DNA of 64,000 nt from Glycomyces xiaoerkulensis (lineage in GTDB: Bacteria > Actinomycetota > Actinomycetes > Mycobacteriales > Micromonosporaceae): positions 186,001 through 250,000 of the forward strand of contig NZ_PGGV01000029.1 of NCBI RefSeq assembly GCF_002798405.1. Direction: 5' to 3'. Under the pieces are notes generated by a model. It did not search any database and was not told the DNA's origin. It saw nothing but the letters and a program-made list of their open reading frames with translations. Position 1 is the first letter of the stretch, and each line of letters begins with the position of its first letter. Made by a program: the position numbers and the translations under genes. This document shows positions 1 to 64,000 of the stretch, piece after piece.

Positions 1-290
1 ACGTCCCAGTCGGTCAGCCACGAGCGCATCATGCCGATCTCGGCGCTCTGCGCGGTGGCGATGTCGTAGGCGATGGCGCGCATCGCGTCGTCCTCGCCGT
101 TCAACCACTCGTACATGCCCATCTCGACGGCCTGCTGGTGGTGGGTCTGCATGTCGCGAGCGAACCCGGCCTCGGGGGAGTCGTCCCCGGGGGCCGCCCC
201 GCCGGCGACCCAGCCGACGGCGAACCCGGCGGCGAGCATCAGCACCGCGGTGATCGCCACCAACAGAGCGGGCCTGCGCCACAAGCTCAT
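1..290 (-). CDS. DUF305-family membrane-anchored protein (3' end outside window)
   Basis: The reading frame starts at an ATG at 290 and runs off the left edge. It opens with a short basic stretch (MSLWRRP), a hydrophobic segment at about residues 8-30 and a Gly/Ala-rich stretch, so it is probably anchored or exported. Then follows FARDMQTHHQQAVEMG, the His/Met-rich signature of DUF305, a four-helix ferritin-like fold often near copper or redox genes. The His and Met residues suggest metal binding, which is an inference. It begins 5 bases after the stop of the upstream DUF3105 gene, so the two are almost certainly one operon; this pair is common in actinobacteria. No enzymatic role is known for the family. 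Confidence 0.85.
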   Translation of the reverse strand, partial: MSLWRRPALLVAITAVLMLAAGFAVGWVAGGAAPGDDSPEAGFARDMQTHHQQAVEMGMYEWLNGEDDAMRAIAYDIATAQSAEIGMMRSWLTDWD

Positions 291-295
291 GCGAT

Positions 296-1102
296 CTAGC
301 CTTCCTCCTCGGGAGGTTCGACGTCCTCAAGGTCTTCCAGGTCGACCGGTGCCTCGCCGCCGCCGCCGTCGGCGGTCGTGGTGGTGACGCCGCTCGAGCA
401 GGTGGCGTTCATCTCCGCGAGGTTGTCCGAGTTCTGGATCGCGAAGGTGAGGTACTTGTCGATACCGTCATGGTACGGGTCGTCGGTCTGCCAACGAGTC
501 CCCCAGGACTGCACCGACACTTCCGTCCCCTGGCCGGGGTACGGGCTCATGAAGCTGAAGTTCCGGCCTTCGATCTTCTCGGCCAGGTGGTCGATCGCGG
601 CCTGGTCGACCAGATCGGGGTCGTAGGTCAGCCAGGCCGCGCCGTGCTCGAGCGAGTGGACGGCGTTGCCGTCGGCGATCGGGGCGTCGTAGACCACGCC
701 CTCGCAGTTCTGCCAGTTGCTCAGGTGGTTGCCGCCGGCCGGCGGGGTGATCTCGTACTCGGGGACGGCGGTCGGGTCCTGGCTGTCCACGTGGTTCTGC
801 TGCAGCACCCACGGGTTCTCCAGCTCGTCCTCGGTGGCGTCGCCTTCGCCGAGCGCCTCCTGGGCCTCCTGGTACGACTCGTAGGGCGCGTAGAAGTTCT
901 CGATCCCCTGGGGCGGCTGCCCGCGGTCCCAGACGACGAACGCGGCGGCGGCGATCAGCCCGATGGCCACCACGCCGACAGCGGAGAAGGTAAGGATCAG
1001 CCCCCAGGGCTTGGACTGCTTGACGGGAACAGTGCGGTTCTTGCGTCCCGCGTTCTTCGCGGGCTGCGAGGAGGACCGCTGCTTTTTCTTCTTCGATGCC
1101 AT
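296..1102 (-). CDS. DUF3105 membrane-anchored extracytoplasmic protein
   Basis: 268 residues: a Lys/Arg/Ser-rich cytoplasmic tail (1-31), one transmembrane helix (about 33-58) and an extracytoplasmic domain with motifs of DUF3105, including GGNHLSNWQNCEGVVYD, VHSLEHGAAWLTYDP and ATCSSG. The conserved His residues (GGNH, LEHG) and the Cys suggest a metal or redox site, but the family has no established function. The C-terminus is an acidic low-complexity tail (DLEDLEDVEPPEEEG). It is the first gene of the pair with DUF305 and is divergent from argS; both promoters must lie in the 206-bp gap 1103-1308. Start at ATG 1102. Confidence 0.88.
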   Translation of the reverse strand: MASKKKKQRSSSQPAKNAGRKNRTVPVKQSKPWGLILTFSAVGVVAIGLIAAAAFVVWDRGQPPQGIENFYAPYESYQEAQEALGEGDATEDELENPWVLQQNHVDSQDPTAVPEYEITPPAGGNHLSNWQNCEGVVYDAPIADGNAVHSLEHGAAWLTYDPDLVDQAAIDHLAEKIEGRNFSFMSPYPGQGTEVSVQSWGTRWQTDDPYHDGIDKYLTFAIQNSDNLAEMNATCSSGVTTTTADGGGGEAPVDLEDLEDVEPPEEEG

Positions 1103-1308
1103 TTCGCGCGGAGTGCCTTATTCGTCGACTTCGTGATGGGCCTGGGCGCAATGCCGGGACACGCCCGATGAATCGCGCTCGCGTACGTCACCTTACCCCT
1201 TCCGGTCCGCGGACCGTATAGGAGAGACCTCCGCAACACCCCGCCGCGGCGGGCCACATCGCGGTTCGTCGCTCGCGACCGGCTCGGCCGGGCGTTTAGG
1301 ATTGCACG

Positions 1309-2958
1309 GTGACTCCTGAGACGCTCGCAGAGAAAGTGCTGTCCGCCACGCGCGCGGCGTTCGCCGACCTCGGACTCGACGCCGCCGCCCTCCCCGCCAA
1401 GACGACCGTGGAGCGACCCCGCAACCCCGAGCACGGGGACTACGCGTCCACGATCGCCATGCAGGTGGCGAAGCGGGCCGGCACCGACCCGCGCGCACTG
1501 GCCCAGGAGATCGCCGGCAGGCTCGCCGACGCCGAAGGCGTCGCCGAGGTCGACATCGCCGGCCCCGGTTTCCTCAACGTCACCCTGGAGGCGGCCGCAG
1601 CCGGCGAGATCGCCCGCCGGATCGTCGCCGCCGGCACCGCCTACGGCTACAACGAGTCGATGGAGGGCCGGCAGGTCAACCTCGAATTCGTGTCGGCCAA
1701 CCCGACCGGACCGGTCCACGCCGGCGGCACCCGCTGGGCCGCCGTCGGCGACGCGCTGGCCCGCGTCATGCGCGCCTCGGGCGCCAAGGTCGTCTCCGAG
1801 TACTACTTCAACGACGCCGGCTCCCAGATCGACACCTTCTCCGCCTCGCTGCTGGCCCGCGCCCAGGGCGAGCCGGTCCCCGAGAACGGCTACGGCGGCG
1901 CCTACATCGACCGGATCGCCGCCGAGGTGCTCCGGCGAAGCCCCGACGCGCTGGAGGCCGCCGACCCGCGGGAGGTGTTCCGCGTCCACGGGGTCGAGCT
2001 GATGTTCGACCAGATCAAGGCCACGCTCGCCGAGTTCGGCACCCACTTCGACGTGTACTTCAACGAGAAGGAGCTCCACGACAAGGGCGAACTCGACGAC
2101 GCCGTCGAAAGGCTCTCCAAGGAGGGCCGCGTCTTCGAGGCCGACGGCGCGCTCTGGCTGCGCACCTCCGACCTCGGCGACGACAAGGACCGCGTCCTCA
2201 AAAAGAGCGACGGCTCGTGGACCTACTTCGCCGCCGACTGCGCCTACTACCTCGACAAGCGCGAGCGCGGTTTCGACAAGGTGGTGATCATGCTCGGGGC
2301 CGACCACCACGGCTACATCGGCCGCATGCAGGCCATGAGCCGGGCCTTCGGCGACGAACCGGGCACCCTGGAGATCCTCATCGGCCAGATGGTCAACCTG
2401 ATGCGCGAAGGCAAGCCGGTCCGGATGTCCAAGCGGGCCGGGACGGTGGTGACGCTGGGCGACATCATCGAGGCGATCGGCGTCGACGCGACCCGCTACG
2501 CGCTCACCCGCTACTCGGCCGACTCGTCGATCGACCTCGACATCGACCTGTGGACCAGGCACGGCAACGACAACCCCGTCTACTACGTGCAGTACGCGCA
2601 CGCCCGCATCGCCGGGGTCCTGCGCAACGCCGCCGAGCTGGGGCTGGACCGCGGCGGCGACTACGACGCCGCGCTGCTGTCGCACCCGCGGGAGAACGAG
2701 CTGCTCAAGGCCCTCGCCGAATTCCCCGCCGTCGTCGCCTCGGCCGCCGAGCTGCGCGAACCGCACCGGATCGCCCGCTACGCCGAGGACCTGGCCGGCG
2801 CCTACCACCGCTTCTACACCGACTGCCGCGTGCTGCCCTACCCCGGCGAAGACCTCTCCGAGACCGGCCGGGCCCGGCTGTGGCTGGTCGAGGCCACCCG
2901 CGTCGTACTCGCCAACGCGCTCGCCCTGCTTGGCGTCACCGCCCCGGAGCGCATGTGA
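1309..2958 (+). CDS. argS: Arginyl-tRNA synthetase
   Basis: 549 residues, normal for the family. It charges tRNA-Arg with arginine using ATP in the cytoplasm. Visible hallmarks are the N-terminal Add-1 domain (about 1-110), the class I HIGH-type site SANPTGPVHAGG near residue 130, the KMSKS-type loop VRMSKRAGTVV near 375, and the C-terminal anticodon-binding helical domain ending with VLANALALLGVTAPERM, the typical ArgRS terminus. GTG start at 1309; no strong SD is visible. The stop overlaps the lysA start (TGATG), so the two are translationally coupled. Confidence 0.97.
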   Translation: MTPETLAEKVLSATRAAFADLGLDAAALPAKTTVERPRNPEHGDYASTIAMQVAKRAGTDPRALAQEIAGRLADAEGVAEVDIAGPGFLNVTLEAAAAGEIARRIVAAGTAYGYNESMEGRQVNLEFVSANPTGPVHAGGTRWAAVGDALARVMRASGAKVVSEYYFNDAGSQIDTFSASLLARAQGEPVPENGYGGAYIDRIAAEVLRRSPDALEAADPREVFRVHGVELMFDQIKATLAEFGTHFDVYFNEKELHDKGELDDAVERLSKEGRVFEADGALWLRTSDLGDDKDRVLKKSDGSWTYFAADCAYYLDKRERGFDKVVIMLGADHHGYIGRMQAMSRAFGDEPGTLEILIGQMVNLMREGKPVRMSKRAGTVVTLGDIIEAIGVDATRYALTRYSADSSIDLDIDLWTRHGNDNPVYYVQYAHARIAGVLRNAAELGLDRGGDYDAALLSHPRENELLKALAEFPAVVASAAELREPHRIARYAEDLAGAYHRFYTDCRVLPYPGEDLSETGRARLWLVEATRVVLANALALLGVTAPERM

Positions 2959-4355
2959 TGCACATCCACGAAGCAGGCGCCATGCACGGCGATTTCGCCT
3001 CCCTGCGGCCGTCCTGGCTGGGCGTGCCCGACAACGTCAACGCCCTCCTCCCGCGCCTGTGGGCGCGCGGCGTTGAACGCGCCGACGACGGTGTGCTGCA
3101 CGTCGGCGGCCTGCCGGTCGAGCACCTCGCCGCCGAGTTCGGCACCCCCGCCTACGTGCTCGACGAGGACGACTTCCGGGCCCGCTGCCGGTCCTGGTCC
3201 GAGGCGTTCGGCGGCGACGACGTCTACTACGCGGCCAAGGCCTTCTGCTCCAAGGCCGTGCTGCGCGCCGCCGCCGAAGAGGGCCTGATGGTCGACGTGT
3301 GCACCGCCGGGGAACTGGCGGTGGCGCTGGCGGCCGGGATCGAGCCGCGCCGCCTGGGCTTCCACGGCAACAACAAGTCCGAGGCCGAGCTGCGCGAGGC
3401 GGTGGACGTCCGCGTCGGGCGGATCATCGCCGACTCCTACACCGAGATCGAGCGGCTGGAGGCGATCGCGGCCGAGGCCGGCATCCGCCCCCACGTGATG
3501 GTCCGCGTCAACGTCGGCGTCGAGGCCCACACCCACGAGTACATCGCCACCGCCCACGAGGACCAGAAGTTCGGCTTCTCCCTGTCGGACGGCGACGCCT
3601 ACGAGGCCGCCCGCCGCGTCGGCACCTCGAAGCACCTGTATCTGGCCGGCCTGCACTCCCACATCGGCTCCCAGATCTTCGACACCTCCGCGTTCGAGGT
3701 CTCGGCCCTGCGGCTGGTGCGCCTGTTCGCCCGGCTCCAGGAGGAGCTGGACGAGGACATGGCCGAACTCGACCTCGGCGGCGGCTTCGGCATGGCCTAC
3801 ACCAGCCAGGACGACCCGCTCCCGCCGGCCGACATCGCCGCCTCGCTGCGCAAGATCGTCGAAGAGGACTGCGCGGCCGCGGGCATCGCCGTCCCGAGGC
3901 TCTCGGTCGAACCCGGCCGCGCCCTCATCGGACCGGCCGTGTTCACCCTCTACCAGGTCGGAACGGTGAAACCGGTCACATTGTCGGCGGGTGCCTCGCG
4001 CCTGTACGTATCGGTCGACGGCGGCATGAGCGACAACGTCCGCACCGCCCTGTACGATGCCACCTACTCGGCGACCCTCGCCTCCCGCGCCTCCACCGCC
4101 GCCCCGGCGCTCGCCCGCGTAGTGGGAAGGCATTGCGAGGCCGGGGACATAGTTGTTAAAGATGAATTCCTGCCGGCCGACGTCGCCCCGGGCGACCTGC
4201 TCGCCGTGCCGGGCACCGGCGCCTACTGCCGGTCGATGGGCTCGAATTACAACCACGTGCCCCGACCGCCCGTCGTCGCGGTCCGCGACGGCGAAGCCCG
4301 CGTGATCCTCGCTCGCGAGACCGTAGACGACCTCCTGCGTCTCGACGTCGGCTAG
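2958..4355 (+). CDS. lysA: Diaminopimelate decarboxylase
   Basis: Last step of lysine synthesis: meso-diaminopimelate to lysine and CO2, PLP-dependent. The open frame extends far upstream in a shadow of argS, but the ATG at 2958 overlapping the argS stop gives 465 residues, the expected size (a second ATG lies at 2982). The Schiff-base lysine is in YYAAKAFCSKAV. Also seen: GLHSHIGSQIFD, the Gly-rich phosphate loop ELDLGGGFGMAY, EPGRALIG, and a C-terminal YNHVPRPPVV of the fold III decarboxylases. It belongs to the argS-lysA-hom-thrC-thrB run. Confidence 0.96.
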   Translation: MHIHEAGAMHGDFASLRPSWLGVPDNVNALLPRLWARGVERADDGVLHVGGLPVEHLAAEFGTPAYVLDEDDFRARCRSWSEAFGGDDVYYAAKAFCSKAVLRAAAEEGLMVDVCTAGELAVALAAGIEPRRLGFHGNNKSEAELREAVDVRVGRIIADSYTEIERLEAIAAEAGIRPHVMVRVNVGVEAHTHEYIATAHEDQKFGFSLSDGDAYEAARRVGTSKHLYLAGLHSHIGSQIFDTSAFEVSALRLVRLFARLQEELDEDMAELDLGGGFGMAYTSQDDPLPPADIAASLRKIVEEDCAAAGIAVPRLSVEPGRALIGPAVFTLYQVGTVKPVTLSAGASRLYVSVDGGMSDNVRTALYDATYSATLASRASTAAPALARVVGRHCEAGDIVVKDEFLPADVAPGDLLAVPGTGAYCRSMGSNYNHVPRPPVVAVRDGEARVILARETVDDLLRLDVG

Positions 4356-4412
4356 GACCAAAGAGGCCGGACCCCGCCCGGGGCCGGGAACCGGACAGAA
4401 AGGCGACCAGCG

Positions 4413-5693
4413 ATGAAACTCGCGCTCCTCGGATGCGGCACCGTCGGCAGTGAAGTCGTGCGCCTCATGCGAACGCGCGGGGAAGAGCTGGCCGCCCGGG
4501 TGGGCGAACCGGTGGAGATGGCCGGCATCGCCGTCAGGCGCACCGGCCGCGACCGCTCGCACCTGGGCGTGGACGCCTCCCTGTTCACCACCGACGCGCT
4601 CAGTCTGATCAAACGCGACGACGTCGACATCGTCGTGGAGGTCGCCGGCGGCATCGAACCGGCCCGAAGCTGGATCACCGCCGCCCTCGGCGAGGGCAAA
4701 TCGGTCGTCACCGCCAACAAGTCGCTGCTGGCCGAGGACATGCCCGCGATGGCCGCCGCCGCCAAGGCCGGAGGCGCCGACCTGTACTACGAGGCCGCCG
4801 CCGCGGCCGCGATCCCGCTGATGCGCCCGCTGCGGGAGTCGCTCCACGGCGACACCATCACCAAGGTGCTCGGCATCGTCAACGGCACCACCAACTACAT
4901 CCTCACGCAGATGTCGCAGCAGGGCGTCAGCTTCGGGGAGGCCCTGGCCTCGGCCGGCGAACTGGGGTACGCCGAGGCCGACCCGAGCGCCGACGTCGAC
5001 GGCTACGACGCCGCCGCCAAGGCCGCGCTCATCGCCTCCCTGGCCTTCCACACCCACGTCGACCTCGCCGACGTGCACCGCGAGGGCATCACCGCAGTCA
5101 GCCAGGCCGACATCGCCTCGGCCGCCTCCGAGGGACGCGTGGTCAAGCCCCTGTGCATCGCCGGCCGCGAGGCCGACGGCGGAGTCTCGGTGCGGGTCCA
5201 CCCCGCGATGATCCCCGCCTCCCACCCGCTGGCCAACGTCAACGGCGCCTACAACGCGGTGTTCGTCGAGGCCGAGGCGGCCGGGCGGCTGATGTTCTAC
5301 GGCGCCGGAGCCGGCGGGACGGAGACCGCCTCGGCCGTGCTCGGCGATATCGTGGCGGTGGCACGCAACAAGCGCGGCGGGATCACGGCGTTCCCACCTG
5401 AGGCCGCCTACTCGGACCTGCCGGTGAGACCCATCGGCGAGGCCCGCACCCGCTACCACGTCAGCCTCGACGTCGTCGACGAGCCCGGCGTGCTCGCCCG
5501 CGTGGCAGCCACCTTCGCCCACCACGGCGTCAGCCTCGCGACCGTCCACCAGTCCGGCAGGGACGACGAGGCCCAGCTCGTGGTCGTCACCCACACCGCG
5601 GCCGACGGCCAATTGTCGGACACCGTAGAGGAACTTTCGCAGTTGGCGTCGGTCCATCAGGTCACCAGCGTCATGCGCGTCGAAGGAGAATAA
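4413..5693 (+). CDS. hom: Homoserine dehydrogenase
   Basis: 426 residues. It reduces aspartate semialdehyde to homoserine with NAD(P)H, the branch point to threonine and methionine. The N-terminus has the nucleotide-binding GCGTVGSEV (7-15). The middle has [14 protein letters not shown] and [19 protein letters not shown], the catalytic signature. The last 80 residues form an ACT domain ([19 protein letters not shown]), which in this family binds threonine for feedback inhibition. ATG 4413 is preceded by AAAGG. It lies 57 bases after lysA and 7 bases before thrC, so it is co-transcribed with thrC. Confidence 0.97.
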
Positions 5694-5700
5694 GGACGAC

Positions 5701-6780
5701 ATGTCCGAATCTGGCATGCGCCCGCCCTACCGGGGATGGCGTGGACTGATCGAGGAATTCGGGGACCGGCTGCCGGTCACCGACGCCACCCCCGCGGTGA
5801 CGCTGCACGAGGGCGGAACACCGCTGGTGCCCGCCCCGGTGATATCCCAGCGCACCGGCTGCGACGTCTACCTCAAGATCGAGGGTCTCAACCCGACCGG
5901 GTCCTTCAAGGACCGCGGCATGACCGTCGCGGTCTCCAAGGCCGTCGAGGAAGGCGCCAAGGCCGTCATCTGCGCCTCCACCGGCAACACCTCGGCCTCC
6001 GCAGCCGCCTACGCCGCCCGCGCCGGGATGACTTGCGCGGTGCTCGTCCCGGCCGGCAAGATCGCCCTCGGCAAGCTCGCCCAGGCCCTGGTCCACGGCG
6101 CCAAACTCATCCAGCTCGAGGGCAACTTCGACGACTGCCTCGCCATCGCCGACAAGCTCTCCCAGGAGTACCCGGTGGCGCTGGTCAACTCGATCAACCC
6201 GCACCGGATCCAGGGCCAGAAGACCGCCGCGTTCGAGATCGCCGCCGTCCTCGGTGACGCCCCGGACGTGCACTGCCTGCCGGTCGGCAACGCCGGCAAC
6301 ATCAGCGCCTACTGGATCGGCTACAACGAGGACTTCGAAGCCGGCAACACCGAGCGGCGGCCCCGGATGCTCGGCGTCCAGGCCTCCGGCGCGTCCCCGA
6401 TCGTCTCCGGCCACGTCGTGGAGGAGCCCCAGACGATCGCGACCGCGATCCGCATCGGCAACCCCGCCTCCTGGACCAAGGCGCTCGACGCCGAGAAGGA
6501 GTCCGGCGGGAAGATCGTCGCCGCCACCGACCGCGAGATCCATGCCGCCTACATGCTGCTCGCCCGCCACGAAGGCGTCTTCGTCGAGCTCGCCAGCGCC
6601 GCCAGCGTGGCCGGCCTGCTCAAGCAGGCCGAGTCCGGCTGGCTCGAGCCCGGCCTGACCGTGGTCTGCACCGTGACCGGCAACGGGCTCAAGGACCCCG
6701 ACTGGGCCGTCTCCACAGCCCCGCAGCCGCAGACCGTCCCGGTGGACGTGGTCAAGACCGCGGCGGCCCTTGGACTGTGA
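5701..6780 (+). CDS. thrC: Threonine synthase
   Basis: 359 residues, typical of the short actinobacterial enzyme. It converts O-phosphohomoserine to threonine with PLP. The PLP lysine is in [12 protein letters not shown] (about residue 67), followed by the Ser/Gly loop [19 protein letters not shown] and, near the C-terminus, [17 protein letters not shown] 5701 lies 7 bases after the hom stop. The next gene, thrB, follows after a 55-base gap. Confidence 0.97.
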
Positions 6781-6835
6781 TGGGGAGCGTAGCGACCGCG
6801 ATGTCGGGTGGCGGCGGGAGACGGGAGGGATTGTT

Positions 6836-7726
6836 ATGGGGAAGTTGAGCAGGGCGACGGTCCGGGCTCCGGCGAGTTCGGCGAACCTCGGGCCCGGCTT
6901 CGACTGCCTCGGACTCGCCCTCGGCCTGCACGACGAGGTCTCCGCCGAAATCACCGGGTCGGGTGTTTCGGTCGAAGTGGAGGGCGAGGGCTCCGGGAGC
7001 GTCGCCACCGACGAGCACCACCTCGTAGCCGCGACCATGCTGCGAACGTTCGAGGAGTTCGGACTCGAGCCGCCGGGTCTGAGGCTCAAGTGCCGCAACC
7101 GCATCCCGCACGCCCGCGGCCTCGGTTCCTCCTCTGCGGCCATCGTCGCCGGGATCATGCTGGCCGACGAGCTGGCCGAGCGCCGGCTGAGCCGGCCCGA
7201 CAAGCTCGCGCTGGCGTCCGAGATCGAGGGGCATCCGGACAATGTGGCTCCGTGCCTGCTCGGCGGCCTCACCATCGCGTACACCACAGAGGACCGCGCG
7301 CGGGCGGTGAGCGTGGAACCGTCGCCCCGGATTCGGCCGCGGTTGTTCGTGCCCACCCGGCAGGGGCTGACCGCCGCCGCCCGGGCCGCGCTGCCCGAGC
7401 GGGTGGGCTACGAGGACGCGGTCTACAACCTGTCCCGGGCGGCCCTGCTGGTCGACGCGGTCACCCGCAAGCCGTCCCGGTTGTTCGACGCCACCGACGA
7501 CCGGCTCCACCAGTCCTACCGGGCGGAGGGAATGCCGGAGAGCGCGGAGTTGTTGAGACGATTGCGTTCCACCGGGATCGCCGCGGCGATCTCCGGAGCG
7601 GGGCCGACCGTCATCGCCCTGTGCGTGGACGGCGCGCCCGTGCCGGCCGAGCCGGAGGGTTTCGAGGTCATGCGCCTCGAAGTGGTCTCGGGCGCGGCGA
7701 TCGTTACCGACCGGGAGCCCGAGTGA
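6836..7726 (+). CDS. thrB: Homoserine kinase
   Basis: GHMP-family kinase that makes O-phosphohomoserine for ThrC. The frame is open from 6770, but ATG 6836 with GGGAGGG about 8 bases upstream gives the family N-terminus (VRAPASSANLGPGFDCLG) and 296 residues. The ATP loop is PHARGLGSSSAAIVAG. The substrate-binding EGHPDNVAPCLLGG and the C-terminal ISGAGPTVIALC are also present. It closes the threonine operon; a long gap to rho follows. Confidence 0.96.
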   Translation: MGKLSRATVRAPASSANLGPGFDCLGLALGLHDEVSAEITGSGVSVEVEGEGSGSVATDEHHLVAATMLRTFEEFGLEPPGLRLKCRNRIPHARGLGSSSAAIVAGIMLADELAERRLSRPDKLALASEIEGHPDNVAPCLLGGLTIAYTTEDRARAVSVEPSPRIRPRLFVPTRQGLTAAARAALPERVGYEDAVYNLSRAALLVDAVTRKPSRLFDATDDRLHQSYRAEGMPESAELLRRLRSTGIAAAISGAGPTVIALCVDGAPVPAEPEGFEVMRLEVVSGAAIVTDREPE

Positions 7727-8268
7727 TCCTCGGGTCCGTTGGTGAGAATGGGGAGGATGCGCTATCATTCCCAGTAGACGACCACCCGGTGTCGTGACTG
7801 CTTGAAGCCTTGATTATGCTTGTAGTCACAACAGCTGCGGCGCATCCAGCGCACGCCTGATCTCTTGTTTGGGTCATCACCCTCAAATGGATTTGTGACT
7901 TTGCATAGCTCCAGCGCACCATGGCACAGCTCTGACTTCGCTCCAGTGAAGTTCTCCGTGCAGCGTCGGCGCGTCGGCACCGTCGGGGATCGCAATCACG
8001 CGTCGCACCGTGCGCGTCTGGCTTCCATCGCGGGCCGTCGAGTCACAGGACCTGAGGCCTCGCCTCCAACGGGAGTGCCCGCACAGCGGACCATCCCGGG
8101 GTGTACCCGGCACCTGCTGTTGCACCACAACCACCGTTGCCAGTCGAGTAGCGCGCGGTGGGCGACGCGATGGCGGGACGCAAACCAGAACATCGGCATT
8201 GCGGCTATTTGAAAGACGCGGAAACTCCTCGAAGACCATTCGAAGTTCTCCGCCAGGGAAGGAATCCA
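7727..8268 (+). promoter_or_regulatory. Long intergenic leader of rho
   Basis: 542 bases lie between thrB and the rho start with no convincing gene. The first 200 bases are clearly less G+C-rich than the surroundings (runs such as CTTGATTATGCTTGTAG and GGATTTGTGACTTTGCATAG), and CCAGCGCAC occurs twice (near 7848 and 7911). rho genes are often autoregulated through long leaders; I infer that this is a transcribed leader where Rho terminates its own message. Short open frames here lack SD sequences and family matches. Confidence 0.5.
7739..7768 (+). promoter_or_regulatory. Candidate rho promoter
   Basis: TTGGTG at 7739-7744 and TATCAT at 7763-7768 are separated by 18 bases, a fair match to a housekeeping actinobacterial promoter. 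It sits just after the thrB stop and would give a leader of about 490 bases before the rho start. Inference from spacing and composition only. Confidence 0.4.
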
Positions 8269-10263
<1,995 letters not shown>

Positions 10264-10273
10264 CGCTCCGCCG

Positions 10274-10304
10274 GTGAGGCCGCCCTGGTTGAGAGCGGCC
10301 TCAC
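10274..10304 (+). terminator. Terminator hairpin after rho
   Basis: Perfect 10-bp stem GTGAGGCCGC / GCGGCCTCAC with an 11-base loop, 10 bases after the rho stop. There is no U-tract, as is usual in actinobacteria. Confidence 0.75.
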
Positions 10305-10344
10305 GACCTATTATTGAGCGTTGGTGCGCAGGTCGCGCACGAAT

Positions 10345-10369
10345 CCGTGGCGAAGCTCGCTAGCCACGG
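10345..10369. repeat. Short palindromic repeat, copy A (upstream of rpmE)
   Basis: A 25-base imperfect palindrome with arms CCGTGGC / GCCACGG around GAAGCTCGCTA. A near-identical element lies just after rpmE (10704-10728), so the ribosomal gene is bracketed by the pair. The arms differ but covary (CCGTGGC/GCCACGG here, CATGGC/GCCATG there), which suggests that the hairpin is what is conserved. Confidence 0.5.
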
Positions 10370-10470
10370 CTGGACACAGCCAAGAGCCCCAGTCCCTGGG
10401 GCCCGATGCGGTTCCGGTTCACGGCCCGGGAACCCGGGCCGACCCGGCGACCAGTTAGAGAGGGAAACCC

Positions 10471-10701
10471 ATGCAACAGGGTATTCACCCTGAATACGTC
10501 CTCACGGAGGTGACCTGCTCCTGCGGGAACAGCTTCACCACCCGTTCGACGGTGAGCAGCGGCAAGATCCAGGCCGCGACCTGCAACAAGTGCCACCCGT
10601 TCTACACGGGCAAGCAGCGCATCCTCGACACCGGCGGCCGCGTCGCCAAGTTCAAGGCGCGCTACGCCAAGGTCAAGGACAAGGCCAAAGGCGGCAAGTA
10701 G
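10471..10701 (+). CDS. rpmE: 50S ribosomal protein L31 (zinc-binding type)
   Basis: 76 residues. It has the C+ zinc ribbon: CSCG near the N-terminus and [12 protein letters not shown] in the middle, the four cysteines of the zinc-dependent L31. ATG 10471 follows GAGAGGGAAA. Hairpins lie on both sides (after rho and at 10739-10779), so it is probably transcribed alone. Confidence 0.97.
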
Positions 10702-10703
10702 AC

Positions 10704-10728
10704 CCATGGCGAAGCTTGCGAGCCATGC
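10704..10728. repeat. Short palindromic repeat, copy B (downstream of rpmE)
   Basis: Arms CATGGC / GCCATG around GAAGCTTGCGA. It matches copy A at 10345 in the core (GGCGAAGCT, then AGCCA) and starts 3 bases after the rpmE stop. Confidence 0.5.
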
Positions 10729-10738
10729 GTTAGCCCGG

Positions 10739-10779
10739 AAAGCGCGGCGCTCGTGTCCCGGACACGGGCGCCGCGCTTT
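10739..10779 (+). terminator. Terminator hairpin after rpmE
   Basis: Perfect 12-bp stem AAAGCGCGGCGC / GCGCCGCGCTTT. The enclosed bases can extend it (CGTGTCC facing GGACACG). It ends 33 bases before the prfA start. Confidence 0.8.
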
Positions 10780-10812
10780 CGTCTCCGCCTCCGGCCTTTC
10801 GAAAGGACCACC

Positions 10813-11889
10813 ATGACCACCGTCGCCGACAACCGACTGGCCTCGCTGCTGGCCGAGTACGCCGACCTCGAGGCCCAGATGGGCGACCCCGAGCTGCACG
10901 CCGACCCGGCGCAGGCCAAGCGGGTCGGCCGCCGCTACGCGGAGCTGACCCCGATCGCGAAGACCGCCGCCGAGATCGAGGACGCCAAGGGCGACCTCGA
11001 GACCGCCGAGGAGCTGGCCGGGGAGGACTCCGAATTCGCCGAGGAGGCCGAGCGGCTGCGCAAGCTCGTCCCCGAGCTCGAATCCAAGCTCGGGGAGCTG
11101 ATGATCCCGCGCGACCCCGACGACTCCAAGGACGTCATCATGGAGATCAAGGCCGGCGCGGGCGGCGAGGAGTCGGGCCTGTTCGCCGACGACCTCATGC
11201 GCATGTACCAGCGCTACTTCGAGCGCCGGGGCTGGGCGGTGGAGACTCTCGAGAAGGTGCCCACCGACCTGGGCGGGATCAAGGACTCCTCGATCGCGGT
11301 GCGCACCAAAGGCACGCCCGAAGGCGGCAACGGCGTGTGGTCCCGCATGAAGTTCGAGGGCGGGGTCCACCGCGTCCAGCGCGTCCCGGTCACCGAGTCG
11401 CAGGGCCGCGTCCACACCTCGGCCGCGGCCGTGGTGGTCATGCCCGAGGCCGAAGAGGTCGACGTCGAGCTGAACATGCACGAGGTCCGGATCGACGTCT
11501 ACCGGTCGTCGGGACCGGGCGGCCAGTCGGTCAACACCACCGACTCGGCGGTCCGGCTCACCCACGAGCCGACCGGCATCGTCGTGACCTCGCAGAACGA
11601 GAAGAGCCAGCTCCAGAACAAGGAGGCCGCCCTCCGCGTCCTGCGCGCCCGCCTGTTCGCCAGGCAGCAGGAGGAGGCCGAGGCCGCCGCCGGCGAGGCC
11701 CGCCGGTCCCAGGTCCGCACCGCCGACCGGTCCGAGCGCATCCGGACCTACAACTTCCCGCAGAGCCGGATCACCGACCATCGCATCGGGTTCACCGCCT
11801 ACAACCTCGAGCAGGTCATGAACGGCGAACTCGACGAGCTGCTCGACGCGCTCGCGGCCGCTGACCGGGCCGAGCGCATGGGCACATGA
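10813..11889 (+). CDS. prfA: Peptide chain release factor 1
   Basis: Recognises UAA/UAG and triggers peptide release. The ATG at 10813 with GAAAGGA upstream gives 358 residues, the family length; an upstream in-frame extension over the terminator is unlikely. Seen: coiled-coil domain 1, the codon-reading loop with PVT in [18 protein letters not shown], and the catalytic GGQ in [15 protein letters not shown]. prmC, which methylates the GGQ glutamine, follows 28 bases later. Confidence 0.97.
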
Positions 11890-11917
11890 GGGCCGCCCCC
11901 AGCCGGGTCCCGGGCCG

Positions 11918-12769
11918 GTGGGCCCGGTGACCGGCCCAGGCTGGCCCGAGGTCATCGCCGAGGCGGCCCGGCTCCTGGAGCGGGCCGGAGTGGCCTCCCC
12001 CCGCGTCGACGCCGAACTCCTGGCCGTCCATGTCTCAGGCCAGGCCCGTGCGGTCCTGCTCGCCGCCGACCCGCCCGACCCGGAGCGGATCGCCCGGTTC
12101 GAGGCGCTGGTCACCCGCCGCTGCGAACGCGTCCCGCTCCAGCACCTGACCGGCTCGGCGCCCTTCCGCTACGGCGAGATCGCCGTCGGACCGGGCGTGT
12201 TCGTGCCCCGACCCGAGACCGAGCTGCTGGTCGACTGGGCCCTGGAGCACCTGCCCCGAGGCGGTCTGGTCGTCGACGCCTGCTCCGGCTCGGGCGCCAT
12301 CGCCCACGCCGTCGCCACCGAACGGCCCGACTCGCTGGTGTGGGCCGTCGAGCACGACCCCGACGCCTTCGAGTGGACCGAGGCGAACCTGCACGATACC
12401 GGCGCGACCGCCGTCCTCGCCGACGCGGTCGCCGCCGCCACGCTCGCCGAGGTCGACGGCACCGTCGACCTCGTGGTCGCCAACCCGCCGTACGTGCCGT
12501 TCGACATCGAGGTCGCCCCGGAGGTCAGATTCGACCCGTCGGGCGCGGTGTACGCCGACGAGGTCGGCCTGGCGGTCATCCAGCCGCTGGCCGTGCGCGC
12601 CGCCCGCTGGCTCAGGCCCGGCGGCTGGTTCGGCTTCGAACACGACGACTCCCACCACCGGGCCGCCCCCGAGATCCTGCGAGTCTCGGGCTTCACCGAC
12701 GTGGCCGTCCACGAAGACCTGGCGGGCCGACCGCGCTTCTCAACCGGAAGGCTAGGCTTGTCGCCGTGA
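11918..12769 (+). CDS. prmC: Release factor glutamine methyltransferase
   Basis: 283 residues. It uses SAM to methylate the glutamine of the GGQ motif of release factors. It has the N-terminal helical domain, the SAM-binding VVDACSGSGAIAHAVA and the catalytic NPPY in VVANPPYVP. GTG start at 11918 (another GTG at 11927 is possible). It sits directly behind its substrate gene prfA and overlaps the next gene by 4 bases (GTGA). Confidence 0.94.
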   Translation: MGPVTGPGWPEVIAEAARLLERAGVASPRVDAELLAVHVSGQARAVLLAADPPDPERIARFEALVTRRCERVPLQHLTGSAPFRYGEIAVGPGVFVPRPETELLVDWALEHLPRGGLVVDACSGSGAIAHAVATERPDSLVWAVEHDPDAFEWTEANLHDTGATAVLADAVAAATLAEVDGTVDLVVANPPYVPFDIEVAPEVRFDPSGAVYADEVGLAVIQPLAVRAARWLRPGGWFGFEHDDSHHRAAPEILRVSGFTDVAVHEDLAGRPRFSTGRLGLSP

Positions 12770-13485
12770 GGCTGTTCAACTGCACGAAGACCAAAGACCG
12801 CACCACCGGGCTCAGGTCCGCCGCCCGGGCCGTCAACGGCGGCAAGCTCGTGGTGCTGCCCACCGACACCGTCTACGGCATCGGCTGCGACGCGTTCAGC
12901 CACGCCGGCGTCCGCGCGCTCCTGGCCGCCAAGGGGCGGGGCCGCGACATGGCCCCGCCGGTGCTCATCGGCTCCAAGCGGGCCCTCGACGGCATCGCCT
13001 CGGACCTGTCGGCGGCGTCCAAGGAGCTCATCGAGGCCTTCTGGCCCGGGGCGCTCACCGTCGTCGTGCGCTACAACCCCACCCTGACCTGGGACCTCGG
13101 CGACACCGGCGGGACGGTGGCGGTGCGGATGCCGCTGCACCCGCTCGCCCTCGAACTGCTGAAGGACACCGGCCCGATGGCGGTGTCCTCGGCCAACAAG
13201 TCCGGGCGGCCGCCGGCCGCGACCGCCGCCGAGGCCAAGGAGCAGCTCGGGGCGGACGTCACCGTCTACCTGGAGGCCGGCCCCTCCGAGGAGAACGTCC
13301 CCTCGACCATCGTCGACTGCGTGGCCGAGCCGCCGCAGGTCCTGCGCGAGGGTGCGCTGACGGTCGAGCAGATCCGCAAGATCGTTCCCGAGGTCCGCGA
13401 CTCCGACGGCTACGGCCCGGGGGAGCGGCCCGAGGACACCGAGCCCGAGGAGTTCCCCGAGGAGGAGCTGGGGGGCGAGGGATGA
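12766..13485 (+). CDS. tsaC: L-threonylcarbamoyladenylate synthase (Sua5/YciO/YrdC)
   Basis: 239 residues. It makes threonylcarbamoyl-AMP from threonine, bicarbonate and ATP for the t6A37 modification of tRNA. The family core is visible: VVLPTDTVYGIGCDAF, PVLIGSKRAL, FWPGALTVVVRY and MAVSSANKSGRPPA. The C-terminus carries a 30-residue acidic tail (ERPEDTEPEEFPEEE) that the core enzyme does not need. GTG start overlaps the prmC stop; its own stop overlaps the next ATG, so it is a coupled operon. Confidence 0.93.
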   Translation: MRLFNCTKTKDRTTGLRSAARAVNGGKLVVLPTDTVYGIGCDAFSHAGVRALLAAKGRGRDMAPPVLIGSKRALDGIASDLSAASKELIEAFWPGALTVVVRYNPTLTWDLGDTGGTVAVRMPLHPLALELLKDTGPMAVSSANKSGRPPAATAAEAKEQLGADVTVYLEAGPSEENVPSTIVDCVAEPPQVLREGALTVEQIRKIVPEVRDSDGYGPGERPEDTEPEEFPEEELGGEG

Positions 13486-14078
13486 GCCCGTCTCCCGCCG
13501 CCGCCCCCACCGGAGTGAACGCTGTGTTTTGTGTCCTGCACGTCTGCACCGGCAACATCTGCCGCTCGCCGATGTCCGAGCGCATCCTCGACGGCCTCAC
13601 CGGCGACGAGGTCTACAACCACGGCGTCGGCACCTCCGACTTCCACCAGGGCGAGTCGATGCACGCCAACTCCCGCCTCGAACTGATCGACCGCGGCTTC
13701 GAACCCGACGGCCACCGAGCCCGCCGCATCGAACGCGAGCACGTGGAGAGCTCGGACCTCATCCTGGTCGCCACCGCCGGCCACCTCGAATACATCGCCG
13801 AACGCTTCCCGGAGGCGCTCGACCGCACCTTCCCGGTCCGCCAGTTCGGGCGCATCGCCGCGGACGCGCTGCAGCGCCGCACCGCCGACCCGGCCGGCGG
13901 CGACCTCCAGACCCGCGCGAAGGCCCTGGTCGCGGAGGCCGCACAGCGGCGCGGCGAGTACCCCGAGGAGGACCTGGCCGACCCCTGGGGCCTGGGCAGG
14001 GCCAGCTACACCGACATCGCCGACCAGCTCACCGCGGCCCTCGAACCGGTCGCCGAGGCCCTCGAAGAGTCCCGGTGA
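13482..14078 (+). CDS. Low-molecular-weight protein-tyrosine phosphatase
   Basis: 198 residues. The P-loop CX5R is CTGNICR in LHVCTGNICRSPMSE, and the general acid is in ADPWGLG near the C-terminus, both diagnostic for LMW-PTPs. In actinobacteria such enzymes dephosphorylate protein tyrosine or arginine; the substrate here is unknown. The first 13 residues are a Pro/Ala-rich extension; a GTG at 13515 would give a more usual start, but ATG 13482 is coupled to tsaC by a 4-base overlap. Confidence 0.92.
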   Translation: MSPSPAAAPTGVNAVFCVLHVCTGNICRSPMSERILDGLTGDEVYNHGVGTSDFHQGESMHANSRLELIDRGFEPDGHRARRIEREHVESSDLILVATAGHLEYIAERFPEALDRTFPVRQFGRIAADALQRRTADPAGGDLQTRAKALVAEAAQRRGEYPEEDLADPWGLGRASYTDIADQLTAALEPVAEALEESR

Positions 14079-14476
14079 AGACCTCCCGCGGCTTCCTCAA
14101 ACCCTGCTTCGCCGTCTCGGGCGCCGCGCTGCTCGCCGCCGCCGCCATCGGCCTGATCCTCGACGGCGCGGACGCCGCCGCCGGAGCCGCGTCCGGCGTC
14201 GCACTCGCCGCGCTCGGCTTCGCCGGGTCGGTATGGGCCGTCATCGGCGCCGAGAAAATTGATATTCGTCTCACCCTGCCCGTGGCCTTGGTCACGTACG
14301 TGGTCAAGCTGATGCTCTTCGCAGCGGTCCTCGGAGTGGTGCGGTTCAGCGGATGGGAGGCGCTGTGGCCGATGGCGTTCGGCATCATCGGAGGCGCCGT
14401 CACCTGGCTGACGACCCAGGGAATCTGGCTTTATCGGGCCAAAATCCCCTATATCGAACTCGACGAGCGCGCCTGA
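14075..14476 (+). CDS. Small membrane protein, AtpI-like, ahead of ATP synthase genes
   Basis: 133 residues, GTG start coupled to the phosphatase stop (GTGA). Four predicted membrane segments (about 8-26, 32-52, 64-86, 93-113) separated by short loops, ending IPYIELDERA. Actinobacteria often have a protein of this kind before atpB, usually called a hypothetical ATP synthase I-like protein, and the context supports a role in Fo assembly or ion supply. Sequence alone does not prove it. Confidence 0.7.
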   Translation: MKTSRGFLKPCFAVSGAALLAAAAIGLILDGADAAAGAASGVALAALGFAGSVWAVIGAEKIDIRLTLPVALVTYVVKLMLFAAVLGVVRFSGWEALWPMAFGIIGGAVTWLTTQGIWLYRAKIPYIELDERA

Positions 14477-14587
14477 TCGCCTTGCGGGCGTTGTTTCATT
14501 GAGGTTGACAAACCCGCACCGGTGCTGCTCACCTGTGCGAGCCCGGCGGGCGCTTTCCGCCCAGTTCCTGTTAGAGTTCATCGCGAC

Positions 14588-14824
14588 ATGGCCGACAGGA
14601 AATCCCCGGATGATCAACCCCAGCCCGACGGCACGGAAATGGGTTGGCGTGCGCTGGGATATCTCTTGTCCGGCATCATCTTCTGGGGTGGTGCCGGTTA
14701 TCTCGTCGACCTGTGGCTCGGACTGCCCAAAGTCGGGCTGATGGTAGGGATGCTTGTCGGTGCTGCAGCGGGTATGTACCTGCTGATCAAGCAGATGTCG
14801 AAGTTATTGACCGACATTGACTGA
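14588..14824 (+). CDS. AtpZ/AtpI family protein
   Basis: 78 residues from ATG 14588 (MADRKSPDDQ). Two membrane helices: GWRALGYLLSGIIFWGGAGY and VGLMVGMLVGAAAGMYLLIK. The short two-helix form with a Gly-rich second helix is the AtpZ/AtpI type, thought to help assemble the c-ring or move Mg2+. The gap before it (14477-14587) holds a TTGACA at 14505 but no good -10, so the operon promoter is not settled. Confidence 0.8.
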   Translation: MADRKSPDDQPQPDGTEMGWRALGYLLSGIIFWGGAGYLVDLWLGLPKVGLMVGMLVGAAAGMYLLIKQMSKLLTDID

Positions 14825-14837
14825 GAGGCGTGACTCG

Positions 14838-15647
14838 GTGACCGACTCAGCCAAGGTGCTGGCCTCAGACCTCCACTTCCCCCCGGGAACGGACAGCTTC
14901 AACTTCCGGGACTGGTTCGCGGGCTTGAGCGACACCGCGCTGGCCAACGTGTTCACGACCATCACCTTCGCGGTATGGCTCACCGTCGCCATCCTCATCG
15001 TGTTCTTCCTGTGGGCCTACCGCAAGCCCCGGATCGTGCCCACCAAGCGGCAGTGGCTCGCCGAATCGGCCTACGGCTTCGTCCGAAACACGGTCTCCAT
15101 CGAGGTGCTCGGCAAGCGCCACGGAGTGCGCTTCGCCCCTTATCTGACGACCCTGTTCCTGTTCATCATCCTGATGAACTTCTGGGCCATCGTCCCGGCC
15201 GTGCAGATCTCCCCGAACTCGCACATCGCATTCCCCGCCACGCTCGGCATCCTGTCCTGGGCGATCTACAACTGGGTCGGCGTCAAGAAGCACGGCTTCC
15301 TCGGCTACCTGAAGGCGACCTGCGTGCCGCCCGGGGCGCCGGTGTTCATCTACCCCCTGCTGATCCCGATCGAGTTCCTGCAGAACCTCATCCTGCGGCC
15401 GGTCACGCTGGCCCTGCGACTGTTCGCGAACATGTTCGCCGGCCACCTCATCCTGCTGGTGTTCACCCTCGGGGGATTCGTCCTGCTCCAGTCGGACAAC
15501 CTGCTCATCCAGAGCGTCTCGGTCGTGTCCTGGGCCTTCGCCATCGCGATGACCTTCTTCGAGCTCATCGTCATCGCCCTGCAGGCCTACGTCTTCACCC
15601 TGCTGACGGCCCTCTACATCCAGGGATCCCTCGCGGACGAGCACTGA
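14838..15647 (+). CDS. atpB: ATP synthase Fo subunit a
   Basis: 269 residues from GTG 14838, which has GAGAGG at good distance; a TTG at 14817 would overlap the upstream gene. Five to six membrane helices. The essential proton-channel arginine lies in LALRLFANMFAGH, and FELIVIALQAYVFTLLTALY is the conserved last helix. Confidence 0.96.
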   Translation: MTDSAKVLASDLHFPPGTDSFNFRDWFAGLSDTALANVFTTITFAVWLTVAILIVFFLWAYRKPRIVPTKRQWLAESAYGFVRNTVSIEVLGKRHGVRFAPYLTTLFLFIILMNFWAIVPAVQISPNSHIAFPATLGILSWAIYNWVGVKKHGFLGYLKATCVPPGAPVFIYPLLIPIEFLQNLILRPVTLALRLFANMFAGHLILLVFTLGGFVLLQSDNLLIQSVSVVSWAFAIAMTFFELIVIALQAYVFTLLTALYIQGSLADEH

Positions 15648-15735
15648 GGGCTCGCACCGCCCCTACGTGAAGTTTTCGAATTGAACAAATCGTGCGCGTG
15701 ACGGTCACGCCACGCTGACACCTAGGAGAAAAGCC

Positions 15736-15945
15736 ATGGAAGGCAGCGTCAACGTCATCGGTTACGGCCTCGCCGCGATCGGCCCCGGTATCGGTGTTGC
15801 CCTCGTCTTCGCCGCGTGGATCACCGCCACGGCCCGGCAGCCCGAGTCGGCCGGCATCACCCGCCCGATGCTGTTCATGGGCTTCGCGCTGGTCGAGGTT
15901 CTGGCCCTGTTCGGCCTGGTTCTCGCCTTCGTCCTGCCCGTATAG
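15736..15945 (+). CDS. atpE: ATP synthase Fo subunit c
   Basis: 69 residues forming a helical hairpin. Helix 1 has the Gly-rich YGLAAIGPGIGVAL, the polar loop is TARQPE, and the proton-carrying glutamate of helix 2 is in ALVEVLALFG. An SD (AGGAGAAA) precedes ATG 15736. It builds the rotor ring. Confidence 0.97.
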   Translation: MEGSVNVIGYGLAAIGPGIGVALVFAAWITATARQPESAGITRPMLFMGFALVEVLALFGLVLAFVLPV

Positions 15946-15967
15946 CCGAACCTTAAACGGAGCGATC

Positions 15968-16507
15968 ATGATTCACGCCGCCGAAGGAGGGGCCGGGATC
16001 CTCATCCCGGTCTGGCAAGAGATCGTCGTAGGGGCGATCGCCTTCGGTCTGCTGTGCTACGTGCTGATGAAGTTCGTCTTCCCCCGTATGGAGAAGACGT
16101 TCGAGGCACGGGTAGACGCGATCGAAGGAGGGATCGAGCGGGCCGAGCGGGCTCAAGAGGACGCCGACCGCACCCTCGAGGAGTACCGCCGCAAGCTCGC
16201 CGGCGCCCAGGAAGAGGCCGCGGCCATCCGCGACGAGGCCCGTGCCGACGCCGTCGCCGCCAAGGAGGAGATCCTGACCGGCGCCCGCGAAGAGGCCAAC
16301 CGCATCATCGCGGCCGGACACGCCCAAGTCGAGGCCTCCCGCCAGCAGCTCGTCCGCGAGCTGCGCAGCGAGGTCGGCAACCTGGCCGTGGACCTGGCCG
16401 GGAAGATCATCTCCCAGCGGCTGGCCGACGACGACTCCGTGGAGCGCACCGTCGACCAGTTCCTCGCCGAGATGAGCGATGAGCCCGAAGCGAGCGGAGC
16501 GCGCTGA
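15968..16507 (+). CDS. atpF: ATP synthase Fo subunit b
   Basis: 179 residues. One N-terminal membrane helix (about 12-33) and then a long charged coiled coil (ERAERAQEDADRTLEEYRRK onward), the peripheral stalk. ATG 15968 follows ACGGAGCG; the frame is open further upstream as a shadow of atpE. The stop overlaps the atpH start by one base. Confidence 0.95.
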   Translation: MIHAAEGGAGILIPVWQEIVVGAIAFGLLCYVLMKFVFPRMEKTFEARVDAIEGGIERAERAQEDADRTLEEYRRKLAGAQEEAAAIRDEARADAVAAKEEILTGAREEANRIIAAGHAQVEASRQQLVRELRSEVGNLAVDLAGKIISQRLADDDSVERTVDQFLAEMSDEPEASGAR

Positions 16508-17328
16508 TGTCGACGACTGGACGCGAAAGCATCGAGGCCGGCCGCGCCACCCTGGAGGCGTTCGCCGCCGGGGCCGGGGCCGAGCAGCTCACCGAGTGCG
16601 GCGAGCAGCTGCTGGAAGTGACGCGGTTCCTCGTCGACCAGCCTCGGCTGCGTCGCGCCCTGTCCGACCCCGCCCGTGAGGCGGACGACCGGGAGGGCCT
16701 GGCCCGGCGACTGCTCGCCGACCAGGTCGGCGAGGCCGCGGCCGACATCGCGGCCACGCTGGTGCGAGGCCGCTGGGGCACGCCCGCCGAACTCGTCGAC
16801 GGATGCGAGCAGCTCGCCGTGGCGTCGCTGCTGTCCGCCGGCTCCAAGCAGGGCGCGCTGGCCGACATCGAGGACCAACTGTTCCGATTCGGGCGCCTGG
16901 TTGACGGTGATGCCGAACTGTCGTCAGTATTGGATGCGACCGGATCCGACCCGCGGGGCCGGGCCGTCCTGGTCGAGCGCCTGCTCGACGGCAAGGCCGA
17001 ACCGGTGATGATCGAGTTGGCGGCCGCCGCGTGCTACGGCATCGGCGGACGCAGCTTCCACGCTTCGCTGGACCACCTGGTCGAGGCCGCCGCTGCGGCC
17101 CGCGATGAGGCAGTGGCCTACGTCACCGTGGCGGTGCCGCTCGACGAGCCCGGGGAGCGCAAGCTCGCCGCCAAGCTCAGTCTCATCTACGACCGCCCGG
17201 TCGGAGTGAAGGCCACCGTCGATCCGGAGATCGTCGGCGGCATCCGGGTCCAGGTCGGATCGGACCTGTGGGACGGCACCGTCTCCCGCCGCCTCGACGA
17301 GGCCCGCCAAGCTTTGGCCGGACGCTGA
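16507..17328 (+). CDS. atpH: ATP synthase F1 subunit delta
   Basis: 273 residues, the long delta form usual in actinobacteria. The C-terminal third carries the OSCP/delta signature (YVTVAVPLDEPGERKLAAKL, then VDPEIVGGIRVQVGSDLWDG). It joins the b stalk to the top of F1. Confidence 0.95.
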   Translation: MSTTGRESIEAGRATLEAFAAGAGAEQLTECGEQLLEVTRFLVDQPRLRRALSDPAREADDREGLARRLLADQVGEAAADIAATLVRGRWGTPAELVDGCEQLAVASLLSAGSKQGALADIEDQLFRFGRLVDGDAELSSVLDATGSDPRGRAVLVERLLDGKAEPVMIELAAAACYGIGGRSFHASLDHLVEAAAAARDEAVAYVTVAVPLDEPGERKLAAKLSLIYDRPVGVKATVDPEIVGGIRVQVGSDLWDGTVSRRLDEARQALAGR

Positions 17329-17373
17329 GATCCAGCCGGTAACTGAGAAGAAAGAATTGAGGGATACGTTCAG

Positions 17374-19008
17374 ATGGCTGAATTGACCATCTCCTCCGAT
17401 GAGATCCGTAGCGCGCTCGACGACTACGTCTCGTCGTACCGGCCGGACGTCTCGCGCGAAGAGGTCGGTACCGTCACCCGCGCCGGCGACGGCATCGCCT
17501 TCGTCGAGGGCCTGCCCTCGACCATGGCCAACGAGCTGCTCGAATTCGAGGGCGGCGTGATGGGCCTGGCCCTGAACCTCGACGTCCGCGAGATCGGCGC
17601 CGTCCTCCTGGGCGACCCGGTCAAGGTCGCCGAGGGCCAGACGGTCAAGCGCACCGGCAGGGTCCTCTCCGTGCCGGTGGGCGACAAGTTCCTCGGCCGC
17701 GTGGTGGACGCACTGGGCAACCCCATCGACGACCTGGGCGAGATCGAGGCCGAGGAAAGCCGCGAGCTCGAGCTCCAGGCCCCCGACGTCATGAGCCGCC
17801 AGCCGGTCGAAGAGCCGGTCGAGACCGGCATCAAGGCCATCGACTCGATGACCGCGATCGGCCGGGGCCAGCGCCAGTTGATCATCGGCGACCGCAAGAC
17901 CGGCAAGACCCAGGTCTGCATCGACACCATCATCAACCAGCGCGCCAACTGGGAGTCCGGTGACCCGAAGAAGCAGCTTCGCTGCATCTACGTGGCCATC
18001 GGCCAGAAGGGTTCGACCGTCGCCGGCGTCAAGGCGATGCTCGAGGCCCACGGCGCGATGGAGTACACCACCATCGTCACCGCCAACGCGGACGAGCCGG
18101 CCGGTCTGAAATATCTGGCCCCCTACACCGGGTCGGCCATCGGTCAGCACTGGATGTACCAGGGCAAGCACGTCCTGATCGTCTTCGACGACCTGTCGAA
18201 GCAGGCCGAGGCCTACCGGACGGTGTCGCTGCTGCTGCGCCGCCCGCCCGGCCGCGAAGCCTTCCCCGGCGATGTGTTCTACCTGCACTCCCGCCTCCTG
18301 GAGCGCTGCGCGAAGCTGTCTGACGACATGGGCGGCGGCTCCCTCACGGGGCTGCCGATCATCGAGACCAAGGCCGGCGACATCTCGCAGTTCATCCCGA
18401 CCAACGTCATCTCGATCACCGACGGCCAGGTGTTCCTGGAGGAGGGCCTGTTCAACTCGGGCGTCCGTCCCGCGATCAACGTGGGCACGTCCGTCTCCCG
18501 TGTCGGCGGCTCGGCCCAGCCCAAGGGCATGCGGTCGGTCGCCGGTTCGCTGCGACTCGACCTGGCGCAGTACCGCGAGCTGGAGGCGTTCTCGGCCTTC
18601 GCCTCGGACCTGGACGCGGCCTCCCGGGCCCAGCTCGACCGCGGCCTCCGCATGGTCGAACTGCTCAAGCAGGGGGCGGCCGAGCCGCTCCCGATGGGCG
18701 AGGCGACCGCCTCCATCTGGGCGGGCGTCGCCGGCGAGATCGACGACATCCCGGTGGGCGAGGTCCGGCGCTTCGAGACCGAGTTCCTCTCCTACCTGCG
18801 GTCCAACCACGCCGACGTCATCGCCACGCTCGGCGAGGGCAAGACCAAGGTCGAAGGCGACATCGAGCAGTCCCTCAAGAGCGCGATCGCCAAGTTCAAG
18901 CGGATGTTCAAGGCCGCGGCCGACGACGTCCACGTGAGCGACGAGGCGGAGGACGCGCTCGAGGGCGAGGTCGACGTCGAGACCGTCAAACGCGTCAAGA
19001 AGGGTTAG
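17374..19008 (+). CDS. atpA: ATP synthase F1 subunit alpha
   Basis: 544 residues. Walker A is [14 protein letters not shown], the regulatory non-catalytic site; the ATPase alpha/beta signature is [17 protein letters not shown]. The C-terminal 35 residues are an acidic extension ([19 protein letters not shown]) common in actinobacterial alpha subunits. In mycobacteria such an extension suppresses ATP hydrolysis; a similar role here is an inference. Confidence 0.97.
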
Positions 19009-19010
19009 CC

Positions 19011-21379
<2,369 letters not shown>

Positions 21380-21398
21380 CCCTCGCGGAGCGAGCGTT

Positions 21399-21431
21399 CC
21401 GGCCCCCGGACCCCGACGGTCCGGGGGCCGG
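21399..21431 (+). terminator. Strong terminator hairpin directly after atpD
   Basis: Perfect 14-bp G+C stem (CCGGCCCCCGGACC / GGTCCGGGGGCCGG) with a 5-base loop, without U-tract. It closes the ATP synthase operon at the point where atpC would be expected. Confidence 0.8.
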
Positions 21432-21503
21432 CTTGGCTCCGGGGCACTCCGGTCCGGCCGCGGCCTCCGTGTTCACCTGGTGTTTTCCTGCTAGCCTCGG
21501 CTG

Positions 21504-22682
21504 ATGCGCGACCACCTTCCAAACCCCGAGGCAGGGACTCCCATCGCGCCGTTCCCGCCCGCCACCAGCGTCGTCCACGTCGGCCCGCACAAGACCGGCA
21601 CGACCGCCGTGCAGGCCTCGATGCACGCGGCCAGGGAGCGGCTCGGCGAGCACGGCGTCCGGCTGCCCAGCCCGAAGCGGAACCCCGTCGACGAGGTACG
21701 AGAAGGGGTCGGTTCCAACCCCCGGGACCCGGCCCGACCGGCCTGGTCCCGCCTGGTCGCGCAGTTCGCCGAGAACGACGACCGCGTCGACGTCGTCAGC
21801 AGCGAATTCTTCGCCGACGCCGATGACAGGGCCTGCCGGCGCGTGGTCTCGGATCTCGGTGGTCCGCAGGCCCACGTCCTGATCACGCTGCGGCCCCTGG
21901 CCAAGATCATGCCCTCCCAGTGGCAGCAGCACGTCCAGAGCGGCATGCACACCCCCTACGAGGAATGGCTGGCCGAGCTGCTGCGCCCGGACACCGACGA
22001 CCGGGCCTCCGCGATCTTCTGGCACCGGCACCGCCACGACGCCTTCGTCGAACGCTGGACCGCCGCGGCCGACCCCGAGCGGGTCACCGTCCTGGTCGTC
22101 GACGACTCGAAGCCCGAGAGGCTCCTGCGCGACTTCGAGGCGATGCTCGGCCTGCCCGAGGGGACCCTCCGCAACGAGAAGAACGCCACCAACCGGTCCC
22201 TGACCGCCGGCGAGACCGAGGCGATCCGGCGGACCGCGGCCGCCTTCGAGCAGCGCCAATGGCCCAAGGAGCTGTTCCGCGAGTACATCCGCTACGGCGT
22301 GGTGCCCCGCATCAAGACCAACCGCAAGCCCGGCCCCGGAGAGGCCAAGATCGCCACGCCCGCATGGGCGCTCGACCGGGCCGCCGAGATCGGCGCGGAG
22401 ATGGCCGACCGCATCGCCGCCTCCGGCGTGCGGGTGATCGGCGACCTCGGTGTGCTGCGCGGCGACGACATCAAGGCCGCCGAGCCCGGCGAGCCGCTGA
22501 TCGACCCGGAAGCCACCGTCCAGGCGATCGTCGCCTGCATGAACGTCGCGATGAAGCACTACGACGCCACCGCGCCGCGGCCCGAGGCCGAACCGGAGCC
22601 CGGGGGCGCCCGGGACTCCCTGCTGCGCATCGTCACCCAGCGGGCCCGAGGCCGCCTGTCGCGGAACCGAGCCAAGCGCTGA
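21504..22682 (+). CDS. PAPS-dependent sulfotransferase-like protein (1 of 3)
   Basis: 392 residues. The N-terminal VVHVGPHKTGTTAVQASM is the 5'-phosphosulfate loop of a P-loop sulfotransferase, and LITLRPLAKIMPSQWQQHVQ fits the 3'-phosphate site. Such proteins move sulfate from PAPS to a sugar or other hydroxyl. The protein ends in a basic region (RARGRLSRNRAKR), with no signal peptide, so it is probably cytosolic. ATG 21504 is the only good start. It is the first gene of the accessory locus and follows the atp terminator on the same strand, then 166 bases to the acyltransferases. The acceptor is unknown. Confidence 0.8.
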   Translation: MRDHLPNPEAGTPIAPFPPATSVVHVGPHKTGTTAVQASMHAARERLGEHGVRLPSPKRNPVDEVREGVGSNPRDPARPAWSRLVAQFAENDDRVDVVSSEFFADADDRACRRVVSDLGGPQAHVLITLRPLAKIMPSQWQQHVQSGMHTPYEEWLAELLRPDTDDRASAIFWHRHRHDAFVERWTAAADPERVTVLVVDDSKPERLLRDFEAMLGLPEGTLRNEKNATNRSLTAGETEAIRRTAAAFEQRQWPKELFREYIRYGVVPRIKTNRKPGPGEAKIATPAWALDRAAEIGAEMADRIAASGVRVIGDLGVLRGDDIKAAEPGEPLIDPEATVQAIVACMNVAMKHYDATAPRPEAEPEPGGARDSLLRIVTQRARGRLSRNRAKR

Positions 22683-22848
22683 CGGCGGCCCGGCGCCCTT
22701 CCTCGATTCGGTGGGGCCGCATCCGAACGATCGGCGAACGAGCCGCGAAACGTCCGTTAAATGCCAAGTTCGTAGTGGATCCCGCTCGTAAAATCTCGCG
22801 GGTGAAGGATGCGCTTCGATATCCGCCACGAGCACATCCGGGAGACCT

Positions 22849-24963
22849 GTGAGCATCGCAACCGGGAGTCATGCCACCGAGTCCCGAGTGCCCCCGAACA
22901 TCACGCCGTCGGTGGAGCCGAAGCTCCCGAAGTCGGCGTTCCGTCCCGACATCGAGGGCCTGCGTGCAATCGCGGTCGGCTTGGTGGTGCTCGGGCACGC
23001 CGGGTTCCCGTATCTGGACGGCGGATATGTCGGTGTCGACGTCTTCTTCGTGATCTCGGGATTCTTGATCACGTCGCTGCTGCTGCGGGAGCTGGCCGAT
23101 ACCGGGCGGATCTCGGTGGCCGGGTTCTACGCCCGCCGCGCCACCCGATTGCTGCCGATGGCCGCGACCGTCATCGTCGCCACGCTGGCGGCCTCCTGGC
23201 TCTGGCTGGCACCGACCCGCTTCCAGGCGATCGTCGGTGACGCCCTCTCGAGCTCCCTGTACTTCGTGAACTACCGGTTGGCGTTCGAGGGGACGCAGTA
23301 TCTGAACGCCGATGAGGCGCCGTCGCCGTTTCAGCATTTCTGGTCGCTGGCGGTCGAGGAGCAGTTCTACCTGATCTGGCCGCTGCTGCTGATGGCGGTG
23401 GCGCTGATCCTCCGCGACCGGCGGGAGCTGATCCGCGACGGTCTCGCCGTAGTGCTGATCGTGATCACCGGCGCGACGTTCGCGGCCGGCGCGGTCCTGA
23501 CCGAAGCCGATCCGGTGTGGTCGTACTTCGGGCTGCACACGCGCGGCTGGGAGTTGGCCATCGGTGCGCTCGTCGCCGTTGCCGCCGGTGTCCTCGTCAA
23601 GACCCCACGTACCATCGCGGCGCTGCTGATGTGGGGAGGCCTGGCGGCGATCGTCTGGGCGGCGTTCAACTACGGAGATGCAACGATCTTTCCCGGGATC
23701 GCTGCGGCGGTGCCGGTGCTGGGGACGGCGGCGGTGATCGCGGGCGGCTGCGCTGCCCCGCGCCTCGGCGCGGGCGGCATGTTGAGCCTCCCGGCGTTCC
23801 AGGTGCTGGGGAAGCTCTCGTACGGTCTGTACCTGTGGCACTGGCCGGTGCTCATGATCGGCCCGGCCGCGCTCGACATGCAGCCGACCGTGCGCCTCAA
23901 CCTGGTGCTCGCGGCGGCGGCGCTCGGCATCACCGCCGTCACCTACGAGGTGGTCGAGAACCCGGTGCGGTTCGCGAAGTTCCTCAAACGCCGACCTCGA
24001 CGCGGCATCGGCCTCGGAGCGGCCCTGACAGCATGCACGGCCGCCCTGGCGCTCACGGCCGGAGCGTTGCTCGCCCCCCAGAACCTCGGCGACGGCGAAC
24101 CGGTCGCCACGCCGGAGGTCGACACGGTCGAAGAGCTCAACGATCTGATCCGGGAGTCGGCCGCCTACCACGGCACACCGTCGAATCTGACCCCGCCGCT
24201 CGAGGCCGCCGACGACCTCGCCGAGATCTACGAGAACGGCTGCAACACCTACATGCGGGACACCGAGGTAAAGGCCTGCAAGTTCGGCGAAGTCGGCGCC
24301 GACACGAAGGCTGTGCTGTTCGGCGACTCGCACGCCGCCTCCTGGTTCCCGGCCTTGAACCTGCTGGCCGAGGACAACGACTGGGAGCTGACCCTCCACA
24401 CCAAGAGCGCCTGCCCGGCCCCCATGGTCGCCAAGAACGTCTCGGACCTGGGCGGCCGGTACCACGAGTGCGATCAGTGGCGCGACGACGCGATCGACCG
24501 CATCCTCGCCCAGAAGCCGGACCTGATCGTGGTGGGAACCAGCGAGAGCAACAACCCGGTCACCCCGGAGGGCGGCGACTCCGAACAGGTGTGGTTGGAC
24601 GGATGGCGGGAGACCCTCGAACTCCTGGCGGGCAGCGGCGCCCGGATCGTGCTTCCGTCCAACCCGCCGAAGTTCGAATCGTCCGTGCCCGACTGCGTCT
24701 CGGCGAACCTCGACGATCCCTCGGTGTGCGGCGGCGCTGCGAGCGAGTTGATCGTCAACCGCGGACGCGAGCAGCGGGTACTGGAGATGGCCGAGAGCCT
24801 CGGCGTGCATACGATCGACACCGAGGACTGGTTCTGCGCCGACGACTTCTGCCCGGTCATCGTCGGAAGCATGCTGGCGTTCCGGGACTCCCACCACTTC
24901 AACACCACCTACTCCGAGTACCTGGCCCCGGTCCTGGCCGCGGAGCTGCCCGAGATCGAATAG
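22849..24963 (+). CDS. OafA-like membrane O-acyltransferase with SGNH domain, copy 1
   Basis: 704 residues. The N-terminal half (about 25-390) is an acyltransferase-3 domain of about ten membrane helices; it starts FRPDIEGLRAIAVGLVVLGH and contains GVDVFFVISGFLIT. After one more helix comes an extracytoplasmic SGNH/GDSL domain with LFGDSHAASWF (block I) and DSHHFN (block V). This two-domain form adds acetyl or similar groups to surface polysaccharides (as in OafA, OatA). GTG start at 22849 with GGGAG upstream. The next gene is a close paralogue 10 bases downstream. The glycan acceptor is not known. Confidence 0.9.
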   Translation: MSIATGSHATESRVPPNITPSVEPKLPKSAFRPDIEGLRAIAVGLVVLGHAGFPYLDGGYVGVDVFFVISGFLITSLLLRELADTGRISVAGFYARRATRLLPMAATVIVATLAASWLWLAPTRFQAIVGDALSSSLYFVNYRLAFEGTQYLNADEAPSPFQHFWSLAVEEQFYLIWPLLLMAVALILRDRRELIRDGLAVVLIVITGATFAAGAVLTEADPVWSYFGLHTRGWELAIGALVAVAAGVLVKTPRTIAALLMWGGLAAIVWAAFNYGDATIFPGIAAAVPVLGTAAVIAGGCAAPRLGAGGMLSLPAFQVLGKLSYGLYLWHWPVLMIGPAALDMQPTVRLNLVLAAAALGITAVTYEVVENPVRFAKFLKRRPRRGIGLGAALTACTAALALTAGALLAPQNLGDGEPVATPEVDTVEELNDLIRESAAYHGTPSNLTPPLEAADDLAEIYENGCNTYMRDTEVKACKFGEVGADTKAVLFGDSHAASWFPALNLLAEDNDWELTLHTKSACPAPMVAKNVSDLGGRYHECDQWRDDAIDRILAQKPDLIVVGTSESNNPVTPEGGDSEQVWLDGWRETLELLAGSGARIVLPSNPPKFESSVPDCVSANLDDPSVCGGAASELIVNRGREQRVLEMAESLGVHTIDTEDWFCADDFCPVIVGSMLAFRDSHHFNTTYSEYLAPVLAAELPEIE

Positions 24964-24973
24964 GGAAGCGTGA

Positions 24974-27118
24974 ATGGCCGTCTCAACCTCCACCCAAGCC
25001 GCCGAGACCCGGACCGGGCGCGATCCGGAACCGCCCCGGCGACCGAGCAAGTCGGCGTTCCGTCCCGACATCGAGGGCCTGCGTGCGGTCGCGGTGGGCC
25101 TGGTGGTGCTCGGGCACGCCGGGTTCCCGTATCTGGACGGCGGTTATGTCGGTGTCGACGTCTTCTTCGTGATCTCGGGGTTTCTGATCACGTCGCTGCT
25201 GCTGCGGGAATTGAACGGGACGGGCCGGATCTCGGTGGCCGGGTTCTATGCCCGTCGCGCCACCCGATTGCTGCCGATGGCCGCGACGGTCACAGTCGCG
25301 ACCCTGGTCGCCTCGTGGCTCTGGCTGGCACCGACCAGGTTCGCGGCGATCGCCGGTGACGCGCTGGCCAGTTCGCTCTATTTCGTGAACTACCGGTTGG
25401 CGTTCGAGGGCACCCAATACCTGAATGCCGATGAGGCGCCGTCGCCGTTTCAGCATTTCTGGTCGCTGGCGGTCGAGGAGCAGTTCTATCTTGTATGGCC
25501 GCTCCTCCTCATTGCGGTGGCGCTGGTCCTGCGCGCGCGCCGCGACCTGATCCGCGACGGGCTCGCGGTCGTCCTGATCATGATCGTCGGCACCACCTTC
25601 GCCGTCAGCGCGCTGCAGACCCAAGCCGATCCGGTGTGGTCGTACTTCGGGCTGCACACGCGCGGCTGGGAGCTGGCGATCGGAGCGCTCGTGGCGGTCG
25701 CGGCCACCGCGCTGGCGCGAACACCGCGGCCGCTCGCGGCGCTGCTGATGTGGGGCGGCCTGGCGGCGGTCGTGTGGGCGGGGTTCAACTACGGCGACTC
25801 GACCGTGTTCCCCGGGATCGCTGCGGCGGTGCCGGTGCTGGGGACGGCGGCGGTGATCGCGGGCGGCTGCGCAGCCCCGCGCCTCGGCGCGGGCGGCATG
25901 TTGAGTCTGCCGCCGTTCCAGGTGCTGGGGAAGCTCTCGTACGGGTTGTATCTGTGGCACTGGCCGGTGCTCATGATCGGCCCGTCCGCACTCGGACAGG
26001 AACCGTCGGTCAGACTCAACCTGGTACTCGCGGCGGCGGCGCTCGGCATCACCGCCGTCACCTACGAGGTGGTCGAGAACCCGGTGCGGTTCGCGAAGTT
26101 CTTCAAGCGGCGGCCCTGGCGCGGCATCGGCCTCGGAGTGGCGCTGACGGGCGGTTCGGCCGCGATCGCCATCGGAGCGGGTCTGCTCTTCGCCCCGCAG
26201 GCCACCGGCGGCGCGGACCCGGTCGCGACCCCCGAGGTGGACACCGTCGAGGAACTCAATCGGCTCATCGGCGACTCGCTCGAGCGCGAGGGCACGCCGT
26301 CGAACCTGGCGCCGCCGCCCCTCGATGCCAAGAGCGATCTGCCCGAGGTCTACGCGACCGGCTGCCACGCCGAGACCGAGCAGACCGAGGTCGACCCGTG
26401 CGTCTACGGTCATGCGGGCGCCGATACGCGGGTCGTGCTGTTCGGCGACTCGCACGCCGCCTCCTGGTTTCCGGCGCTCCGGGAGCTGGCCGAACGGAAC
26501 GGCTGGGAGCTGACCTCGTACACCAAGAGCGGGTGCCCGGCGCCGATGATCATCAAGAACGCCCGCGATCTCGGTGGCCGGTACCACCAGTGCGAAGGGT
26601 GGCGAGAGGCCGCGATCGAGCGGATCGTCGGCGACCGGCCGGACCTCGTCGTCGTCGGGTCCAGCGAGGGCAATACGCCCATCACAGAGGACGGTGAATC
26701 GGTCGCCCAAGCCTGGGTGGACGGCTGGAGGGCCACGCTCGAACGGCTCCAGGAGAGCGGGGCCGAGATCGTGCTGCCGTCGAACCCGCCGAGCTTCGGA
26801 GTGAACGTGCCCGACTGCGTCTCCGAGAACCTCGACGACCCGTCGGTGTGCGGGGGACCGGCGAACGAACTGATCCGCCGCGGCGAGCGCGAGCAGCGGG
26901 TACTGGAGATGGCCGAGAGCCTCGGCGTGCACACGATCGACACCGAGGACTGGTTCTGCGCAGGCGGCACCTGCCCGGTGATCGTCGGCAACATGCTCAC
27001 CTTCCGCGACTCGCACCACTTCAACGCGACGTACTCGGAGTTCCTGGCCCCGGTCCTGGCCGGAGCGCTGCCCGACATCGACTTATCGCAATGCCGTTCA
27101 GTTAGGGGCCGGCGATGA
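24974..27118 (+). CDS. OafA-like membrane O-acyltransferase with SGNH domain, copy 2 (3' end altered)
   Basis: 714 residues, same architecture as copy 1 and nearly identical to it over the membrane domain (for example KSAFRPDIEGLRA and NYRLAFEGTQYLNADEAPSP in both). The SGNH motifs LFGDSHAASWF and DSHHFN are intact. The linker and N-terminus differ more. Copy 1 ends at ELPEIE, whereas copy 2 runs past ALPDID into LSQCRSVRGRR. These last 11 codons and the stop come from the end of an inserted transposon remnant that starts at 27089, so the original stop has been lost. The change is small and far from the active site; the enzyme is probably functional. Confidence 0.9.
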   Translation: MAVSTSTQAAETRTGRDPEPPRRPSKSAFRPDIEGLRAVAVGLVVLGHAGFPYLDGGYVGVDVFFVISGFLITSLLLRELNGTGRISVAGFYARRATRLLPMAATVTVATLVASWLWLAPTRFAAIAGDALASSLYFVNYRLAFEGTQYLNADEAPSPFQHFWSLAVEEQFYLVWPLLLIAVALVLRARRDLIRDGLAVVLIMIVGTTFAVSALQTQADPVWSYFGLHTRGWELAIGALVAVAATALARTPRPLAALLMWGGLAAVVWAGFNYGDSTVFPGIAAAVPVLGTAAVIAGGCAAPRLGAGGMLSLPPFQVLGKLSYGLYLWHWPVLMIGPSALGQEPSVRLNLVLAAAALGITAVTYEVVENPVRFAKFFKRRPWRGIGLGVALTGGSAAIAIGAGLLFAPQATGGADPVATPEVDTVEELNRLIGDSLEREGTPSNLAPPPLDAKSDLPEVYATGCHAETEQTEVDPCVYGHAGADTRVVLFGDSHAASWFPALRELAERNGWELTSYTKSGCPAPMIIKNARDLGGRYHQCEGWREAAIERIVGDRPDLVVVGSSEGNTPITEDGESVAQAWVDGWRATLERLQESGAEIVLPSNPPSFGVNVPDCVSENLDDPSVCGGPANELIRRGEREQRVLEMAESLGVHTIDTEDWFCAGGTCPVIVGNMLTFRDSHHFNATYSEFLAPVLAGALPDIDLSQCRSVRGRR
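27089..27107 (+). repeat. Left terminal inverted repeat of the IS4-type element
   Basis: CAATGCCGTTCAGTTAGGG. It supplies the final codons of acyltransferase copy 2 on the plus strand and the transposase stop (TAA) on the minus strand. Confidence 0.85.
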
Positions 27119-27350
27119 CGCTGATGTCGAGGGTGGCTTTGTAGGTTCGGCGGTCGACCGGGCCTTTGGCTCGGTGTTTGGAGATCGCGCGTTTGACCAC
27201 GCGGGGCGCGGTTCGCAGCCTGCGTCCGGGCAGCAGGTACTGGTGCACCTGCCGCCCGATCAGGCCGGTGAGGTCGATGGCCTCGTCGTCGACGATGTTC
27301 TCGGCTCGGGTGAGCTGGTCGCGTGCGGCCTCGACACCCGGCCCACAGCC
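27102..27350 (-). pseudogene. IS4 family transposase, C-terminal remnant
   Basis: Read from the minus strand, this stretch gives GVEAARDQLTRAENIVDDEA, then LTGLIGRQVHQYLLPGRR and finally RVVKRAISKHRAKG and TYKATLDISVIAGP before TAA. The VKRAISKxxAKG ... YKATLxI ending is the typical C-terminus of actinobacterial IS4-type transposases. No start codon and no catalytic DDE residues remain; an in-frame TAG lies at the right repeat. It is a dead fragment of about 80 codons. Confidence 0.8.
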
Positions 27351-27367
27351 CTAACTGAACGACATTG
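27349..27367 (-). repeat. Right terminal inverted repeat of the IS4-type element
   Basis: CCCTAACTGAACGACATTG, the reverse complement of the left repeat with one mismatch. Confidence 0.85.
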
Positions 27368-27407
27368 CCGCTAAGCGGCGCATAAAAGGGGCGCTCGAGA
27401 CTACGGA

Positions 27408-28313
27408 TCAGATGCCGCGTCCGCGCCGGTGGAGGGCGGACATGACGGCGGGGACGCCGACGATGCCGGCCGCCGCGGCGGCGGCGACCGCCGCGCGCGG
27501 TTCGCTCGGGTTCGACCTGGTCGCCCGTAGCGCCCACCGCAGCGCCGCCCGGCGGTCGCCGATCGCGGCGTGCCAGCAGGCGAGCTGGCCGTAGACCCGG
27601 GCCGCGCCCTCAGGGCTGCCGTGGATCTCCGGGTGCCGCGCCAGGATCCACCGCAGCGAGGAGATCTTGGTGTCCCAGCGGGTCTCGAAATGCGAACCGG
27701 CCCAGTTGATGAGCGCGTACGGGGTGTCCACGTGCGCGATCGGGCGGCGCCTGGCCGCCCGCAGCAGCATGTCCCAGTCCTCGTTCTGGCTGCCGGGCGC
27801 GTCCTCGGCCACCAGTCCCAGCCCGCCCATGAGGGCCTCGCGCCGGAACAGGAAAGTCGAGGAGTGCAGCATCATCATCCGCGACCGCAGCAGGTCCGCG
27901 TGCCGCACCGTCGCCTGCCCGGCCACTCGCGAGTTCCGGCGCCCGCGGTAGTCGACCTCGATCGCGGCCGTGCACATCTCGGCCTCGGTGCCGAGGGCCG
28001 CGACCTGCGCGGTGAGCTTGCCCGGCAGCCATTCGTCGTCGTCGTCGAGGAAGGCGATCAGTTCGGTGCCGAGCTCGGCGATGCCGGTGTTGCGGGCCCC
28101 GGCCAGGCCGGGAGTGCGTTCGTTCTTCATCACCTTGACCGGCCGCTGTCCGCCGGAGGCGAGCTCCTCGTCGGGGGCGGCGCGGTCGAAGACGACGACC
28201 GTGTCGAGCTCACCGGGGTAGAACTGGGTGACCACCGAGCGGAGCGCCTCGCGCACCTGCCGGGGCCGGTCGTGGGTCGGGATCACGACTCCGACCGAAG
28301 GCCAGTCGCTCAT
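27408..28313 (-). CDS. Glycosyltransferase family 2
   Basis: 301 residues from ATG 28313; the longer open frame upstream is a shadow of the sulfotransferase. GT-A features: GVVIPTHDRPRQVREALRSV at the N-terminus, GLAGARNTGI, and the metal/nucleotide-sugar motif FLDDDDEWLP near residue 90, with the acceptor-side EDWDMLLRA near 185. The C-terminal 60 residues are Ala-rich helices resembling a TPR hairpin. It would add one sugar in the cytoplasm. Its start overlaps the stop of the sulfotransferase upstream (ATGA), so the two genes are coupled. Donor and acceptor sugars are unknown. Confidence 0.88.
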   Translation of the reverse strand: MSDWPSVGVVIPTHDRPRQVREALRSVVTQFYPGELDTVVVFDRAAPDEELASGGQRPVKVMKNERTPGLAGARNTGIAELGTELIAFLDDDDEWLPGKLTAQVAALGTEAEMCTAAIEVDYRGRRNSRVAGQATVRHADLLRSRMMMLHSSTFLFRREALMGGLGLVAEDAPGSQNEDWDMLLRAARRRPIAHVDTPYALINWAGSHFETRWDTKISSLRWILARHPEIHGSPEGAARVYGQLACWHAAIGDRRAALRWALRATRSNPSEPRAAVAAAAAAGIVGVPAVMSALHRRGRGI

Positions 28314-29353
28314 TCGCCGCCTCCCTGCGAGTGCACCCGGCAGGCGTCGTCCGGGGCCGACCGCCCGTCGTCGGGTGCGGGTTCGTCTTCGTTGAGATAG
28401 CCGTAGCGGCCCAGCAGCGGCCGGGTCAGGGTCGACACCATCCGGCGGGTGCTCTCCGGCAGATCCTCGGCCCACGCCTCGTCGGTCCGGATGGGGATGC
28501 GGCCGACGGTGAACCGCATCGGGTTCCCGGCCGCCGAGTGGCTCGGGCCGAGGTCGGCCCAGCCCTCGCCGATGAAATTCAGGTCGGACTCGGCCAGGTC
28601 GAGCCCGCAGAACCGGGCGAGGGAGGCGATCACCTTGCGGGGGCGCTCGATGATGCGCTCGTAACGGACCCGCCGCACCGGCACGCCGCGCCGCGCCAGC
28701 AGGCTGAACGCGGCGTTCTGGGCGTTCCAGAGCATCGCGGCCTTCGTGGGGGAGTAGCGGGTCATCTGCTCGCCGGTGGGCGACTCGGGCCGGCGGACCT
28801 TCTTGGTCCAGGAGTAGGCCACGCCGCGGGAATCGCGCACCACGTGGAGGATGCGCAGGTCGATGTTCGGCGACCAGCGCAGGCAGTAGGCCAGCGAGGC
28901 GTGCTTGGAGGAGTCGACCACGACCCGGGCGTTCGTGTCGGCCGCCGCGGCGGCGTAGACGCGCTCGAAATAGGAAGCGTACTCGCGCACGAGCCGGTGC
29001 TGGTCGGTCGCGAGCTTCTTCCCGGCCAGCACCGGGATGTGCCGGGTCCGGTCCACGGTGGCTTTGAGGGCGGAGAGCCGCTCCACGTCGACCCGGTCCC
29101 AGGATCCGAAGGCGGCCTTGCCGATGCGCTGCCAGAACTCGCAGTGGGAGAAGGTCGCCCCGCAGGCGCACATCTCGTCGGCGACCAGGTCTCGTTCCCA
29201 CAGGTGGGTGATCTCCCCCAGGGGCATGACGCCCGGCAACTGCCCGAGCAGGCGTTCCAGGAGCGTCGTGCCGCTGCGGCCCAGACCTCCGATGAACACC
29301 ACCCGGACGGGGTTCTCGGACTGCTCGGCCGTGTCGGCGATCTTGGCGCTCAC
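28310..29353 (-). CDS. PAPS-dependent sulfotransferase (2 of 3)
   Basis: 347 residues from GTG 29353, which has GGGGAG 9 bases upstream. An ATG at 29479 would give 42 more residues but would consume the whole gap to the divergent wecG-like gene. The PAPS sites are clear: FIGGLGRSGTTLLERLL (5'-phosphosulfate loop) and VVVDSSKHASLAYCLRW plus LHVVRDSRGVAYSW (3'-phosphate site). A CACG/C pair (MCACGATFSHCEFW) may bind metal or form a disulfide. It is coupled to the GT2 gene, which suggests that both act on the same glycan. Confidence 0.87.
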   Translation of the reverse strand: MSAKIADTAEQSENPVRVVFIGGLGRSGTTLLERLLGQLPGVMPLGEITHLWERDLVADEMCACGATFSHCEFWQRIGKAAFGSWDRVDVERLSALKATVDRTRHIPVLAGKKLATDQHRLVREYASYFERVYAAAAADTNARVVVDSSKHASLAYCLRWSPNIDLRILHVVRDSRGVAYSWTKKVRRPESPTGEQMTRYSPTKAAMLWNAQNAAFSLLARRGVPVRRVRYERIIERPRKVIASLARFCGLDLAESDLNFIGEGWADLGPSHSAAGNPMRFTVGRIPIRTDEAWAEDLPESTRRMVSTLTRPLLGRYGYLNEDEPAPDDGRSAPDDACRVHSQGGGE

Positions 29354-29477
29354 TGGTCGCTGCTCCCCGTTCTCGTCGTCGGTGCTCGTATGGGTAACGA
29401 CTCTGGGTGGGGTGGGGGACACGCCCTGAGGTGAAAAATCCCGGAAAAGGCGGCGGATCGCCCTACCGTCTGATGGC

Positions 29478-30302
29478 ATGGAGCGTTACGGCCCGATGCG
29501 GCTCGCTTGCCCGGACCGCCGGATGGAATCCCGGATCCGCGTGGGCGGCGTACGACTCGATCCGGTGACCGAACCCGAAGCCGTGGCCCGGGTGATGGCG
29601 GCCCTGGAGACCGGCCGCGGCGGCCACATCGTGACCCCCAACGTGGACATCGCCGCCGCGGCGAGGAAGAGTGCCGACCTGCGCGCACTGATCGACGCCG
29701 GCGATCTGGTGACCGCCGACGGCGCCCCGCTGGTGTGGGCCTCCAGACTGGCGGGCACGCCGCTGCCGGAGCGGGTGGCCGGGTCCGACCTGGTGTGGAG
29801 TCTCGCCGAGGCCGCCGCCGAGCGGGGCCTGCGGCTCGCGCTGCTGGGCGGCACTCCGGACAACGCGGCCCGGCCGACCGAGCGGGCCGCGACGGTTCTC
29901 GAACACCGCTTCCCGGGCCTGAAGGTGGTGGGCGCCTGGTGCCCGCCGATGGGCTTCGACCGTGACGACTCGCAATGGCGGTCCCTCGTCGCCCGCTTCG
30001 AGGCGGCCGCGCCCGATCTGGTCTACGCGGGCCTGGGCTTCCCGAAGCAGGAGCGCGTGATCGCCCGCCTCCGCGAGGCCGCGCCGCGGACCTGGTTCCT
30101 CGGCTGCGGCGCCGGCATCGACTTCCTGGCGGGCTACCGGCGCCGCGCCCCCGAATGGATGCGGCGCACCGGCACCGAATGGACCTACCGCCTGGCCTCA
30201 GAGCCCGGGCGCCTGGCCCGCCGGTACCTCCGCGACGATGTCCCCGAAGCGCTCCGGCTCCTGGCCGAGGCCGTCCGCGCCCGCCGCGCTGGCATTTCGT
30301 AG
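29478..30302 (+). CDS. WecG/TagA/CpsF family glycosyltransferase (GT26)
   Basis: 274 residues. Family signatures are HIVTPNVDIAAAARK, VTADGAPLVWASRLAG (catalytic Asp), LLGGTPDNA and VYAGLGFPKQERVI. These enzymes transfer N-acetylmannosamine or a uronic acid relative to a polyprenyl-diphosphate-linked sugar at the inner membrane face, the second step in a lipid-linked glycan. No initiating phosphoglycosyltransferase is seen in the window. It is transcribed divergently from the sulfotransferase-GT2 pair; the 124-base gap must hold both promoters. Confidence 0.92.
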   Translation: MERYGPMRLACPDRRMESRIRVGGVRLDPVTEPEAVARVMAALETGRGGHIVTPNVDIAAAARKSADLRALIDAGDLVTADGAPLVWASRLAGTPLPERVAGSDLVWSLAEAAAERGLRLALLGGTPDNAARPTERAATVLEHRFPGLKVVGAWCPPMGFDRDDSQWRSLVARFEAAAPDLVYAGLGFPKQERVIARLREAAPRTWFLGCGAGIDFLAGYRRRAPEWMRRTGTEWTYRLASEPGRLARRYLRDDVPEALRLLAEAVRARRAGIS

Positions 30303-30323
30303 CCCATTCGGTCTACTGAAGGT

Positions 30324-30581
30324 ATGAATGCAATGACTACCATCAAGGTCACCACGGATCTGCGAGACCGGATCGCGAGATTGGCTGAAAGTCGGCACTT
30401 GACGATGGCCGGAGCCGTCGAGCGCGCGATCGACGTGGGTGAGGAGGAAGAATTCTGGGCCAGGGCGAGGGCCGTCATGGGTACCGCCGCCGCTCGTGCG
30501 GATCTCCGGCGAGAAAACGAGCGGTTCGCGACGGTGCTGGAAGATGAACTCGAGCCGGAAGACTGGAGCGACCTGCTGTGA
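30324..30581 (+). CDS. Putative MazE-like/ribbon-helix-helix antitoxin
   Basis: 85 residues. The N-terminus (TTIKVTTDLRDRIARLAESR, then HLTMAGAVERAID) looks like a ribbon-helix-helix DNA-binding fold; the C-terminal half is acidic (EDELEPEDWSDLL), as expected for a toxin-wrapping tail. It overlaps the mazF-like gene by 4 bases (GTGA), the usual antitoxin-first order. Start at ATG 30324; ATG 30333 is also possible. Confidence 0.8.
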   Translation: MNAMTTIKVTTDLRDRIARLAESRHLTMAGAVERAIDVGEEEEFWARARAVMGTAAARADLRRENERFATVLEDELEPEDWSDLL

Positions 30582-30898
30582 ACCGAGGCGACATCTACCT
30601 GTGCGATTTCGGAGATCCGCTCGGACACGAGCAGGGCCACATGCGGCCCGCCGTGATCGTCTCACGTGATGAGATGGCGAGTTTCGGTATACCTGTAGTC
30701 GTACCAGTATCGAGAACCCGGAAGGAGTATCCGACCCATGTAGAGCTGGAGGAGGCCCTACCGGTCACGAGCTACGCCCAGTGCGAGCACCTGCGCACCG
30801 TTTCTACACGGCAGCTCATCAAGCATGCCGGCGCGGTCGACGGCGTGCAGATGCTCAAAATTGAACTCATCCTGCGCCGAATTCTCGGTCTAACGTGA
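30578..30898 (+). CDS. mazF: MazF/PemK family mRNA interferase toxin
   Basis: 106 residues, GTG start. It opens NRGDIYLCDFGDPLGHEQG, then RPAVIVSRDEM and VVPVSRTRKEYPTHVEL, the SH3-like barrel of MazF endoribonucleases. The conserved arginine that starts RPAVIVS and the TS near the fourth strand (LPVTSYAQCEHLRTVS) are in place, so it is probably active when free. It is inserted in the middle of the polysaccharide locus. Confidence 0.9.
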   Translation: MNRGDIYLCDFGDPLGHEQGHMRPAVIVSRDEMASFGIPVVVPVSRTRKEYPTHVELEEALPVTSYAQCEHLRTVSTRQLIKHAGAVDGVQMLKIELILRRILGLT

Positions 30899-30902
30899 GC
30901 CC

Positions 30903-31634
30903 TCAGCGCCGCCGGGCGATGTAGACGACGTCGGTCGCCCACTTCGACAGCGGCGAGGCCAGGGCCGCATCGACACCCCTGGCGAGCCACGAGACCGGTC
31001 GGCGGTAGCAGCCCCGGGTGAACAGGGAGAAGCCCTGTACTCCCACCAGATCGAAGCCGTGGCGGTCCAGCAGCTCGCGCATCTGCTCGTGCGACAGCTC
31101 CTGGAACCAGGTGCTCGTGTCCAACCGCCCGAACGTCTTCCGCAGGTGGCGCAGGGAACCGGCGTTCCCGTGGTTCTCCACCACCAGCAGCCCCGCGTCG
31201 GCGTCCGGCAGCGCGGTCGCGGCGAAGTCCATCAGCCGGTCCCGCAGCTCGTCGTTCACGTTGAGCACGAACCGGAAGGCCGTCACCAGCGCCGGACGGC
31301 TCGGCACCACCTCCGGGACCGCCTCGGCCGGACCCACCAGGTGCGCCATCCCCGGCGTGCCCAGTTCGCGGCCCTTCGCCAGCATCGCCTCCGAGGTGTC
31401 GTAGCCGTGCGAAACCGCCACCAGGCCCGCCAGCATCCGCGCCACCCGACCGGTGCCGCATGCGAAGTCGTGATGGACCGGCGGCACTTCGAACGCCGCG
31501 GGCACGAGCCCGCGCAGCCATCCGGCCTGACGGGAGCTCACGATCGACGAGAACGTGCCGGGCGCGTAGGTGCGCTCGGCGTACTTCTCGACCGCGTCCG
31601 GGTCCTGGAACACCTCGGTGTAATGGGTCGCCAA
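30903..31634 (-). CDS. SAM-dependent methyltransferase
   Basis: 243 residues of class I Rossmann type. Motif I is HHDFACGTGRVARMLA, then GYDTSEAMLAKGRE, and LVTAFRFVLNVNDE at the motif IV position. It is the last gene of the minus-strand operon 38245 to 30903 and follows the flippase by 9 bases. It may methylate a sugar of the glycan or a lipid carrier; the substrate cannot be read from sequence. Confidence 0.82.
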   Translation of the reverse strand: MATHYTEVFQDPDAVEKYAERTYAPGTFSSIVSSRQAGWLRGLVPAAFEVPPVHHDFACGTGRVARMLAGLVAVSHGYDTSEAMLAKGRELGTPGMAHLVGPAEAVPEVVPSRPALVTAFRFVLNVNDELRDRLMDFAATALPDADAGLLVVENHGNAGSLRHLRKTFGRLDTSTWFQELSHEQMRELLDRHGFDLVGVQGFSLFTRGCYRRPVSWLARGVDAALASPLSKWATDVVYIARRR

Positions 31635-31643
31635 CGGATTCCC

Positions 31644-33065
31644 CTAGTTCTCGATCCTGCGTCGATAGCGCAGCAGCGCCGCCGTCCACACTGCTCCCGC
31701 CGCCCCCAGGGCGGCCGGTGTCCACGGGGCGCCCAGCAGTCCGGCCGCCAGCGGCGCCGCGCCGAAGCCGACCGCGCAAGCGGCCAGCGAACGTCTGGTC
31801 AAAGCGCCGAACGGGTGCAGTCCGTAGGTCCGCCACAACTGCGCGAGTGGAATCAGATTATTCACCAGAACCGCCGCCGACCATGCGATCGCCGCGCCGA
31901 CGACGCCGAGGGAAGGAATCAACGCCAGATTCAACGCCACGTTGACGGCGAGTGAAATCGAGACGTCGACCATCTGCCACCCGGTCCTGCCCGCCATCGC
32001 CAGCATCGAGTCGACCACCCCGCACGCCGAGGCGATCATCATGGCCGGCACCAGGATCCACACCACCGCGCGCGCCTGGCCGGTCACGTACTCGGAGCCG
32101 AACAGCCGCAGGTACCAGTCGGCGCACAGCCCCACCCCCAGGTATACCGGCCAGGTCAGGGCCACGATCCAAGCCGTGGACTCCTGGTAGATCCGCACCG
32201 CCGAGATCGGTTCCCCGTTCGACATCGCCGCGGCCGCCCGCGGCTGCACCGCCTGCCCGAGCGCGCCCGAGACGAGCTGGCCGACGATCACGAACCGCGT
32301 CGCCACCGTGTACACCGCGGCCGGACCGAGCCCGGCCAGCGCCGCCACCAGCACGATGTCCAGCCGCTGGAGCGCGATCTGGGCCACCCCGGCCGCCGCG
32401 CGCGGGGCGGTGAACGCCCAGAACGCCCGGGCGTCGATCCGGTCGGGGAAGCCGGGGTAGGCCGCCGGCATCAGCCGGTGCCGCCGGTGCAGGTACCACC
32501 CGGCGGCCGCGGCCGCCGGCAGGTACGGCAGCACCCACGCGGCGGTGACGGCGGTGGACGAGGCGGAGCCGCTGAGGGCGACCGCGATGAGCGCGGCCAA
32601 CTGCGTCAGCGTGCGGCCCAGCTTGTCGATGGCGACCGTCGGCCCCATCAGCCGGTAACCGCGGGTCGCGGCCAGGAACGCCTCCATCGCCACCGCCGCC
32701 GGTACGAACCCGGCCACCAGTCGCACCAGGTCGGGCCTGGCGGCCATCGGAGCCGCCGCGAACAGCGCCGTCGCGGCCGCGCAGGAGGCGATCACGGTCG
32801 GCCACAACCCGATGCGCAGCGCCGATTCGATCGCCGCCTCGCGCCCCGCCCGGTGGAGCCTGGCCACCCAGTACACCAGCCCGGTGGGGGTGCCCAGGCG
32901 GGCCACGGCCCCGGCCACCAGGAACACCGACGTGACCGCGAAGAATCCGCCGGCCTGGGCCGGGGAGAGCACGACCGCGACCAGCCAGGTGATGACCAGG
33001 CCGCTGCCGCCCGCGACGGCGGCGCCGACCAGGTTGACCAGGCCGCCCCGTGCGGTCCCCCTCAT
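31644..33065 (-). CDS. Wzx-like polysaccharide flippase (MOP superfamily)
   Basis: 473 residues from ATG 33065; the open frame upstream is a shadow of the sulfotransferase. Some 12-14 hydrophobic helices, starting GGLVNLVGAAVAGGSGLVIT, in the MATE/MOP arrangement of O-antigen transporters. Its expected role is to move lipid-linked glycan units to the outer membrane face. It lies 38 bases behind sulfotransferase 3 and 9 bases before the methyltransferase gene. Proton-driven murein-type MurJ is less likely given the context. Confidence 0.85.
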   Translation of the reverse strand: MRGTARGGLVNLVGAAVAGGSGLVITWLVAVVLSPAQAGGFFAVTSVFLVAGAVARLGTPTGLVYWVARLHRAGREAAIESALRIGLWPTVIASCAAATALFAAAPMAARPDLVRLVAGFVPAAVAMEAFLAATRGYRLMGPTVAIDKLGRTLTQLAALIAVALSGSASSTAVTAAWVLPYLPAAAAAGWYLHRRHRLMPAAYPGFPDRIDARAFWAFTAPRAAAGVAQIALQRLDIVLVAALAGLGPAAVYTVATRFVIVGQLVSGALGQAVQPRAAAAMSNGEPISAVRIYQESTAWIVALTWPVYLGVGLCADWYLRLFGSEYVTGQARAVVWILVPAMMIASACGVVDSMLAMAGRTGWQMVDVSISLAVNVALNLALIPSLGVVGAAIAWSAAVLVNNLIPLAQLWRTYGLHPFGALTRRSLAACAVGFGAAPLAAGLLGAPWTPAALGAAGAVWTAALLRYRRRIEN

Positions 33066-33103
33066 GTCGGCGGCCGCGGTCCGCTCGCGCGGTCGGGCCG
33101 CTG

Positions 33104-33988
33104 TCAGCGCCTCCAACTCGGCGTCCCGCCCAACCAGTCGGCCAGCCGCGCGTCGTACGGCTCGAAGTGGTCGGTCAGGCGCCGCCGCAGCGCGTCCGGC
33201 ATCGGGGACGGCCGGCCGCGGGCGTTGTGCCGGGAGAAGGCGAATTCGCCGATCCACGGCAGCCCGAGGAACCGCAGCACGCGCTCGAAGGCGTCTTCGG
33301 GGCGGGAGAAGAACTCCCCGGAGTCGAGCACCAGGAGCCGGTCGCGGCCCACCTGGTCGGCCAGCGGCTCCAGGTAGTCGGTGTAGCGGCCCCGTGCGAG
33401 GTAGGCGTGGTGCTGGTGGTCGAAGCTGTAGTGATCCGCGTCGGCGCGGAGCCGCTCCTCGACGCCGAACAGCCGGTCAGGTTCGGCTCCGATGGCGGTC
33501 TCGAAATCGTCGATGTCCTCGAATTCGCGGGCGATCTCGTGGGCGTGGTGGGACCAGGCCCGCTCCACCGGGTCGCGGACGAGCACGATCACCTTGACGC
33601 CCGGCAGGTCGCGGGCGAAGCGCGGCGCGGCCAGCGGGTGGTAGAGGTAGTACGGGCTCGACTCGAATCCGACCGGGACGAGTCCGGTGTGGTCGGCCGC
33701 GCGCTGCGCGGCGGCCTTGGTGGGGAAGTGCGCCCGGTACCAGGACAGGCCCCGCCGGTAGCCGGTGTCGAAGTAGTGGACTCCTTTGTGGAACACCGGC
33801 TTGAGCATGGCCGGATGCTGCGACAGGGCGCGGTACAACGACGTGGTGCCGCACCGCTGTCCGCCGCAGATCAGCAGCCCGGGGAGGATGCGGGAGGCCG
33901 CGGTCAGCCGCCCGAGGGTCCGGCTGGACCGGCCGACGACGGCCCTGACGGGAGTGGGAACCCGTTCTCTGATCATCCGCTCGCTCAA
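33104..33988 (-). CDS. PAPS-dependent sulfotransferase, heparan-sulfotransferase type (3 of 3)
   Basis: 294 residues. LLICGGQRCGTTSLYRALSQ is the 5'-phosphosulfate loop, KVIVLVRDPVERAWSHHAHE the 3'-phosphate site with the Arg and Ser that hold PAP. This form (Sulfotransfer_1, heparan NDST-like) modifies carbohydrates. It also has the GVHYFDTGYRRGLSWYRAHF stretch typical of glycan sulfotransferases. It is in the Wzz-Wzy-kinase-sulfotransferase-Wzx operon. Confidence 0.9.
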   Translation of the reverse strand: MSERMIRERVPTPVRAVVGRSSRTLGRLTAASRILPGLLICGGQRCGTTSLYRALSQHPAMLKPVFHKGVHYFDTGYRRGLSWYRAHFPTKAAAQRAADHTGLVPVGFESSPYYLYHPLAAPRFARDLPGVKVIVLVRDPVERAWSHHAHEIAREFEDIDDFETAIGAEPDRLFGVEERLRADADHYSFDHQHHAYLARGRYTDYLEPLADQVGRDRLLVLDSGEFFSRPEDAFERVLRFLGLPWIGEFAFSRHNARGRPSPMPDALRRRLTDHFEPYDARLADWLGGTPSWRR

Positions 33989-34032
33989 TCGATGCTCCTA
34001 ACAGTCCATAATGCTGATCGGTGGGTGCGGGG

Positions 34033-35241
34033 TCAGGTTTCTCGTTGCCTGGCGATGTGCCGCAGCAGGGTCGGCAACAGCCACTGGCCGAGGGCGCCGA
34101 GGGCCGCACCGGCCTGCTCGGCCCGGTCGCTCATGTAGCGCGCCGCGAGCTCCACCAGGTACAGCAGGCATGTCGGTTCCGATTCGGACGGCGCCACGCC
34201 CATCGGGGCCAGCACGGACGGCGCCCGCGCGACCAGCAGCAGCACCGCGGTGGTGGGGTCGACCCGGTGGGTGACGATGTCGTCCTGGAGCCGGTAGTGG
34301 ACCGCGTCGAATCCGTACGGCACGCCGGTCTCGAACCGCTCCAGGTCCCACAGGTAGACGGCCTCGGCCGCCTCGCAGGTGTTCCAGGGCGTCCAGTCCC
34401 CGTGCCACGACCCGAACGTCAGCTCCAGGGCGCCGTATCGGTCCAGCAGGGTCTGCCCGGCCGCGCTCAGGGTGGCGGCGTCGGGTTCGCCGCGCAGGCC
34501 GAGCCGTTTGAGGCGCTCGCGCAGCCGGGCGGCGTAGTCGGACTCGGCCAGCGGTGAGCGTTTGAGCCGGTCCACCGCGGCCAGTTCCCGCATCGCCTCG
34601 ACGCGCCGGGCCGGGCTGGAGTCGACCGGCTCGGTCCAGGCCGGGAGCGCGGAGGTGACCATGAGGCGGTGGCCGCGCCAGGCGCCGGCGTGCACCAGCG
34701 ACGGCACCCGCAGCCGCTCCAGGCGGCGGCCTTCGCTGAGCCGCCGGGTGGCCGCGGTCTCGGCCTCCACCAGTTCTCGGGTGAGGTCGTTGACGCCCAG
34801 CTTGGCGAACGCGACCGTGCGCGCCTCGCCGTCGAGGATCTGGAGCACCGGCTTCCGATTGGCCCGCGCCGGACCGATGTGGACGCTCAAGTGGACCTCG
34901 TGGCCGAGCACGGCGCTGAGATGCTCGTCGATGCCCTCGGCGGCCGCGACCTCGATGCGGTGGGGCAGCAGCAGCCGGTCGAGTCCGAGCTTGAGGGCCC
35001 ACACGGCCGCGTCGCGCTTGGCGCGGGCGGTGCGGGCGGACGGGCGCGAGTAGCGTGCCAGCGCCCCGGCGGCGATCCGGCGGTCGCCGGCGGGAATGAG
35101 GACTCGGGGCTTCCGCCGGTTGGGCACGACTATGTACGGGCGGGTGCCCCCTCCCGGGCCCGGATAGAGCTGGTCGACGACCTCGGTGAGATAACTCGCG
35201 CGTCTGCGCAGGTCGTCGGTGGTCTGCAGGCCTCGGCTCAT
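34033..35241 (-). CDS. Orphan APH-fold kinase-like protein in polysaccharide operon
   Basis: 402 residues from ATG 35241, overlapping the upstream ligase stop (ATGA). I do not recognise a named family. The C-terminal half has the catalytic loop of aminoglycoside-phosphotransferase-like kinases, SWHGDWTPWNTC (HxDxxxxN), followed by VYLWDLERFETG, where the metal Asp would sit. The N-terminal half has LARY, RPYIVVPNRRKPRVLIPAGD and a beta-rich stretch (HEVHLSVHIGPARANRKPV) like an N-lobe. It may phosphorylate a sugar or lipid intermediate, or be a regulatory pseudokinase, since the usual DxD is D-L-E. Similar orphan genes occur in other actinobacterial capsule loci. Confidence 0.65.
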   Translation of the reverse strand: MSRGLQTTDDLRRRASYLTEVVDQLYPGPGGGTRPYIVVPNRRKPRVLIPAGDRRIAAGALARYSRPSARTARAKRDAAVWALKLGLDRLLLPHRIEVAAAEGIDEHLSAVLGHEVHLSVHIGPARANRKPVLQILDGEARTVAFAKLGVNDLTRELVEAETAATRRLSEGRRLERLRVPSLVHAGAWRGHRLMVTSALPAWTEPVDSSPARRVEAMRELAAVDRLKRSPLAESDYAARLRERLKRLGLRGEPDAATLSAAGQTLLDRYGALELTFGSWHGDWTPWNTCEAAEAVYLWDLERFETGVPYGFDAVHYRLQDDIVTHRVDPTTAVLLLVARAPSVLAPMGVAPSESEPTCLLYLVELAARYMSDRAEQAGAALGALGQWLLPTLLRHIARQRET

Positions 35242-36590
35242 GCTTTCTCCACGGGTCTGTTGGCGGCAAGGACGACGTAGCTGAGGAGCGTGAGCAGCAG
35301 GGGGGTCACCAGGGCGTTGTAGTAGAGCATGGACAGCAGGGACAGCCCCAGCACCGCCGAGCCGGCGATGCCGATGGGGGAGTGGTCGGATCGGAAGCGC
35401 CACAGCGCGGCGCACATGAAGCCGAGGTAGGCGGCGGTGCCCGCCAGCCCGTGGGCGAACAGCACCTGCCAGAGCTGGCCGTTGCCGCCGAGCGTGCGGC
35501 CCCCGCAGCGGGGGCATTCGGGGGTGGGGCCGATGGCGATGGAGTCGCCCGACCCCAGGGTCTTGCGAGTGGAGCCGAAGCCGAGCACCGGCGAGTGCTC
35601 GACGACGAGCTCGGTGGCGCGTTCGGTGGCGAAGGCGCGGCCGTCGTCGGAGTGGCCGTTGTCGAGCCGGGCGGCCACCAGAGTGCCCAAGGGGGTGAGG
35701 GCGACCAGCAGTGCCGCGGCGCACCCCGCTCCGGCCAGTGCCGCCACCCCGCCGGGCCGGCCGGACAGGAGCAGCCGCAGCGCGGCGAAGACGGCGACCG
35801 CGGCCAGGCCGAGCCACAGGCCCCGGTTCATCGAGTGCACGGCCGGGATCAGCGAGAGGGCCAGTACCGCGGCCGCCGCCACGCGCCAGCGGGTCGCGGT
35901 CGGCAGGCAGAAGGCGGCCACGACCAGCCACACCGAGGTGATGGCGAAGTTGTTGCCCCAGGTGTTGGTGTAGCCCCAGGGCGCCGACGGTCGCGGGGTC
36001 TCGTAGCCGAGGAAGGTCATCGTCTGGGCGGCCGAAGGGTGGACCAGCGACCGCACGAAGCCGTCGGCGGCCACCGACTCCGGCAGCAGCGCCTCGACCG
36101 GCGAGGTGTACTCGAACCCCCCGGCGAAGGTGCCGAGCAGGCCCCCGGCGACGGTGACGGTGAACAGGTAGGCGAGCAGCCGGATCAGCCGCACGGCCGG
36201 GTAGCGGCCGTCGTTGGCGAGGTTGTAGGCCCACAGGGCGATCAGCGTGAGGCAGCAGTAGAAGCCGATCCGGAAGGCCGCCCCGGGCAGGTTCGCCGTC
36301 CAGGGGCCGGGGACCGTGCCGGGCGGGTCGACGCCGAGATTCGCCAGGCTCATGGTGACCGCCAGCAGGAACAGCAGCCACCACCCGAACGCCGGCGGGA
36401 CGGCGACGGTGCGGCGGCGCAGCAGCCCGACCGCGGCCAGGGCGGCGACCAGCGGGATGGCCAGCACGCCCATGCCGAGCGCCCACCACACCGGGTAGCC
36501 GGCCAGCAGCCAGGTGAGGGCCGCGCCCTCCCCGGTCGCGGCGCCGTCCCGGTCTCGTCGCGCCCCGGGGGCCGCATCGGCGAGGGTCAT
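35238..36590 (-). CDS. O-antigen ligase/polymerase-like membrane protein
   Basis: 450 residues from ATG 36590. About 11 membrane helices with one large extracytoplasmic loop near 270-330 holding HSPVLGFGSTRKTLG and ECPRCGGRTLGGNGQLWQ. The STRK-type arginine and the H-x-x-x-x-G pattern fit Wzy/WaaL (GT-C fold). It polymerises or ligates glycan units outside the membrane. Both ends overlap neighbours by 4 bases (the Wzz-like stop and the kinase-like start). Confidence 0.85.
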   Translation of the reverse strand: MTLADAAPGARRDRDGAATGEGAALTWLLAGYPVWWALGMGVLAIPLVAALAAVGLLRRRTVAVPPAFGWWLLFLLAVTMSLANLGVDPPGTVPGPWTANLPGAAFRIGFYCCLTLIALWAYNLANDGRYPAVRLIRLLAYLFTVTVAGGLLGTFAGGFEYTSPVEALLPESVAADGFVRSLVHPSAAQTMTFLGYETPRPSAPWGYTNTWGNNFAITSVWLVVAAFCLPTATRWRVAAAAVLALSLIPAVHSMNRGLWLGLAAVAVFAALRLLLSGRPGGVAALAGAGCAAALLVALTPLGTLVAARLDNGHSDDGRAFATERATELVVEHSPVLGFGSTRKTLGSGDSIAIGPTPECPRCGGRTLGGNGQLWQVLFAHGLAGTAAYLGFMCAALWRFRSDHSPIGIAGSAVLGLSLLSMLYYNALVTPLLLTLLSYVVLAANRPVEKA

Positions 36591-38245
36591 CGGCTCTCGG
36601 CCTGCGTGCGGTCGGTCCGGCCGGTCTCGTCCTGAGCTTCGACCACGTCGAGCGCGTCGGTGGGGGTCTCGTCGGCCGCCATCGGCCGCGGGACGCGGGT
36701 GCGTGCGGGCGGGGACTCGGTCTCCGCGGCGCCGGGCAGCGGGACGTCGCCCATCGGCCCCAGTGAACCGGGCAGGAGCACGGCACCGAGCAGCGGCGTG
36801 TCGATCTGCCGCATGGCGGTAGCGGCGGCGGAGGTCTCGGCGAGCGTGTCGCGCTGGGCCTGGACGGCCAGGATCACCGCGTCGGCATGTCCGGCCAGGA
36901 GCTGTGCGTCGGCCGAGCAGGACAGGGGCGGGGCGTCGACTACCACGAACCGGCCGGCCTCGGCGAGCTTGGTGAACGTCTCGGCGGCGGCTTCGCTGGT
37001 CGGACCGGTGGCGCGGGCCGCGGCGCCGGGGCCGACGACCGAGAGTGTCGGTTGCCGCGGCGCGCCGTGCAGCGCCGCGGCCAGGTCGAGGCGGCCCGAC
37101 CACACGTCGGCGAGGCCCGGGACGGGGTCGGTGCCGAACAGCTCCGGCAGGCCCACGGTGGTGCTCGGATTCGCGGCCACGGCCGTGACCCGGTCGCCGG
37201 CGCGGGCCATCGCGGTGGCCACGTTGGCGGCGGTGACGCTCGCGGCCGGACCCGGCGCGACTCCGGCCACCACCACGACCCGCTGGCCGTCGCCGAGCCG
37301 GGAGGCGATGACGTTGCGCATCTGCGAGTAGATGCGCCCGCCGGGGCTGTAGGCGCCGAAGACCTCGCGGCGCTGGAATTTCACCGACTTGGGCACCGAG
37401 CCGAGCACGTCGAGCTCGCAGCGGTCGATCAGGTCCGAGGCGAAGGCGACCCGGCGGGCCAGGCGGTGGCGGGCCCAGGCGAGCATCAGGCCCAGCGGTA
37501 GGCCGGCCCCGACCGCGGCGGCCAGGTTGAGCAGCGCATTCGGGGCGGCCGGGTCTTCGGGCAGCGGGGGCCGGTTGATGATCCGCCCGGGCGTGACGGC
37601 CTCCTGCTCGGCTTCCAGGGCCGCGATCTGGGATTCGACCCCGTCGGCCCGGTTGACCAGATCCTCGAGCTCGGACTCGACGGTGGCGCGGTCCCCGTCG
37701 AGCGGAGCGAGGCGCGCCAGCTCGGCCTCGGTCGCCTCGATCTGGGATTCGAGCGACTCCAGGCGGTTCACGGCCCCGGCGATGGCGTTTTCGATCGAAA
37801 CGGTCGCGGCCGCGCCGCGGTGGTCGAGGTACGCCTCGCTGAAGGCGATCGTGCCCGCCCGAGCCGCCTCGGGGCCGCCGGCGCGGAAGCTGATCTCCAG
37901 CACCGAGGTGTTCGGGGGCACCGAGACCGACACCTGCTCGGCGAGCTCGGTCGTGGACGGTGCCGACAGCCGCTCGGCGGCGGCCTGTGCGACCTCTGTG
38001 GACTTGACCAGTTGCGCCTCGGTGTCGAGATTGACCTGTCCGGCCGTGCGCGCACCGGCCACGTCGGTGTCGGATGCGGTCGGCAGCACCAGGACCGAGG
38101 CGGTCGATTCGTATACCTCGTCGGTGGTCGCGGTGTGGACGAGCCCGGCCGCCACCGCGGCGGCGACGGCGCCGGAGATGATCCACCAGGAGCGGCGGGC
38201 GATGACGCCGTAGTCGGCGAGCGTGCGGGCGGTGGGGGTCCTCAA
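36587..38245 (-). CDS. Wzz-like chain-length protein with degenerate BY-kinase domain
   Basis: 552 residues. Two membrane helices (about 22-40 and 240-262) enclose an extracytoplasmic alpha/beta and coiled-coil domain (Wzz/LpsE type). The cytoplasmic part (280-500) is a P-loop fold like a bacterial tyrosine kinase, but the Walker A is lost: VVVVAGVAPGPAASVTAANV has no GKT/S, and the Walker A' region (RVTAVAANPS) lacks the catalytic Asp. VVVDAPPLSCSADAQLLAG, the Walker B remnant, is still present. No tyrosine cluster follows. So it probably sets chain length but does not phosphorylate. First gene of the operon; divergent from the GH26 gene. Confidence 0.85.
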   Translation of the reverse strand: MRTPTARTLADYGVIARRSWWIISGAVAAAVAAGLVHTATTDEVYESTASVLVLPTASDTDVAGARTAGQVNLDTEAQLVKSTEVAQAAAERLSAPSTTELAEQVSVSVPPNTSVLEISFRAGGPEAARAGTIAFSEAYLDHRGAAATVSIENAIAGAVNRLESLESQIEATEAELARLAPLDGDRATVESELEDLVNRADGVESQIAALEAEQEAVTPGRIINRPPLPEDPAAPNALLNLAAAVGAGLPLGLMLAWARHRLARRVAFASDLIDRCELDVLGSVPKSVKFQRREVFGAYSPGGRIYSQMRNVIASRLGDGQRVVVVAGVAPGPAASVTAANVATAMARAGDRVTAVAANPSTTVGLPELFGTDPVPGLADVWSGRLDLAAALHGAPRQPTLSVVGPGAAARATGPTSEAAAETFTKLAEAGRFVVVDAPPLSCSADAQLLAGHADAVILAVQAQRDTLAETSAAATAMRQIDTPLLGAVLLPGSLGPMGDVPLPGAAETESPPARTRVPRPMAADETPTDALDVVEAQDETGRTDRTQAESR

Positions 38246-38449
38246 CGCGAATGCCTTTCTGGTTCACGGGCTTTCGTAGGGATAACGAGTCACCGGCCGA
38301 CCAGGTGACGGCTCCCGGGCTCCGTGCCCTCCACCGACGGAGCGCGAGCGGAGCTCGTGCGAACAATCGGGCAAAAACCACGATCGCGACCATTATGATG
38401 ATTCGCAGGATTCAGGTGCACCATCACAGTAGACCCGCGAGGTGGCGAG
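38246..38449. promoter_or_regulatory. Divergent promoter region, Wzz operon / GH26
   Basis: 204 bases between divergent starts. The right half is A+T-richer (GCAAAAACCACG, CATTATGATGATTCG). TATGAT at 38394-38399 could be a -10 for the GH26 gene, but I see no good -35. No clear operator palindrome. Confidence 0.4.
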
Positions 38450-40147
38450 ATGAGCGAATCGGACGGACGGACCGGCCTCCCCATCACCTCGGGCCGCGGG
38501 CTCGTCACGCTCCTGGCGGTCGCCCCGCTCGTCCTGGCCGGCTTCGTGGTCGGCTACGGCGTCGGCGTCGAACACGAACGCGGCACCCCCACCGTCGCCG
38601 ACGCCGCCCGGGAACGGACCGGGTCCGAGGCCGACTACGCGCCGTCCACCGCCACCTTCACCGCCACCGGCCTCGACGAACCCGCCCCCGACGCACCGGC
38701 CGCCCTCCCCGTCGGCACCTCCCAGGACCTGGGCATCACCGTGCCCTACATCCAATTCGCCGTCGACGAGTCCCACACCGGCCCCCACCACACCGCCGAG
38801 CTCCGCCTGCCCGTCCTGGTCCCGCCCGAAGCCGACCGGATGATGATCGAGGTCGCCTCGGTCCGCCCGGTCGGCTGCACGTGCGAGCTAACCGCCGACG
38901 CGCCGCCGCCCTACGGGCGCGTCTGGGACACCGCCTTCGTCGGCCCCGACACCGGCGAAGCCGCCCTCGACGTCACCGGCGCCCTCGACGCCCCCGGACG
39001 CTACGCCTTCGCCGTCACCGCCCACGAACCCGAGTCCTATTTCGAATTCGAGGGAGTCCGGTACACCGAGAGCGGCCCGGTACTGCGCACCGTCACCACC
39101 CCGCCCTCGGCCCCGAGCCCGCCGCCCGCCCCGAGCCCCACCCCGACCGACCCGGTCGGACCGGACCGGCCGGCCCCCGAGGCGGGCCAGGCCGAGACCA
39201 CCCTCGACACCTGCCGGGCCCGCCGGCACCTCGTCCCCTCCTGCGGCACCCTCGTCGGCGCCGCCGCCGGGGCCCACACCAACCGGTCCAAGGAGCAGGC
39301 ATTCCTCGAATTCGAGAGGACCGCCGAGCGAGGGCAGCACATCTACCACGCCTACGAGCGCGCCGACCGGCGCCTCTTCCCCACCGAAGAACAGATAGCG
39401 CTCGCGACCGATCCGCAGCAGCCCCGCACCCTGTTCATCAACTGGAAGCCGCGCATGGCGACCTGGGGGGAGATCGCCGCCGGAGACCCCGAGGTGGACG
39501 AGTACCTGGAACGCCTGGCCGACCACATCAAGACCAATTTCGACCAGCCGTTCTTCTTCACCGTCCACCACGAGCCCGAGAACGACGTCATCGACCGGCC
39601 CGGCTCGGGCATGGAGGCCACCGATTACCCGGCGATGTTCCGCTACGTGGTCGAGTTCCTCCGGGAGCGCGGGGTGGACAACCTGGTCACCGTCATGAAC
39701 TACATGGGCTACCTCAAGTGGGTCGAGACGCCCTGGCACGACCGGCTCTACCCCGGCGACGACGTGGTCGACTGGATCGGCCTGTCGGGATACGGCAACT
39801 CCCTCGCCGACGACGGCCACTCCGACTTCACCGAGATCGTCAACGAGGCCGAGCCCGAGGCCGGCTGGCCCGGCTTCTACCACTGGACCGGGGTCAATTT
39901 CCCCGACAAGCCGGTCATGCTCGCCGAATGGGGCGTGTTCACCAGGGACGACTACCCGCACCACCAGGAGACGGTCTTCGACAGCGCCGACGAGCAGTTC
40001 GCCTACTACCCGCGGCTGAAGGCGATCGTCTACTTCTCCTCGCCGGACGCCGAGGGCCGCGACTCCGAAGTCGACAACGATCCGGGCGCACTGCGGGCGT
40101 TCCGCGACCTGATGGCCGCGCCGCGCTTCGACGTCGAGCTCGAATAA
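38450..40147 (+). CDS. GH26-like glycoside hydrolase, membrane-anchored
   Basis: 565 residues. An N-terminal anchor or uncleaved signal (about 17-40, TLLAVAPLVLAGFVVGYGVG) is followed by a beta-rich domain (60-225) and a Pro-rich linker (PSAPSPPPAPSPTPTDP), then a (beta/alpha)8 catalytic domain. FFFTVHHEPENDV holds the acid/base Glu and PVMLAEWGVF the nucleophile Glu, the pattern of GH26 (mannanase, lichenase and polysaccharide-lyase-like hydrolases). As in other Wzx/Wzy loci, it may trim or release the locus glycan. Substrate unknown. The stop TAA at 40145 lies on the antisense of an unusually long glycosylase frame. Confidence 0.85.
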   Translation: MSESDGRTGLPITSGRGLVTLLAVAPLVLAGFVVGYGVGVEHERGTPTVADAARERTGSEADYAPSTATFTATGLDEPAPDAPAALPVGTSQDLGITVPYIQFAVDESHTGPHHTAELRLPVLVPPEADRMMIEVASVRPVGCTCELTADAPPPYGRVWDTAFVGPDTGEAALDVTGALDAPGRYAFAVTAHEPESYFEFEGVRYTESGPVLRTVTTPPSAPSPPPAPSPTPTDPVGPDRPAPEAGQAETTLDTCRARRHLVPSCGTLVGAAAGAHTNRSKEQAFLEFERTAERGQHIYHAYERADRRLFPTEEQIALATDPQQPRTLFINWKPRMATWGEIAAGDPEVDEYLERLADHIKTNFDQPFFFTVHHEPENDVIDRPGSGMEATDYPAMFRYVVEFLRERGVDNLVTVMNYMGYLKWVETPWHDRLYPGDDVVDWIGLSGYGNSLADDGHSDFTEIVNEAEPEAGWPGFYHWTGVNFPDKPVMLAEWGVFTRDDYPHHQETVFDSADEQFAYYPRLKAIVYFSSPDAEGRDSEVDNDPGALRAFRDLMAAPRFDVELE

Positions 40148-40720
40148 GGACACCGACGGCGCCCTCGGATGCCGCTTGTACGGCGAGACGAACCGGTCCC
40201 CGGCGATCCAGAACCGCCACGGCACCTCCGCGGCCTTCGAGACCCCCGTCCGCGGACCGGCCTCCACCGCGAATCCCCGCTCGCCGGGCTCGACCTCGCC
40301 GACCATATCGGCGCCGTCGTCGCCGCGGTCCCAGCCCAGCGCCCGGGCCAGCCGCGCCGGGCCGCGCGCCAGATCCCGGGCCGGCGCGCGATCGCCGCGC
40401 CGCAACCGCGCGCGTTCGACCCCGTCGACGACCTCGCCGGCCCGCAGCAGCACCGCCGCACCCGCTCCCTCCGGACGACAGGTCAGGTTGGCGCAGTAGT
40501 GCAACCCGTAGGTGAAGTAGACGTACAGATGCCCGGCCGGGCCGAACATCACCGCCGTGCGCGCGGTGCGCCCTCGGAAGGAATGGGAGGCCGGATCATC
40601 CTCGCGGTAGGCCTCGACCTCGGTCAGCCGCACCGTCACCCCGTTCGCGGCCACCAGGCAGCCGAGCAGCTCCGGCGCCACCAGCACCGGGTCGCGCTCG
40701 AAGAAGGCCCGGTCGATCAC
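38888..40720 (-). CDS. 3-methyladenine DNA glycosylase (Mpg/AAG family), stop codon lost
   Basis: Removes alkylated purines from DNA. The GTG at 40720 overlaps the DUF3515 stop. The real domain is the first 185 codons (about 40167-40720): IDRAFFERDPVLVAPELLG, TEVEAYREDDPASHSF (catalytic Glu), YVYFTYGLHYCANL and WRFWIAGDRFVSPYK, where the family normally ends. Here no stop follows and the frame stays open for about 425 more codons, to 38888, most of it antisense to the GH26 gene. The tail looks like antisense translation (Val/Gly/Arg-rich), because that gene avoids TTA, CTA and TCA codons. The glycosylase call is sure; how the protein ends in the cell is not. Confidence 0.8.
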   Translation of the reverse strand: MIDRAFFERDPVLVAPELLGCLVAANGVTVRLTEVEAYREDDPASHSFRGRTARTAVMFGPAGHLYVYFTYGLHYCANLTCRPEGAGAAVLLRAGEVVDGVERARLRRGDRAPARDLARGPARLARALGWDRGDDGADMVGEVEPGERGFAVEAGPRTGVSKAAEVPWRFWIAGDRFVSPYKRHPRAPSVSLFELDVEARRGHQVAERPQCARIVVDFGVAALGVRRGEVDDRLQPRVVGELLVGAVEDRLLVVRVVVPGEHAPFGEHDRLVGEIDPGPVVEAGPAGLGLGLVDDLGEVGVAVVGEGVAVSRQADPVDHVVAGVEPVVPGRLDPLEVAHVVHDGDQVVHPALPEELDHVAEHRRVIGGLHARAGPVDDVVLGLVVDGEEERLVEIGLDVVGQAFQVLVHLGVSGGDLPPGRHARLPVDEQGAGLLRIGRERYLFFGGEEAPVGALVGVVDVLPSLGGPLEFEECLLLGPVGVGPGGGADEGAAGGDEVPAGPAGVEGGLGLARLGGRPVRSDRVGRGGARGGRRARGRGRGGDGAQYRAALGVPDSLEFEIGLGFVGGDGEGVASGGVEGAGDVEGGFAGVGADEGGVPDAPVGRRRVGG

Positions 40721-41256
40721 GAGCACCCGGTCGGCGCGTCCTCGGCCGCCGGCACCTTCTGCTCCAGCACCACCGACAGCTCGTTGAGGAGGTCGGCGGC
40801 CTGGTGGTCTCCCGGCACCGCCACGCCCACCGGCACCCGGCGGTCCACCGTGACCCATTCGGAACCGCCGCCGTCCTCCTCCGAGAACCAGCAGACGCCG
40901 TTGAGCCGGAACACCGCCGCGGTGTCCTCGACCTCGACCGGCTCGGCGCCGCAGGTCGCCACCACCGCCGGATCGCCGTAGGCGAGCACGAACTCCGAGG
41001 CGTGCCGACCGCCCTCGACCGGACGCGACGGCAGGTCCGCGAGCTCGGCCGGGGCGGTGGCCGTCACCGCCAGGCACACCACCGCCTGCTCGTCGGTCAG
41101 CTCCGGCACCGCCACTGTCACCGGCGAGAGATCCTGCTCGAAACGCGAATCATCGGCCGCCGGCGCGAACACGTTGAACGCGACGATCCCCGCCGCGACC
41201 GCCACCGGCACCGCCACCGCCGTCGCGACCACGGCCGGAAGCCTCGACTTGCGCAC
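40717..41256 (-). CDS. DUF3515 membrane-anchored protein
   Basis: 179 residues from GTG 41256 with GAGGAG just upstream; a GTG at 41286 would overlap the Lrp-like gene. It has one N-terminal helix (VVATAVAVPVAVAAGIVAF) and a small extracytoplasmic domain with conserved Cys and Trp (CGAEPVEVE, LNGVCWFSEEDGG). DUF3515 is widespread in actinobacteria, usually next to thiL; the function is unknown. The glycosylase start overlaps its stop. Confidence 0.85.
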   Translation of the reverse strand: MRKSRLPAVVATAVAVPVAVAAGIVAFNVFAPAADDSRFEQDLSPVTVAVPELTDEQAVVCLAVTATAPAELADLPSRPVEGGRHASEFVLAYGDPAVVATCGAEPVEVEDTAAVFRLNGVCWFSEEDGGGSEWVTVDRRVPVGVAVPGDHQAADLLNELSVVLEQKVPAAEDAPTGCS

Positions 41257-41264
41257 GGCGCTCC

Positions 41265-41498
41265 TCAAAGTTGCAGGATCGAACACGTGAGAGTGCGGGT
41301 AATGCCCGCCACCCGCTGGACTCTACTCACCACGAACTCCCCGAGATCGTCCACGGTGTCGGCCTCGGTGAGCACCACCACGTCGTAAGGCCCGGTGACC
41401 GCATCCACCCGGACCACACCCTCGATCTCGGAGACCGACCCGGACACCTCCTGCGCCGTACCGACTTCAGTCTGGACCAGAATGTACGCCTGCACCAT
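41265..41498 (-). CDS. Stand-alone Lrp/AsnC ligand-binding domain protein
   Basis: 77 residues from ATG 41498, with GGGAG 8 bases before. It is only the alpha-beta RAM domain of Lrp/AsnC (AYILVQTEVGTAQEV, VDAVTGPYDVVVLTEAD); the DNA-binding half is absent. Such minimal proteins form octameric rings and may bind amino acids or partner with full-length Lrp. It leads the small minus operon with DUF3515 and the glycosylase, and is divergent from thiL. Confidence 0.88.
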   Translation of the reverse strand: MVQAYILVQTEVGTAQEVSGSVSEIEGVVRVDAVTGPYDVVVLTEADTVDDLGEFVVSRVQRVAGITRTLTCSILQL

Positions 41499-41645
41499 CG
41501 ACAGGACTCCCTCGCTCACGGGCACTCAGGGGGTGCGGAGGCCGAAACGCGACACCGGGCGGGCCTGACCGGCTCTCGGTCACCGTTGAGCGAAGATTAC
41601 GCAGTGAGTATCGAAGCGTCAACTGTTCGGGGGACGGGACCAACC

Positions 41646-42593
41646 GTGAGCGAAACCGTGGCCGAAGTCGGCGAATTCAACCTCATCGCACGCTTCAGCA
41701 GACACTTCACCACCACCGACGCCGTCGAACTCGGCCCGGGCGACGACGCGGCCGTCGTCGCCGCGCCCGACGGCCGGATCGTCGCGTGCACCGACATGCT
41801 CGTCGAAGGCAACCACTTCCGGCGCGACTGGTCCTCGGCCGCCGACGTCGGCCACAAGGCCGCCGCCGTCAACCTGGCCGACCTCGCCTCCATGGGCGCC
41901 CGCCCCACCGCCCTGCTCGCCGCCGTCTCAGCCCCGCAGGACACCCCCGCCGAATGGCTCGAAGGACTCGCCTCCGGCCTGGCCGCCGAGGCCGCGGCAG
42001 CAGGCGCGGCCGTCATCGGCGGCGACACCACGCGCGGCGATCAGCTCACCGTCGCCGTCACCGCCCTCGGCGACCTCGAGGGACGCGCACCCGTCACCAG
42101 GGCCGGAGCGCGCCCCGGCGACCAGCTCGCGCTGGCGGGCAAGGTCGGCTGGTCCGCCGCCGGGCTCAACGTCCTCACCCGCGGCTTCCGCTCGCCCGGG
42201 GCGCTGGTGGGTGCCTACCGGCGCCCGCAGCCGCCGTACTCGGCCGGACCCGACGCGGCTCTGATGGGCGTGCACGCCATGATCGACGTCTCCGACGGGC
42301 TCCTGGCCGACCTCGGACACCTCGCCGCCGCCTCTGGGGTGACGATCGAGGTCGACTCGGGCGCCCTCGACGTGTCCGAACCGATGGCCAACGCCGCCGA
42401 GGCGCTCGGGACCGACGCCCGCAAATGGCTCCTCACCGGAGGCGAAGATCACGCCCTGGCCGCCGCGTTTCCGGCCGGTGCGATCCTGCCCGAAGGCTGG
42501 CGGCGCATCGGCGAGGTCGGCGAGGGCGCCGGAGTCACCGTCGACGGCGCGCCCTGGCGCGGCCCGGCCGGCTGGGATCACTTCCGTGAATGA
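41646..42593 (+). CDS. thiL: Thiamine-monophosphate kinase
   Basis: 315 residues from GTG 41646 (SD-like GGGGGACGGGA upstream); GTG 41604 gives 14 more. It phosphorylates thiamine monophosphate to thiamine diphosphate. PurM-like fold: VGEFNLIARF, LGPGDDAAVVAAP (Mg-ATP Asp pair), CTDMLVEGNHFRRDW, INVA-like VNLADLASMGARP, GGDTTRGDQL and MIDVSDGLLADLGHLA. Convergent with rpmB across a shared hairpin. Confidence 0.94.
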   Translation: MSETVAEVGEFNLIARFSRHFTTTDAVELGPGDDAAVVAAPDGRIVACTDMLVEGNHFRRDWSSAADVGHKAAAVNLADLASMGARPTALLAAVSAPQDTPAEWLEGLASGLAAEAAAAGAAVIGGDTTRGDQLTVAVTALGDLEGRAPVTRAGARPGDQLALAGKVGWSAAGLNVLTRGFRSPGALVGAYRRPQPPYSAGPDAALMGVHAMIDVSDGLLADLGHLAAASGVTIEVDSGALDVSEPMANAAEALGTDARKWLLTGGEDHALAAAFPAGAILPEGWRRIGEVGEGAGVTVDGAPWRGPAGWDHFRE

Positions 42594-42611
42594 GGCCCCG
42601 GGGCACGACGA

Positions 42612-42640
42612 ACGCCGCCGGGGCTCGGCCCCGGCGGCGT
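42612..42640. terminator. Bidirectional terminator between thiL and rpmB
   Basis: Perfect 13-bp stem ACGCCGCCGGGGC / GCCCCGGCGGCGT with a 3-base loop, lying between the two convergent stops. Confidence 0.8.
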
Positions 42641-42668
42641 GGAAGCTTCTGCGTCCCGGCCTACGCGC

Positions 42669-42860
42669 TCAGCGCGCGACCTTGCTGGCCTTGATGCACG
42701 AGGTGCAGACCTTGGCGCGGCGCTTGTTGTCACCGGAGCCAGTCGCGATGCGAATGGTCTGCAGGTTCGGGTTCCAACGGCGACGGGTCTTCTTGTGGGA
42801 CCACGGGACGTTGTTGCCGAAGCCCGGGTGCTTGCCGCAGACTTCACACACGCTCGACAT
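42669..42860 (-). CDS. rpmB: 50S ribosomal protein L28 (zinc-binding type)
   Basis: 63 residues from ATG 42860 with AGGAG upstream; the open frame continues upstream without meaning. It starts MSSVCEVCGKHPGFGNNVPW and ends CTSCIKASKVAR: the two CxxC pairs of the C+ zinc ribbon. Monocistronic, convergent with thiL. Confidence 0.96.
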   Translation of the reverse strand: MSSVCEVCGKHPGFGNNVPWSHKKTRRRWNPNLQTIRIATGSGDNKRRAKVCTSCIKASKVAR

Positions 42861-43164
42861 ATTCCAAACTCCTGCGTTGACGGTAAATCGCCCGCCGCTG
42901 CGACGGGCTGGACACTGGGCTTCGCCAAGCGCCCGATTCTGAAGCACGGCCCACCGCGCGGCAGGCAACCCGGCAATTCTAACGGACCTGAGCAGCGCCG
43001 ACGCACCCAGGTCGAGCGGCCCGTGTCACACCCGCTCCGAAGCCGTGTGCAGCGGCGGCTGCCGCAGGCCGCCGCCTGCGCTGACTCTAGGATTGGTGCA
43101 GATCCCGTACGCTACCCACATACAGTGATCACCCGATGCCCGTCTTCCCTTTGGTGAGCCGATC
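42861..43164. promoter_or_regulatory. Divergent intergenic region rpmB / membrane protein
   Basis: 304 bases without a gene. On the minus strand TAGAAT (42976-42981 read in reverse) could be the rpmB -10. On the plus strand, the last 60 bases (TACGCTACCCACATACAGTG) are less G+C-rich and may hold the promoter of the 43165 gene. A hairpin-capable GCGGCGGC/GCCGCCGC stretch occurs near 43051-43077. Nothing else recognised. Confidence 0.3.
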
Positions 43165-44253
43165 ATGAGCAACCCCCAGCAGCCGCCTGCCGACGGCTGG
43201 CAGCCGCCCCCTCCCCCCGAGGAGGGGCAGCCGGTCTACCGGCCGAACGAGCAGCCTCCCACCGAGGAGTCGCCGCCGTGGTCGCCCGAGAGCCGGCAGG
43301 CGGCCTCCTCCTCACCACCCGACCAGGAGCCCCCGGTCGAGGACGACGGCACGATCAAGTACACCAGCGCGCCGCCGAGCCAGCCGCAAGGCCGGCCGCA
43401 GGCGCCCTTCGGGCCGCCGCCCGGCGTCCCGGTCTCCCCGTTCGACTCGCCCGCCCCGCCCCCGGGCATGCCGCCCGGCGGCCCGGCCCCCGGCATGCCG
43501 CCGGTCTCCTCCGCCCCCGCCTCCGGGATGCCCGTCTCGCCCGGCCAACAGGGACAGCAGGGACAGTTCGGCCCCCAAGGCGGCCAACTGGTGCCGCTGT
43601 CCGGCCCGCCGGGCGGCCAACCGTGGGGCGGCGCCCAGCCCGGCCGGATCCGGCGCAAGAGGAAGGGCAGCAAGACCCCGCTGTGGATCCTCCTGGCGGG
43701 CATCGTGGTCATCGCCGGCGCGCTCGGCGTCGGCGGCTTCATCCTGTTCAACCCCGCCGACCCAGGAGGATCCGACGAACCCACCGGCACCATCGAGTCG
43801 CCCGAAGCCGCCGAGCCTGTGGTCAAGCGGGACGGGGCCTCGGGCCTGAGCTTTCTGGCCGATGGGTCGTGGACCGAGTCCTCCGACGCCCCACCGGTGT
43901 TCACCGAGTCCACCGGCAGCGCCGCCGAAGACGGCTCGGCCGCGTTCGTCGGCACCCTCGATGCCGAGGCGCTCGAGATCGACGAGGACATGTCATTGGG
44001 CGACATCGGCGCTGCCCTGGACACGCAGGTGGCCACATTCCTCGAAGCGGAGATCGAGGGCGATGTCACCGCGACCGCCTATCGGGTCGACGGCCGCACG
44101 GCCGAGTTCCGCACCTTCACCATCGCCGACTGGACCGTCCTGACGGCCGTGGTCGCGACCGATGAGGGGCACGCCGCCTTCACCGGCTTCGCCACCGCCG
44201 ACCAGACCGAGGCGCTGGAGGCCGCCCGCCACTCCCTCGGCTTCGGTGAGTGA
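43165..44253 (+). CDS. Proline-rich single-pass membrane protein with extracytoplasmic domain
   Basis: 362 residues, family not recognised. Residues 1-160 are a cytoplasmic Pro/Gly/Gln-rich region (PPPPEEGQPVY, PPGMPPGGPAPGMPP, QQGQQGQFGPQGG). A basic KRKGSK precedes one membrane helix (about 171-194, LWILLAGIVVIAGALGVGGF). The outer domain (205-362) starts with an Asp/Pro-rich linker; DGASGLSFLADGSWTESSD and AYRVDGRTAEFRTFTIADW may be a small mixed alpha/beta fold. This layout is common in actinomycete envelope proteins. No operon partner. Confidence 0.75.
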   Translation: MSNPQQPPADGWQPPPPPEEGQPVYRPNEQPPTEESPPWSPESRQAASSSPPDQEPPVEDDGTIKYTSAPPSQPQGRPQAPFGPPPGVPVSPFDSPAPPPGMPPGGPAPGMPPVSSAPASGMPVSPGQQGQQGQFGPQGGQLVPLSGPPGGQPWGGAQPGRIRRKRKGSKTPLWILLAGIVVIAGALGVGGFILFNPADPGGSDEPTGTIESPEAAEPVVKRDGASGLSFLADGSWTESSDAPPVFTESTGSAAEDGSAAFVGTLDAEALEIDEDMSLGDIGAALDTQVATFLEAEIEGDVTATAYRVDGRTAEFRTFTIADWTVLTAVVATDEGHAAFTGFATADQTEALEAARHSLGFGE

Positions 44254-44308
44254 GGCGCCGGGACTGAGGCCGTGCCCCGGCATCGGCGGGCGCGTATCCT
44301 GAGGTGCC

Positions 44309-45892
44309 GTGGCTGACGACATCCCTGAACCGGGCCCGCAGGCCCTCGACGCCGCCGCCGTCCGCGAATGGGCCGCGCGCGCGATCGACACGCTGACCCG
44401 ACACCGGCGCGGCGTCGACGAGCTCAACGTGTTCCCCGTGGCCGACTCCGACACCGCCACCAACATGCTCGCCACCCTCCAGGCGGCCTTCCAAGGGGCG
44501 AGCCCGGATCTGCCGCTGCCGGCGCTGCTGGACGAAGCCGCCGGAAGGGCGCTGCTGGCGGCGCGCGGTAATTCGGGGGTCATCCTCGCTCAGATGCTGC
44601 GCGGCCTGGCCGACGCCTGGACGGCCGAGGCCGTCGACGCCCGCGGCTTCGCCGCCGGATTCCGCGCCGCCACCGACGCCGCCACCGCCGCGGTCGCCGT
44701 GCCCACGGCGGGCACGATCCTCACCGTCGCCGAGGCCGCCGCCTCCGCTTCCGCCAAGGCCGCCCCGTTCGGACTGGTCTCGGCCGTGCGCGCGGCCGCG
44801 GAGACCGCCGCCGACGCCGTCGCCGCCACGCCGGGGCAACTGCCGGCGCTGGCCCGGGCCGGTGTGGTCGACGCCGGCGGCCTGGCCCTGGCCCTGATGC
44901 TGGAGGCCCTGGTCGAGACCCTCACCGGCAGCTCCTCGACCGGGGCGCTCGACCTGCTCGAGAGCCACCGCACCCGCACCAGCGCGCCGCTGGAGGAGGT
45001 GCCGCGCGAGACCGGCTCGGAGGCGTTCGACTACGAGGTGCAGTACCTGCTGGAATCCTCGGCCGGGGGCGCCACTGACCTGCGGCATAGGCTGACCGAG
45101 CTGGGCGATTCGGTGGTCATCATCGGTTCGCGGGCGGCCAAGGACGTCACCACCTTCAACGTCCACGTCCACGTCAACGACATCGGCGCGGCCATCGAGG
45201 CCGGACTCGAGTGCGGCCGGGTCCACCGGATCTCGGTGACCCGCTTCGACGACGCCTACTCCCGCCCCTACGGCCCCGACCTGGACCGCGCGGTCGTGGC
45301 CGTCACCTCCCTGACCGAGCTGCGGACCCTGCTGGAGAACGAGGGCTGCCGGGTGGCCGGCTCCGGTGGCGTCGACGACGTCCTGTCGGCGATCCGCGCC
45401 GGCGGCGGCCCCAACGCGATCGTCCTGGTCGACGCCGCCGGCGCGATCGACGCGGTCCGCGAGGCCGCGCACGCCGCCCGCGGCGACGGCTACCGGGTCG
45501 CCACGATCCCCACCCGTTCGATCATGCAGAGCCTGGCCGCGTTCGCCGTCCACGACGCCGACCGGCCCTTCGACGACGACGTCATCTCGATGGCCGAGGC
45601 CGCCGCCTCCTGCCGCACCGGCGAGGTCCGGTTCTCCGGCGGCGAGGCTCTCGGCCTGGTAGACGGCGATGTCGTCCACACCGGATCCGACCCGGCCGTG
45701 GCCGCGCTGGATCTGGTCGACCGGCTCTGTTCGGCTGGGGCAGAACTCGTCACGCTGCTGCCCGGGGCCGCGTCGGACCCCGAGACTGTCACAGCCCTCG
45801 GCGATCATGTCGGCAAGGCGTGGCCGCTGGTGGAACTCCAGCAGTTGCCCGCCGGCCAAGAGGAACCGCTGCTGCTGATTGGAGCGGAATGA
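44309..45892 (+). CDS. DAK2/DegV-like kinase (FakA/YloV family)
   Basis: 527 residues. The N-terminal DhaL/Dak2 domain binds ATP and metals: ELNVFPVADSDTATNMLATL (Asp cluster) and AARGNSGVILAQML. The C-terminal half (from about 235) is the FakA-type part (EVQYLLES, HVHVNDIGAAIEAGL). In Firmicutes the related FakA phosphorylates fatty acids bound to FakB; the same chemistry here is likely but the partner is not in the window. GTG start at 44309. The recG start overlaps its stop (ATGA); this DAK-recG-rsmD-coaD order is conserved in actinobacteria. Confidence 0.88.
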   Translation: MADDIPEPGPQALDAAAVREWAARAIDTLTRHRRGVDELNVFPVADSDTATNMLATLQAAFQGASPDLPLPALLDEAAGRALLAARGNSGVILAQMLRGLADAWTAEAVDARGFAAGFRAATDAATAAVAVPTAGTILTVAEAAASASAKAAPFGLVSAVRAAAETAADAVAATPGQLPALARAGVVDAGGLALALMLEALVETLTGSSSTGALDLLESHRTRTSAPLEEVPRETGSEAFDYEVQYLLESSAGGATDLRHRLTELGDSVVIIGSRAAKDVTTFNVHVHVNDIGAAIEAGLECGRVHRISVTRFDDAYSRPYGPDLDRAVVAVTSLTELRTLLENEGCRVAGSGGVDDVLSAIRAGGGPNAIVLVDAAGAIDAVREAAHAARGDGYRVATIPTRSIMQSLAAFAVHDADRPFDDDVISMAEAAASCRTGEVRFSGGEALGLVDGDVVHTGSDPAVAALDLVDRLCSAGAELVTLLPGAASDPETVTALGDHVGKAWPLVELQQLPAGQEEPLLLIGAE

Positions 45893-48093
45893 CCGTCGAG
45901 TTGGGGACCCGGCTGCGGGAGGTCGTCGGCGCCGGGACCGCCGCCGCGCTCGACCGGGGACTGGGACTCCGGACCGCCGCCGACCTGCTGGGGCACTACC
46001 CGTTTCGCTACGCCCAGCGGGGCGAGCCGGCCGATCTGGGCGCCCTCCGGATCGGAGAGGAGGTCACCGTCTTCGCCCAGGTGCGGGCCGCCAACACCCG
46101 GGAGCTGCCGCGCAAGCCCGCCAAGCGCGGCAAGGACGGCAAGAGCGGCAAGCGGCCGCCCCGCCGGATGCTGACCGAGATCGTGGTGGCCGACGAGGCC
46201 GGACGCACGCTGACGCTGACCTATTTCAATCAGCCGTGGCGGGACAAGAAGCTCACCCCCGGCACGTGGGGGCTGTTCGCGGGGAAGGTCGCCCAGTTCC
46301 GCGGCCGGCTGCAGTTGAACTCGCCGCAGTACCAGCTCCTCGAAGGGGAGGGCGCCGACGGGGCCGAGGCCGTCGAGGAGTTCGCCGGCGCGCTGATCCC
46401 GGTCTACCCGGCCACCGCCGACCTGCCGACCTGGAAGATCGCCAAGTGCGTGCGCATCGCGCTCGACACGGTCGCCGACCCGCCCGATCCGCTGCCGGCC
46501 GCCGTGCGGTCCCGGCGGCACCTGATGGACTACGCCACCGCGCTGCGCCAGATCCACCGCCCCGACTCCTTCGAGTCGCTCGGCGCGGCCAAGCAGCGCC
46601 TCAAGTGGCAGGAGGCGCTGGTCATGCAGGCGGTGCTGGTGGGCCGCAAGGCCGAGGCCGCGCTCGAGGCGGCCACGCCTTACGGGCCGGGCGGGCCGAT
46701 CCTCGAGCGCTTCGACGCGTCGCTGCCGTTCAAGCTGACCGCCGGGCAGCGGGAGGTCGGGGAGGAGATCGCCGCCGAACTGTCCCGGCCGCACCCGATG
46801 CACCGGATCCTCCAGGGCGACGTCGGTTCGGGCAAGACCCTGGTCGCGCTGCGGGCCATGCTGCAGGTGGTCGCCCACGGCGGACAGTGCGCGCTGCTCG
46901 CGCCCACCGAGGTCCTCGCCGCCCAGCACCACCGGTCGATCGCGGAGATGCTCGGCGAGCTGGCCCGCGGCGGGGAGCTCGGATCCCCGGACGAGGCCAC
47001 CCGCGTCGTGCTGCTGACCGGTTCGGCCACCGCCGCCCAGCGCCGGGACATTCTGGATGACGTGCGGTCGGGTGCGGCCGGGATCGTGGTCGGCACCCAC
47101 GCCCTCCTCTACGACGGCGTGGACTTCGCCGATCTCGGCCTGGTCGTGGTCGACGAGCAGCACCGGTTCGGGGTCGAGCAGCGCGATGCCTTGCGCTCCA
47201 AGGCCGAGCGACCGCCGCACACCCTGGTCATGACCGCCACTCCGATCCCGCGGACGGTGGCGATGACCGTCTACGGCGACCTGGAGACCAGCCGTCTGAC
47301 CGAGCTGCCGGCCGGCCGCGGCTCCATCGACACCCACGTCGTGCCCTACCGCGACCGCCGGTGGATGGACCGCGCCTGGGCCCGGGTCCGCGAGGAGGTC
47401 GCAGCCGGGCGCCAGGCCTATGTGGTCTGCCCCAGGGTCGGCGGGGACGAGGCCGACGACCAGGCCGGCGACGAGGAGCCCCGCCCGCCGCTGGCAGTCA
47501 CGGACGTGTTCGACGAGCTGCGCGCCGGTCCGCTCCGCGGACTGCGCCTGGGGCTGCTGCACGGTCGGCTCGAGCCCGACCGGAAGGACCGGGTCATGCG
47601 CGCCTACGCCGCCGGTGATCTCGATGTGCTGGTCGCGACCACCGTGATCGAGGTCGGCGTGGACGTCCCGTCCGCCACGGCGATGGTGATCCTCGACGCC
47701 GAGCGCTTCGGCATCTCGCAGCTCCACCAGTTGCGCGGCCGCATCGGCCGCGGGCGCCACCCGGGACTGTGCCTGCTGGTCAGCGAGGCCGCCGAAGGCA
47801 GCACCTCCAGGGACCGGCTCGACGCGGTCGCCTCCACCACCAACGGGTTCGCCCTGGCCGAGCTCGATCTGGAGCAGCGGCGCGAGGGCGATGTGCTGGG
47901 CGCGAGCCAGTCCGGTAGGAAGTCGCACGTCAAGCTGCTGTCGCTGCTGCGCGACGCCGACATCATCTACGCCGCACGGCGCGAGGCGACCGAACTCGTC
48001 GAGTCCGACCGGGGGCTGGATTCAGAGCCGCGTTTCGCCGCCCTGGTCGGCGATCTCGCCGCCGACCGGGGCGACTACCTGGAGAAGGGCTGA
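45889..48093 (+). CDS. recG: ATP-dependent DNA helicase RecG
   Basis: 734 residues from ATG 45889 overlapping the kinase stop; the longer open frame is a shadow. It remodels stalled forks and Holliday junctions. An N-terminal wedge/OB domain comes first; helicase motifs: Walker A GDVGSGKTLVAL, DEQH in VVVDEQHRFG, MTATPIPRT, and motif VI QLRGRIGRGRHPG. An insertion KRGKDGKSGKRPPRR in the wedge domain and an acidic loop ADDQAGDEEPRP are lineage-specific. Confidence 0.96.
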   Translation: MTVELGTRLREVVGAGTAAALDRGLGLRTAADLLGHYPFRYAQRGEPADLGALRIGEEVTVFAQVRAANTRELPRKPAKRGKDGKSGKRPPRRMLTEIVVADEAGRTLTLTYFNQPWRDKKLTPGTWGLFAGKVAQFRGRLQLNSPQYQLLEGEGADGAEAVEEFAGALIPVYPATADLPTWKIAKCVRIALDTVADPPDPLPAAVRSRRHLMDYATALRQIHRPDSFESLGAAKQRLKWQEALVMQAVLVGRKAEAALEAATPYGPGGPILERFDASLPFKLTAGQREVGEEIAAELSRPHPMHRILQGDVGSGKTLVALRAMLQVVAHGGQCALLAPTEVLAAQHHRSIAEMLGELARGGELGSPDEATRVVLLTGSATAAQRRDILDDVRSGAAGIVVGTHALLYDGVDFADLGLVVVDEQHRFGVEQRDALRSKAERPPHTLVMTATPIPRTVAMTVYGDLETSRLTELPAGRGSIDTHVVPYRDRRWMDRAWARVREEVAAGRQAYVVCPRVGGDEADDQAGDEEPRPPLAVTDVFDELRAGPLRGLRLGLLHGRLEPDRKDRVMRAYAAGDLDVLVATTVIEVGVDVPSATAMVILDAERFGISQLHQLRGRIGRGRHPGLCLLVSEAAEGSTSRDRLDAVASTTNGFALAELDLEQRREGDVLGASQSGRKSHVKLLSLLRDADIIYAARREATELVESDRGLDSEPRFAALVGDLAADRGDYLEKG

Positions 48094-48121
48094 CCGGGCG
48101 CCGCTGCACTAGACTGGCCGG

Positions 48122-48679
48122 GTGACCAGGATCATCGCCGGCGCCCTCAAGGGCCGCCGCCTCGCCACGCCGCACGGGGACCGCACCAGACCCACCTCGG
48201 ACCGCGTCCGGGAGGCGCTGTTCAACGCCCTCGCCCCGGGCGGCGATCTCGAAGGACTCCGATTCGCCGACCTCTACGCCGGTTCCGGCGCGGTCGGACT
48301 GGAGGCGCTCTCGCGCGGCGCCGCCGACGCCCTGCTCGTCGAGTCCCGCTCTCAGACCGCGAAGGTCTTGCGGCGCAACATCGACCAGTTGGGCGCGACC
48401 GGGGCCCGGGTGATCTGCGCCCCGGTCGAGAAGGTCCTCGCCTCGGCGCCCGCCGAGCCCTACGACATCGTCTTCGCCGACCCGCCGTACGAGGTCGCCG
48501 ACGAGGCGGTATCGACGATGCTGAAGGCCCTGGTGGCGCACGACTGGTTGGCGCCCGGCGCCGACGTGGTCGTCGAGCGCTCCGGCAAGGGCGCGACCGT
48601 CCCGTGGCCGGCCGGGATCGCATCGGACCGCGTCCGGCGCTACGGCACCACCGCCCTTTGCTACGGTTCCCGGCTGTGA
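48122..48679 (+). CDS. rsmD: 16S rRNA (guanine-966-N2)-methyltransferase
   Basis: 185 residues, GTG start. It opens TRIIAGALKGRRLATP and TRPTSDRVREALFN; SAM motif ADLYAGSGAVGLEALSRGA; catalytic DPPY in VFADPPYEV. It methylates G966 of 16S rRNA. Its stop overlaps the coaD start (GTGA). Confidence 0.94.
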   Translation: MTRIIAGALKGRRLATPHGDRTRPTSDRVREALFNALAPGGDLEGLRFADLYAGSGAVGLEALSRGAADALLVESRSQTAKVLRRNIDQLGATGARVICAPVEKVLASAPAEPYDIVFADPPYEVADEAVSTMLKALVAHDWLAPGADVVVERSGKGATVPWPAGIASDRVRRYGTTALCYGSRL

Positions 48680-49170
48680 AACCTGAAGCTCGGCACGCCG
48701 TCTGTCCCGGTTCGTTCGATCCGGTGACCTACGGTCATCTCGATATCATCGGCCGCACCTCACAGTTGTACGATGAGGTCTGGGTCGCGGTCTTCCACAA
48801 CGCCTCGAAGAGGAATGCGGTGTTCAGCGTCGAGGAACGGGTGGAGCTGCTGCGCGAGACCACCGGTGACATGCCGAATGTCAGGGTGGCCTCGTTCCGC
48901 GGGTTGGTCGTCGACTTCTGCACCGACCACGGCGTCGGCGTCATCGTCAAGGGCGTGCGCGCGGTGTCGGACTTCGACTACGAACTGCAGATGGCCCAGA
49001 TGAACTACGGGTTGGGAGGCGTTGAGACGGTGATGATGCCCACCAATCCGCTGTACTCTTTCCTTTCGTCCTCCATGGTCAAAGACGCGGCCAAGTGGGG
49101 CGGGGACATCTCGCCGCACGTGCCGGAGGTCGTCCAACGACGACTGGTGGAACGCATGCGCCGGGATTGA
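48676..49170 (+). CDS. coaD: Phosphopantetheine adenylyltransferase
   Basis: 164 residues from GTG 48676. Fourth step of CoA synthesis: ATP plus 4'-phosphopantetheine to dephospho-CoA. Nucleotidyltransferase motif CPGSFDPVTYGHLDII (T/HxGH) and the C-terminal NPLYSFLSSSMVKDAA. Coupled to rsmD, as in most bacteria. Confidence 0.97.
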   Translation: MKPEARHAVCPGSFDPVTYGHLDIIGRTSQLYDEVWVAVFHNASKRNAVFSVEERVELLRETTGDMPNVRVASFRGLVVDFCTDHGVGVIVKGVRAVSDFDYELQMAQMNYGLGGVETVMMPTNPLYSFLSSSMVKDAAKWGGDISPHVPEVVQRRLVERMRRD

Positions 49171-49205
49171 CGGTGAAACCGGCCCCAATACGGGACAATA
49201 ACCCC

Positions 49206-49745
49206 ATGACAGATATCGACGGGAGCAAATCGGTGGGTCCGCTCGACAGGATCGAAGAGATCATCGCCTATGTGGAGGCGGCGAAGGCCGTCCCGATGTC
49301 CCGAAGCTGCAAGATCGATCGCGCCGAGCTCATCGCGCTGGTGGAGGAGCTCCAGAACGAGCTCCCGGCGGACATCCGCCGCGCCGAGGCCATGCTGCAG
49401 GAGCGAGACAAGATCATCGAGGCAGGCGAGCGGGAGGCAGAGCGCATCATCGCCGAGGGCGAGGCCGAGCACGCGCGGCTCGTCTCACGCCACGAGGTGA
49501 CGGTGTCGGCCGAGCACGAGGGCAACCGCATCATCAACGAGGCCCGCGGCGAGGCGCAGCGGCTGCGCGACGAGGTCGACGAGTACGTGGACACCACGCT
49601 CGCCAACTTCGAGCAGTTCCTGCACCGCGCCCTGTCGGGCGTCGAACGCGGCCGGGACAAGATGCACACCCTGCGGGAGATCGGCACCTTCACCGCGCCG
49701 CAGGAAGCGCCCGAGGAAGAGGAGAAGCCACTGCCTCAGTTCTGA
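49206..49745 (+). CDS. DivIVA-like coiled-coil protein
   Basis: 179 residues from ATG 49206. After a short head (VGPLDRIEEIIAYVEAAKAVPMS) comes a long heptad coiled coil (ADIRRAEAMLQERDKIIEAG through RLRDEVDEYVDTTLANFEQF) and a Pro/Glu tail (EEEEKPLPQF). Actinobacteria keep such a gene between coaD and the DUF177-rpmF pair; it resembles DivIVA/SepIVA-like scaffolds and may help place cell-wall synthesis. It is not DivIVA itself, which sits in the dcw cluster. Confidence 0.8.
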   Translation: MTDIDGSKSVGPLDRIEEIIAYVEAAKAVPMSRSCKIDRAELIALVEELQNELPADIRRAEAMLQERDKIIEAGEREAERIIAEGEAEHARLVSRHEVTVSAEHEGNRIINEARGEAQRLRDEVDEYVDTTLANFEQFLHRALSGVERGRDKMHTLREIGTFTAPQEAPEEEEKPLPQF

Positions 49746-49859
49746 CCGGCTCCAACGCCCGGCGGGCCTCGTTTGGGGAGGTCGGACCCGCTGGGGTAGC
49801 ATTGTCGGTCGGCCTCGATCGAGGCATGTCTCCCTGAAGGTTAGGACCGCAGTTCAGCG

Positions 49860-50435
49860 ATGACGAACACCGCTCTGGATCCCGCCGCCCCGCTGGTGGT
49901 CGACACCGCGGAGCTGGGGCGCAGCGCCGGCGCGACCGTCGAGGTCGTGCGCGAGGTCGTCGCGCCCGAGGCGTTCGGGCTCGAGGTGTACCGCGTCCCC
50001 GAATCCGCGCCCCTTGCGATCGATCTCCGCCTCACGGCCGTCACCGAGGGCGTCCTCGCCAACGGCGAGGTCGAGGCGCCGGTCTCGGGCGAGTGTGCGA
50101 GGTGCCTCGCACCGATCGAGGACACCGTCAGGGTCCCGGTGCAGGAGCTGTACGCTTATGAAGGCTCCGTCACCGAAGAGACCACTGACGCAGACGAGAT
50201 TCTGCGGCTCCAGGGGGATCTGCTCGATCTGGAGCCTGCGGTTCGGGACGCGCTGGTGCTGGCGATGCCGGTCACCCCGCTGTGCCGGCCCGATTGCCCG
50301 GGGCTGTGCGCCGATTGCGGCGTCCCCTGGGACGAGCTGCCCGCCGACCACCGGCACGAGTCGGTGGATCCGCGATGGGCGGCATTGGAGAAATTGCGGT
50401 TCGTCGACGCCGAAGGCGACGACGGATCGAAGTAG
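49860..50435 (+). CDS. YceD/DUF177 family protein
   Basis: 191 residues. The family core CARCLAPIEDTVRVPVQELY and the zinc-like CRPDCPGLCADCGVPWDE are both seen; DUF177 proteins are needed for 23S rRNA maturation or 50S assembly in plants and bacteria. It sits 27 bases before rpmF, the conserved pairing. ATG 49860. Confidence 0.92.
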   Translation: MTNTALDPAAPLVVDTAELGRSAGATVEVVREVVAPEAFGLEVYRVPESAPLAIDLRLTAVTEGVLANGEVEAPVSGECARCLAPIEDTVRVPVQELYAYEGSVTEETTDADEILRLQGDLLDLEPAVRDALVLAMPVTPLCRPDCPGLCADCGVPWDELPADHRHESVDPRWAALEKLRFVDAEGDDGSK

Positions 50436-50462
50436 CACAGCGGAAAAGTATGGAGTACTGAA

Positions 50463-50636
50463 GTGGCTGTTCCCAAGCGTCGTATGTCGCGCAGCAACAC
50501 CCGGCACCGCCGGTCGCAGTGGAAGGCCGCCCCGGTGCGGTTGGTCGAGTGCCCGCAGTGCCACGCCCAGAAGCGCGGCCACCAGGTCTGCGAGGTCTGC
50601 GGAACCTACAAGGGCCGCCAGATCCTCGAGACCTAG
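50463..50636 (+). CDS. rpmF: 50S ribosomal protein L32 (zinc-binding type)
   Basis: 57 residues, GTG start ([20 protein letters not shown]). The zinc ribbon is [18 protein letters not shown] with two CxxC pairs. Too short for most ORF callers at a 60-residue cut-off. Between DUF177 and rnc as usual. Confidence 0.96.
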
Positions 50637-50818
50637 AGGGCCCGAATGGGCCCTTGTGGCCCGGGTGGACCGCCTCAGAACAATCCGAGCGGCGGCTGGA
50701 CTCGCCGCGAGTACGCTCCGCAAGCTCCGCAGACGTACCGGCTCCTCACCGGCCCGGTCGGATTGGCCCGGAGACGGCCCCACTGACGCCCCGATCGGTA
50801 AGCCTGAGTGGGAGACTT

Positions 50819-51535
50819 ATGGGCGACAAGGCAGTACAGCATTTCGAAGCGGTGTTCGGGGTCAGCGATGTCGACCCCGAACTGCTGCGTCTCGCCTTGA
50901 CCCACCGCTCCTACGCTTACGAGCACGGCGGCATCCCCACCAACGAGCGCCTCGAGTTCCTCGGGGACTCGGTCCTCAGCCTGGTGATCACCACCGCCCT
51001 GTACCGCAACCACCCCGACCTTCCCGAGGGGCAGTTGGCGCGGCTGCGGGCGTCGGTGGTGAACATGAAGGCGCTGGCGGGCGTCGCCCGCCGGATGGGC
51101 GCCGCGGGGATCGGCCCCCACCTCTACCTCGGCAAGGGCGAGGAGTCCTCGGGCGGCCGGAACAAGAACTCGATCCTGGCCGACGCGGTGGAGGCGCTGC
51201 TCGGCGCGATCTACCTGCAGTACGGGATCGAGACCGCCAAGCGCGTCATCCACGACTTCTTCGACCCGCTGATGGAGCGCGCCGCCGGCCAGGGTGCGGC
51301 CCTGGACTGGAAGACCAGCCTGCAGGAGCTCACCGCCGACTCCGGCCTCGGCGTGCCCGAATACCGGATCTCCGAATCGGGCCCCGACCACGCCAAGCGG
51401 TTCACCGCTTGGGCCGTGGTGGCGGGGGAGGAGTTCGGCGAAGGGACCGGCGGCTCGAAGAAGGACGCCGAGCAGATCGCCGCCGAACTGGCCTGGCGCG
51501 TGCTCTCCGAGCGCCTGGGCGTCAGGCAGCGGTAG
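50819..51535 (+). CDS. rnc: Ribonuclease III
   Basis: 238 residues from ATG 50819 with GGGAG upstream; the open frame upstream is not conserved. It cuts double-stranded RNA, including rRNA precursors. Catalytic signature [12 protein letters not shown]; dsRNA-binding domain at the C-terminus ([20 protein letters not shown] and [17 protein letters not shown]). Convergent with mutM, stops 4 bases apart. Confidence 0.95.
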
Positions 51536-51539
51536 TGCC

Positions 51540-52370
51540 TCAGCGCTGGCAGTCCGGGCAGAAGTGGGCCGATCGGTCCCCGATGACCTCTCTGCGGATC
51601 GCGGTGCCGCACCGGCGGCACGGTCGGCCCGCCTTGCCGTAGACGGCCAGGTCCCGTGAGAAGTGGCCGGACTCGCCGTTGACCCGCACGTACAGTTCGT
51701 CGAATGAGGTCCCGCCCGCCTCGATCGCCTCGGCCAGCACCGCCTCGACGCAGCGCAGCAGCTCGGCGGCCTCGCGCTCCGAGACACGCGCGCCCGGGCG
51801 CCGGCCACGGATGCCCGCGCGCCACAGCGCCTCGTCGGCGTAGATGTTGCCGACCCCGCTGATCCAGGTCTGGTCGAGCAGCGCCTTCTTCACCTCGATG
51901 CGGCGCGAACGCAGGCGCGCGGCGCACCGCGCGGGGTCGAACTCGGGCTCGAACACGTCGGGCGCGATGTGCCCGAGCGTCTTCGGTACCGCGCCGTCCA
52001 GGTCGGCGACCTCCAGGCACCCGAAGGTCCGCTGGTCTACGAACCACAGCTCCTGCTCGTCGGCGAACCGCAGGCGCGCCCGCAGGTGCCGGTGCGCCTC
52101 GGCCCCGGCGTCCTTCACCAGGAACTGGCCGCTCATTCCCAAGTGGCACACCAGCGCCCGTCCGTCGTCGAGGTGCAGCCACATGAACTTGCCGCGTCGC
52201 CCGCTGCCGTTGACGGTCAGTCCGGTCAGCGTCGCGGCGAAGTCGTCGGCGCCGGGGAGGTGGCGGCGCACCGACCGCGGGTGGTGGACCTCGACGGCGC
52301 TGATGCGTCCGCCGCGGATCGCCGCGTCGACGCCGCGGCGGACGGTCTCTACTTCGGGGAGTTCCGGCAC
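51540..52370 (-). CDS. mutM: Formamidopyrimidine-DNA glycosylase
   Basis: 276 residues. It removes oxidised purines such as 8-oxoguanine. The catalytic N-terminus is MPELPEVETVRRGVD (Pro2 nucleophile, Glu3), with HLGMSGQF and a C-terminal zinc finger CRRCGTAIRREVIGDRSAHF followed by CPDCQR. Nei-type relatives lack this pairing of motifs. Confidence 0.94.
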   Translation of the reverse strand: MPELPEVETVRRGVDAAIRGGRISAVEVHHPRSVRRHLPGADDFAATLTGLTVNGSGRRGKFMWLHLDDGRALVCHLGMSGQFLVKDAGAEAHRHLRARLRFADEQELWFVDQRTFGCLEVADLDGAVPKTLGHIAPDVFEPEFDPARCAARLRSRRIEVKKALLDQTWISGVGNIYADEALWRAGIRGRRPGARVSEREAAELLRCVEAVLAEAIEAGGTSFDELYVRVNGESGHFSRDLAVYGKAGRPCRRCGTAIRREVIGDRSAHFCPDCQR

Positions 52371-52377
52371 GGACCCA

Positions 52378-53037
52378 TTATGGGGCCGAAGGCGCCGAGC
52401 TCAGTTGCGGGCTCCCGTCGTGCACCGTCTCGAGGCCGTAGTTGATCGCGAAGGCGACGGCGCCCAGCCGGGAATTGACCCCGAGCTTGCCGAGGACGTT
52501 CTGGACGTGGGAGCGGACGGTCGAGACCGACACGCCCATCGCGGCGGCCATGTGGCTGGTGGGCTCGCCCCGCACGATGCGGCGCAGGACGTCGTCCTCG
52601 CGGGGGGTGAGGTGGTCGGCGAGTTCGTGCGCGTCGCGGGCGCCGAGCAGGGGGGCGGGCTGGAGGGCGGCCCGGAGGAGCCGCGGGTCGTAGTAGGGCG
52701 GGTCGGTCATGCTGCGGTCGACGGCGACCAGCAGGTCCTGCGGCATGATGTGGGTGTTGGCGATCCCGCGGGCCGACATCGAGACGGCCTTGCGCAGGAC
52801 CGCGCCGTCCTCGCGGTCGGTGATGAGGAACACCGGCCGTCTGCAGTCGGTGAGTATCCGGTTTCTGGATACCGCCTCGAGGGCGACCAGGCAGCAGTCG
52901 ACCCGGTCGTCGTCTGAGGCGAGCGCCTTGGGGCTCCCGGCGTCGACGGTGATGTCGCCGCGGCGGTGGAGCAGGGGTCGGATGCTGGCTGAGAACACCT
53001 GATTGGGGTCGTACAGCATGACACGCACGGTTGGCAC
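52378..53037 (-). CDS. LuxR-type regulator with degenerate receiver domain
   Basis: 219 residues from GTG 53037. The C-terminal LuxR HTH is clear (LTPREDDVLRRIVRGEPTSH, then VSVSTVRSHVQNVLGKLGV). The N-terminal half folds like a response-regulator receiver (VRVMLYDPNQVFSASIRPLL), but the phosphoacceptor Asp is replaced: DCCLVALEAV has Ala where the DLVLLDxxMP pattern has Asp. So it is not controlled by ordinary phosphotransfer; no sensor kinase is near. Target unknown. It stands between mutM and a CAP-domain gene, all on the minus strand, with a 210-base gap upstream. Confidence 0.85.
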   Translation of the reverse strand: MPTVRVMLYDPNQVFSASIRPLLHRRGDITVDAGSPKALASDDDRVDCCLVALEAVSRNRILTDCRRPVFLITDREDGAVLRKAVSMSARGIANTHIMPQDLLVAVDRSMTDPPYYDPRLLRAALQPAPLLGARDAHELADHLTPREDDVLRRIVRGEPTSHMAAAMGVSVSTVRSHVQNVLGKLGVNSRLGAVAFAINYGLETVHDGSPQLSSAPSAP

Positions 53038-53247
53038 CTCGTCCTTCGAGTTTCTGCTCGCCTCCCCGGTCGCGCGCCCTTTCGGGCGGCGATCTCAGAA
53101 TGACTGTTTGTAATCGCCGAGTCCAGGTCTGAGTCGGATGGCCGACAGAAGGGGGTCACCTCGGGGTGGGAGCTGCGATAATGCTGGTCCTGCCGCAGCG
53201 GCGGTAACCGAGGTTCGACCGCCGCGGTTCGGTCGTGCCGTCCTGTC

Positions 53248-53961
53248 TCAACCGAAGTTCTGGACCCAGTAGATGGTCCCGTCGCGGTCGGCGGTGCCGA
53301 CGCCCAGGACGTTGTAGCCGCAGTTGAGGATGTTGGCGCGGTGGCCTTCGGAGTTCATCCAGCCCTCCATGACCGACGCCGGGTCGGGGTAGCCGTAGGC
53401 GATGTTCTCGCCGACGCCGCCCTCGTAGCCCTGCTCGGCGGCCCGGTCGGTCGGGCTGCGGCCGTCCTGCGAGGTGTGGTCGAAGTAGTCGTTCGCGGCC
53501 ATGTCCTCGGCGTGCAGTCGGGCAGCGGTGTCGAGCCGCGAGTCCGGTTCCAGCGGGCCGCAGTCGGCGGCCGCGCGCTCGTCGTTGACGAGGGCCAGGA
53601 CGGCTTCCTCGCGGGTCCGGTCCGGCGCTCCGCCGCCGTCGTCCCCGCCGCTCGGCTCGGAGTCCTCGCTCTGCTCGTCCTCGTCGGGCGCGGGGGAGGC
53701 GGACTCCTCCTCGGCGTCCTGGGCCCGGACCGAGGCGTCGTCTATGTCGAGGTCGGGCAGTGCCTCGGCCGAGGCCGGGGCGTCACCCAGCCGGGTGGAA
53801 TCGACGCCGCCGGCGGCGGTGCGCCGGTCGCCCAGTGGCGAGTCGAGCGCCCAAAGTGAGATCGTCGCCGCGAGCAGAGCGCAGGCCAGGATGATCGCCA
53901 GGAACATCCGGCGCCGGCCTTCGGCGGGATTGCGATGGCGCCCGCCTCTGGGTCTGGTCAT
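53248..53961 (-). CDS. Secreted/anchored CAP (SCP/PR1) domain protein
   Basis: 237 residues. Basic start and one hydrophobic helix (RRRMFLAIILACALLAATIS), an acidic Ser/Asp/Glu linker (60-110), then a CAP domain with LALVNDERAAADCGPL, ARLHAEDMAANDYFDHTSQD, GVGENIAYG and WMNSEGHRANILN, the CAP core His and Glu. Bacterial members (YkwD-like) are secreted and of unknown role, sometimes in spores or cell wall. Independent of the regulator gene as far as the gap allows. Confidence 0.88.
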   Translation of the reverse strand: MTRPRGGRHRNPAEGRRRMFLAIILACALLAATISLWALDSPLGDRRTAAGGVDSTRLGDAPASAEALPDLDIDDASVRAQDAEEESASPAPDEDEQSEDSEPSGGDDGGGAPDRTREEAVLALVNDERAAADCGPLEPDSRLDTAARLHAEDMAANDYFDHTSQDGRSPTDRAAEQGYEGGVGENIAYGYPDPASVMEGWMNSEGHRANILNCGYNVLGVGTADRDGTIYWVQNFG

Positions 53962-54280
53962 GAGGGTGCGGCGACCTCGTTACACGGAGTTACATGATGA
54001 ATATTCCGGTTTGTCGGGCACCATATCAGGTCGCGAAGGGTGACGGGGATCGCCGGTTGTGACCCCCGTCGAAAGCGGAGGGCAAAGGATGTGTAAAGCT
54101 TGACGAGGACCGCCGCTCGGGCGGATGATGTTCAGAGACGATCAGTGTTCACGAGCCGTGCTCCACTGGTCCAGGCCGGGGTAACTGGCCCTGGCTGCCA
54201 AAAATTCACTCAGCTACATGCGACGTTATTTATGGTGCGTACACCACCGTCACCAAACGACGCGATCGCAAGGAGAAACT
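53962..54280. other. Intergenic region CAP protein / small coiled-coil protein
   Basis: 319 bases, no gene. It is A+T-richer than its surroundings. TTGACG near 54100 lacks a good -10. Close to the 54281 start, TTCACT (about 54207) and ATTTAT (about 54230) are 17 bases apart and may be its promoter. I see no operator or RNA structure of note. Confidence 0.3.
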
Positions 54281-54469
54281 ATGGCGAAAGCCCTCTACGG
54301 CCACGTCGGCCAGGCGCCGAACAAGCGCCTGCTTGAAGAAGTGGTCCAGCTACGTGCGCGGGTACGCAGCCTCGAGACCGAACTCGCCGAGCTTCGCGCC
54401 CGGGAGAACGAGGTTCAACACGAAGAAGCCGAGGAGTTGATGCGGCTGTCCGAGCCCGCGTTGACTTAG
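54281..54469 (+). CDS. Small conserved coiled-coil protein
   Basis: 62 residues from ATG 54281 with a strong AAGGAGA at 54270. It begins MAKALYGHVGQAPNKRLLEE, then a Leu/Glu heptad helix (VVQLRARVRSLETELAELRA), and an acidic tail. Small proteins starting MAKAL(Y/L/F)GHVG are known throughout filamentous actinobacteria but not assigned a function. It may form a dimeric coil that binds a partner. The smc start lies 210 bases downstream. Confidence 0.8.
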   Translation: MAKALYGHVGQAPNKRLLEEVVQLRARVRSLETELAELRARENEVQHEEAEELMRLSEPALT

Positions 54470-54678
54470 CGTCACTCGCGCACAGAAGAACACGGCGCGC
54501 CTGCTGCACGACAGCCGGCGCGCATTGTTGTGTCCGGCCCCGTTCGGCGACCCCCGCACCGGGGTAGATCCGCACCGTTCGCGCGGGTGACCGGCACGCG
54601 ATATGCCTGCCCCGGTCGGTGCCGCCTTGTAGTCTTGACCAACCTCAGCACGTCCAGACGCGTACCGGAGTTGACCCG

Positions 54679-57600
54679 TTGTACCTCAAGAGCCTCACGC
54701 TGAAGGGCTTCAAGTCCTTCGCCTCGGCCACGACCCTGCGCTTCGAGCCGGGCATCACCTGCGTCGTCGGCCCCAACGGCTCCGGTAAGTCCAATGTCGT
54801 CGACGCCATCGCCTGGGTCCTGGGCGAGCAGGGCGCCAAGTCCCTGCGCGGCGGCAAGATGGAGGACGTCATCTTCGCCGGCACCACCGGCCGCCCCGCC
54901 CTCGGACGTGCCGAGGTCACCCTCACCATCGACAACGCCGACGGCGCCATCCCCATCGACTACACCGAGGTCTCGCTCACCCGACGCATGTTCCGCAGCG
55001 GCGAGGGCGAATACGAGATCAACGGCGACCGCTGCCGCCTGCTCGACGTCCAGGAACTCCTGTCCGACGCCGGCATCGGCCGCGAAATGCACGTCCTGGT
55101 CGGCCAGGGCAAACTCGACTCCTACCTCCACGCCCGCCCCGAGGACCGCCGCTCCTTCATCGAGGAGGCCGCCGGCGTCCTCAAACACCGCAAGCGCAAG
55201 GAGAAGGCCCTCCGCAAGCTCGAAGGCATGCAGGGCAACCTCGACCGCCTCTCCGACCTCACCGCCGAACTGCGCCGCCAGCTCAAACCCCTCGGCCGCC
55301 AGGCCGAACTCGCCCGCCGCGCCCAGACCATCCAGGCCGACCTGCGCGAGGCCCGCCTGCGACTGCTGGCCGACGACCTGTCCGTCCTGCGCGGCAACAT
55401 CGCCAAGGACCTCGCCGAGGAACAGGACCTGCGCGAACGCAAATCCGTCCTGGCCGAGGAACACGAGCGGCTCTCCGCGCAGATCACCGAGATCGAGACC
55501 GCCCACGCCGCCGACAAACCGCGCCTGGCCCGCCTCCAGGAGACCTGGTACCGGCTCCAGGCCGTCGCCGAACGCCTCCGCTCCACCGCCCAACTGGCCG
55601 CCGAGCGCCGCCGCTACCTCTCCGAGGACGCCGGCGACGACCGGCCCGGCCGCGACCCCGAGGTCCTCGAGACCGAAGCCGAGCGCATCCGCGAGCAGGA
55701 GATCGAACTGCGCGAGGGCATCGCCGAGGACTCCGAGCGCCTCGCCACCGCCGTCGAGACCCGCGAGCGGGTCGAGGCCGCGCTCGCAGAAGCCGAGCAG
55801 CGCATCGTCGGCGCCGTCAAGGCCGCCGCCGAGCGCCGCGAAGCCCTCGCCAAACTCCGCGGCCGCGTCGACTCCCTGCGCAGCCGCACCGCCGCCGCGA
55901 CCGAGGAGCTCGAACGCGCCGACCTCGCTCTCGCCGAGGCCCGGGAGCGGGCCGAGGCCGCCGCCGAAGCCGAGGCCGAAGCCGAGGCCGAAGGCGAGAC
56001 GACCGAAGCCGACGTCGAACTCGACGAGCGGCTCGCGGCCGCCGCCGCCCGCGTCGACGCCGCCAAGGCCGAAGTCGACCGCCTCACCGCGGCCGAACGC
56101 GAAGCCGACCGGGAGTCCTCGCAGTGGTCGGCCCGCGAGGAGGCCCTCGCGGTCGGGCTGCGCCGCAAGGACGGCGCCGCCGCGCTCCTGGCCCGCGCCT
56201 CCGACGCCTCCGGCGCGCCCGACGAGGCCGCACCCTCCTCGGACCGGATCCTCGGCAGCGTCGCCGCCCTGCTGACGGTCGAACCGGGCTACGAGGCCGT
56301 CCTCGCCGCCGCGCTCGGGCGCCTGGCCGACGCCGTCGCCGTCACCGACGCCGACAGCGCCGCCGCCGCGCTGCGCTTCCTGCGCGACGAGGACGGCGGC
56401 CAGACCGGACTCCTCATCGCCGGCGCCGCCGCGCACGACCCGGCCCCGCCCGGGTACATGCCCGTTGCCGACACCGTCACGGCCCCGTCCGAACTGGCCG
56501 GCACCGTCCGCGCCGTCCTCTCCGGCATGGTCGTCGCCGACGACCTCGACGCCGCCCGCGCCATCGTCGCCGCCCACCCCGAGCTCACCGCCGTCACCCG
56601 CGAGGGCGACGTCCTCGGTGCCGCCACCGCCCACGGCGGCTCTGCGGCCACGCAGTCCTACATCGAGGTCCAGGCCGCCGTCGACGAGGCCCGCGACCGC
56701 AAGGTCGGGGCCGAATCCCGGGCCGCCGAACTGCGCGAGCAGCTCGAACAGGCCCGCGGCGCCCTCACCGAGGCCGAAGCGGCCGCCGACGAGGTCCGCG
56801 GCGCCCAGCGCCAGGCCGAGGCCGCCCACAACGCCGTCACCCGCCGCCTCGCCGAGCTCGGCGCCGCCGCCCGCAGCGCCGAGGCCGAAGTCACCCGCCT
56901 CGCCCGGGCCAAGGAGCGCGCCCAGGAAGCCCGCGAAACCGACACCGCCGGGCTCGCCGACCTCGAGGCTCGGCTCGAGACCCTCGAAGCCGAACCCGAG
57001 ATCGAAGAGCCATCCACAGAGGAACGAGACGACCTGGGGCGCGAACTCGAAGCGGCCCGCCGGAACGAGATGGAGACCCGGCTGGCCGTCCGCACCGCCG
57101 AAGAGCGCGCCTCCGCGCTCGCCGGGCGCGCCGACGCGCTGGCCCGCCAGGCGCGGTCCGAGCGCGCCGCCCGCGACCGCGCCGAGGCCCGCCGCGCCGC
57201 CCGCGCCCGCGGCGCCGCCGTCGCCGCCGTGGTGTCCGAGGCCGCCGAGTCCGCCGGAGTCAGTCTCACCGACTCGTTGGAGTCGGCCGCCATCGAGCGC
57301 GACCGGATCGCCGCCGAGCAGGCGCGCCGCGAGGCCGCCGTGACCGAACTGCGCGAGCGCGCCGCCACCACCGCCGCCGAGCTGGAGCGCATCACCTCGG
57401 CCGCCCACCGCGACGAGGTCGCGCGCGCCGAGCAGCGCCTGCGCATCGAGCAGCTCGAGGAGAAGGCCGGTGCCGAGTTCGGCGTCGACATCGAGACCCT
57501 GCTGAACGAGTACGGACCCGAGCGGCCGGTCCCGCCCACCGCCGAGGAGGTCGCGAAGGCCGAGGACAAGGGCAAGGCGGCCCCCGAGCCGGCGCGGTTC

Positions 57601-58257
57601 GACCGGGCGATCATGGAGAAGCGCGCCGCCCGCGGCGAGCGGGAGCTCAAACTCCTCGGCAAGGTCAATCCGCTCGCCCTGGAGGAGTTCGCCGCCCTGG
57701 AGGAACGCTACAAGTTCCTCAACGAGCAGCTCGAGGACGTCCAGCGGACCCGGGCCGACCTCCAGACGGTCGTCAAGGAGGTGGACGACCGCATCCAGGA
57801 CGTCTTCGCCGAGGCGTACGCCGACACCGCCCGCGAGTTCGAGCACGTCTTCCAGACCGTCTTCCCCGGCGGCGAGGGCCGGCTGGTCCTGACCGACCCC
57901 GACGACCTGCTCCACACCGGAGTCGAGGTCGAGGCCCGGCCGCCCGGCAAGAAGGTCAAGCGGCTCTCGCTGCTCTCCGGCGGGGAGCGGTCCCTGACCT
58001 CCCTGGCGCTGCTGTGCGCGATCTTCCGCGCCCGGCCCAGCCCGTTCTATCTGCTGGACGAGGTCGAGGCGGCACTCGACGACGTCAACCTCGGCCGCCT
58101 GCTCGAGCTGCTCAAGCAGCTTCGCGAGAACTCCCAGCTCCTGGTGATCACCCACCAGAAGCGCACGATGGAGGTCGCCGACGCGCTCTACGGGGTGACC
58201 ATGCGCTCGGGCGTGACGCAGGTGATCAGCCAGAAGTTCTCCCGCGACGAGGACTGA
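54679..58257 (+). CDS. smc: Chromosome segregation protein SMC
   Basis: 1192 residues from TTG 54679, which has GGAG 8 bases before and gives the family N-terminus LYLKSLTLKGFKSF; a GTG at 54619 would add 20 unconserved residues. Walker A GPNGSGKSN at 31-39, two long coiled coils (about 170-500 and 660-1000), the hinge between them (about 530-640), then signature LSGGERSLTSLALL and Walker B FYLLDEVEAALDD. It acts with ScpA/ScpB to organise and segregate chromosomes. ftsY follows. Confidence 0.97.
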   Translation: MYLKSLTLKGFKSFASATTLRFEPGITCVVGPNGSGKSNVVDAIAWVLGEQGAKSLRGGKMEDVIFAGTTGRPALGRAEVTLTIDNADGAIPIDYTEVSLTRRMFRSGEGEYEINGDRCRLLDVQELLSDAGIGREMHVLVGQGKLDSYLHARPEDRRSFIEEAAGVLKHRKRKEKALRKLEGMQGNLDRLSDLTAELRRQLKPLGRQAELARRAQTIQADLREARLRLLADDLSVLRGNIAKDLAEEQDLRERKSVLAEEHERLSAQITEIETAHAADKPRLARLQETWYRLQAVAERLRSTAQLAAERRRYLSEDAGDDRPGRDPEVLETEAERIREQEIELREGIAEDSERLATAVETRERVEAALAEAEQRIVGAVKAAAERREALAKLRGRVDSLRSRTAAATEELERADLALAEARERAEAAAEAEAEAEAEGETTEADVELDERLAAAAARVDAAKAEVDRLTAAEREADRESSQWSAREEALAVGLRRKDGAAALLARASDASGAPDEAAPSSDRILGSVAALLTVEPGYEAVLAAALGRLADAVAVTDADSAAAALRFLRDEDGGQTGLLIAGAAAHDPAPPGYMPVADTVTAPSELAGTVRAVLSGMVVADDLDAARAIVAAHPELTAVTREGDVLGAATAHGGSAATQSYIEVQAAVDEARDRKVGAESRAAELREQLEQARGALTEAEAAADEVRGAQRQAEAAHNAVTRRLAELGAAARSAEAEVTRLARAKERAQEARETDTAGLADLEARLETLEAEPEIEEPSTEERDDLGRELEAARRNEMETRLAVRTAEERASALAGRADALARQARSERAARDRAEARRAARARGAAVAAVVSEAAESAGVSLTDSLESAAIERDRIAAEQARREAAVTELRERAATTAAELERITSAAHRDEVARAEQRLRIEQLEEKAGAEFGVDIETLLNEYGPERPVPPTAEEVAKAEDKGKAAPEPARFDRAIMEKRAARGERELKLLGKVNPLALEEFAALEERYKFLNEQLEDVQRTRADLQTVVKEVDDRIQDVFAEAYADTAREFEHVFQTVFPGGEGRLVLTDPDDLLHTGVEVEARPPGKKVKRLSLLSGGERSLTSLALLCAIFRARPSPFYLLDEVEAALDDVNLGRLLELLKQLRENSQLLVITHQKRTMEVADALYGVTMRSGVTQVISQKFSRDED

Positions 58258-58338
58258 TCCGGTGGTGGCGAAGCTCTCGGGCCGCGCCCGGGCTCCGGTC
58301 AGTATGGTGGTCGTGCACTAGAGGCTTGGAGGAATCTC

Positions 58339-60276
58339 GTGGACAACCTGTGGATCTGGCTGGTGGCCGCGGTCGTGGTGGCCGCGGCGGTGATCGTCGG
58401 GGTGCTCGTCGCGCGCTCGCGCTCGAAGGTCGAACCCGGGCCGGCCGAACCCCAGGTCGAGACCCGGCCCGAGGCGAGGCCCGAGGCCGAGCCCGAGGCG
58501 CCCGGGATCGAGGTCCCGGCGCCGACCGCGGGCCGCCTGGTACGGCTGCGCTCGCGCCTGTCCCGCTCCAACAGCGCCCTCGGCAAGGGCCTGCTGGCGC
58601 TGCTGTCCAGCGACAGGCTCGACGACGACACCTGGGAGGAGATCGAGGACACGCTCATCGCCGCCGACGTGGGCGTCACCGACACCACCCAGATCGTCGG
58701 GCGGCTCCGCGAGCGTGTCAAGGTCCTCGGCACCCGCGGCCCCGGCGAGCTCCGCGAGCTCCTGGTGGAGGAGCTGACCGCCGCGCTCGAGCCCGATCTC
58801 GACCGGTCCCTGGCGACCTCCCCGCCCTCCGGCGAGGGCCCGGCGACGGTGATGGTCGTCGGCGTCAACGGCTCGGGCAAGACCACCACCTGCGGCAAGA
58901 TCGCCCGGGTGCTCATCGCCGACGGGCACTCGGTCATCCTCGGCGCGGCCGACACCTTCCGGGCGGCCGCGGTCGACCAGCTCGAGACCTGGGGCGGTCG
59001 CGTGGGGGCCAGGGTGGTCCGCCGCGACGAGGGCGCCGACCCCGCCTCGGTGGCCTTCGACGCGGTCAGGGCCGGCGCGGACGAGGGCGCCGAGGTGGTC
59101 CTGGTCGACACGGCCGGGCGGCTCCAGAACAAGACCGGTCTGATGGACGAGCTCGGCAAGGTCAAGCGCGTCATCGAGAAGCAGGGTCCGGTGGCCGAGA
59201 CGCTCCTGGTCCTGGACGCGACGACCGGCCAGAACGGGCTTCAGCAGGCGAAGATCTTCGGTGAGGTCTGCCGGATCTCGGGCGTGGTGCTCACCAAGCT
59301 CGACGGGACCGCCAAGGGCGGTATCGTCATTGCGGTGCAAAGGCAGTTGGGGGTACCGGTTAAGCTGGTCGGACTCGGGGAGGGTCCGGACGATCTGGCT
59401 CCTTTCGAGGTCCGCGAGTTCGTCGACGCGATCGTCGACGGCTCCGGCGACTTATCGAGGAAACTGCGGCATGCACAGCGGGGACCGGTGAGCCAAGACG
59501 AGATTCCGCTTGTTGGCGGCAACACGAGTACAGTGACCCGGCTGGGAGACACGGTCCGGCGCAATACCGGACCGTGGACGCCGGCGGTTCACTCGCTGCT
59601 GCGGCACCTCCGCGCGGCAGGTTTCACCGGTGCGCCGCGGCCGCTGGGGATCGACGAGCACGATCGCGAGGTCCTGTCGTTCGTCGAGGGCGAGCCGGGC
59701 AAGTATCCGCTCGGGTCGCATTGGACGACCGACGAGACGCTGTGCGCGGTGGCGAAGATGCTGCGGATGTTCCATGACGCCCAGTACGGTTTCCAACCGC
59801 CGCCGTCCGCCACTTGGCGGTCGTTCGGACCGCCGCCGCCGGACACCGAGGTCATCTGCCACCACGACGCCGCCCCGCACAACGTGGTGTGGCGGCCCGA
59901 CGGGACGCTTTCGCTGATCGACTTCGACCTGGCCAGCCCGGGTGCGCGCATCTACGACGTGGCGTACGCGGCCTGGACGTGGGTGCCGGTCTTCACCGAC
60001 CGGGATTCGATGACGCTGGGCTGGAAGAAACCCGACCGTCCCCGCCGGCTCCGCATGTTCGCCGACGCCTACGGGCTGTCCGAACGCGACCGCGCCCGGT
60101 TCATCAAGGTCATCCGCAAGCGCATCGTCGACCACATCGAGGGCATCCGGCGGATGGCGCAGGCCGGTGACCCGGCCTTCGAGCGGATCGTCCGCAAGGG
60201 GCACCTGCGGAGGCCGGCGCGCGATCTGCGGCTGCTGGACGCCGAGCGCTACCGGCTGGACGAGGCGCTGCGGTAG
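58339..60276 (+). CDS. ftsY: FtsY signal-recognition receptor fused to an APH-type kinase
   Basis: 645 codons in one frame, GTG start with GGAGG. Residues 4-24 are a membrane anchor (typical for actinobacterial FtsY), 25-60 an acidic linker; the NG GTPase domain has GVNGSGKTTTCGKIARVL near 174, VDTAGRLQNKTGLMDEL, VVLTKLDGTAKGG and the usual end FEVREFVDAIVD near 355-368. Instead of a stop, 15 codons with unusual codons (TTA, AGG, AAA, CAT, GCA) lead into a second protein (from about residue 384): IPLVGGNTSTVTRLGDTVRR, then CHHDAAPHNVVW (HxDxxxxN) and LIDFDLASPGARIYDVAYAA, an intact APH-fold kinase. In relatives these look like separate genes; GTG 59488 could start the kinase alone (262 residues). 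Confidence 0.9.
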   Translation: MDNLWIWLVAAVVVAAAVIVGVLVARSRSKVEPGPAEPQVETRPEARPEAEPEAPGIEVPAPTAGRLVRLRSRLSRSNSALGKGLLALLSSDRLDDDTWEEIEDTLIAADVGVTDTTQIVGRLRERVKVLGTRGPGELRELLVEELTAALEPDLDRSLATSPPSGEGPATVMVVGVNGSGKTTTCGKIARVLIADGHSVILGAADTFRAAAVDQLETWGGRVGARVVRRDEGADPASVAFDAVRAGADEGAEVVLVDTAGRLQNKTGLMDELGKVKRVIEKQGPVAETLLVLDATTGQNGLQQAKIFGEVCRISGVVLTKLDGTAKGGIVIAVQRQLGVPVKLVGLGEGPDDLAPFEVREFVDAIVDGSGDLSRKLRHAQRGPVSQDEIPLVGGNTSTVTRLGDTVRRNTGPWTPAVHSLLRHLRAAGFTGAPRPLGIDEHDREVLSFVEGEPGKYPLGSHWTTDETLCAVAKMLRMFHDAQYGFQPPPSATWRSFGPPPPDTEVICHHDAAPHNVVWRPDGTLSLIDFDLASPGARIYDVAYAAWTWVPVFTDRDSMTLGWKKPDRPRRLRMFADAYGLSERDRARFIKVIRKRIVDHIEGIRRMAQAGDPAFERIVRKGHLRRPARDLRLLDAERYRLDEALR

Positions 60277-60647
60277 GGAGGCGAGGGGCCGCCGACGAGC
60301 CGGGGGCCGACGGACACCCTCGCCATGGACCGGGGTATCGCACCGGAGTACCGAGTCGAAGCGCCGCAAGATAGCTGGAGCGCTCCCAGTCCGGTGGCGA
60401 AGCCCGGTGGTGTTGGGTATCGGGGGATTTTGAGGGATTCGGAGCCCAACCTACCCGGCGAACGCTTTCATGTCAATGAATTGGCATACATAAATATAAA
60501 TTGCCCGTTCGGATCCCGGATGTCGCCCGACGCGCCGGTCGGCGATCCTCGCAGAGTTCACTGGACCGTAAGGCCCGATCCCGAGGCCGTCGGTCGGACC
60601 GCGCGGGACGATGGAGCGGTAGAGGAACCCTTGAAAGGAACGCACCC
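60277..60647 (+). promoter_or_regulatory. Intergenic region with A+T-rich island, upstream of thioredoxin-like lipoprotein
   Basis: 371 bases. At 60465-60510 a strong A+T patch (TCAATGAATTGGCATACATA, then AATATAAATT) stands out and probably holds the promoter of the lipoprotein gene; I cannot place -35/-10 with confidence. GGTGGCGAAGC near 60398 resembles half of the rpmE-flanking palindrome. Confidence 0.35.
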
Positions 60648-61238
60648 TTGCGACGCACCGCGATCGGCATCTCCGCGGCGGGGCTGGCCGCCGCATTCGC
60701 ACTGAGCGCCTGCGGCTCGGACCGGGCACCGGCCGAGGACGAGTCCACCGAGCCCGAACCGACGGCCTCCGAGACCGGCGGCGAAGAGACCACCGAGGCG
60801 CCCGCCGAGGAGGACGCGGCCGTGCCCGAACTGCTCGACTTCACCGCCGCCACCGTCGACGGCGACGACTTCAGCGGCGCCGAGCTGGCCGGAGACCCGA
60901 CGGTGCTCTGGTTCTGGGAGCACGACTGCCCCATCTGCCAGGGCCAGGGCGGGACCGTCTCCGGCCTGCACGGCGAGTACGGCGACGCGGTCGACGTCGT
61001 CGGCGTCTCGGGAGCCGGCCTGTACGCCGCCTCGAGCGATGCGGACCGCCGGGACTTCGTCGACCGGACCGGCACCGCCGATCTCGTCCACCTCGAGGAC
61101 GAGGACTACCGGATCCGGAACTCCTTCGGCGTGGTCACTCAGAGCACCTTCGTCGTCCTCGACGCCGAGGGCGGGATCGTCGAGAGCGGGTCGCTCGGCG
61201 AAGACGAGCTCCACGAGGCCGTCGGCGGCCTGCTCTAG
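60648..61238 (+). CDS. Thioredoxin-fold lipoprotein (TlpA/ResA-like)
   Basis: 196 residues from TTG 60648 (AAAGGAA upstream); an ATG at 60501 would add 49 unconserved residues and hide the signal. Signal peptide RRTAIGISAAGLAAAFALSA ends in a lipobox LSAC, Cys22. After an acidic linker comes a thioredoxin fold with LWFWEHDCPICQGQGG, CxxC active site CPIC, and GVVTQSTFVVLDAEGGIV (cis-Pro region is S-T-F, without the Pro usual in TlpA). It probably keeps secreted proteins or a heme apoprotein reduced, fed by CcdA, whose gene is next door but convergent. Confidence 0.88.
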   Translation: MRRTAIGISAAGLAAAFALSACGSDRAPAEDESTEPEPTASETGGEETTEAPAEEDAAVPELLDFTAATVDGDDFSGAELAGDPTVLWFWEHDCPICQGQGGTVSGLHGEYGDAVDVVGVSGAGLYAASSDADRRDFVDRTGTADLVHLEDEDYRIRNSFGVVTQSTFVVLDAEGGIVESGSLGEDELHEAVGGLL

Positions 61239-61266
61239 ACCCGGAGCCGGGCCGCCCGGCCGGGCC

Positions 61267-62043
61267 TCACCGGCCGAAGACCGACTTCACCGTCTCCTCC
61301 AGGAACCGCTGCACCGACAACGCCGCCTCGATGACCGGGTCGCTCGGGTCCCCGCCGCCCAGGACCCGCAGGTCCCACCAGCCGTAGTAGGCGACGTAGA
61401 GCCCGGCGACGACCAGCAGCACCCCCACGATGCGCATCACCCGGGGGAACTGCCGCTTCAACCACGCGAGCATTCCCTCGCGGGCCAGCGCGATCGCCAG
61501 TGAAACGGCCCCGATCACCAGCGTCATGCCCAGGGCGTAGGCCAGGAACACCGCCGTGCCGCCCAGCACCGACTGCGACCGGAACGTCTGCGCCACCAGC
61601 GCCAGGAACGGCGCGATCGTGCACGAGAGCGAGGCCAGCGCGAAGAACAGCCCGAAGGCGATCATCGAGCCGAGTGACCGCTTGACCTCCCGGCCGCCGA
61701 GCCGGGGGATGAACGTCGGCAGCTCCCGCCCCAGCAGTAGCCAGACCCCGGCGGCGGCCACGACGATGCCGACGACGATGGTCACCCACGGCAGGAAGGA
61801 GGTGACGCCCACCGCCGCGGTCGAGATCAGCAGTCCGAAGGCGCCGAAGACGGTCACGAAGCCGATGGTCATGGCGAGGGTGAACAGGCCCGCCCGGCCG
61901 AAGGCGCGCGTGCGCGAGACCTGCTCGGCCGCTTCGCCGTTGATGAGGAATCCGGCGTAGATCGGCAGGAGCGCGAATCCGCAGGGGTTGACGGCGGCGA
62001 CGGCGCCGGCGACCAGCGCGAGGGCGAACGGGACTTCTTGCAT
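61267..62043 (-). CDS. CcdA-like cytochrome c biogenesis/thiol transporter
   Basis: 258 residues, six to seven membrane helices. Starts MQEVPFALALVAGAVAAVNP, with the family CGFALLPIYAGFL; second redox Cys in SLSCTIAPFLALV. It passes electrons from cytosolic thioredoxin to periplasmic-side partners such as the neighbouring CPIC lipoprotein. The N-terminus is conserved up to the start, so the overlap with the upstream transglutaminase-like gene (175 bases) is real if both frames are. Confidence 0.93.
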   Translation of the reverse strand: MQEVPFALALVAGAVAAVNPCGFALLPIYAGFLINGEAAEQVSRTRAFGRAGLFTLAMTIGFVTVFGAFGLLISTAAVGVTSFLPWVTIVVGIVVAAAGVWLLLGRELPTFIPRLGGREVKRSLGSMIAFGLFFALASLSCTIAPFLALVAQTFRSQSVLGGTAVFLAYALGMTLVIGAVSLAIALAREGMLAWLKRQFPRVMRIVGVLLVVAGLYVAYYGWWDLRVLGGGDPSDPVIEAALSVQRFLEETVKSVFGR

Positions 62044-63326
62044 GCCTCGAGTCTGCCCGCGGCTGCCGGTTCGGAACGGGCGCCGGCTCGTATATCGGCC
62101 TTACGGTGTTCTAAATTCGCGATCCAGCGCAGTTCGCGGGGGGTCAGCGTCCCGTACGGGGTGACGGCCGCCAGTTCGGCCCCGTGTTCGCCGGGGGTCG
62201 GGTCGAGCTTCCAGGCTCCTTCGGTGTTCGGCTCGCCGCGCATGGCGCCGCCGACCGCGTACGGGTGGGTGGGGACGACCTTGACGGCCGGTTCGCCGTC
62301 GATGGAGGTCACGGCCACGCCGATGTCGGACAGGCGCGGGTAGGCGTCGGCCGGGTCGCGCAGGAGCCGGTCGGTTTCGACCACGAACCGGCGCTGGAAG
62401 TTCGGCATGAACCCCTGCGGGGCCCAGGCGGCGCCGGTGACCGAGGCGTGCCGGAAGTAGGCGGACCACAGCTCGGGGTCGTCTATGCCGCCTCGCGCGC
62501 CCACGCCGATCGGTTTGGCCGGGTGCTCGCGGGCCTGCAGTTCGGGCAGGCTCAGCGGCCGGGACGCCTCGTCGATCCAGTAGACGCCGTGCTGGCCGTC
62601 GAGCACCACCCAGGAGTCGAGGTCGTCGATCCACGCCTCGGCGACCGCGTGCCCCTTGCCGACCCCGTCGTGGTAGTCGTCGCGTCGCAGGTCGGCCTTG
62701 CGGGCGGGGATGCCCAGGGCGTTGAGGCTCTGGGCGAGGACGAGGGAGTATTCGACGCAGGAGTAGCGCGCTCCGATGGCGACCTGTTCGAGGATGTCGA
62801 GCGCGTCGCCGGCGTTGATCCGGGCGTTGGCGTGTCGCCAGAGCCCGTTGGTCCAGGCCAGGGACGTGCGGGTGGTCTCCCAGGCGGTGGTGCAGGGGCC
62901 GGGCAGGCGGCGGCGGAGCGCCGCTTCCCGGTGGGGGGTGATGCACTCCAGTTCGAGCGGGGCCGTCGGTGCGGGCTCGGGCCAGTCGATCAGGCGCAGC
63001 GGCGGGCCGGGGACGTTGTGCCTGGCCCGCTCGGTCAGCTCGTCCCAGTCCGGGTCGCGTCCGAACGCCGCCGAGATCTCGGGTTCGAAGAGGTCGAGCT
63101 GGTGGAACCCGGCGTCGACGGCCTCGTCGAGGCGGTGGCGGGCCGCGGGGAGCCCGACCTTGTGGGCGGCGATGGCGAGGCTGGGGGCCCACAGGTCCCG
63201 CCAGAATTCGGTGTCGGCCCGGAGGGTCCGCTCGAGGTCGAGCAGCGTCCACCATCGCCCGCCGCGCATCGCGTCCTGTGCGATGGTCCGCACGCGGGCG
63301 AGCTTGGCGGGACGCGGAGTGTTCAT
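61869..63326 (-). CDS. Transglutaminase-like (protease/peptidase fold) protein
   Basis: 485 residues from ATG 63326. The middle is a transglutaminase core: GARYSCVEYSLVLAQSLNAL (Cys), KGHAVAEAWIDD (His) and VVLDGQHGVYW (Asp). Function unknown; such domains in bacteria often act as peptidases or amidases. Folded sequence seems to end at LRWIANLEHRKADI. The last about 80 codons, of which 58 overlap ccdA, are low-complexity (SRSPSRWSPAPSPPST) and look like ccdA read in another frame. Confidence 0.8.
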   Translation of the reverse strand: MNTPRPAKLARVRTIAQDAMRGGRWWTLLDLERTLRADTEFWRDLWAPSLAIAAHKVGLPAARHRLDEAVDAGFHQLDLFEPEISAAFGRDPDWDELTERARHNVPGPPLRLIDWPEPAPTAPLELECITPHREAALRRRLPGPCTTAWETTRTSLAWTNGLWRHANARINAGDALDILEQVAIGARYSCVEYSLVLAQSLNALGIPARKADLRRDDYHDGVGKGHAVAEAWIDDLDSWVVLDGQHGVYWIDEASRPLSLPELQAREHPAKPIGVGARGGIDDPELWSAYFRHASVTGAAWAPQGFMPNFQRRFVVETDRLLRDPADAYPRLSDIGVAVTSIDGEPAVKVVPTHPYAVGGAMRGEPNTEGAWKLDPTPGEHGAELAAVTPYGTLTPRELRWIANLEHRKADIRAGARSEPAAAGRLEACKKSRSPSRWSPAPSPPSTPADSRSCRSTPDSSSTAKRPSRSRARAPSAGRACSPSP

Positions 63327-63407
63327 GTTGTATGAGCTTAGTCACGATTTCTGGAGAAGCAAAGTCCGCTGCCCCGCCGGGGCGGGCGGCGGGCGCTCCC
63401 GAACCGG

Positions 63408-63436
63408 ACGGGCGGCGGGGCGACTCCGCCGCCCGT
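63408..63436 (-). terminator. Terminator after the glycoside hydrolase gene
   Basis: Perfect 11-bp stem ACGGGCGGCGG / CCGCCGCCCGT with a 7-base loop, 18 bases beyond the stop of the minus-strand gene at 63454. Confidence 0.75.
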
Positions 63437-63453
63437 TCTCAGTTCCCCGGGGT

Positions 63454-64000
63454 TCAGGCCGCGCTGCAGGTCACCTCGGGGCTGGCCGCGCCGTTGTCGG
63501 CGATGAAGCCGAAGACCCGGCGGCTCTCGCCGTCGGCGATCGAGCCGTTCCAGCCGACGTCGCCGGCGGTGACCTGGCTGCCGGACTGGTTCAGGTCGGC
63601 GTTCCAGTGGCTGCTGATGGACTGGCCTCCCGGCCAGGTCCAGGTCAGCGTCCAGCCGGAGAGGTCGCCCTGGTCGGCGGCGACGGTGACGTCGCCCTGC
63701 CAGCCGGAGCCCCAGTCGTTGACCACGTCGATCTCGGCCGAGCAGTCGCCTTCCCCGCCGGGAGTGGTGGTCGGGTCGTCCGGACTGGTGGTCTCGTCCG
63801 GGGGAGTGGTGGTCTCCGGCGGCTGGTCGCCGAAGACGCTCGCGCGCTCGGCGGTGTTCCCGATCCCGTACCGGCTGTCGAAGACCCGCTCGCCCCAGGT
63901 CGTCATCTGACCGGGGTCGAAGTCGAGCACCTGGTCGAGCTCGCCGTCGGAGTTGCCCGAGTAGGACCAGGCGATCCAGCCGATGCCGCGTTCCTGAGCC
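63454..64000 (-). CDS. Secreted glycoside hydrolase (GH5 mannanase/cellulase-like) with C-terminal CBM2, 5' end outside window
   Basis: The frame enters from the right edge. The first visible residues, AQERGIGWIAWSYSGNS and GELDQVLDFDPGQMTTWGER, match the end of GH5-type catalytic domains, near the last beta strand of the barrel (AWSWSGN in mannanases). Then a Thr/Pro linker (PPETTTPPDETTSPDDPTTT) and a CBM2 module of 100 residues: CSAEIDVVNDWGSGWQGDVT, LTWTWPGGQSI, VGWNGSI and a closing Cys (VTCSAA), with the surface Trp residues that bind cellulose. The family of the catalytic part is less sure than the CBM. A hairpin follows. Confidence 0.85.
   Translation of the reverse strand, partial: AQERGIGWIAWSYSGNSDGELDQVLDFDPGQMTTWGERVFDSRYGIGNTAERASVFGDQPPETTTPPDETTSPDDPTTTPGGEGDCSAEIDVVNDWGSGWQGDVTVAADQGDLSGWTLTWTWPGGQSISSHWNADLNQSGSQVTAGDVGWNGSIADGESRRVFGFIADNGAASPEVTCSAA

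Follow-up and report, generated by a model that had tools for sequence, protein, structure and literature searches.

The window, a 64,000-nucleotide stretch of a Glycomyces contig, carries between positions 21504 and 40147 two sulfotransferase genes recognized by Pfam and a putative third recognized by fold only, together with genes for polysaccharide assembly. Genes were called with a GC-frame method, and start codons are uncertain. Pfam and NCBIfam profiles and AlphaFold models bear out, gene by gene, the inventory proposed in a previous sequence-only reading, the third sulfotransferase by fold only. In the following list, Wps names refer to the wps-1 cluster of Actinoplanes missouriensis, and identities were measured on locus L213, which is presumed to belong to that organism.

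21504-22682, plus strand: putative third sulfotransferase (STa) with an HVGPHKTGTT loop; accessory module
22849-24963, plus strand: AT3-SGNH (OafA-like) O-acyltransferase a; PF01757 and PF19040 above cut-off; accessory module
24974-27118, plus strand: AT3-SGNH (OafA-like) O-acyltransferase b; PF01757 and PF19040 above cut-off; accessory module
27408-28313, minus strand: GT2 glycosyltransferase, WpsA counterpart; PF00535 (scan run on the longer reading frame 27408-29201); 60% identity in L213
28310-29479 (start may be 29353), minus strand: sulfotransferase ST1, WpsB counterpart; PF13469 and PF00685 above cut-off; 60% identity in L213
29478-30302, plus strand: GT26 (WecG/TagA/CpsF) glycosyltransferase, WpsC counterpart; PF03808, E = 1.8e-53; 51% identity in L213
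30324-30898, plus strand: MazF/PemK-type toxin with upstream putative antitoxin; PF02452, E = 5.6e-24 for 30578-30898
30903-31634, minus strand: SAM methyltransferase, WpsF counterpart; PF13489, 27.3 bits against a cut-off of 27; 51% identity in L213
31644-33065, minus strand: Wzx flippase (MatE/Wzx), WpsG counterpart; PF01554 above cut-off (scan run on reading frame 31644-33257); 45% identity in L213
33104-33976, minus strand: heparan-sulfate-sulfotransferase-like ST2, WpsH counterpart; PF13469, PF00685 and PF17784 above cut-off; 57% identity in L213
34033-35241, minus strand: kinase of APH/fructosamine-kinase fold, WpsI counterpart; AlphaFold fold match; 47% identity in L213
35238-36590, minus strand: Wzy-like polymerase, WpsJ counterpart; Wzy_C (PF04932) below cut-off; 50% identity in L213
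36587-38245, minus strand: Wzz protein with tyrosine-autokinase-like domain, WpsK counterpart; PF02706 above cut-off; 39% identity in L213
38450-40147, plus strand: GH26-like glycoside hydrolase; PF02156, 25.1 bits against a cut-off of 20.2

Searches of Pfam, NCBIfam and PDB sequences returned no match for STa. Its AlphaFold model is of low confidence (pLDDT 61; three sequences), and all seven fold matches at E ≤ 1e-3 are sulfotransferases, with TM-scores of 0.34 to 0.43 over the query. The kinase, which has no Pfam or NCBIfam match, yields a model with pLDDT 90 that matches fructosamine-3-kinase (FN3K) and aminoglycoside kinases (APH), and its HGDW(x)3N and WDxER motifs are invariant among 34 aligned sequences. 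The Wzy_C score of the polymerase (20.8 bits against a cut-off of 31.7) is weak on its own; the gene is kept in all 40 family loci described below. The autokinase-like domain of the Wzz protein resembles TIGR01007, below the cut-offs of its models, and lacks the Walker A lysine in a comparison of P-loop variants. In the GH26-like protein, the glutamates are present in HHEPEND-type and LAEWG motifs, and a hydrophobic stretch visible by eye at the N terminus suggests that the enzyme is probably exported.

Judged by gene order and protein identity, the core genes (27408-38245) are the counterpart of wps-1 (AMIS_7280-7390), a cluster described in June 2026 whose authors predict a sulfated exopolysaccharide (PMC13390465). 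The order GT2-ST-GT26-MT-Wzx-ST-kinase-Wzy-Wzz is common to both and also occurs in family loci, and L213 encodes all nine core proteins at 39-60% identity with order unchanged. The locus in the window is not the first of its kind in an actinomycete. In contrast to wps-1, the window has neither DUF4262 (WpsD) nor the internal GH26 (WpsE) between the GT26 and methyltransferase genes (30302-30903), where the toxin-antitoxin pair is found instead; an outer GH26 is present, the APS kinase gene (the counterpart of AMIS_7390) is not adjacent, and there are an extra sulfotransferase and two acyltransferases. The toxin-antitoxin pair is probably an insertion that lies outside the pathway. It was absent from the earlier gene list, and a profile scan of the putative antitoxin (30324-30581) gave no match.

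Glycomyces is not known to form sporangia. Knock-outs in A. missouriensis, the one species for which such a phenotype was seen, showed that normal sporangia require wps-1. Mutants in most of the counterpart genes, and in the APS kinase gene, formed abnormal sporangia; a mutant without WpsD was unaffected, and one without WpsE was affected mildly (PMC13390465). According to the same authors, sulfate on the polysaccharide awaits verification.

To assess conservation, we used 40 loci of the family, from 37 genomes and picked among the stronger Wzz matches, and a second set of 80 loci, some truncated at contig ends. The Wzx, ST2, kinase, Wzy and Wzz genes occur together in all 40 of the former and in 75 of the latter, and their grouping is therefore not due to chance. 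All nine core genes are present in 27 of the 40 family loci and in 60 of the second set; in the other 13 family loci, at least one of the GT2, ST1, GT26 and methyltransferase genes was not detected. Across the phylum, ST2 was found at E ≤ 1e-50 in 18 of 396 genomes (at most six candidates scored per genome), including two from the window's family, and at E ≤ 1e-80 under the same scoring only in G344 besides the window's own genome.

Both core sulfotransferases retain motifs that we take to be the 5'-phosphosulfate loop and the 3'-phosphate motif. In ST1, the GRSGTTL loop and RDxRGVAySW are conserved in an alignment of 97 sequences, and the ST2 motifs are conserved in one of 121. A sequence search of the PDB with ST2 gave 3rnl (E = 6.5e-14) and the heparan-sulfate enzyme NDST, 1nst (E = 1.7e-11). 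Such conservation of cofactor motifs across the family and the proximity of ST2 to heparan-sulfate enzymes argue against the possibility that the locus makes an ordinary Wzx/Wzy polysaccharide, with sulfotransferase-like proteins that are inactive or that act on small molecules, lipids or protein. That possibility does draw on the genomic background: eight other PF13469 sulfotransferases are encoded elsewhere in the genome, and 7 to 15 PF13469 matches per genome occur in 18 of 18 congeners, so that the genus likely sulfates other compounds too. It also accommodates the effect of WpsB loss in A. missouriensis, after which sporangium shape was normal (spore release was 10-fold lower); loss of WpsH, which gave squashed sporangia, as did loss of Wzx or Wzy, speaks against it (PMC13390465). 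Moreover, ST2 holds its place in 40 of 40 family loci and ST1 in 37, and the APS kinase gene lies in or beside 17 of the 40 (20 by gene calls), within the fetched stretch. We consider an ordinary polysaccharide quite unlikely.

The sequence-only reading had treated three sulfotransferases and two acyltransferases as parts of one set. The genes are indeed present, but they do not all form one core. STa and the two acyltransferases stand next to atpD, and because STa homologues, and with them the module, occur in only 2 of 11 other Glycomyces loci, core status for these genes was rejected; they are a variable accessory module. That the GH26 enzyme trims, and the acyltransferases decorate, the same glycan are guesses. 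A recent horizontal island was set aside as well: GC content is ordinary and many members of the family carry the locus, which fits better with long-standing presence and a variable decoration slot.

An initiating phosphoglycosyltransferase (PGT) and PAPS synthesis had been reported missing. This is true of the window, but both are encoded in the genome on the same contig, at 6 kb and about 86 kb ahead of the window's start. The genome search that had been suggested for cysD/N/C and a WbaP/WecA-type enzyme recovered cysD, cysN, an APS kinase gene and the PGT gene. The PGT (TIGR03025, 419 bits against a cut-off of 295.6) is encoded with cysQ-like, cysD and cysN genes at C22:175237-179893. A second PGT is encoded elsewhere in the genome, and we infer the assignment of the first to the window's locus. 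Fusion of cysC to cysN was ruled out, as CysN has 428 amino acids. In mycobacteria, WecA adjoins the atp operon; by analogy, a WecA was sought here as initiating enzyme, and none occurs among the scanned window genes upstream of or within atp (all but 2958-4355, 12766-13485 and 14075-14476).

Of 41 genomes examined, 37 have cysD and cysN next to the PGT orthologue; in two more the contig ends within the stretch, and two are without them. In a hand tally over 61 genomes of the family, 40 had orthologues of both ST2 and the PGT, one had ST2 only (G074), four had the PGT only and 16 had neither (Fisher p = 3.7e-10, with kinship among genomes ignored). The four PGT-only genomes are all drafts, two of them less than 90% complete. 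This co-occurrence runs counter to an alternative in which PGT-cysQDN is the operon for housekeeping sulfate assimilation, its PGT belongs to some other polysaccharide, and the link to the locus reflects chance and shared ancestry. Likewise, among 16 genomes tabulated, PGT and ST2 lie at most 20 kb apart in four (G064, G041, G069 and G078, from three genera) and 34-44 kb apart in five more, and cysN adjoins ST1 in L154, a metagenome-assembled genome titled as another family. The alternative is in keeping with the distances of 0.37-2.4 Mb in the remaining 7 of the 16, with the genomes that have one orthologue but not the other, and with cysD, which is single-copy in the Glycomyces genome and must therefore also serve cysteine synthesis. 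We regard it as doubtful. The PGT cluster is also present in L228 and L229, two other members of the genus of G518, and G045 has a second, more divergent copy of the locus (L088), accompanied by a PGT of its own at about 3 kb from ST2 and by no cysQDN.

The APS kinase gene, single in the genome, is at C22:98751-100295, 107 kb from the locus. Within the fetched stretches, it was present at 49 of the 80 loci in the second set and at none of 19 Glycomyces loci. Because the eight other sulfotransferases likely also consume PAPS, the PAPS genes need not be dedicated to the locus. CysH has the CC...CxxC form, which presumably indicates reduction of APS rather than PAPS. The APS kinase protein is fused to a sulfurylase-like domain, as are PDB 3cr8 and 1i2d and the Entamoeba APS kinase 23vk. 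In 54 of 54 orthologues, the kinase motifs G(L/F/Y)SGSGKST and KG(L/M)YA(R/K)ARAG are intact, and the sulfurylase domain lacks the HxxH motif, having HRPQ instead: AD(R/K)PLHRPQ follows a hydrophobic residue where 1i2d has QTRNPxHRxH. This loss is not unique, because 3cr8 also aligns Gln with the second His. The HxxH histidines are described as essential in human PAPSS1 in passages of PMC11697783. Loss of AMIS_7390 ruins sporangia in colonies that look normal, a phenotype called "unexpected," and passages of the report introduce the gene by way of amino-acid synthesis, not PAPS (PMC13390465). Given a sulfurylase domain without HxxH in all 54 orthologues, the phenotype would be explained as loss of PAPS.

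The locus is thus best read, as first proposed, as one of Wzx/Wzy type that makes a sulfated polysaccharide, a reading supported by the linkage to sulfate activation and by the published wps-1 cluster. We think it likely that the locus makes a repeat-unit polysaccharide that is sulfated before export, with the PGT-cysQDN cluster and the APS kinase supplying it. The PGT would put the first sugar phosphate onto the lipid carrier, and GT26 and GT2 would then extend the lipid-linked sugar. CysDN would form APS, the sulfurylase-like/APS-kinase protein would convert it to PAPS, and CysQ would clear PAP. ST1 and ST2 would move sulfate from PAPS onto the unit, and the methyltransferase would methylate it; the substrate of the kinase may be a sugar or a regulator. 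After Wzx has flipped the unit, Wzy would polymerize it, and the Wzz protein would set the length; the GH26 enzyme would work outside the cell. Additional groups in this strain probably come from STa and the two SGNH acyltransferases.

From general knowledge, the mycobacterial sulfolipid pathway is similar in being actinobacterial and PAPS-dependent, with CysDN/CysC supply, but its product is a glycolipid made via polyketide synthases, not a Wzx/Wzy polysaccharide. By description alone, the synechan (xss) cluster of Synechocystis, from a different phylum, is also similar: the title of its report names a sulfated exopolysaccharide, and the text mentions Wzx, Wzy and sulfotransferase (PMC8205485). 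The introduction of PMC13390465 states that bacterial sulfated polysaccharides were reported only from cyanobacteria. In literature that covered few subscription journals, we saw no publication that describes a Glycomyces locus for a sulfated polysaccharide or a PGT-cysQDN link, or that demonstrates sulfate on the glycan of any cluster member.

More broadly, we see even chances that a wider picture holds. In it, production of a sulfated polysaccharide, which may resemble glycosaminoglycans, is ancient and common in one large actinomycete family, the Micromonosporaceae (with Glycomyces). Two linked clusters would encode it: one is the locus with Wzx, Wzy and a heparan-type sulfotransferase, and the other is an operon in which sulfate activation is combined with transfer of the first sugar. 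An APS kinase with a dead sulfurylase domain would mainly feed sulfation, not cysteine synthesis. If so, many soil actinomycete genera would make such a polysaccharide, and the AMIS_7390 phenotype would become a plain prediction: without PAPS, the sulfated matrix is absent. The passages of PMC13390465 do not name an initiating enzyme for wps-1; a full set of candidate enzymes is now named for the pathway, in which the PGT and APS kinase are single genes testable in an existing genetic system.

The window corresponds to positions 186001 to 250000 of contig C22 in a Glycomyces genome (G000) of 4.37 Mb on 40 contigs. Upstream of the locus are argS, hom, thrC, thrB, rho, prfA, prmC and the atp operon as far as atpD; the locus starts 124 bases past atpD, and its end precedes DUF3515, thiL and recG. 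Every gene class claimed for the locus by the sequence-only reading, which proposed a sulfated, acylated surface polysaccharide, was found in the window, the weakest calls being the polymerase and the third sulfotransferase. Gene content, conservation, linkage and motif loss are established here at the level of sequence. The features are as follows.

21504-22682 (+), putative third sulfotransferase (STa)
22849-24963, AT3-SGNH (OafA-like) O-acyltransferase
24974-27118, AT3-SGNH (OafA-like) O-acyltransferase
27408-38245, core: GT2, ST1, GT26, methyltransferase, Wzx, ST2, kinase, Wzy, Wzz
28310-29479 (-), sulfotransferase ST1, within the core
33104-33976 (-), heparan-sulfate-sulfotransferase-like ST2, within the core
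38450-40147, GH26 hydrolase

The atp operon is split in G000: the sole genome match for atpC (epsilon subunit) is on another contig (C27:332394-332636), beside DUF2550, and not after atpD (window 21379-21504). The locus is also near atpD in ten further Glycomyces records, as well as in genomes G018 and G043.

Cofactor loops are kept in ST1 (across 97 sequences) and ST2 (across 121). Among solved structures, ST2 comes closest to a bacterial sulfotransferase and to human heparan-sulfate N- and 3-O-sulfotransferases; ST1 is only weakly related to solved structures (best 4gox, E 1.5e-6), and STa is a putative sulfotransferase on the evidence of its fold. In the kinase, whose predicted structure has the fructosamine-kinase/APH fold, HGDW(x)3N and a second acidic motif are invariant across 34 sequences. 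The kinase-like domain of Wzz lacks the Walker A lysine in all 12 commonest variants (66 of 102 rows), so this protein is probably not an active autokinase. Both glutamate motifs of GH26 are kept among the variants listed (69/78 and 78/78 rows).

The wps-1 cluster of Actinoplanes missouriensis, as set out by Tezuka and Ohnishi, June 2026 (PMC13390465), comprises WpsA (GT2), WpsB (sulfotransferase), WpsC (GT26), WpsD (DUF4262), WpsE (GH26), WpsF (methyltransferase), WpsG (Wzx), WpsH (heparan-type sulfotransferase), WpsI (kinase-like), WpsJ (Wzy) and WpsK (Wzz). According to the same authors, its product is a predicted sulfated exopolysaccharide whose production awaits verification, and developmental phenotypes of wps mutants were shown in A. 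missouriensis (PMC13390465). In the genus holding genome G058, a relative of ST2 occurs at E<=1e-80 in 67/67 genomes. One of these, G518, has ST2 at 0.785 Mb, and the stretch around it (L213) shares the whole core order with the window, the nine core proteins being 39-60% identical; L213 also has DUF4262, two GH26 genes and an APS kinase gene adjoining Wzz. Within the locus, at window 30324-30898, are a MazF/PemK-type toxin and a putative antitoxin; Actinoplanes has DUF4262 and GH26 genes at that place.

The earlier reading had proposed to seek an initiating enzyme and the sulfate-activation genes cysD, cysN and cysC in the rest of the genome; C22 carries, outside the window, a candidate for the first and counterparts of the others. 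The genome has two PF02397 phosphoglycosyltransferases. Behind one of these (hereafter PGT; C22:175237) come genes for a CysQ-like phosphatase (the best-scoring family, at a score well under that model's cut-off), CysD and CysN, and this cluster ends 6.1 kb before the window. We infer that this PGT acts as initiator for the locus, and likewise the order of the pathway. G000 has a single APS kinase, which forms the C-terminal domain of a 514-aa protein (C22:98751-100295) whose N-terminal part is sulfurylase-like.

Two genes near the PGT cluster, L015:14347-16434 and 16541-18757 (C22:180347-184757), encode a tandem pair of proteins with similar DFGTSHTVV starts; the first is an odd fusion in which a domain of the Hsp70 type is combined with one that binds glycine betaine (OpuAC).

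The sulfurylase domain aligns to fungal ATP sulfurylase 1i2d across QTRNPMHRAH, a position that reads AD(R/K)PLHRPQ in 54/54 orthologues, including the L213 copy; all 54 retain intact APS kinase motifs. Loss of HxxH has a precedent, because PDB 3cr8, the best match, likewise carries Gln at the second His. In human PAPSS1, either HxxH histidine is essential to sulfurylase activity (PMC11697783). As judged from these motifs, CysDN would make APS, and the sulfurylase-like/APS kinase protein would make PAPS only, presumably supplying the pathway. CysH of G000 has CC and CxxC pairs, which we take to be the mark of APS reductases, and PAPS is therefore probably not needed for cysteine synthesis in this organism. 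Deletion of the counterpart gene AMIS_7390 in A. missouriensis gave growth that was normal by eye on agar and severely defective sporangia, a result that its authors call "unexpected" (PMC13390465). A PAPS-only role, probably dispensable for cysteine, fits this phenotype. Counting against exclusive use of PAPS by the locus are eight more PF13469 sulfotransferase genes of G000 (L003-L009 and L011), spread across seven contigs (C4, C6, C8, C9, C23, C29 and C38); six encode 399-422 aa in our own gene calls. All 18 congeners have 7-15 PF13469 matches per genome.

Co-occurrence supports a link between the locus and the PGT cluster. Among 61 genomes of the family (Micromonosporaceae including Glycomyces), orthologues of ST2 and PGT occur together in 40, ST2 alone in one, PGT alone in four and neither in 16 (Fisher p 3.7e-10, relatedness not corrected); the locus is thus not family-wide. 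cysD and cysN are beside PGT in 37 of 41 genomes examined. A single stretch of genome G064 (L081) reads PGT-cysQ-cysD-cysN-GT2-ST1-GT26-Wzx-ST2-kinase-Wzy-Wzz-GH26. PGT and ST2 are separated by 15.5-18.3 kb in G041, G069 and G078, by 34-44 kb in five more (three from Glycomyces, plus G043 and G052), and by 0.37-2.4 Mb in seven other genomes. The APS kinase gene is within the fetched stretch for 17/40 family loci and 49/80 loci of a further set, and for 0/19 Glycomyces loci. In L154, from a MAG titled uncultured Thermomonosporaceae, the locus is present with cysN adjoining ST1, a further link between sulfate activation and the cluster.

Wzx, ST2, kinase, Wzy and Wzz occur together in all 40 family loci, which were chosen among stronger Wzz matches, and in 75/80 loci of the further set; the full nine-gene core is found in 27/40 and 60/80, respectively. 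STa with an AT3-SGNH gene lies between GT2 and atpD in two of the 11 other Glycomyces loci reaching atpD (L115 and L118), and decoration is therefore variable within Glycomyces around a core that is constant in those loci. Few genomes outside the family have an ST2 orthologue: across 396 genomes of the phylum, it is found at E<=1e-50 in 18, two of these in the family, and at E<=1e-80 in one genome besides the window's own. Stretches L083, L086 and L088 (genomes G079, G059 and G045) hold a second, more divergent Wzz-Wzy-kinase-ST2-Wzx block, with no GT26 or methyltransferase matches in these blocks; that of G045 has its own PGT, with no cysQDN within the stretch.
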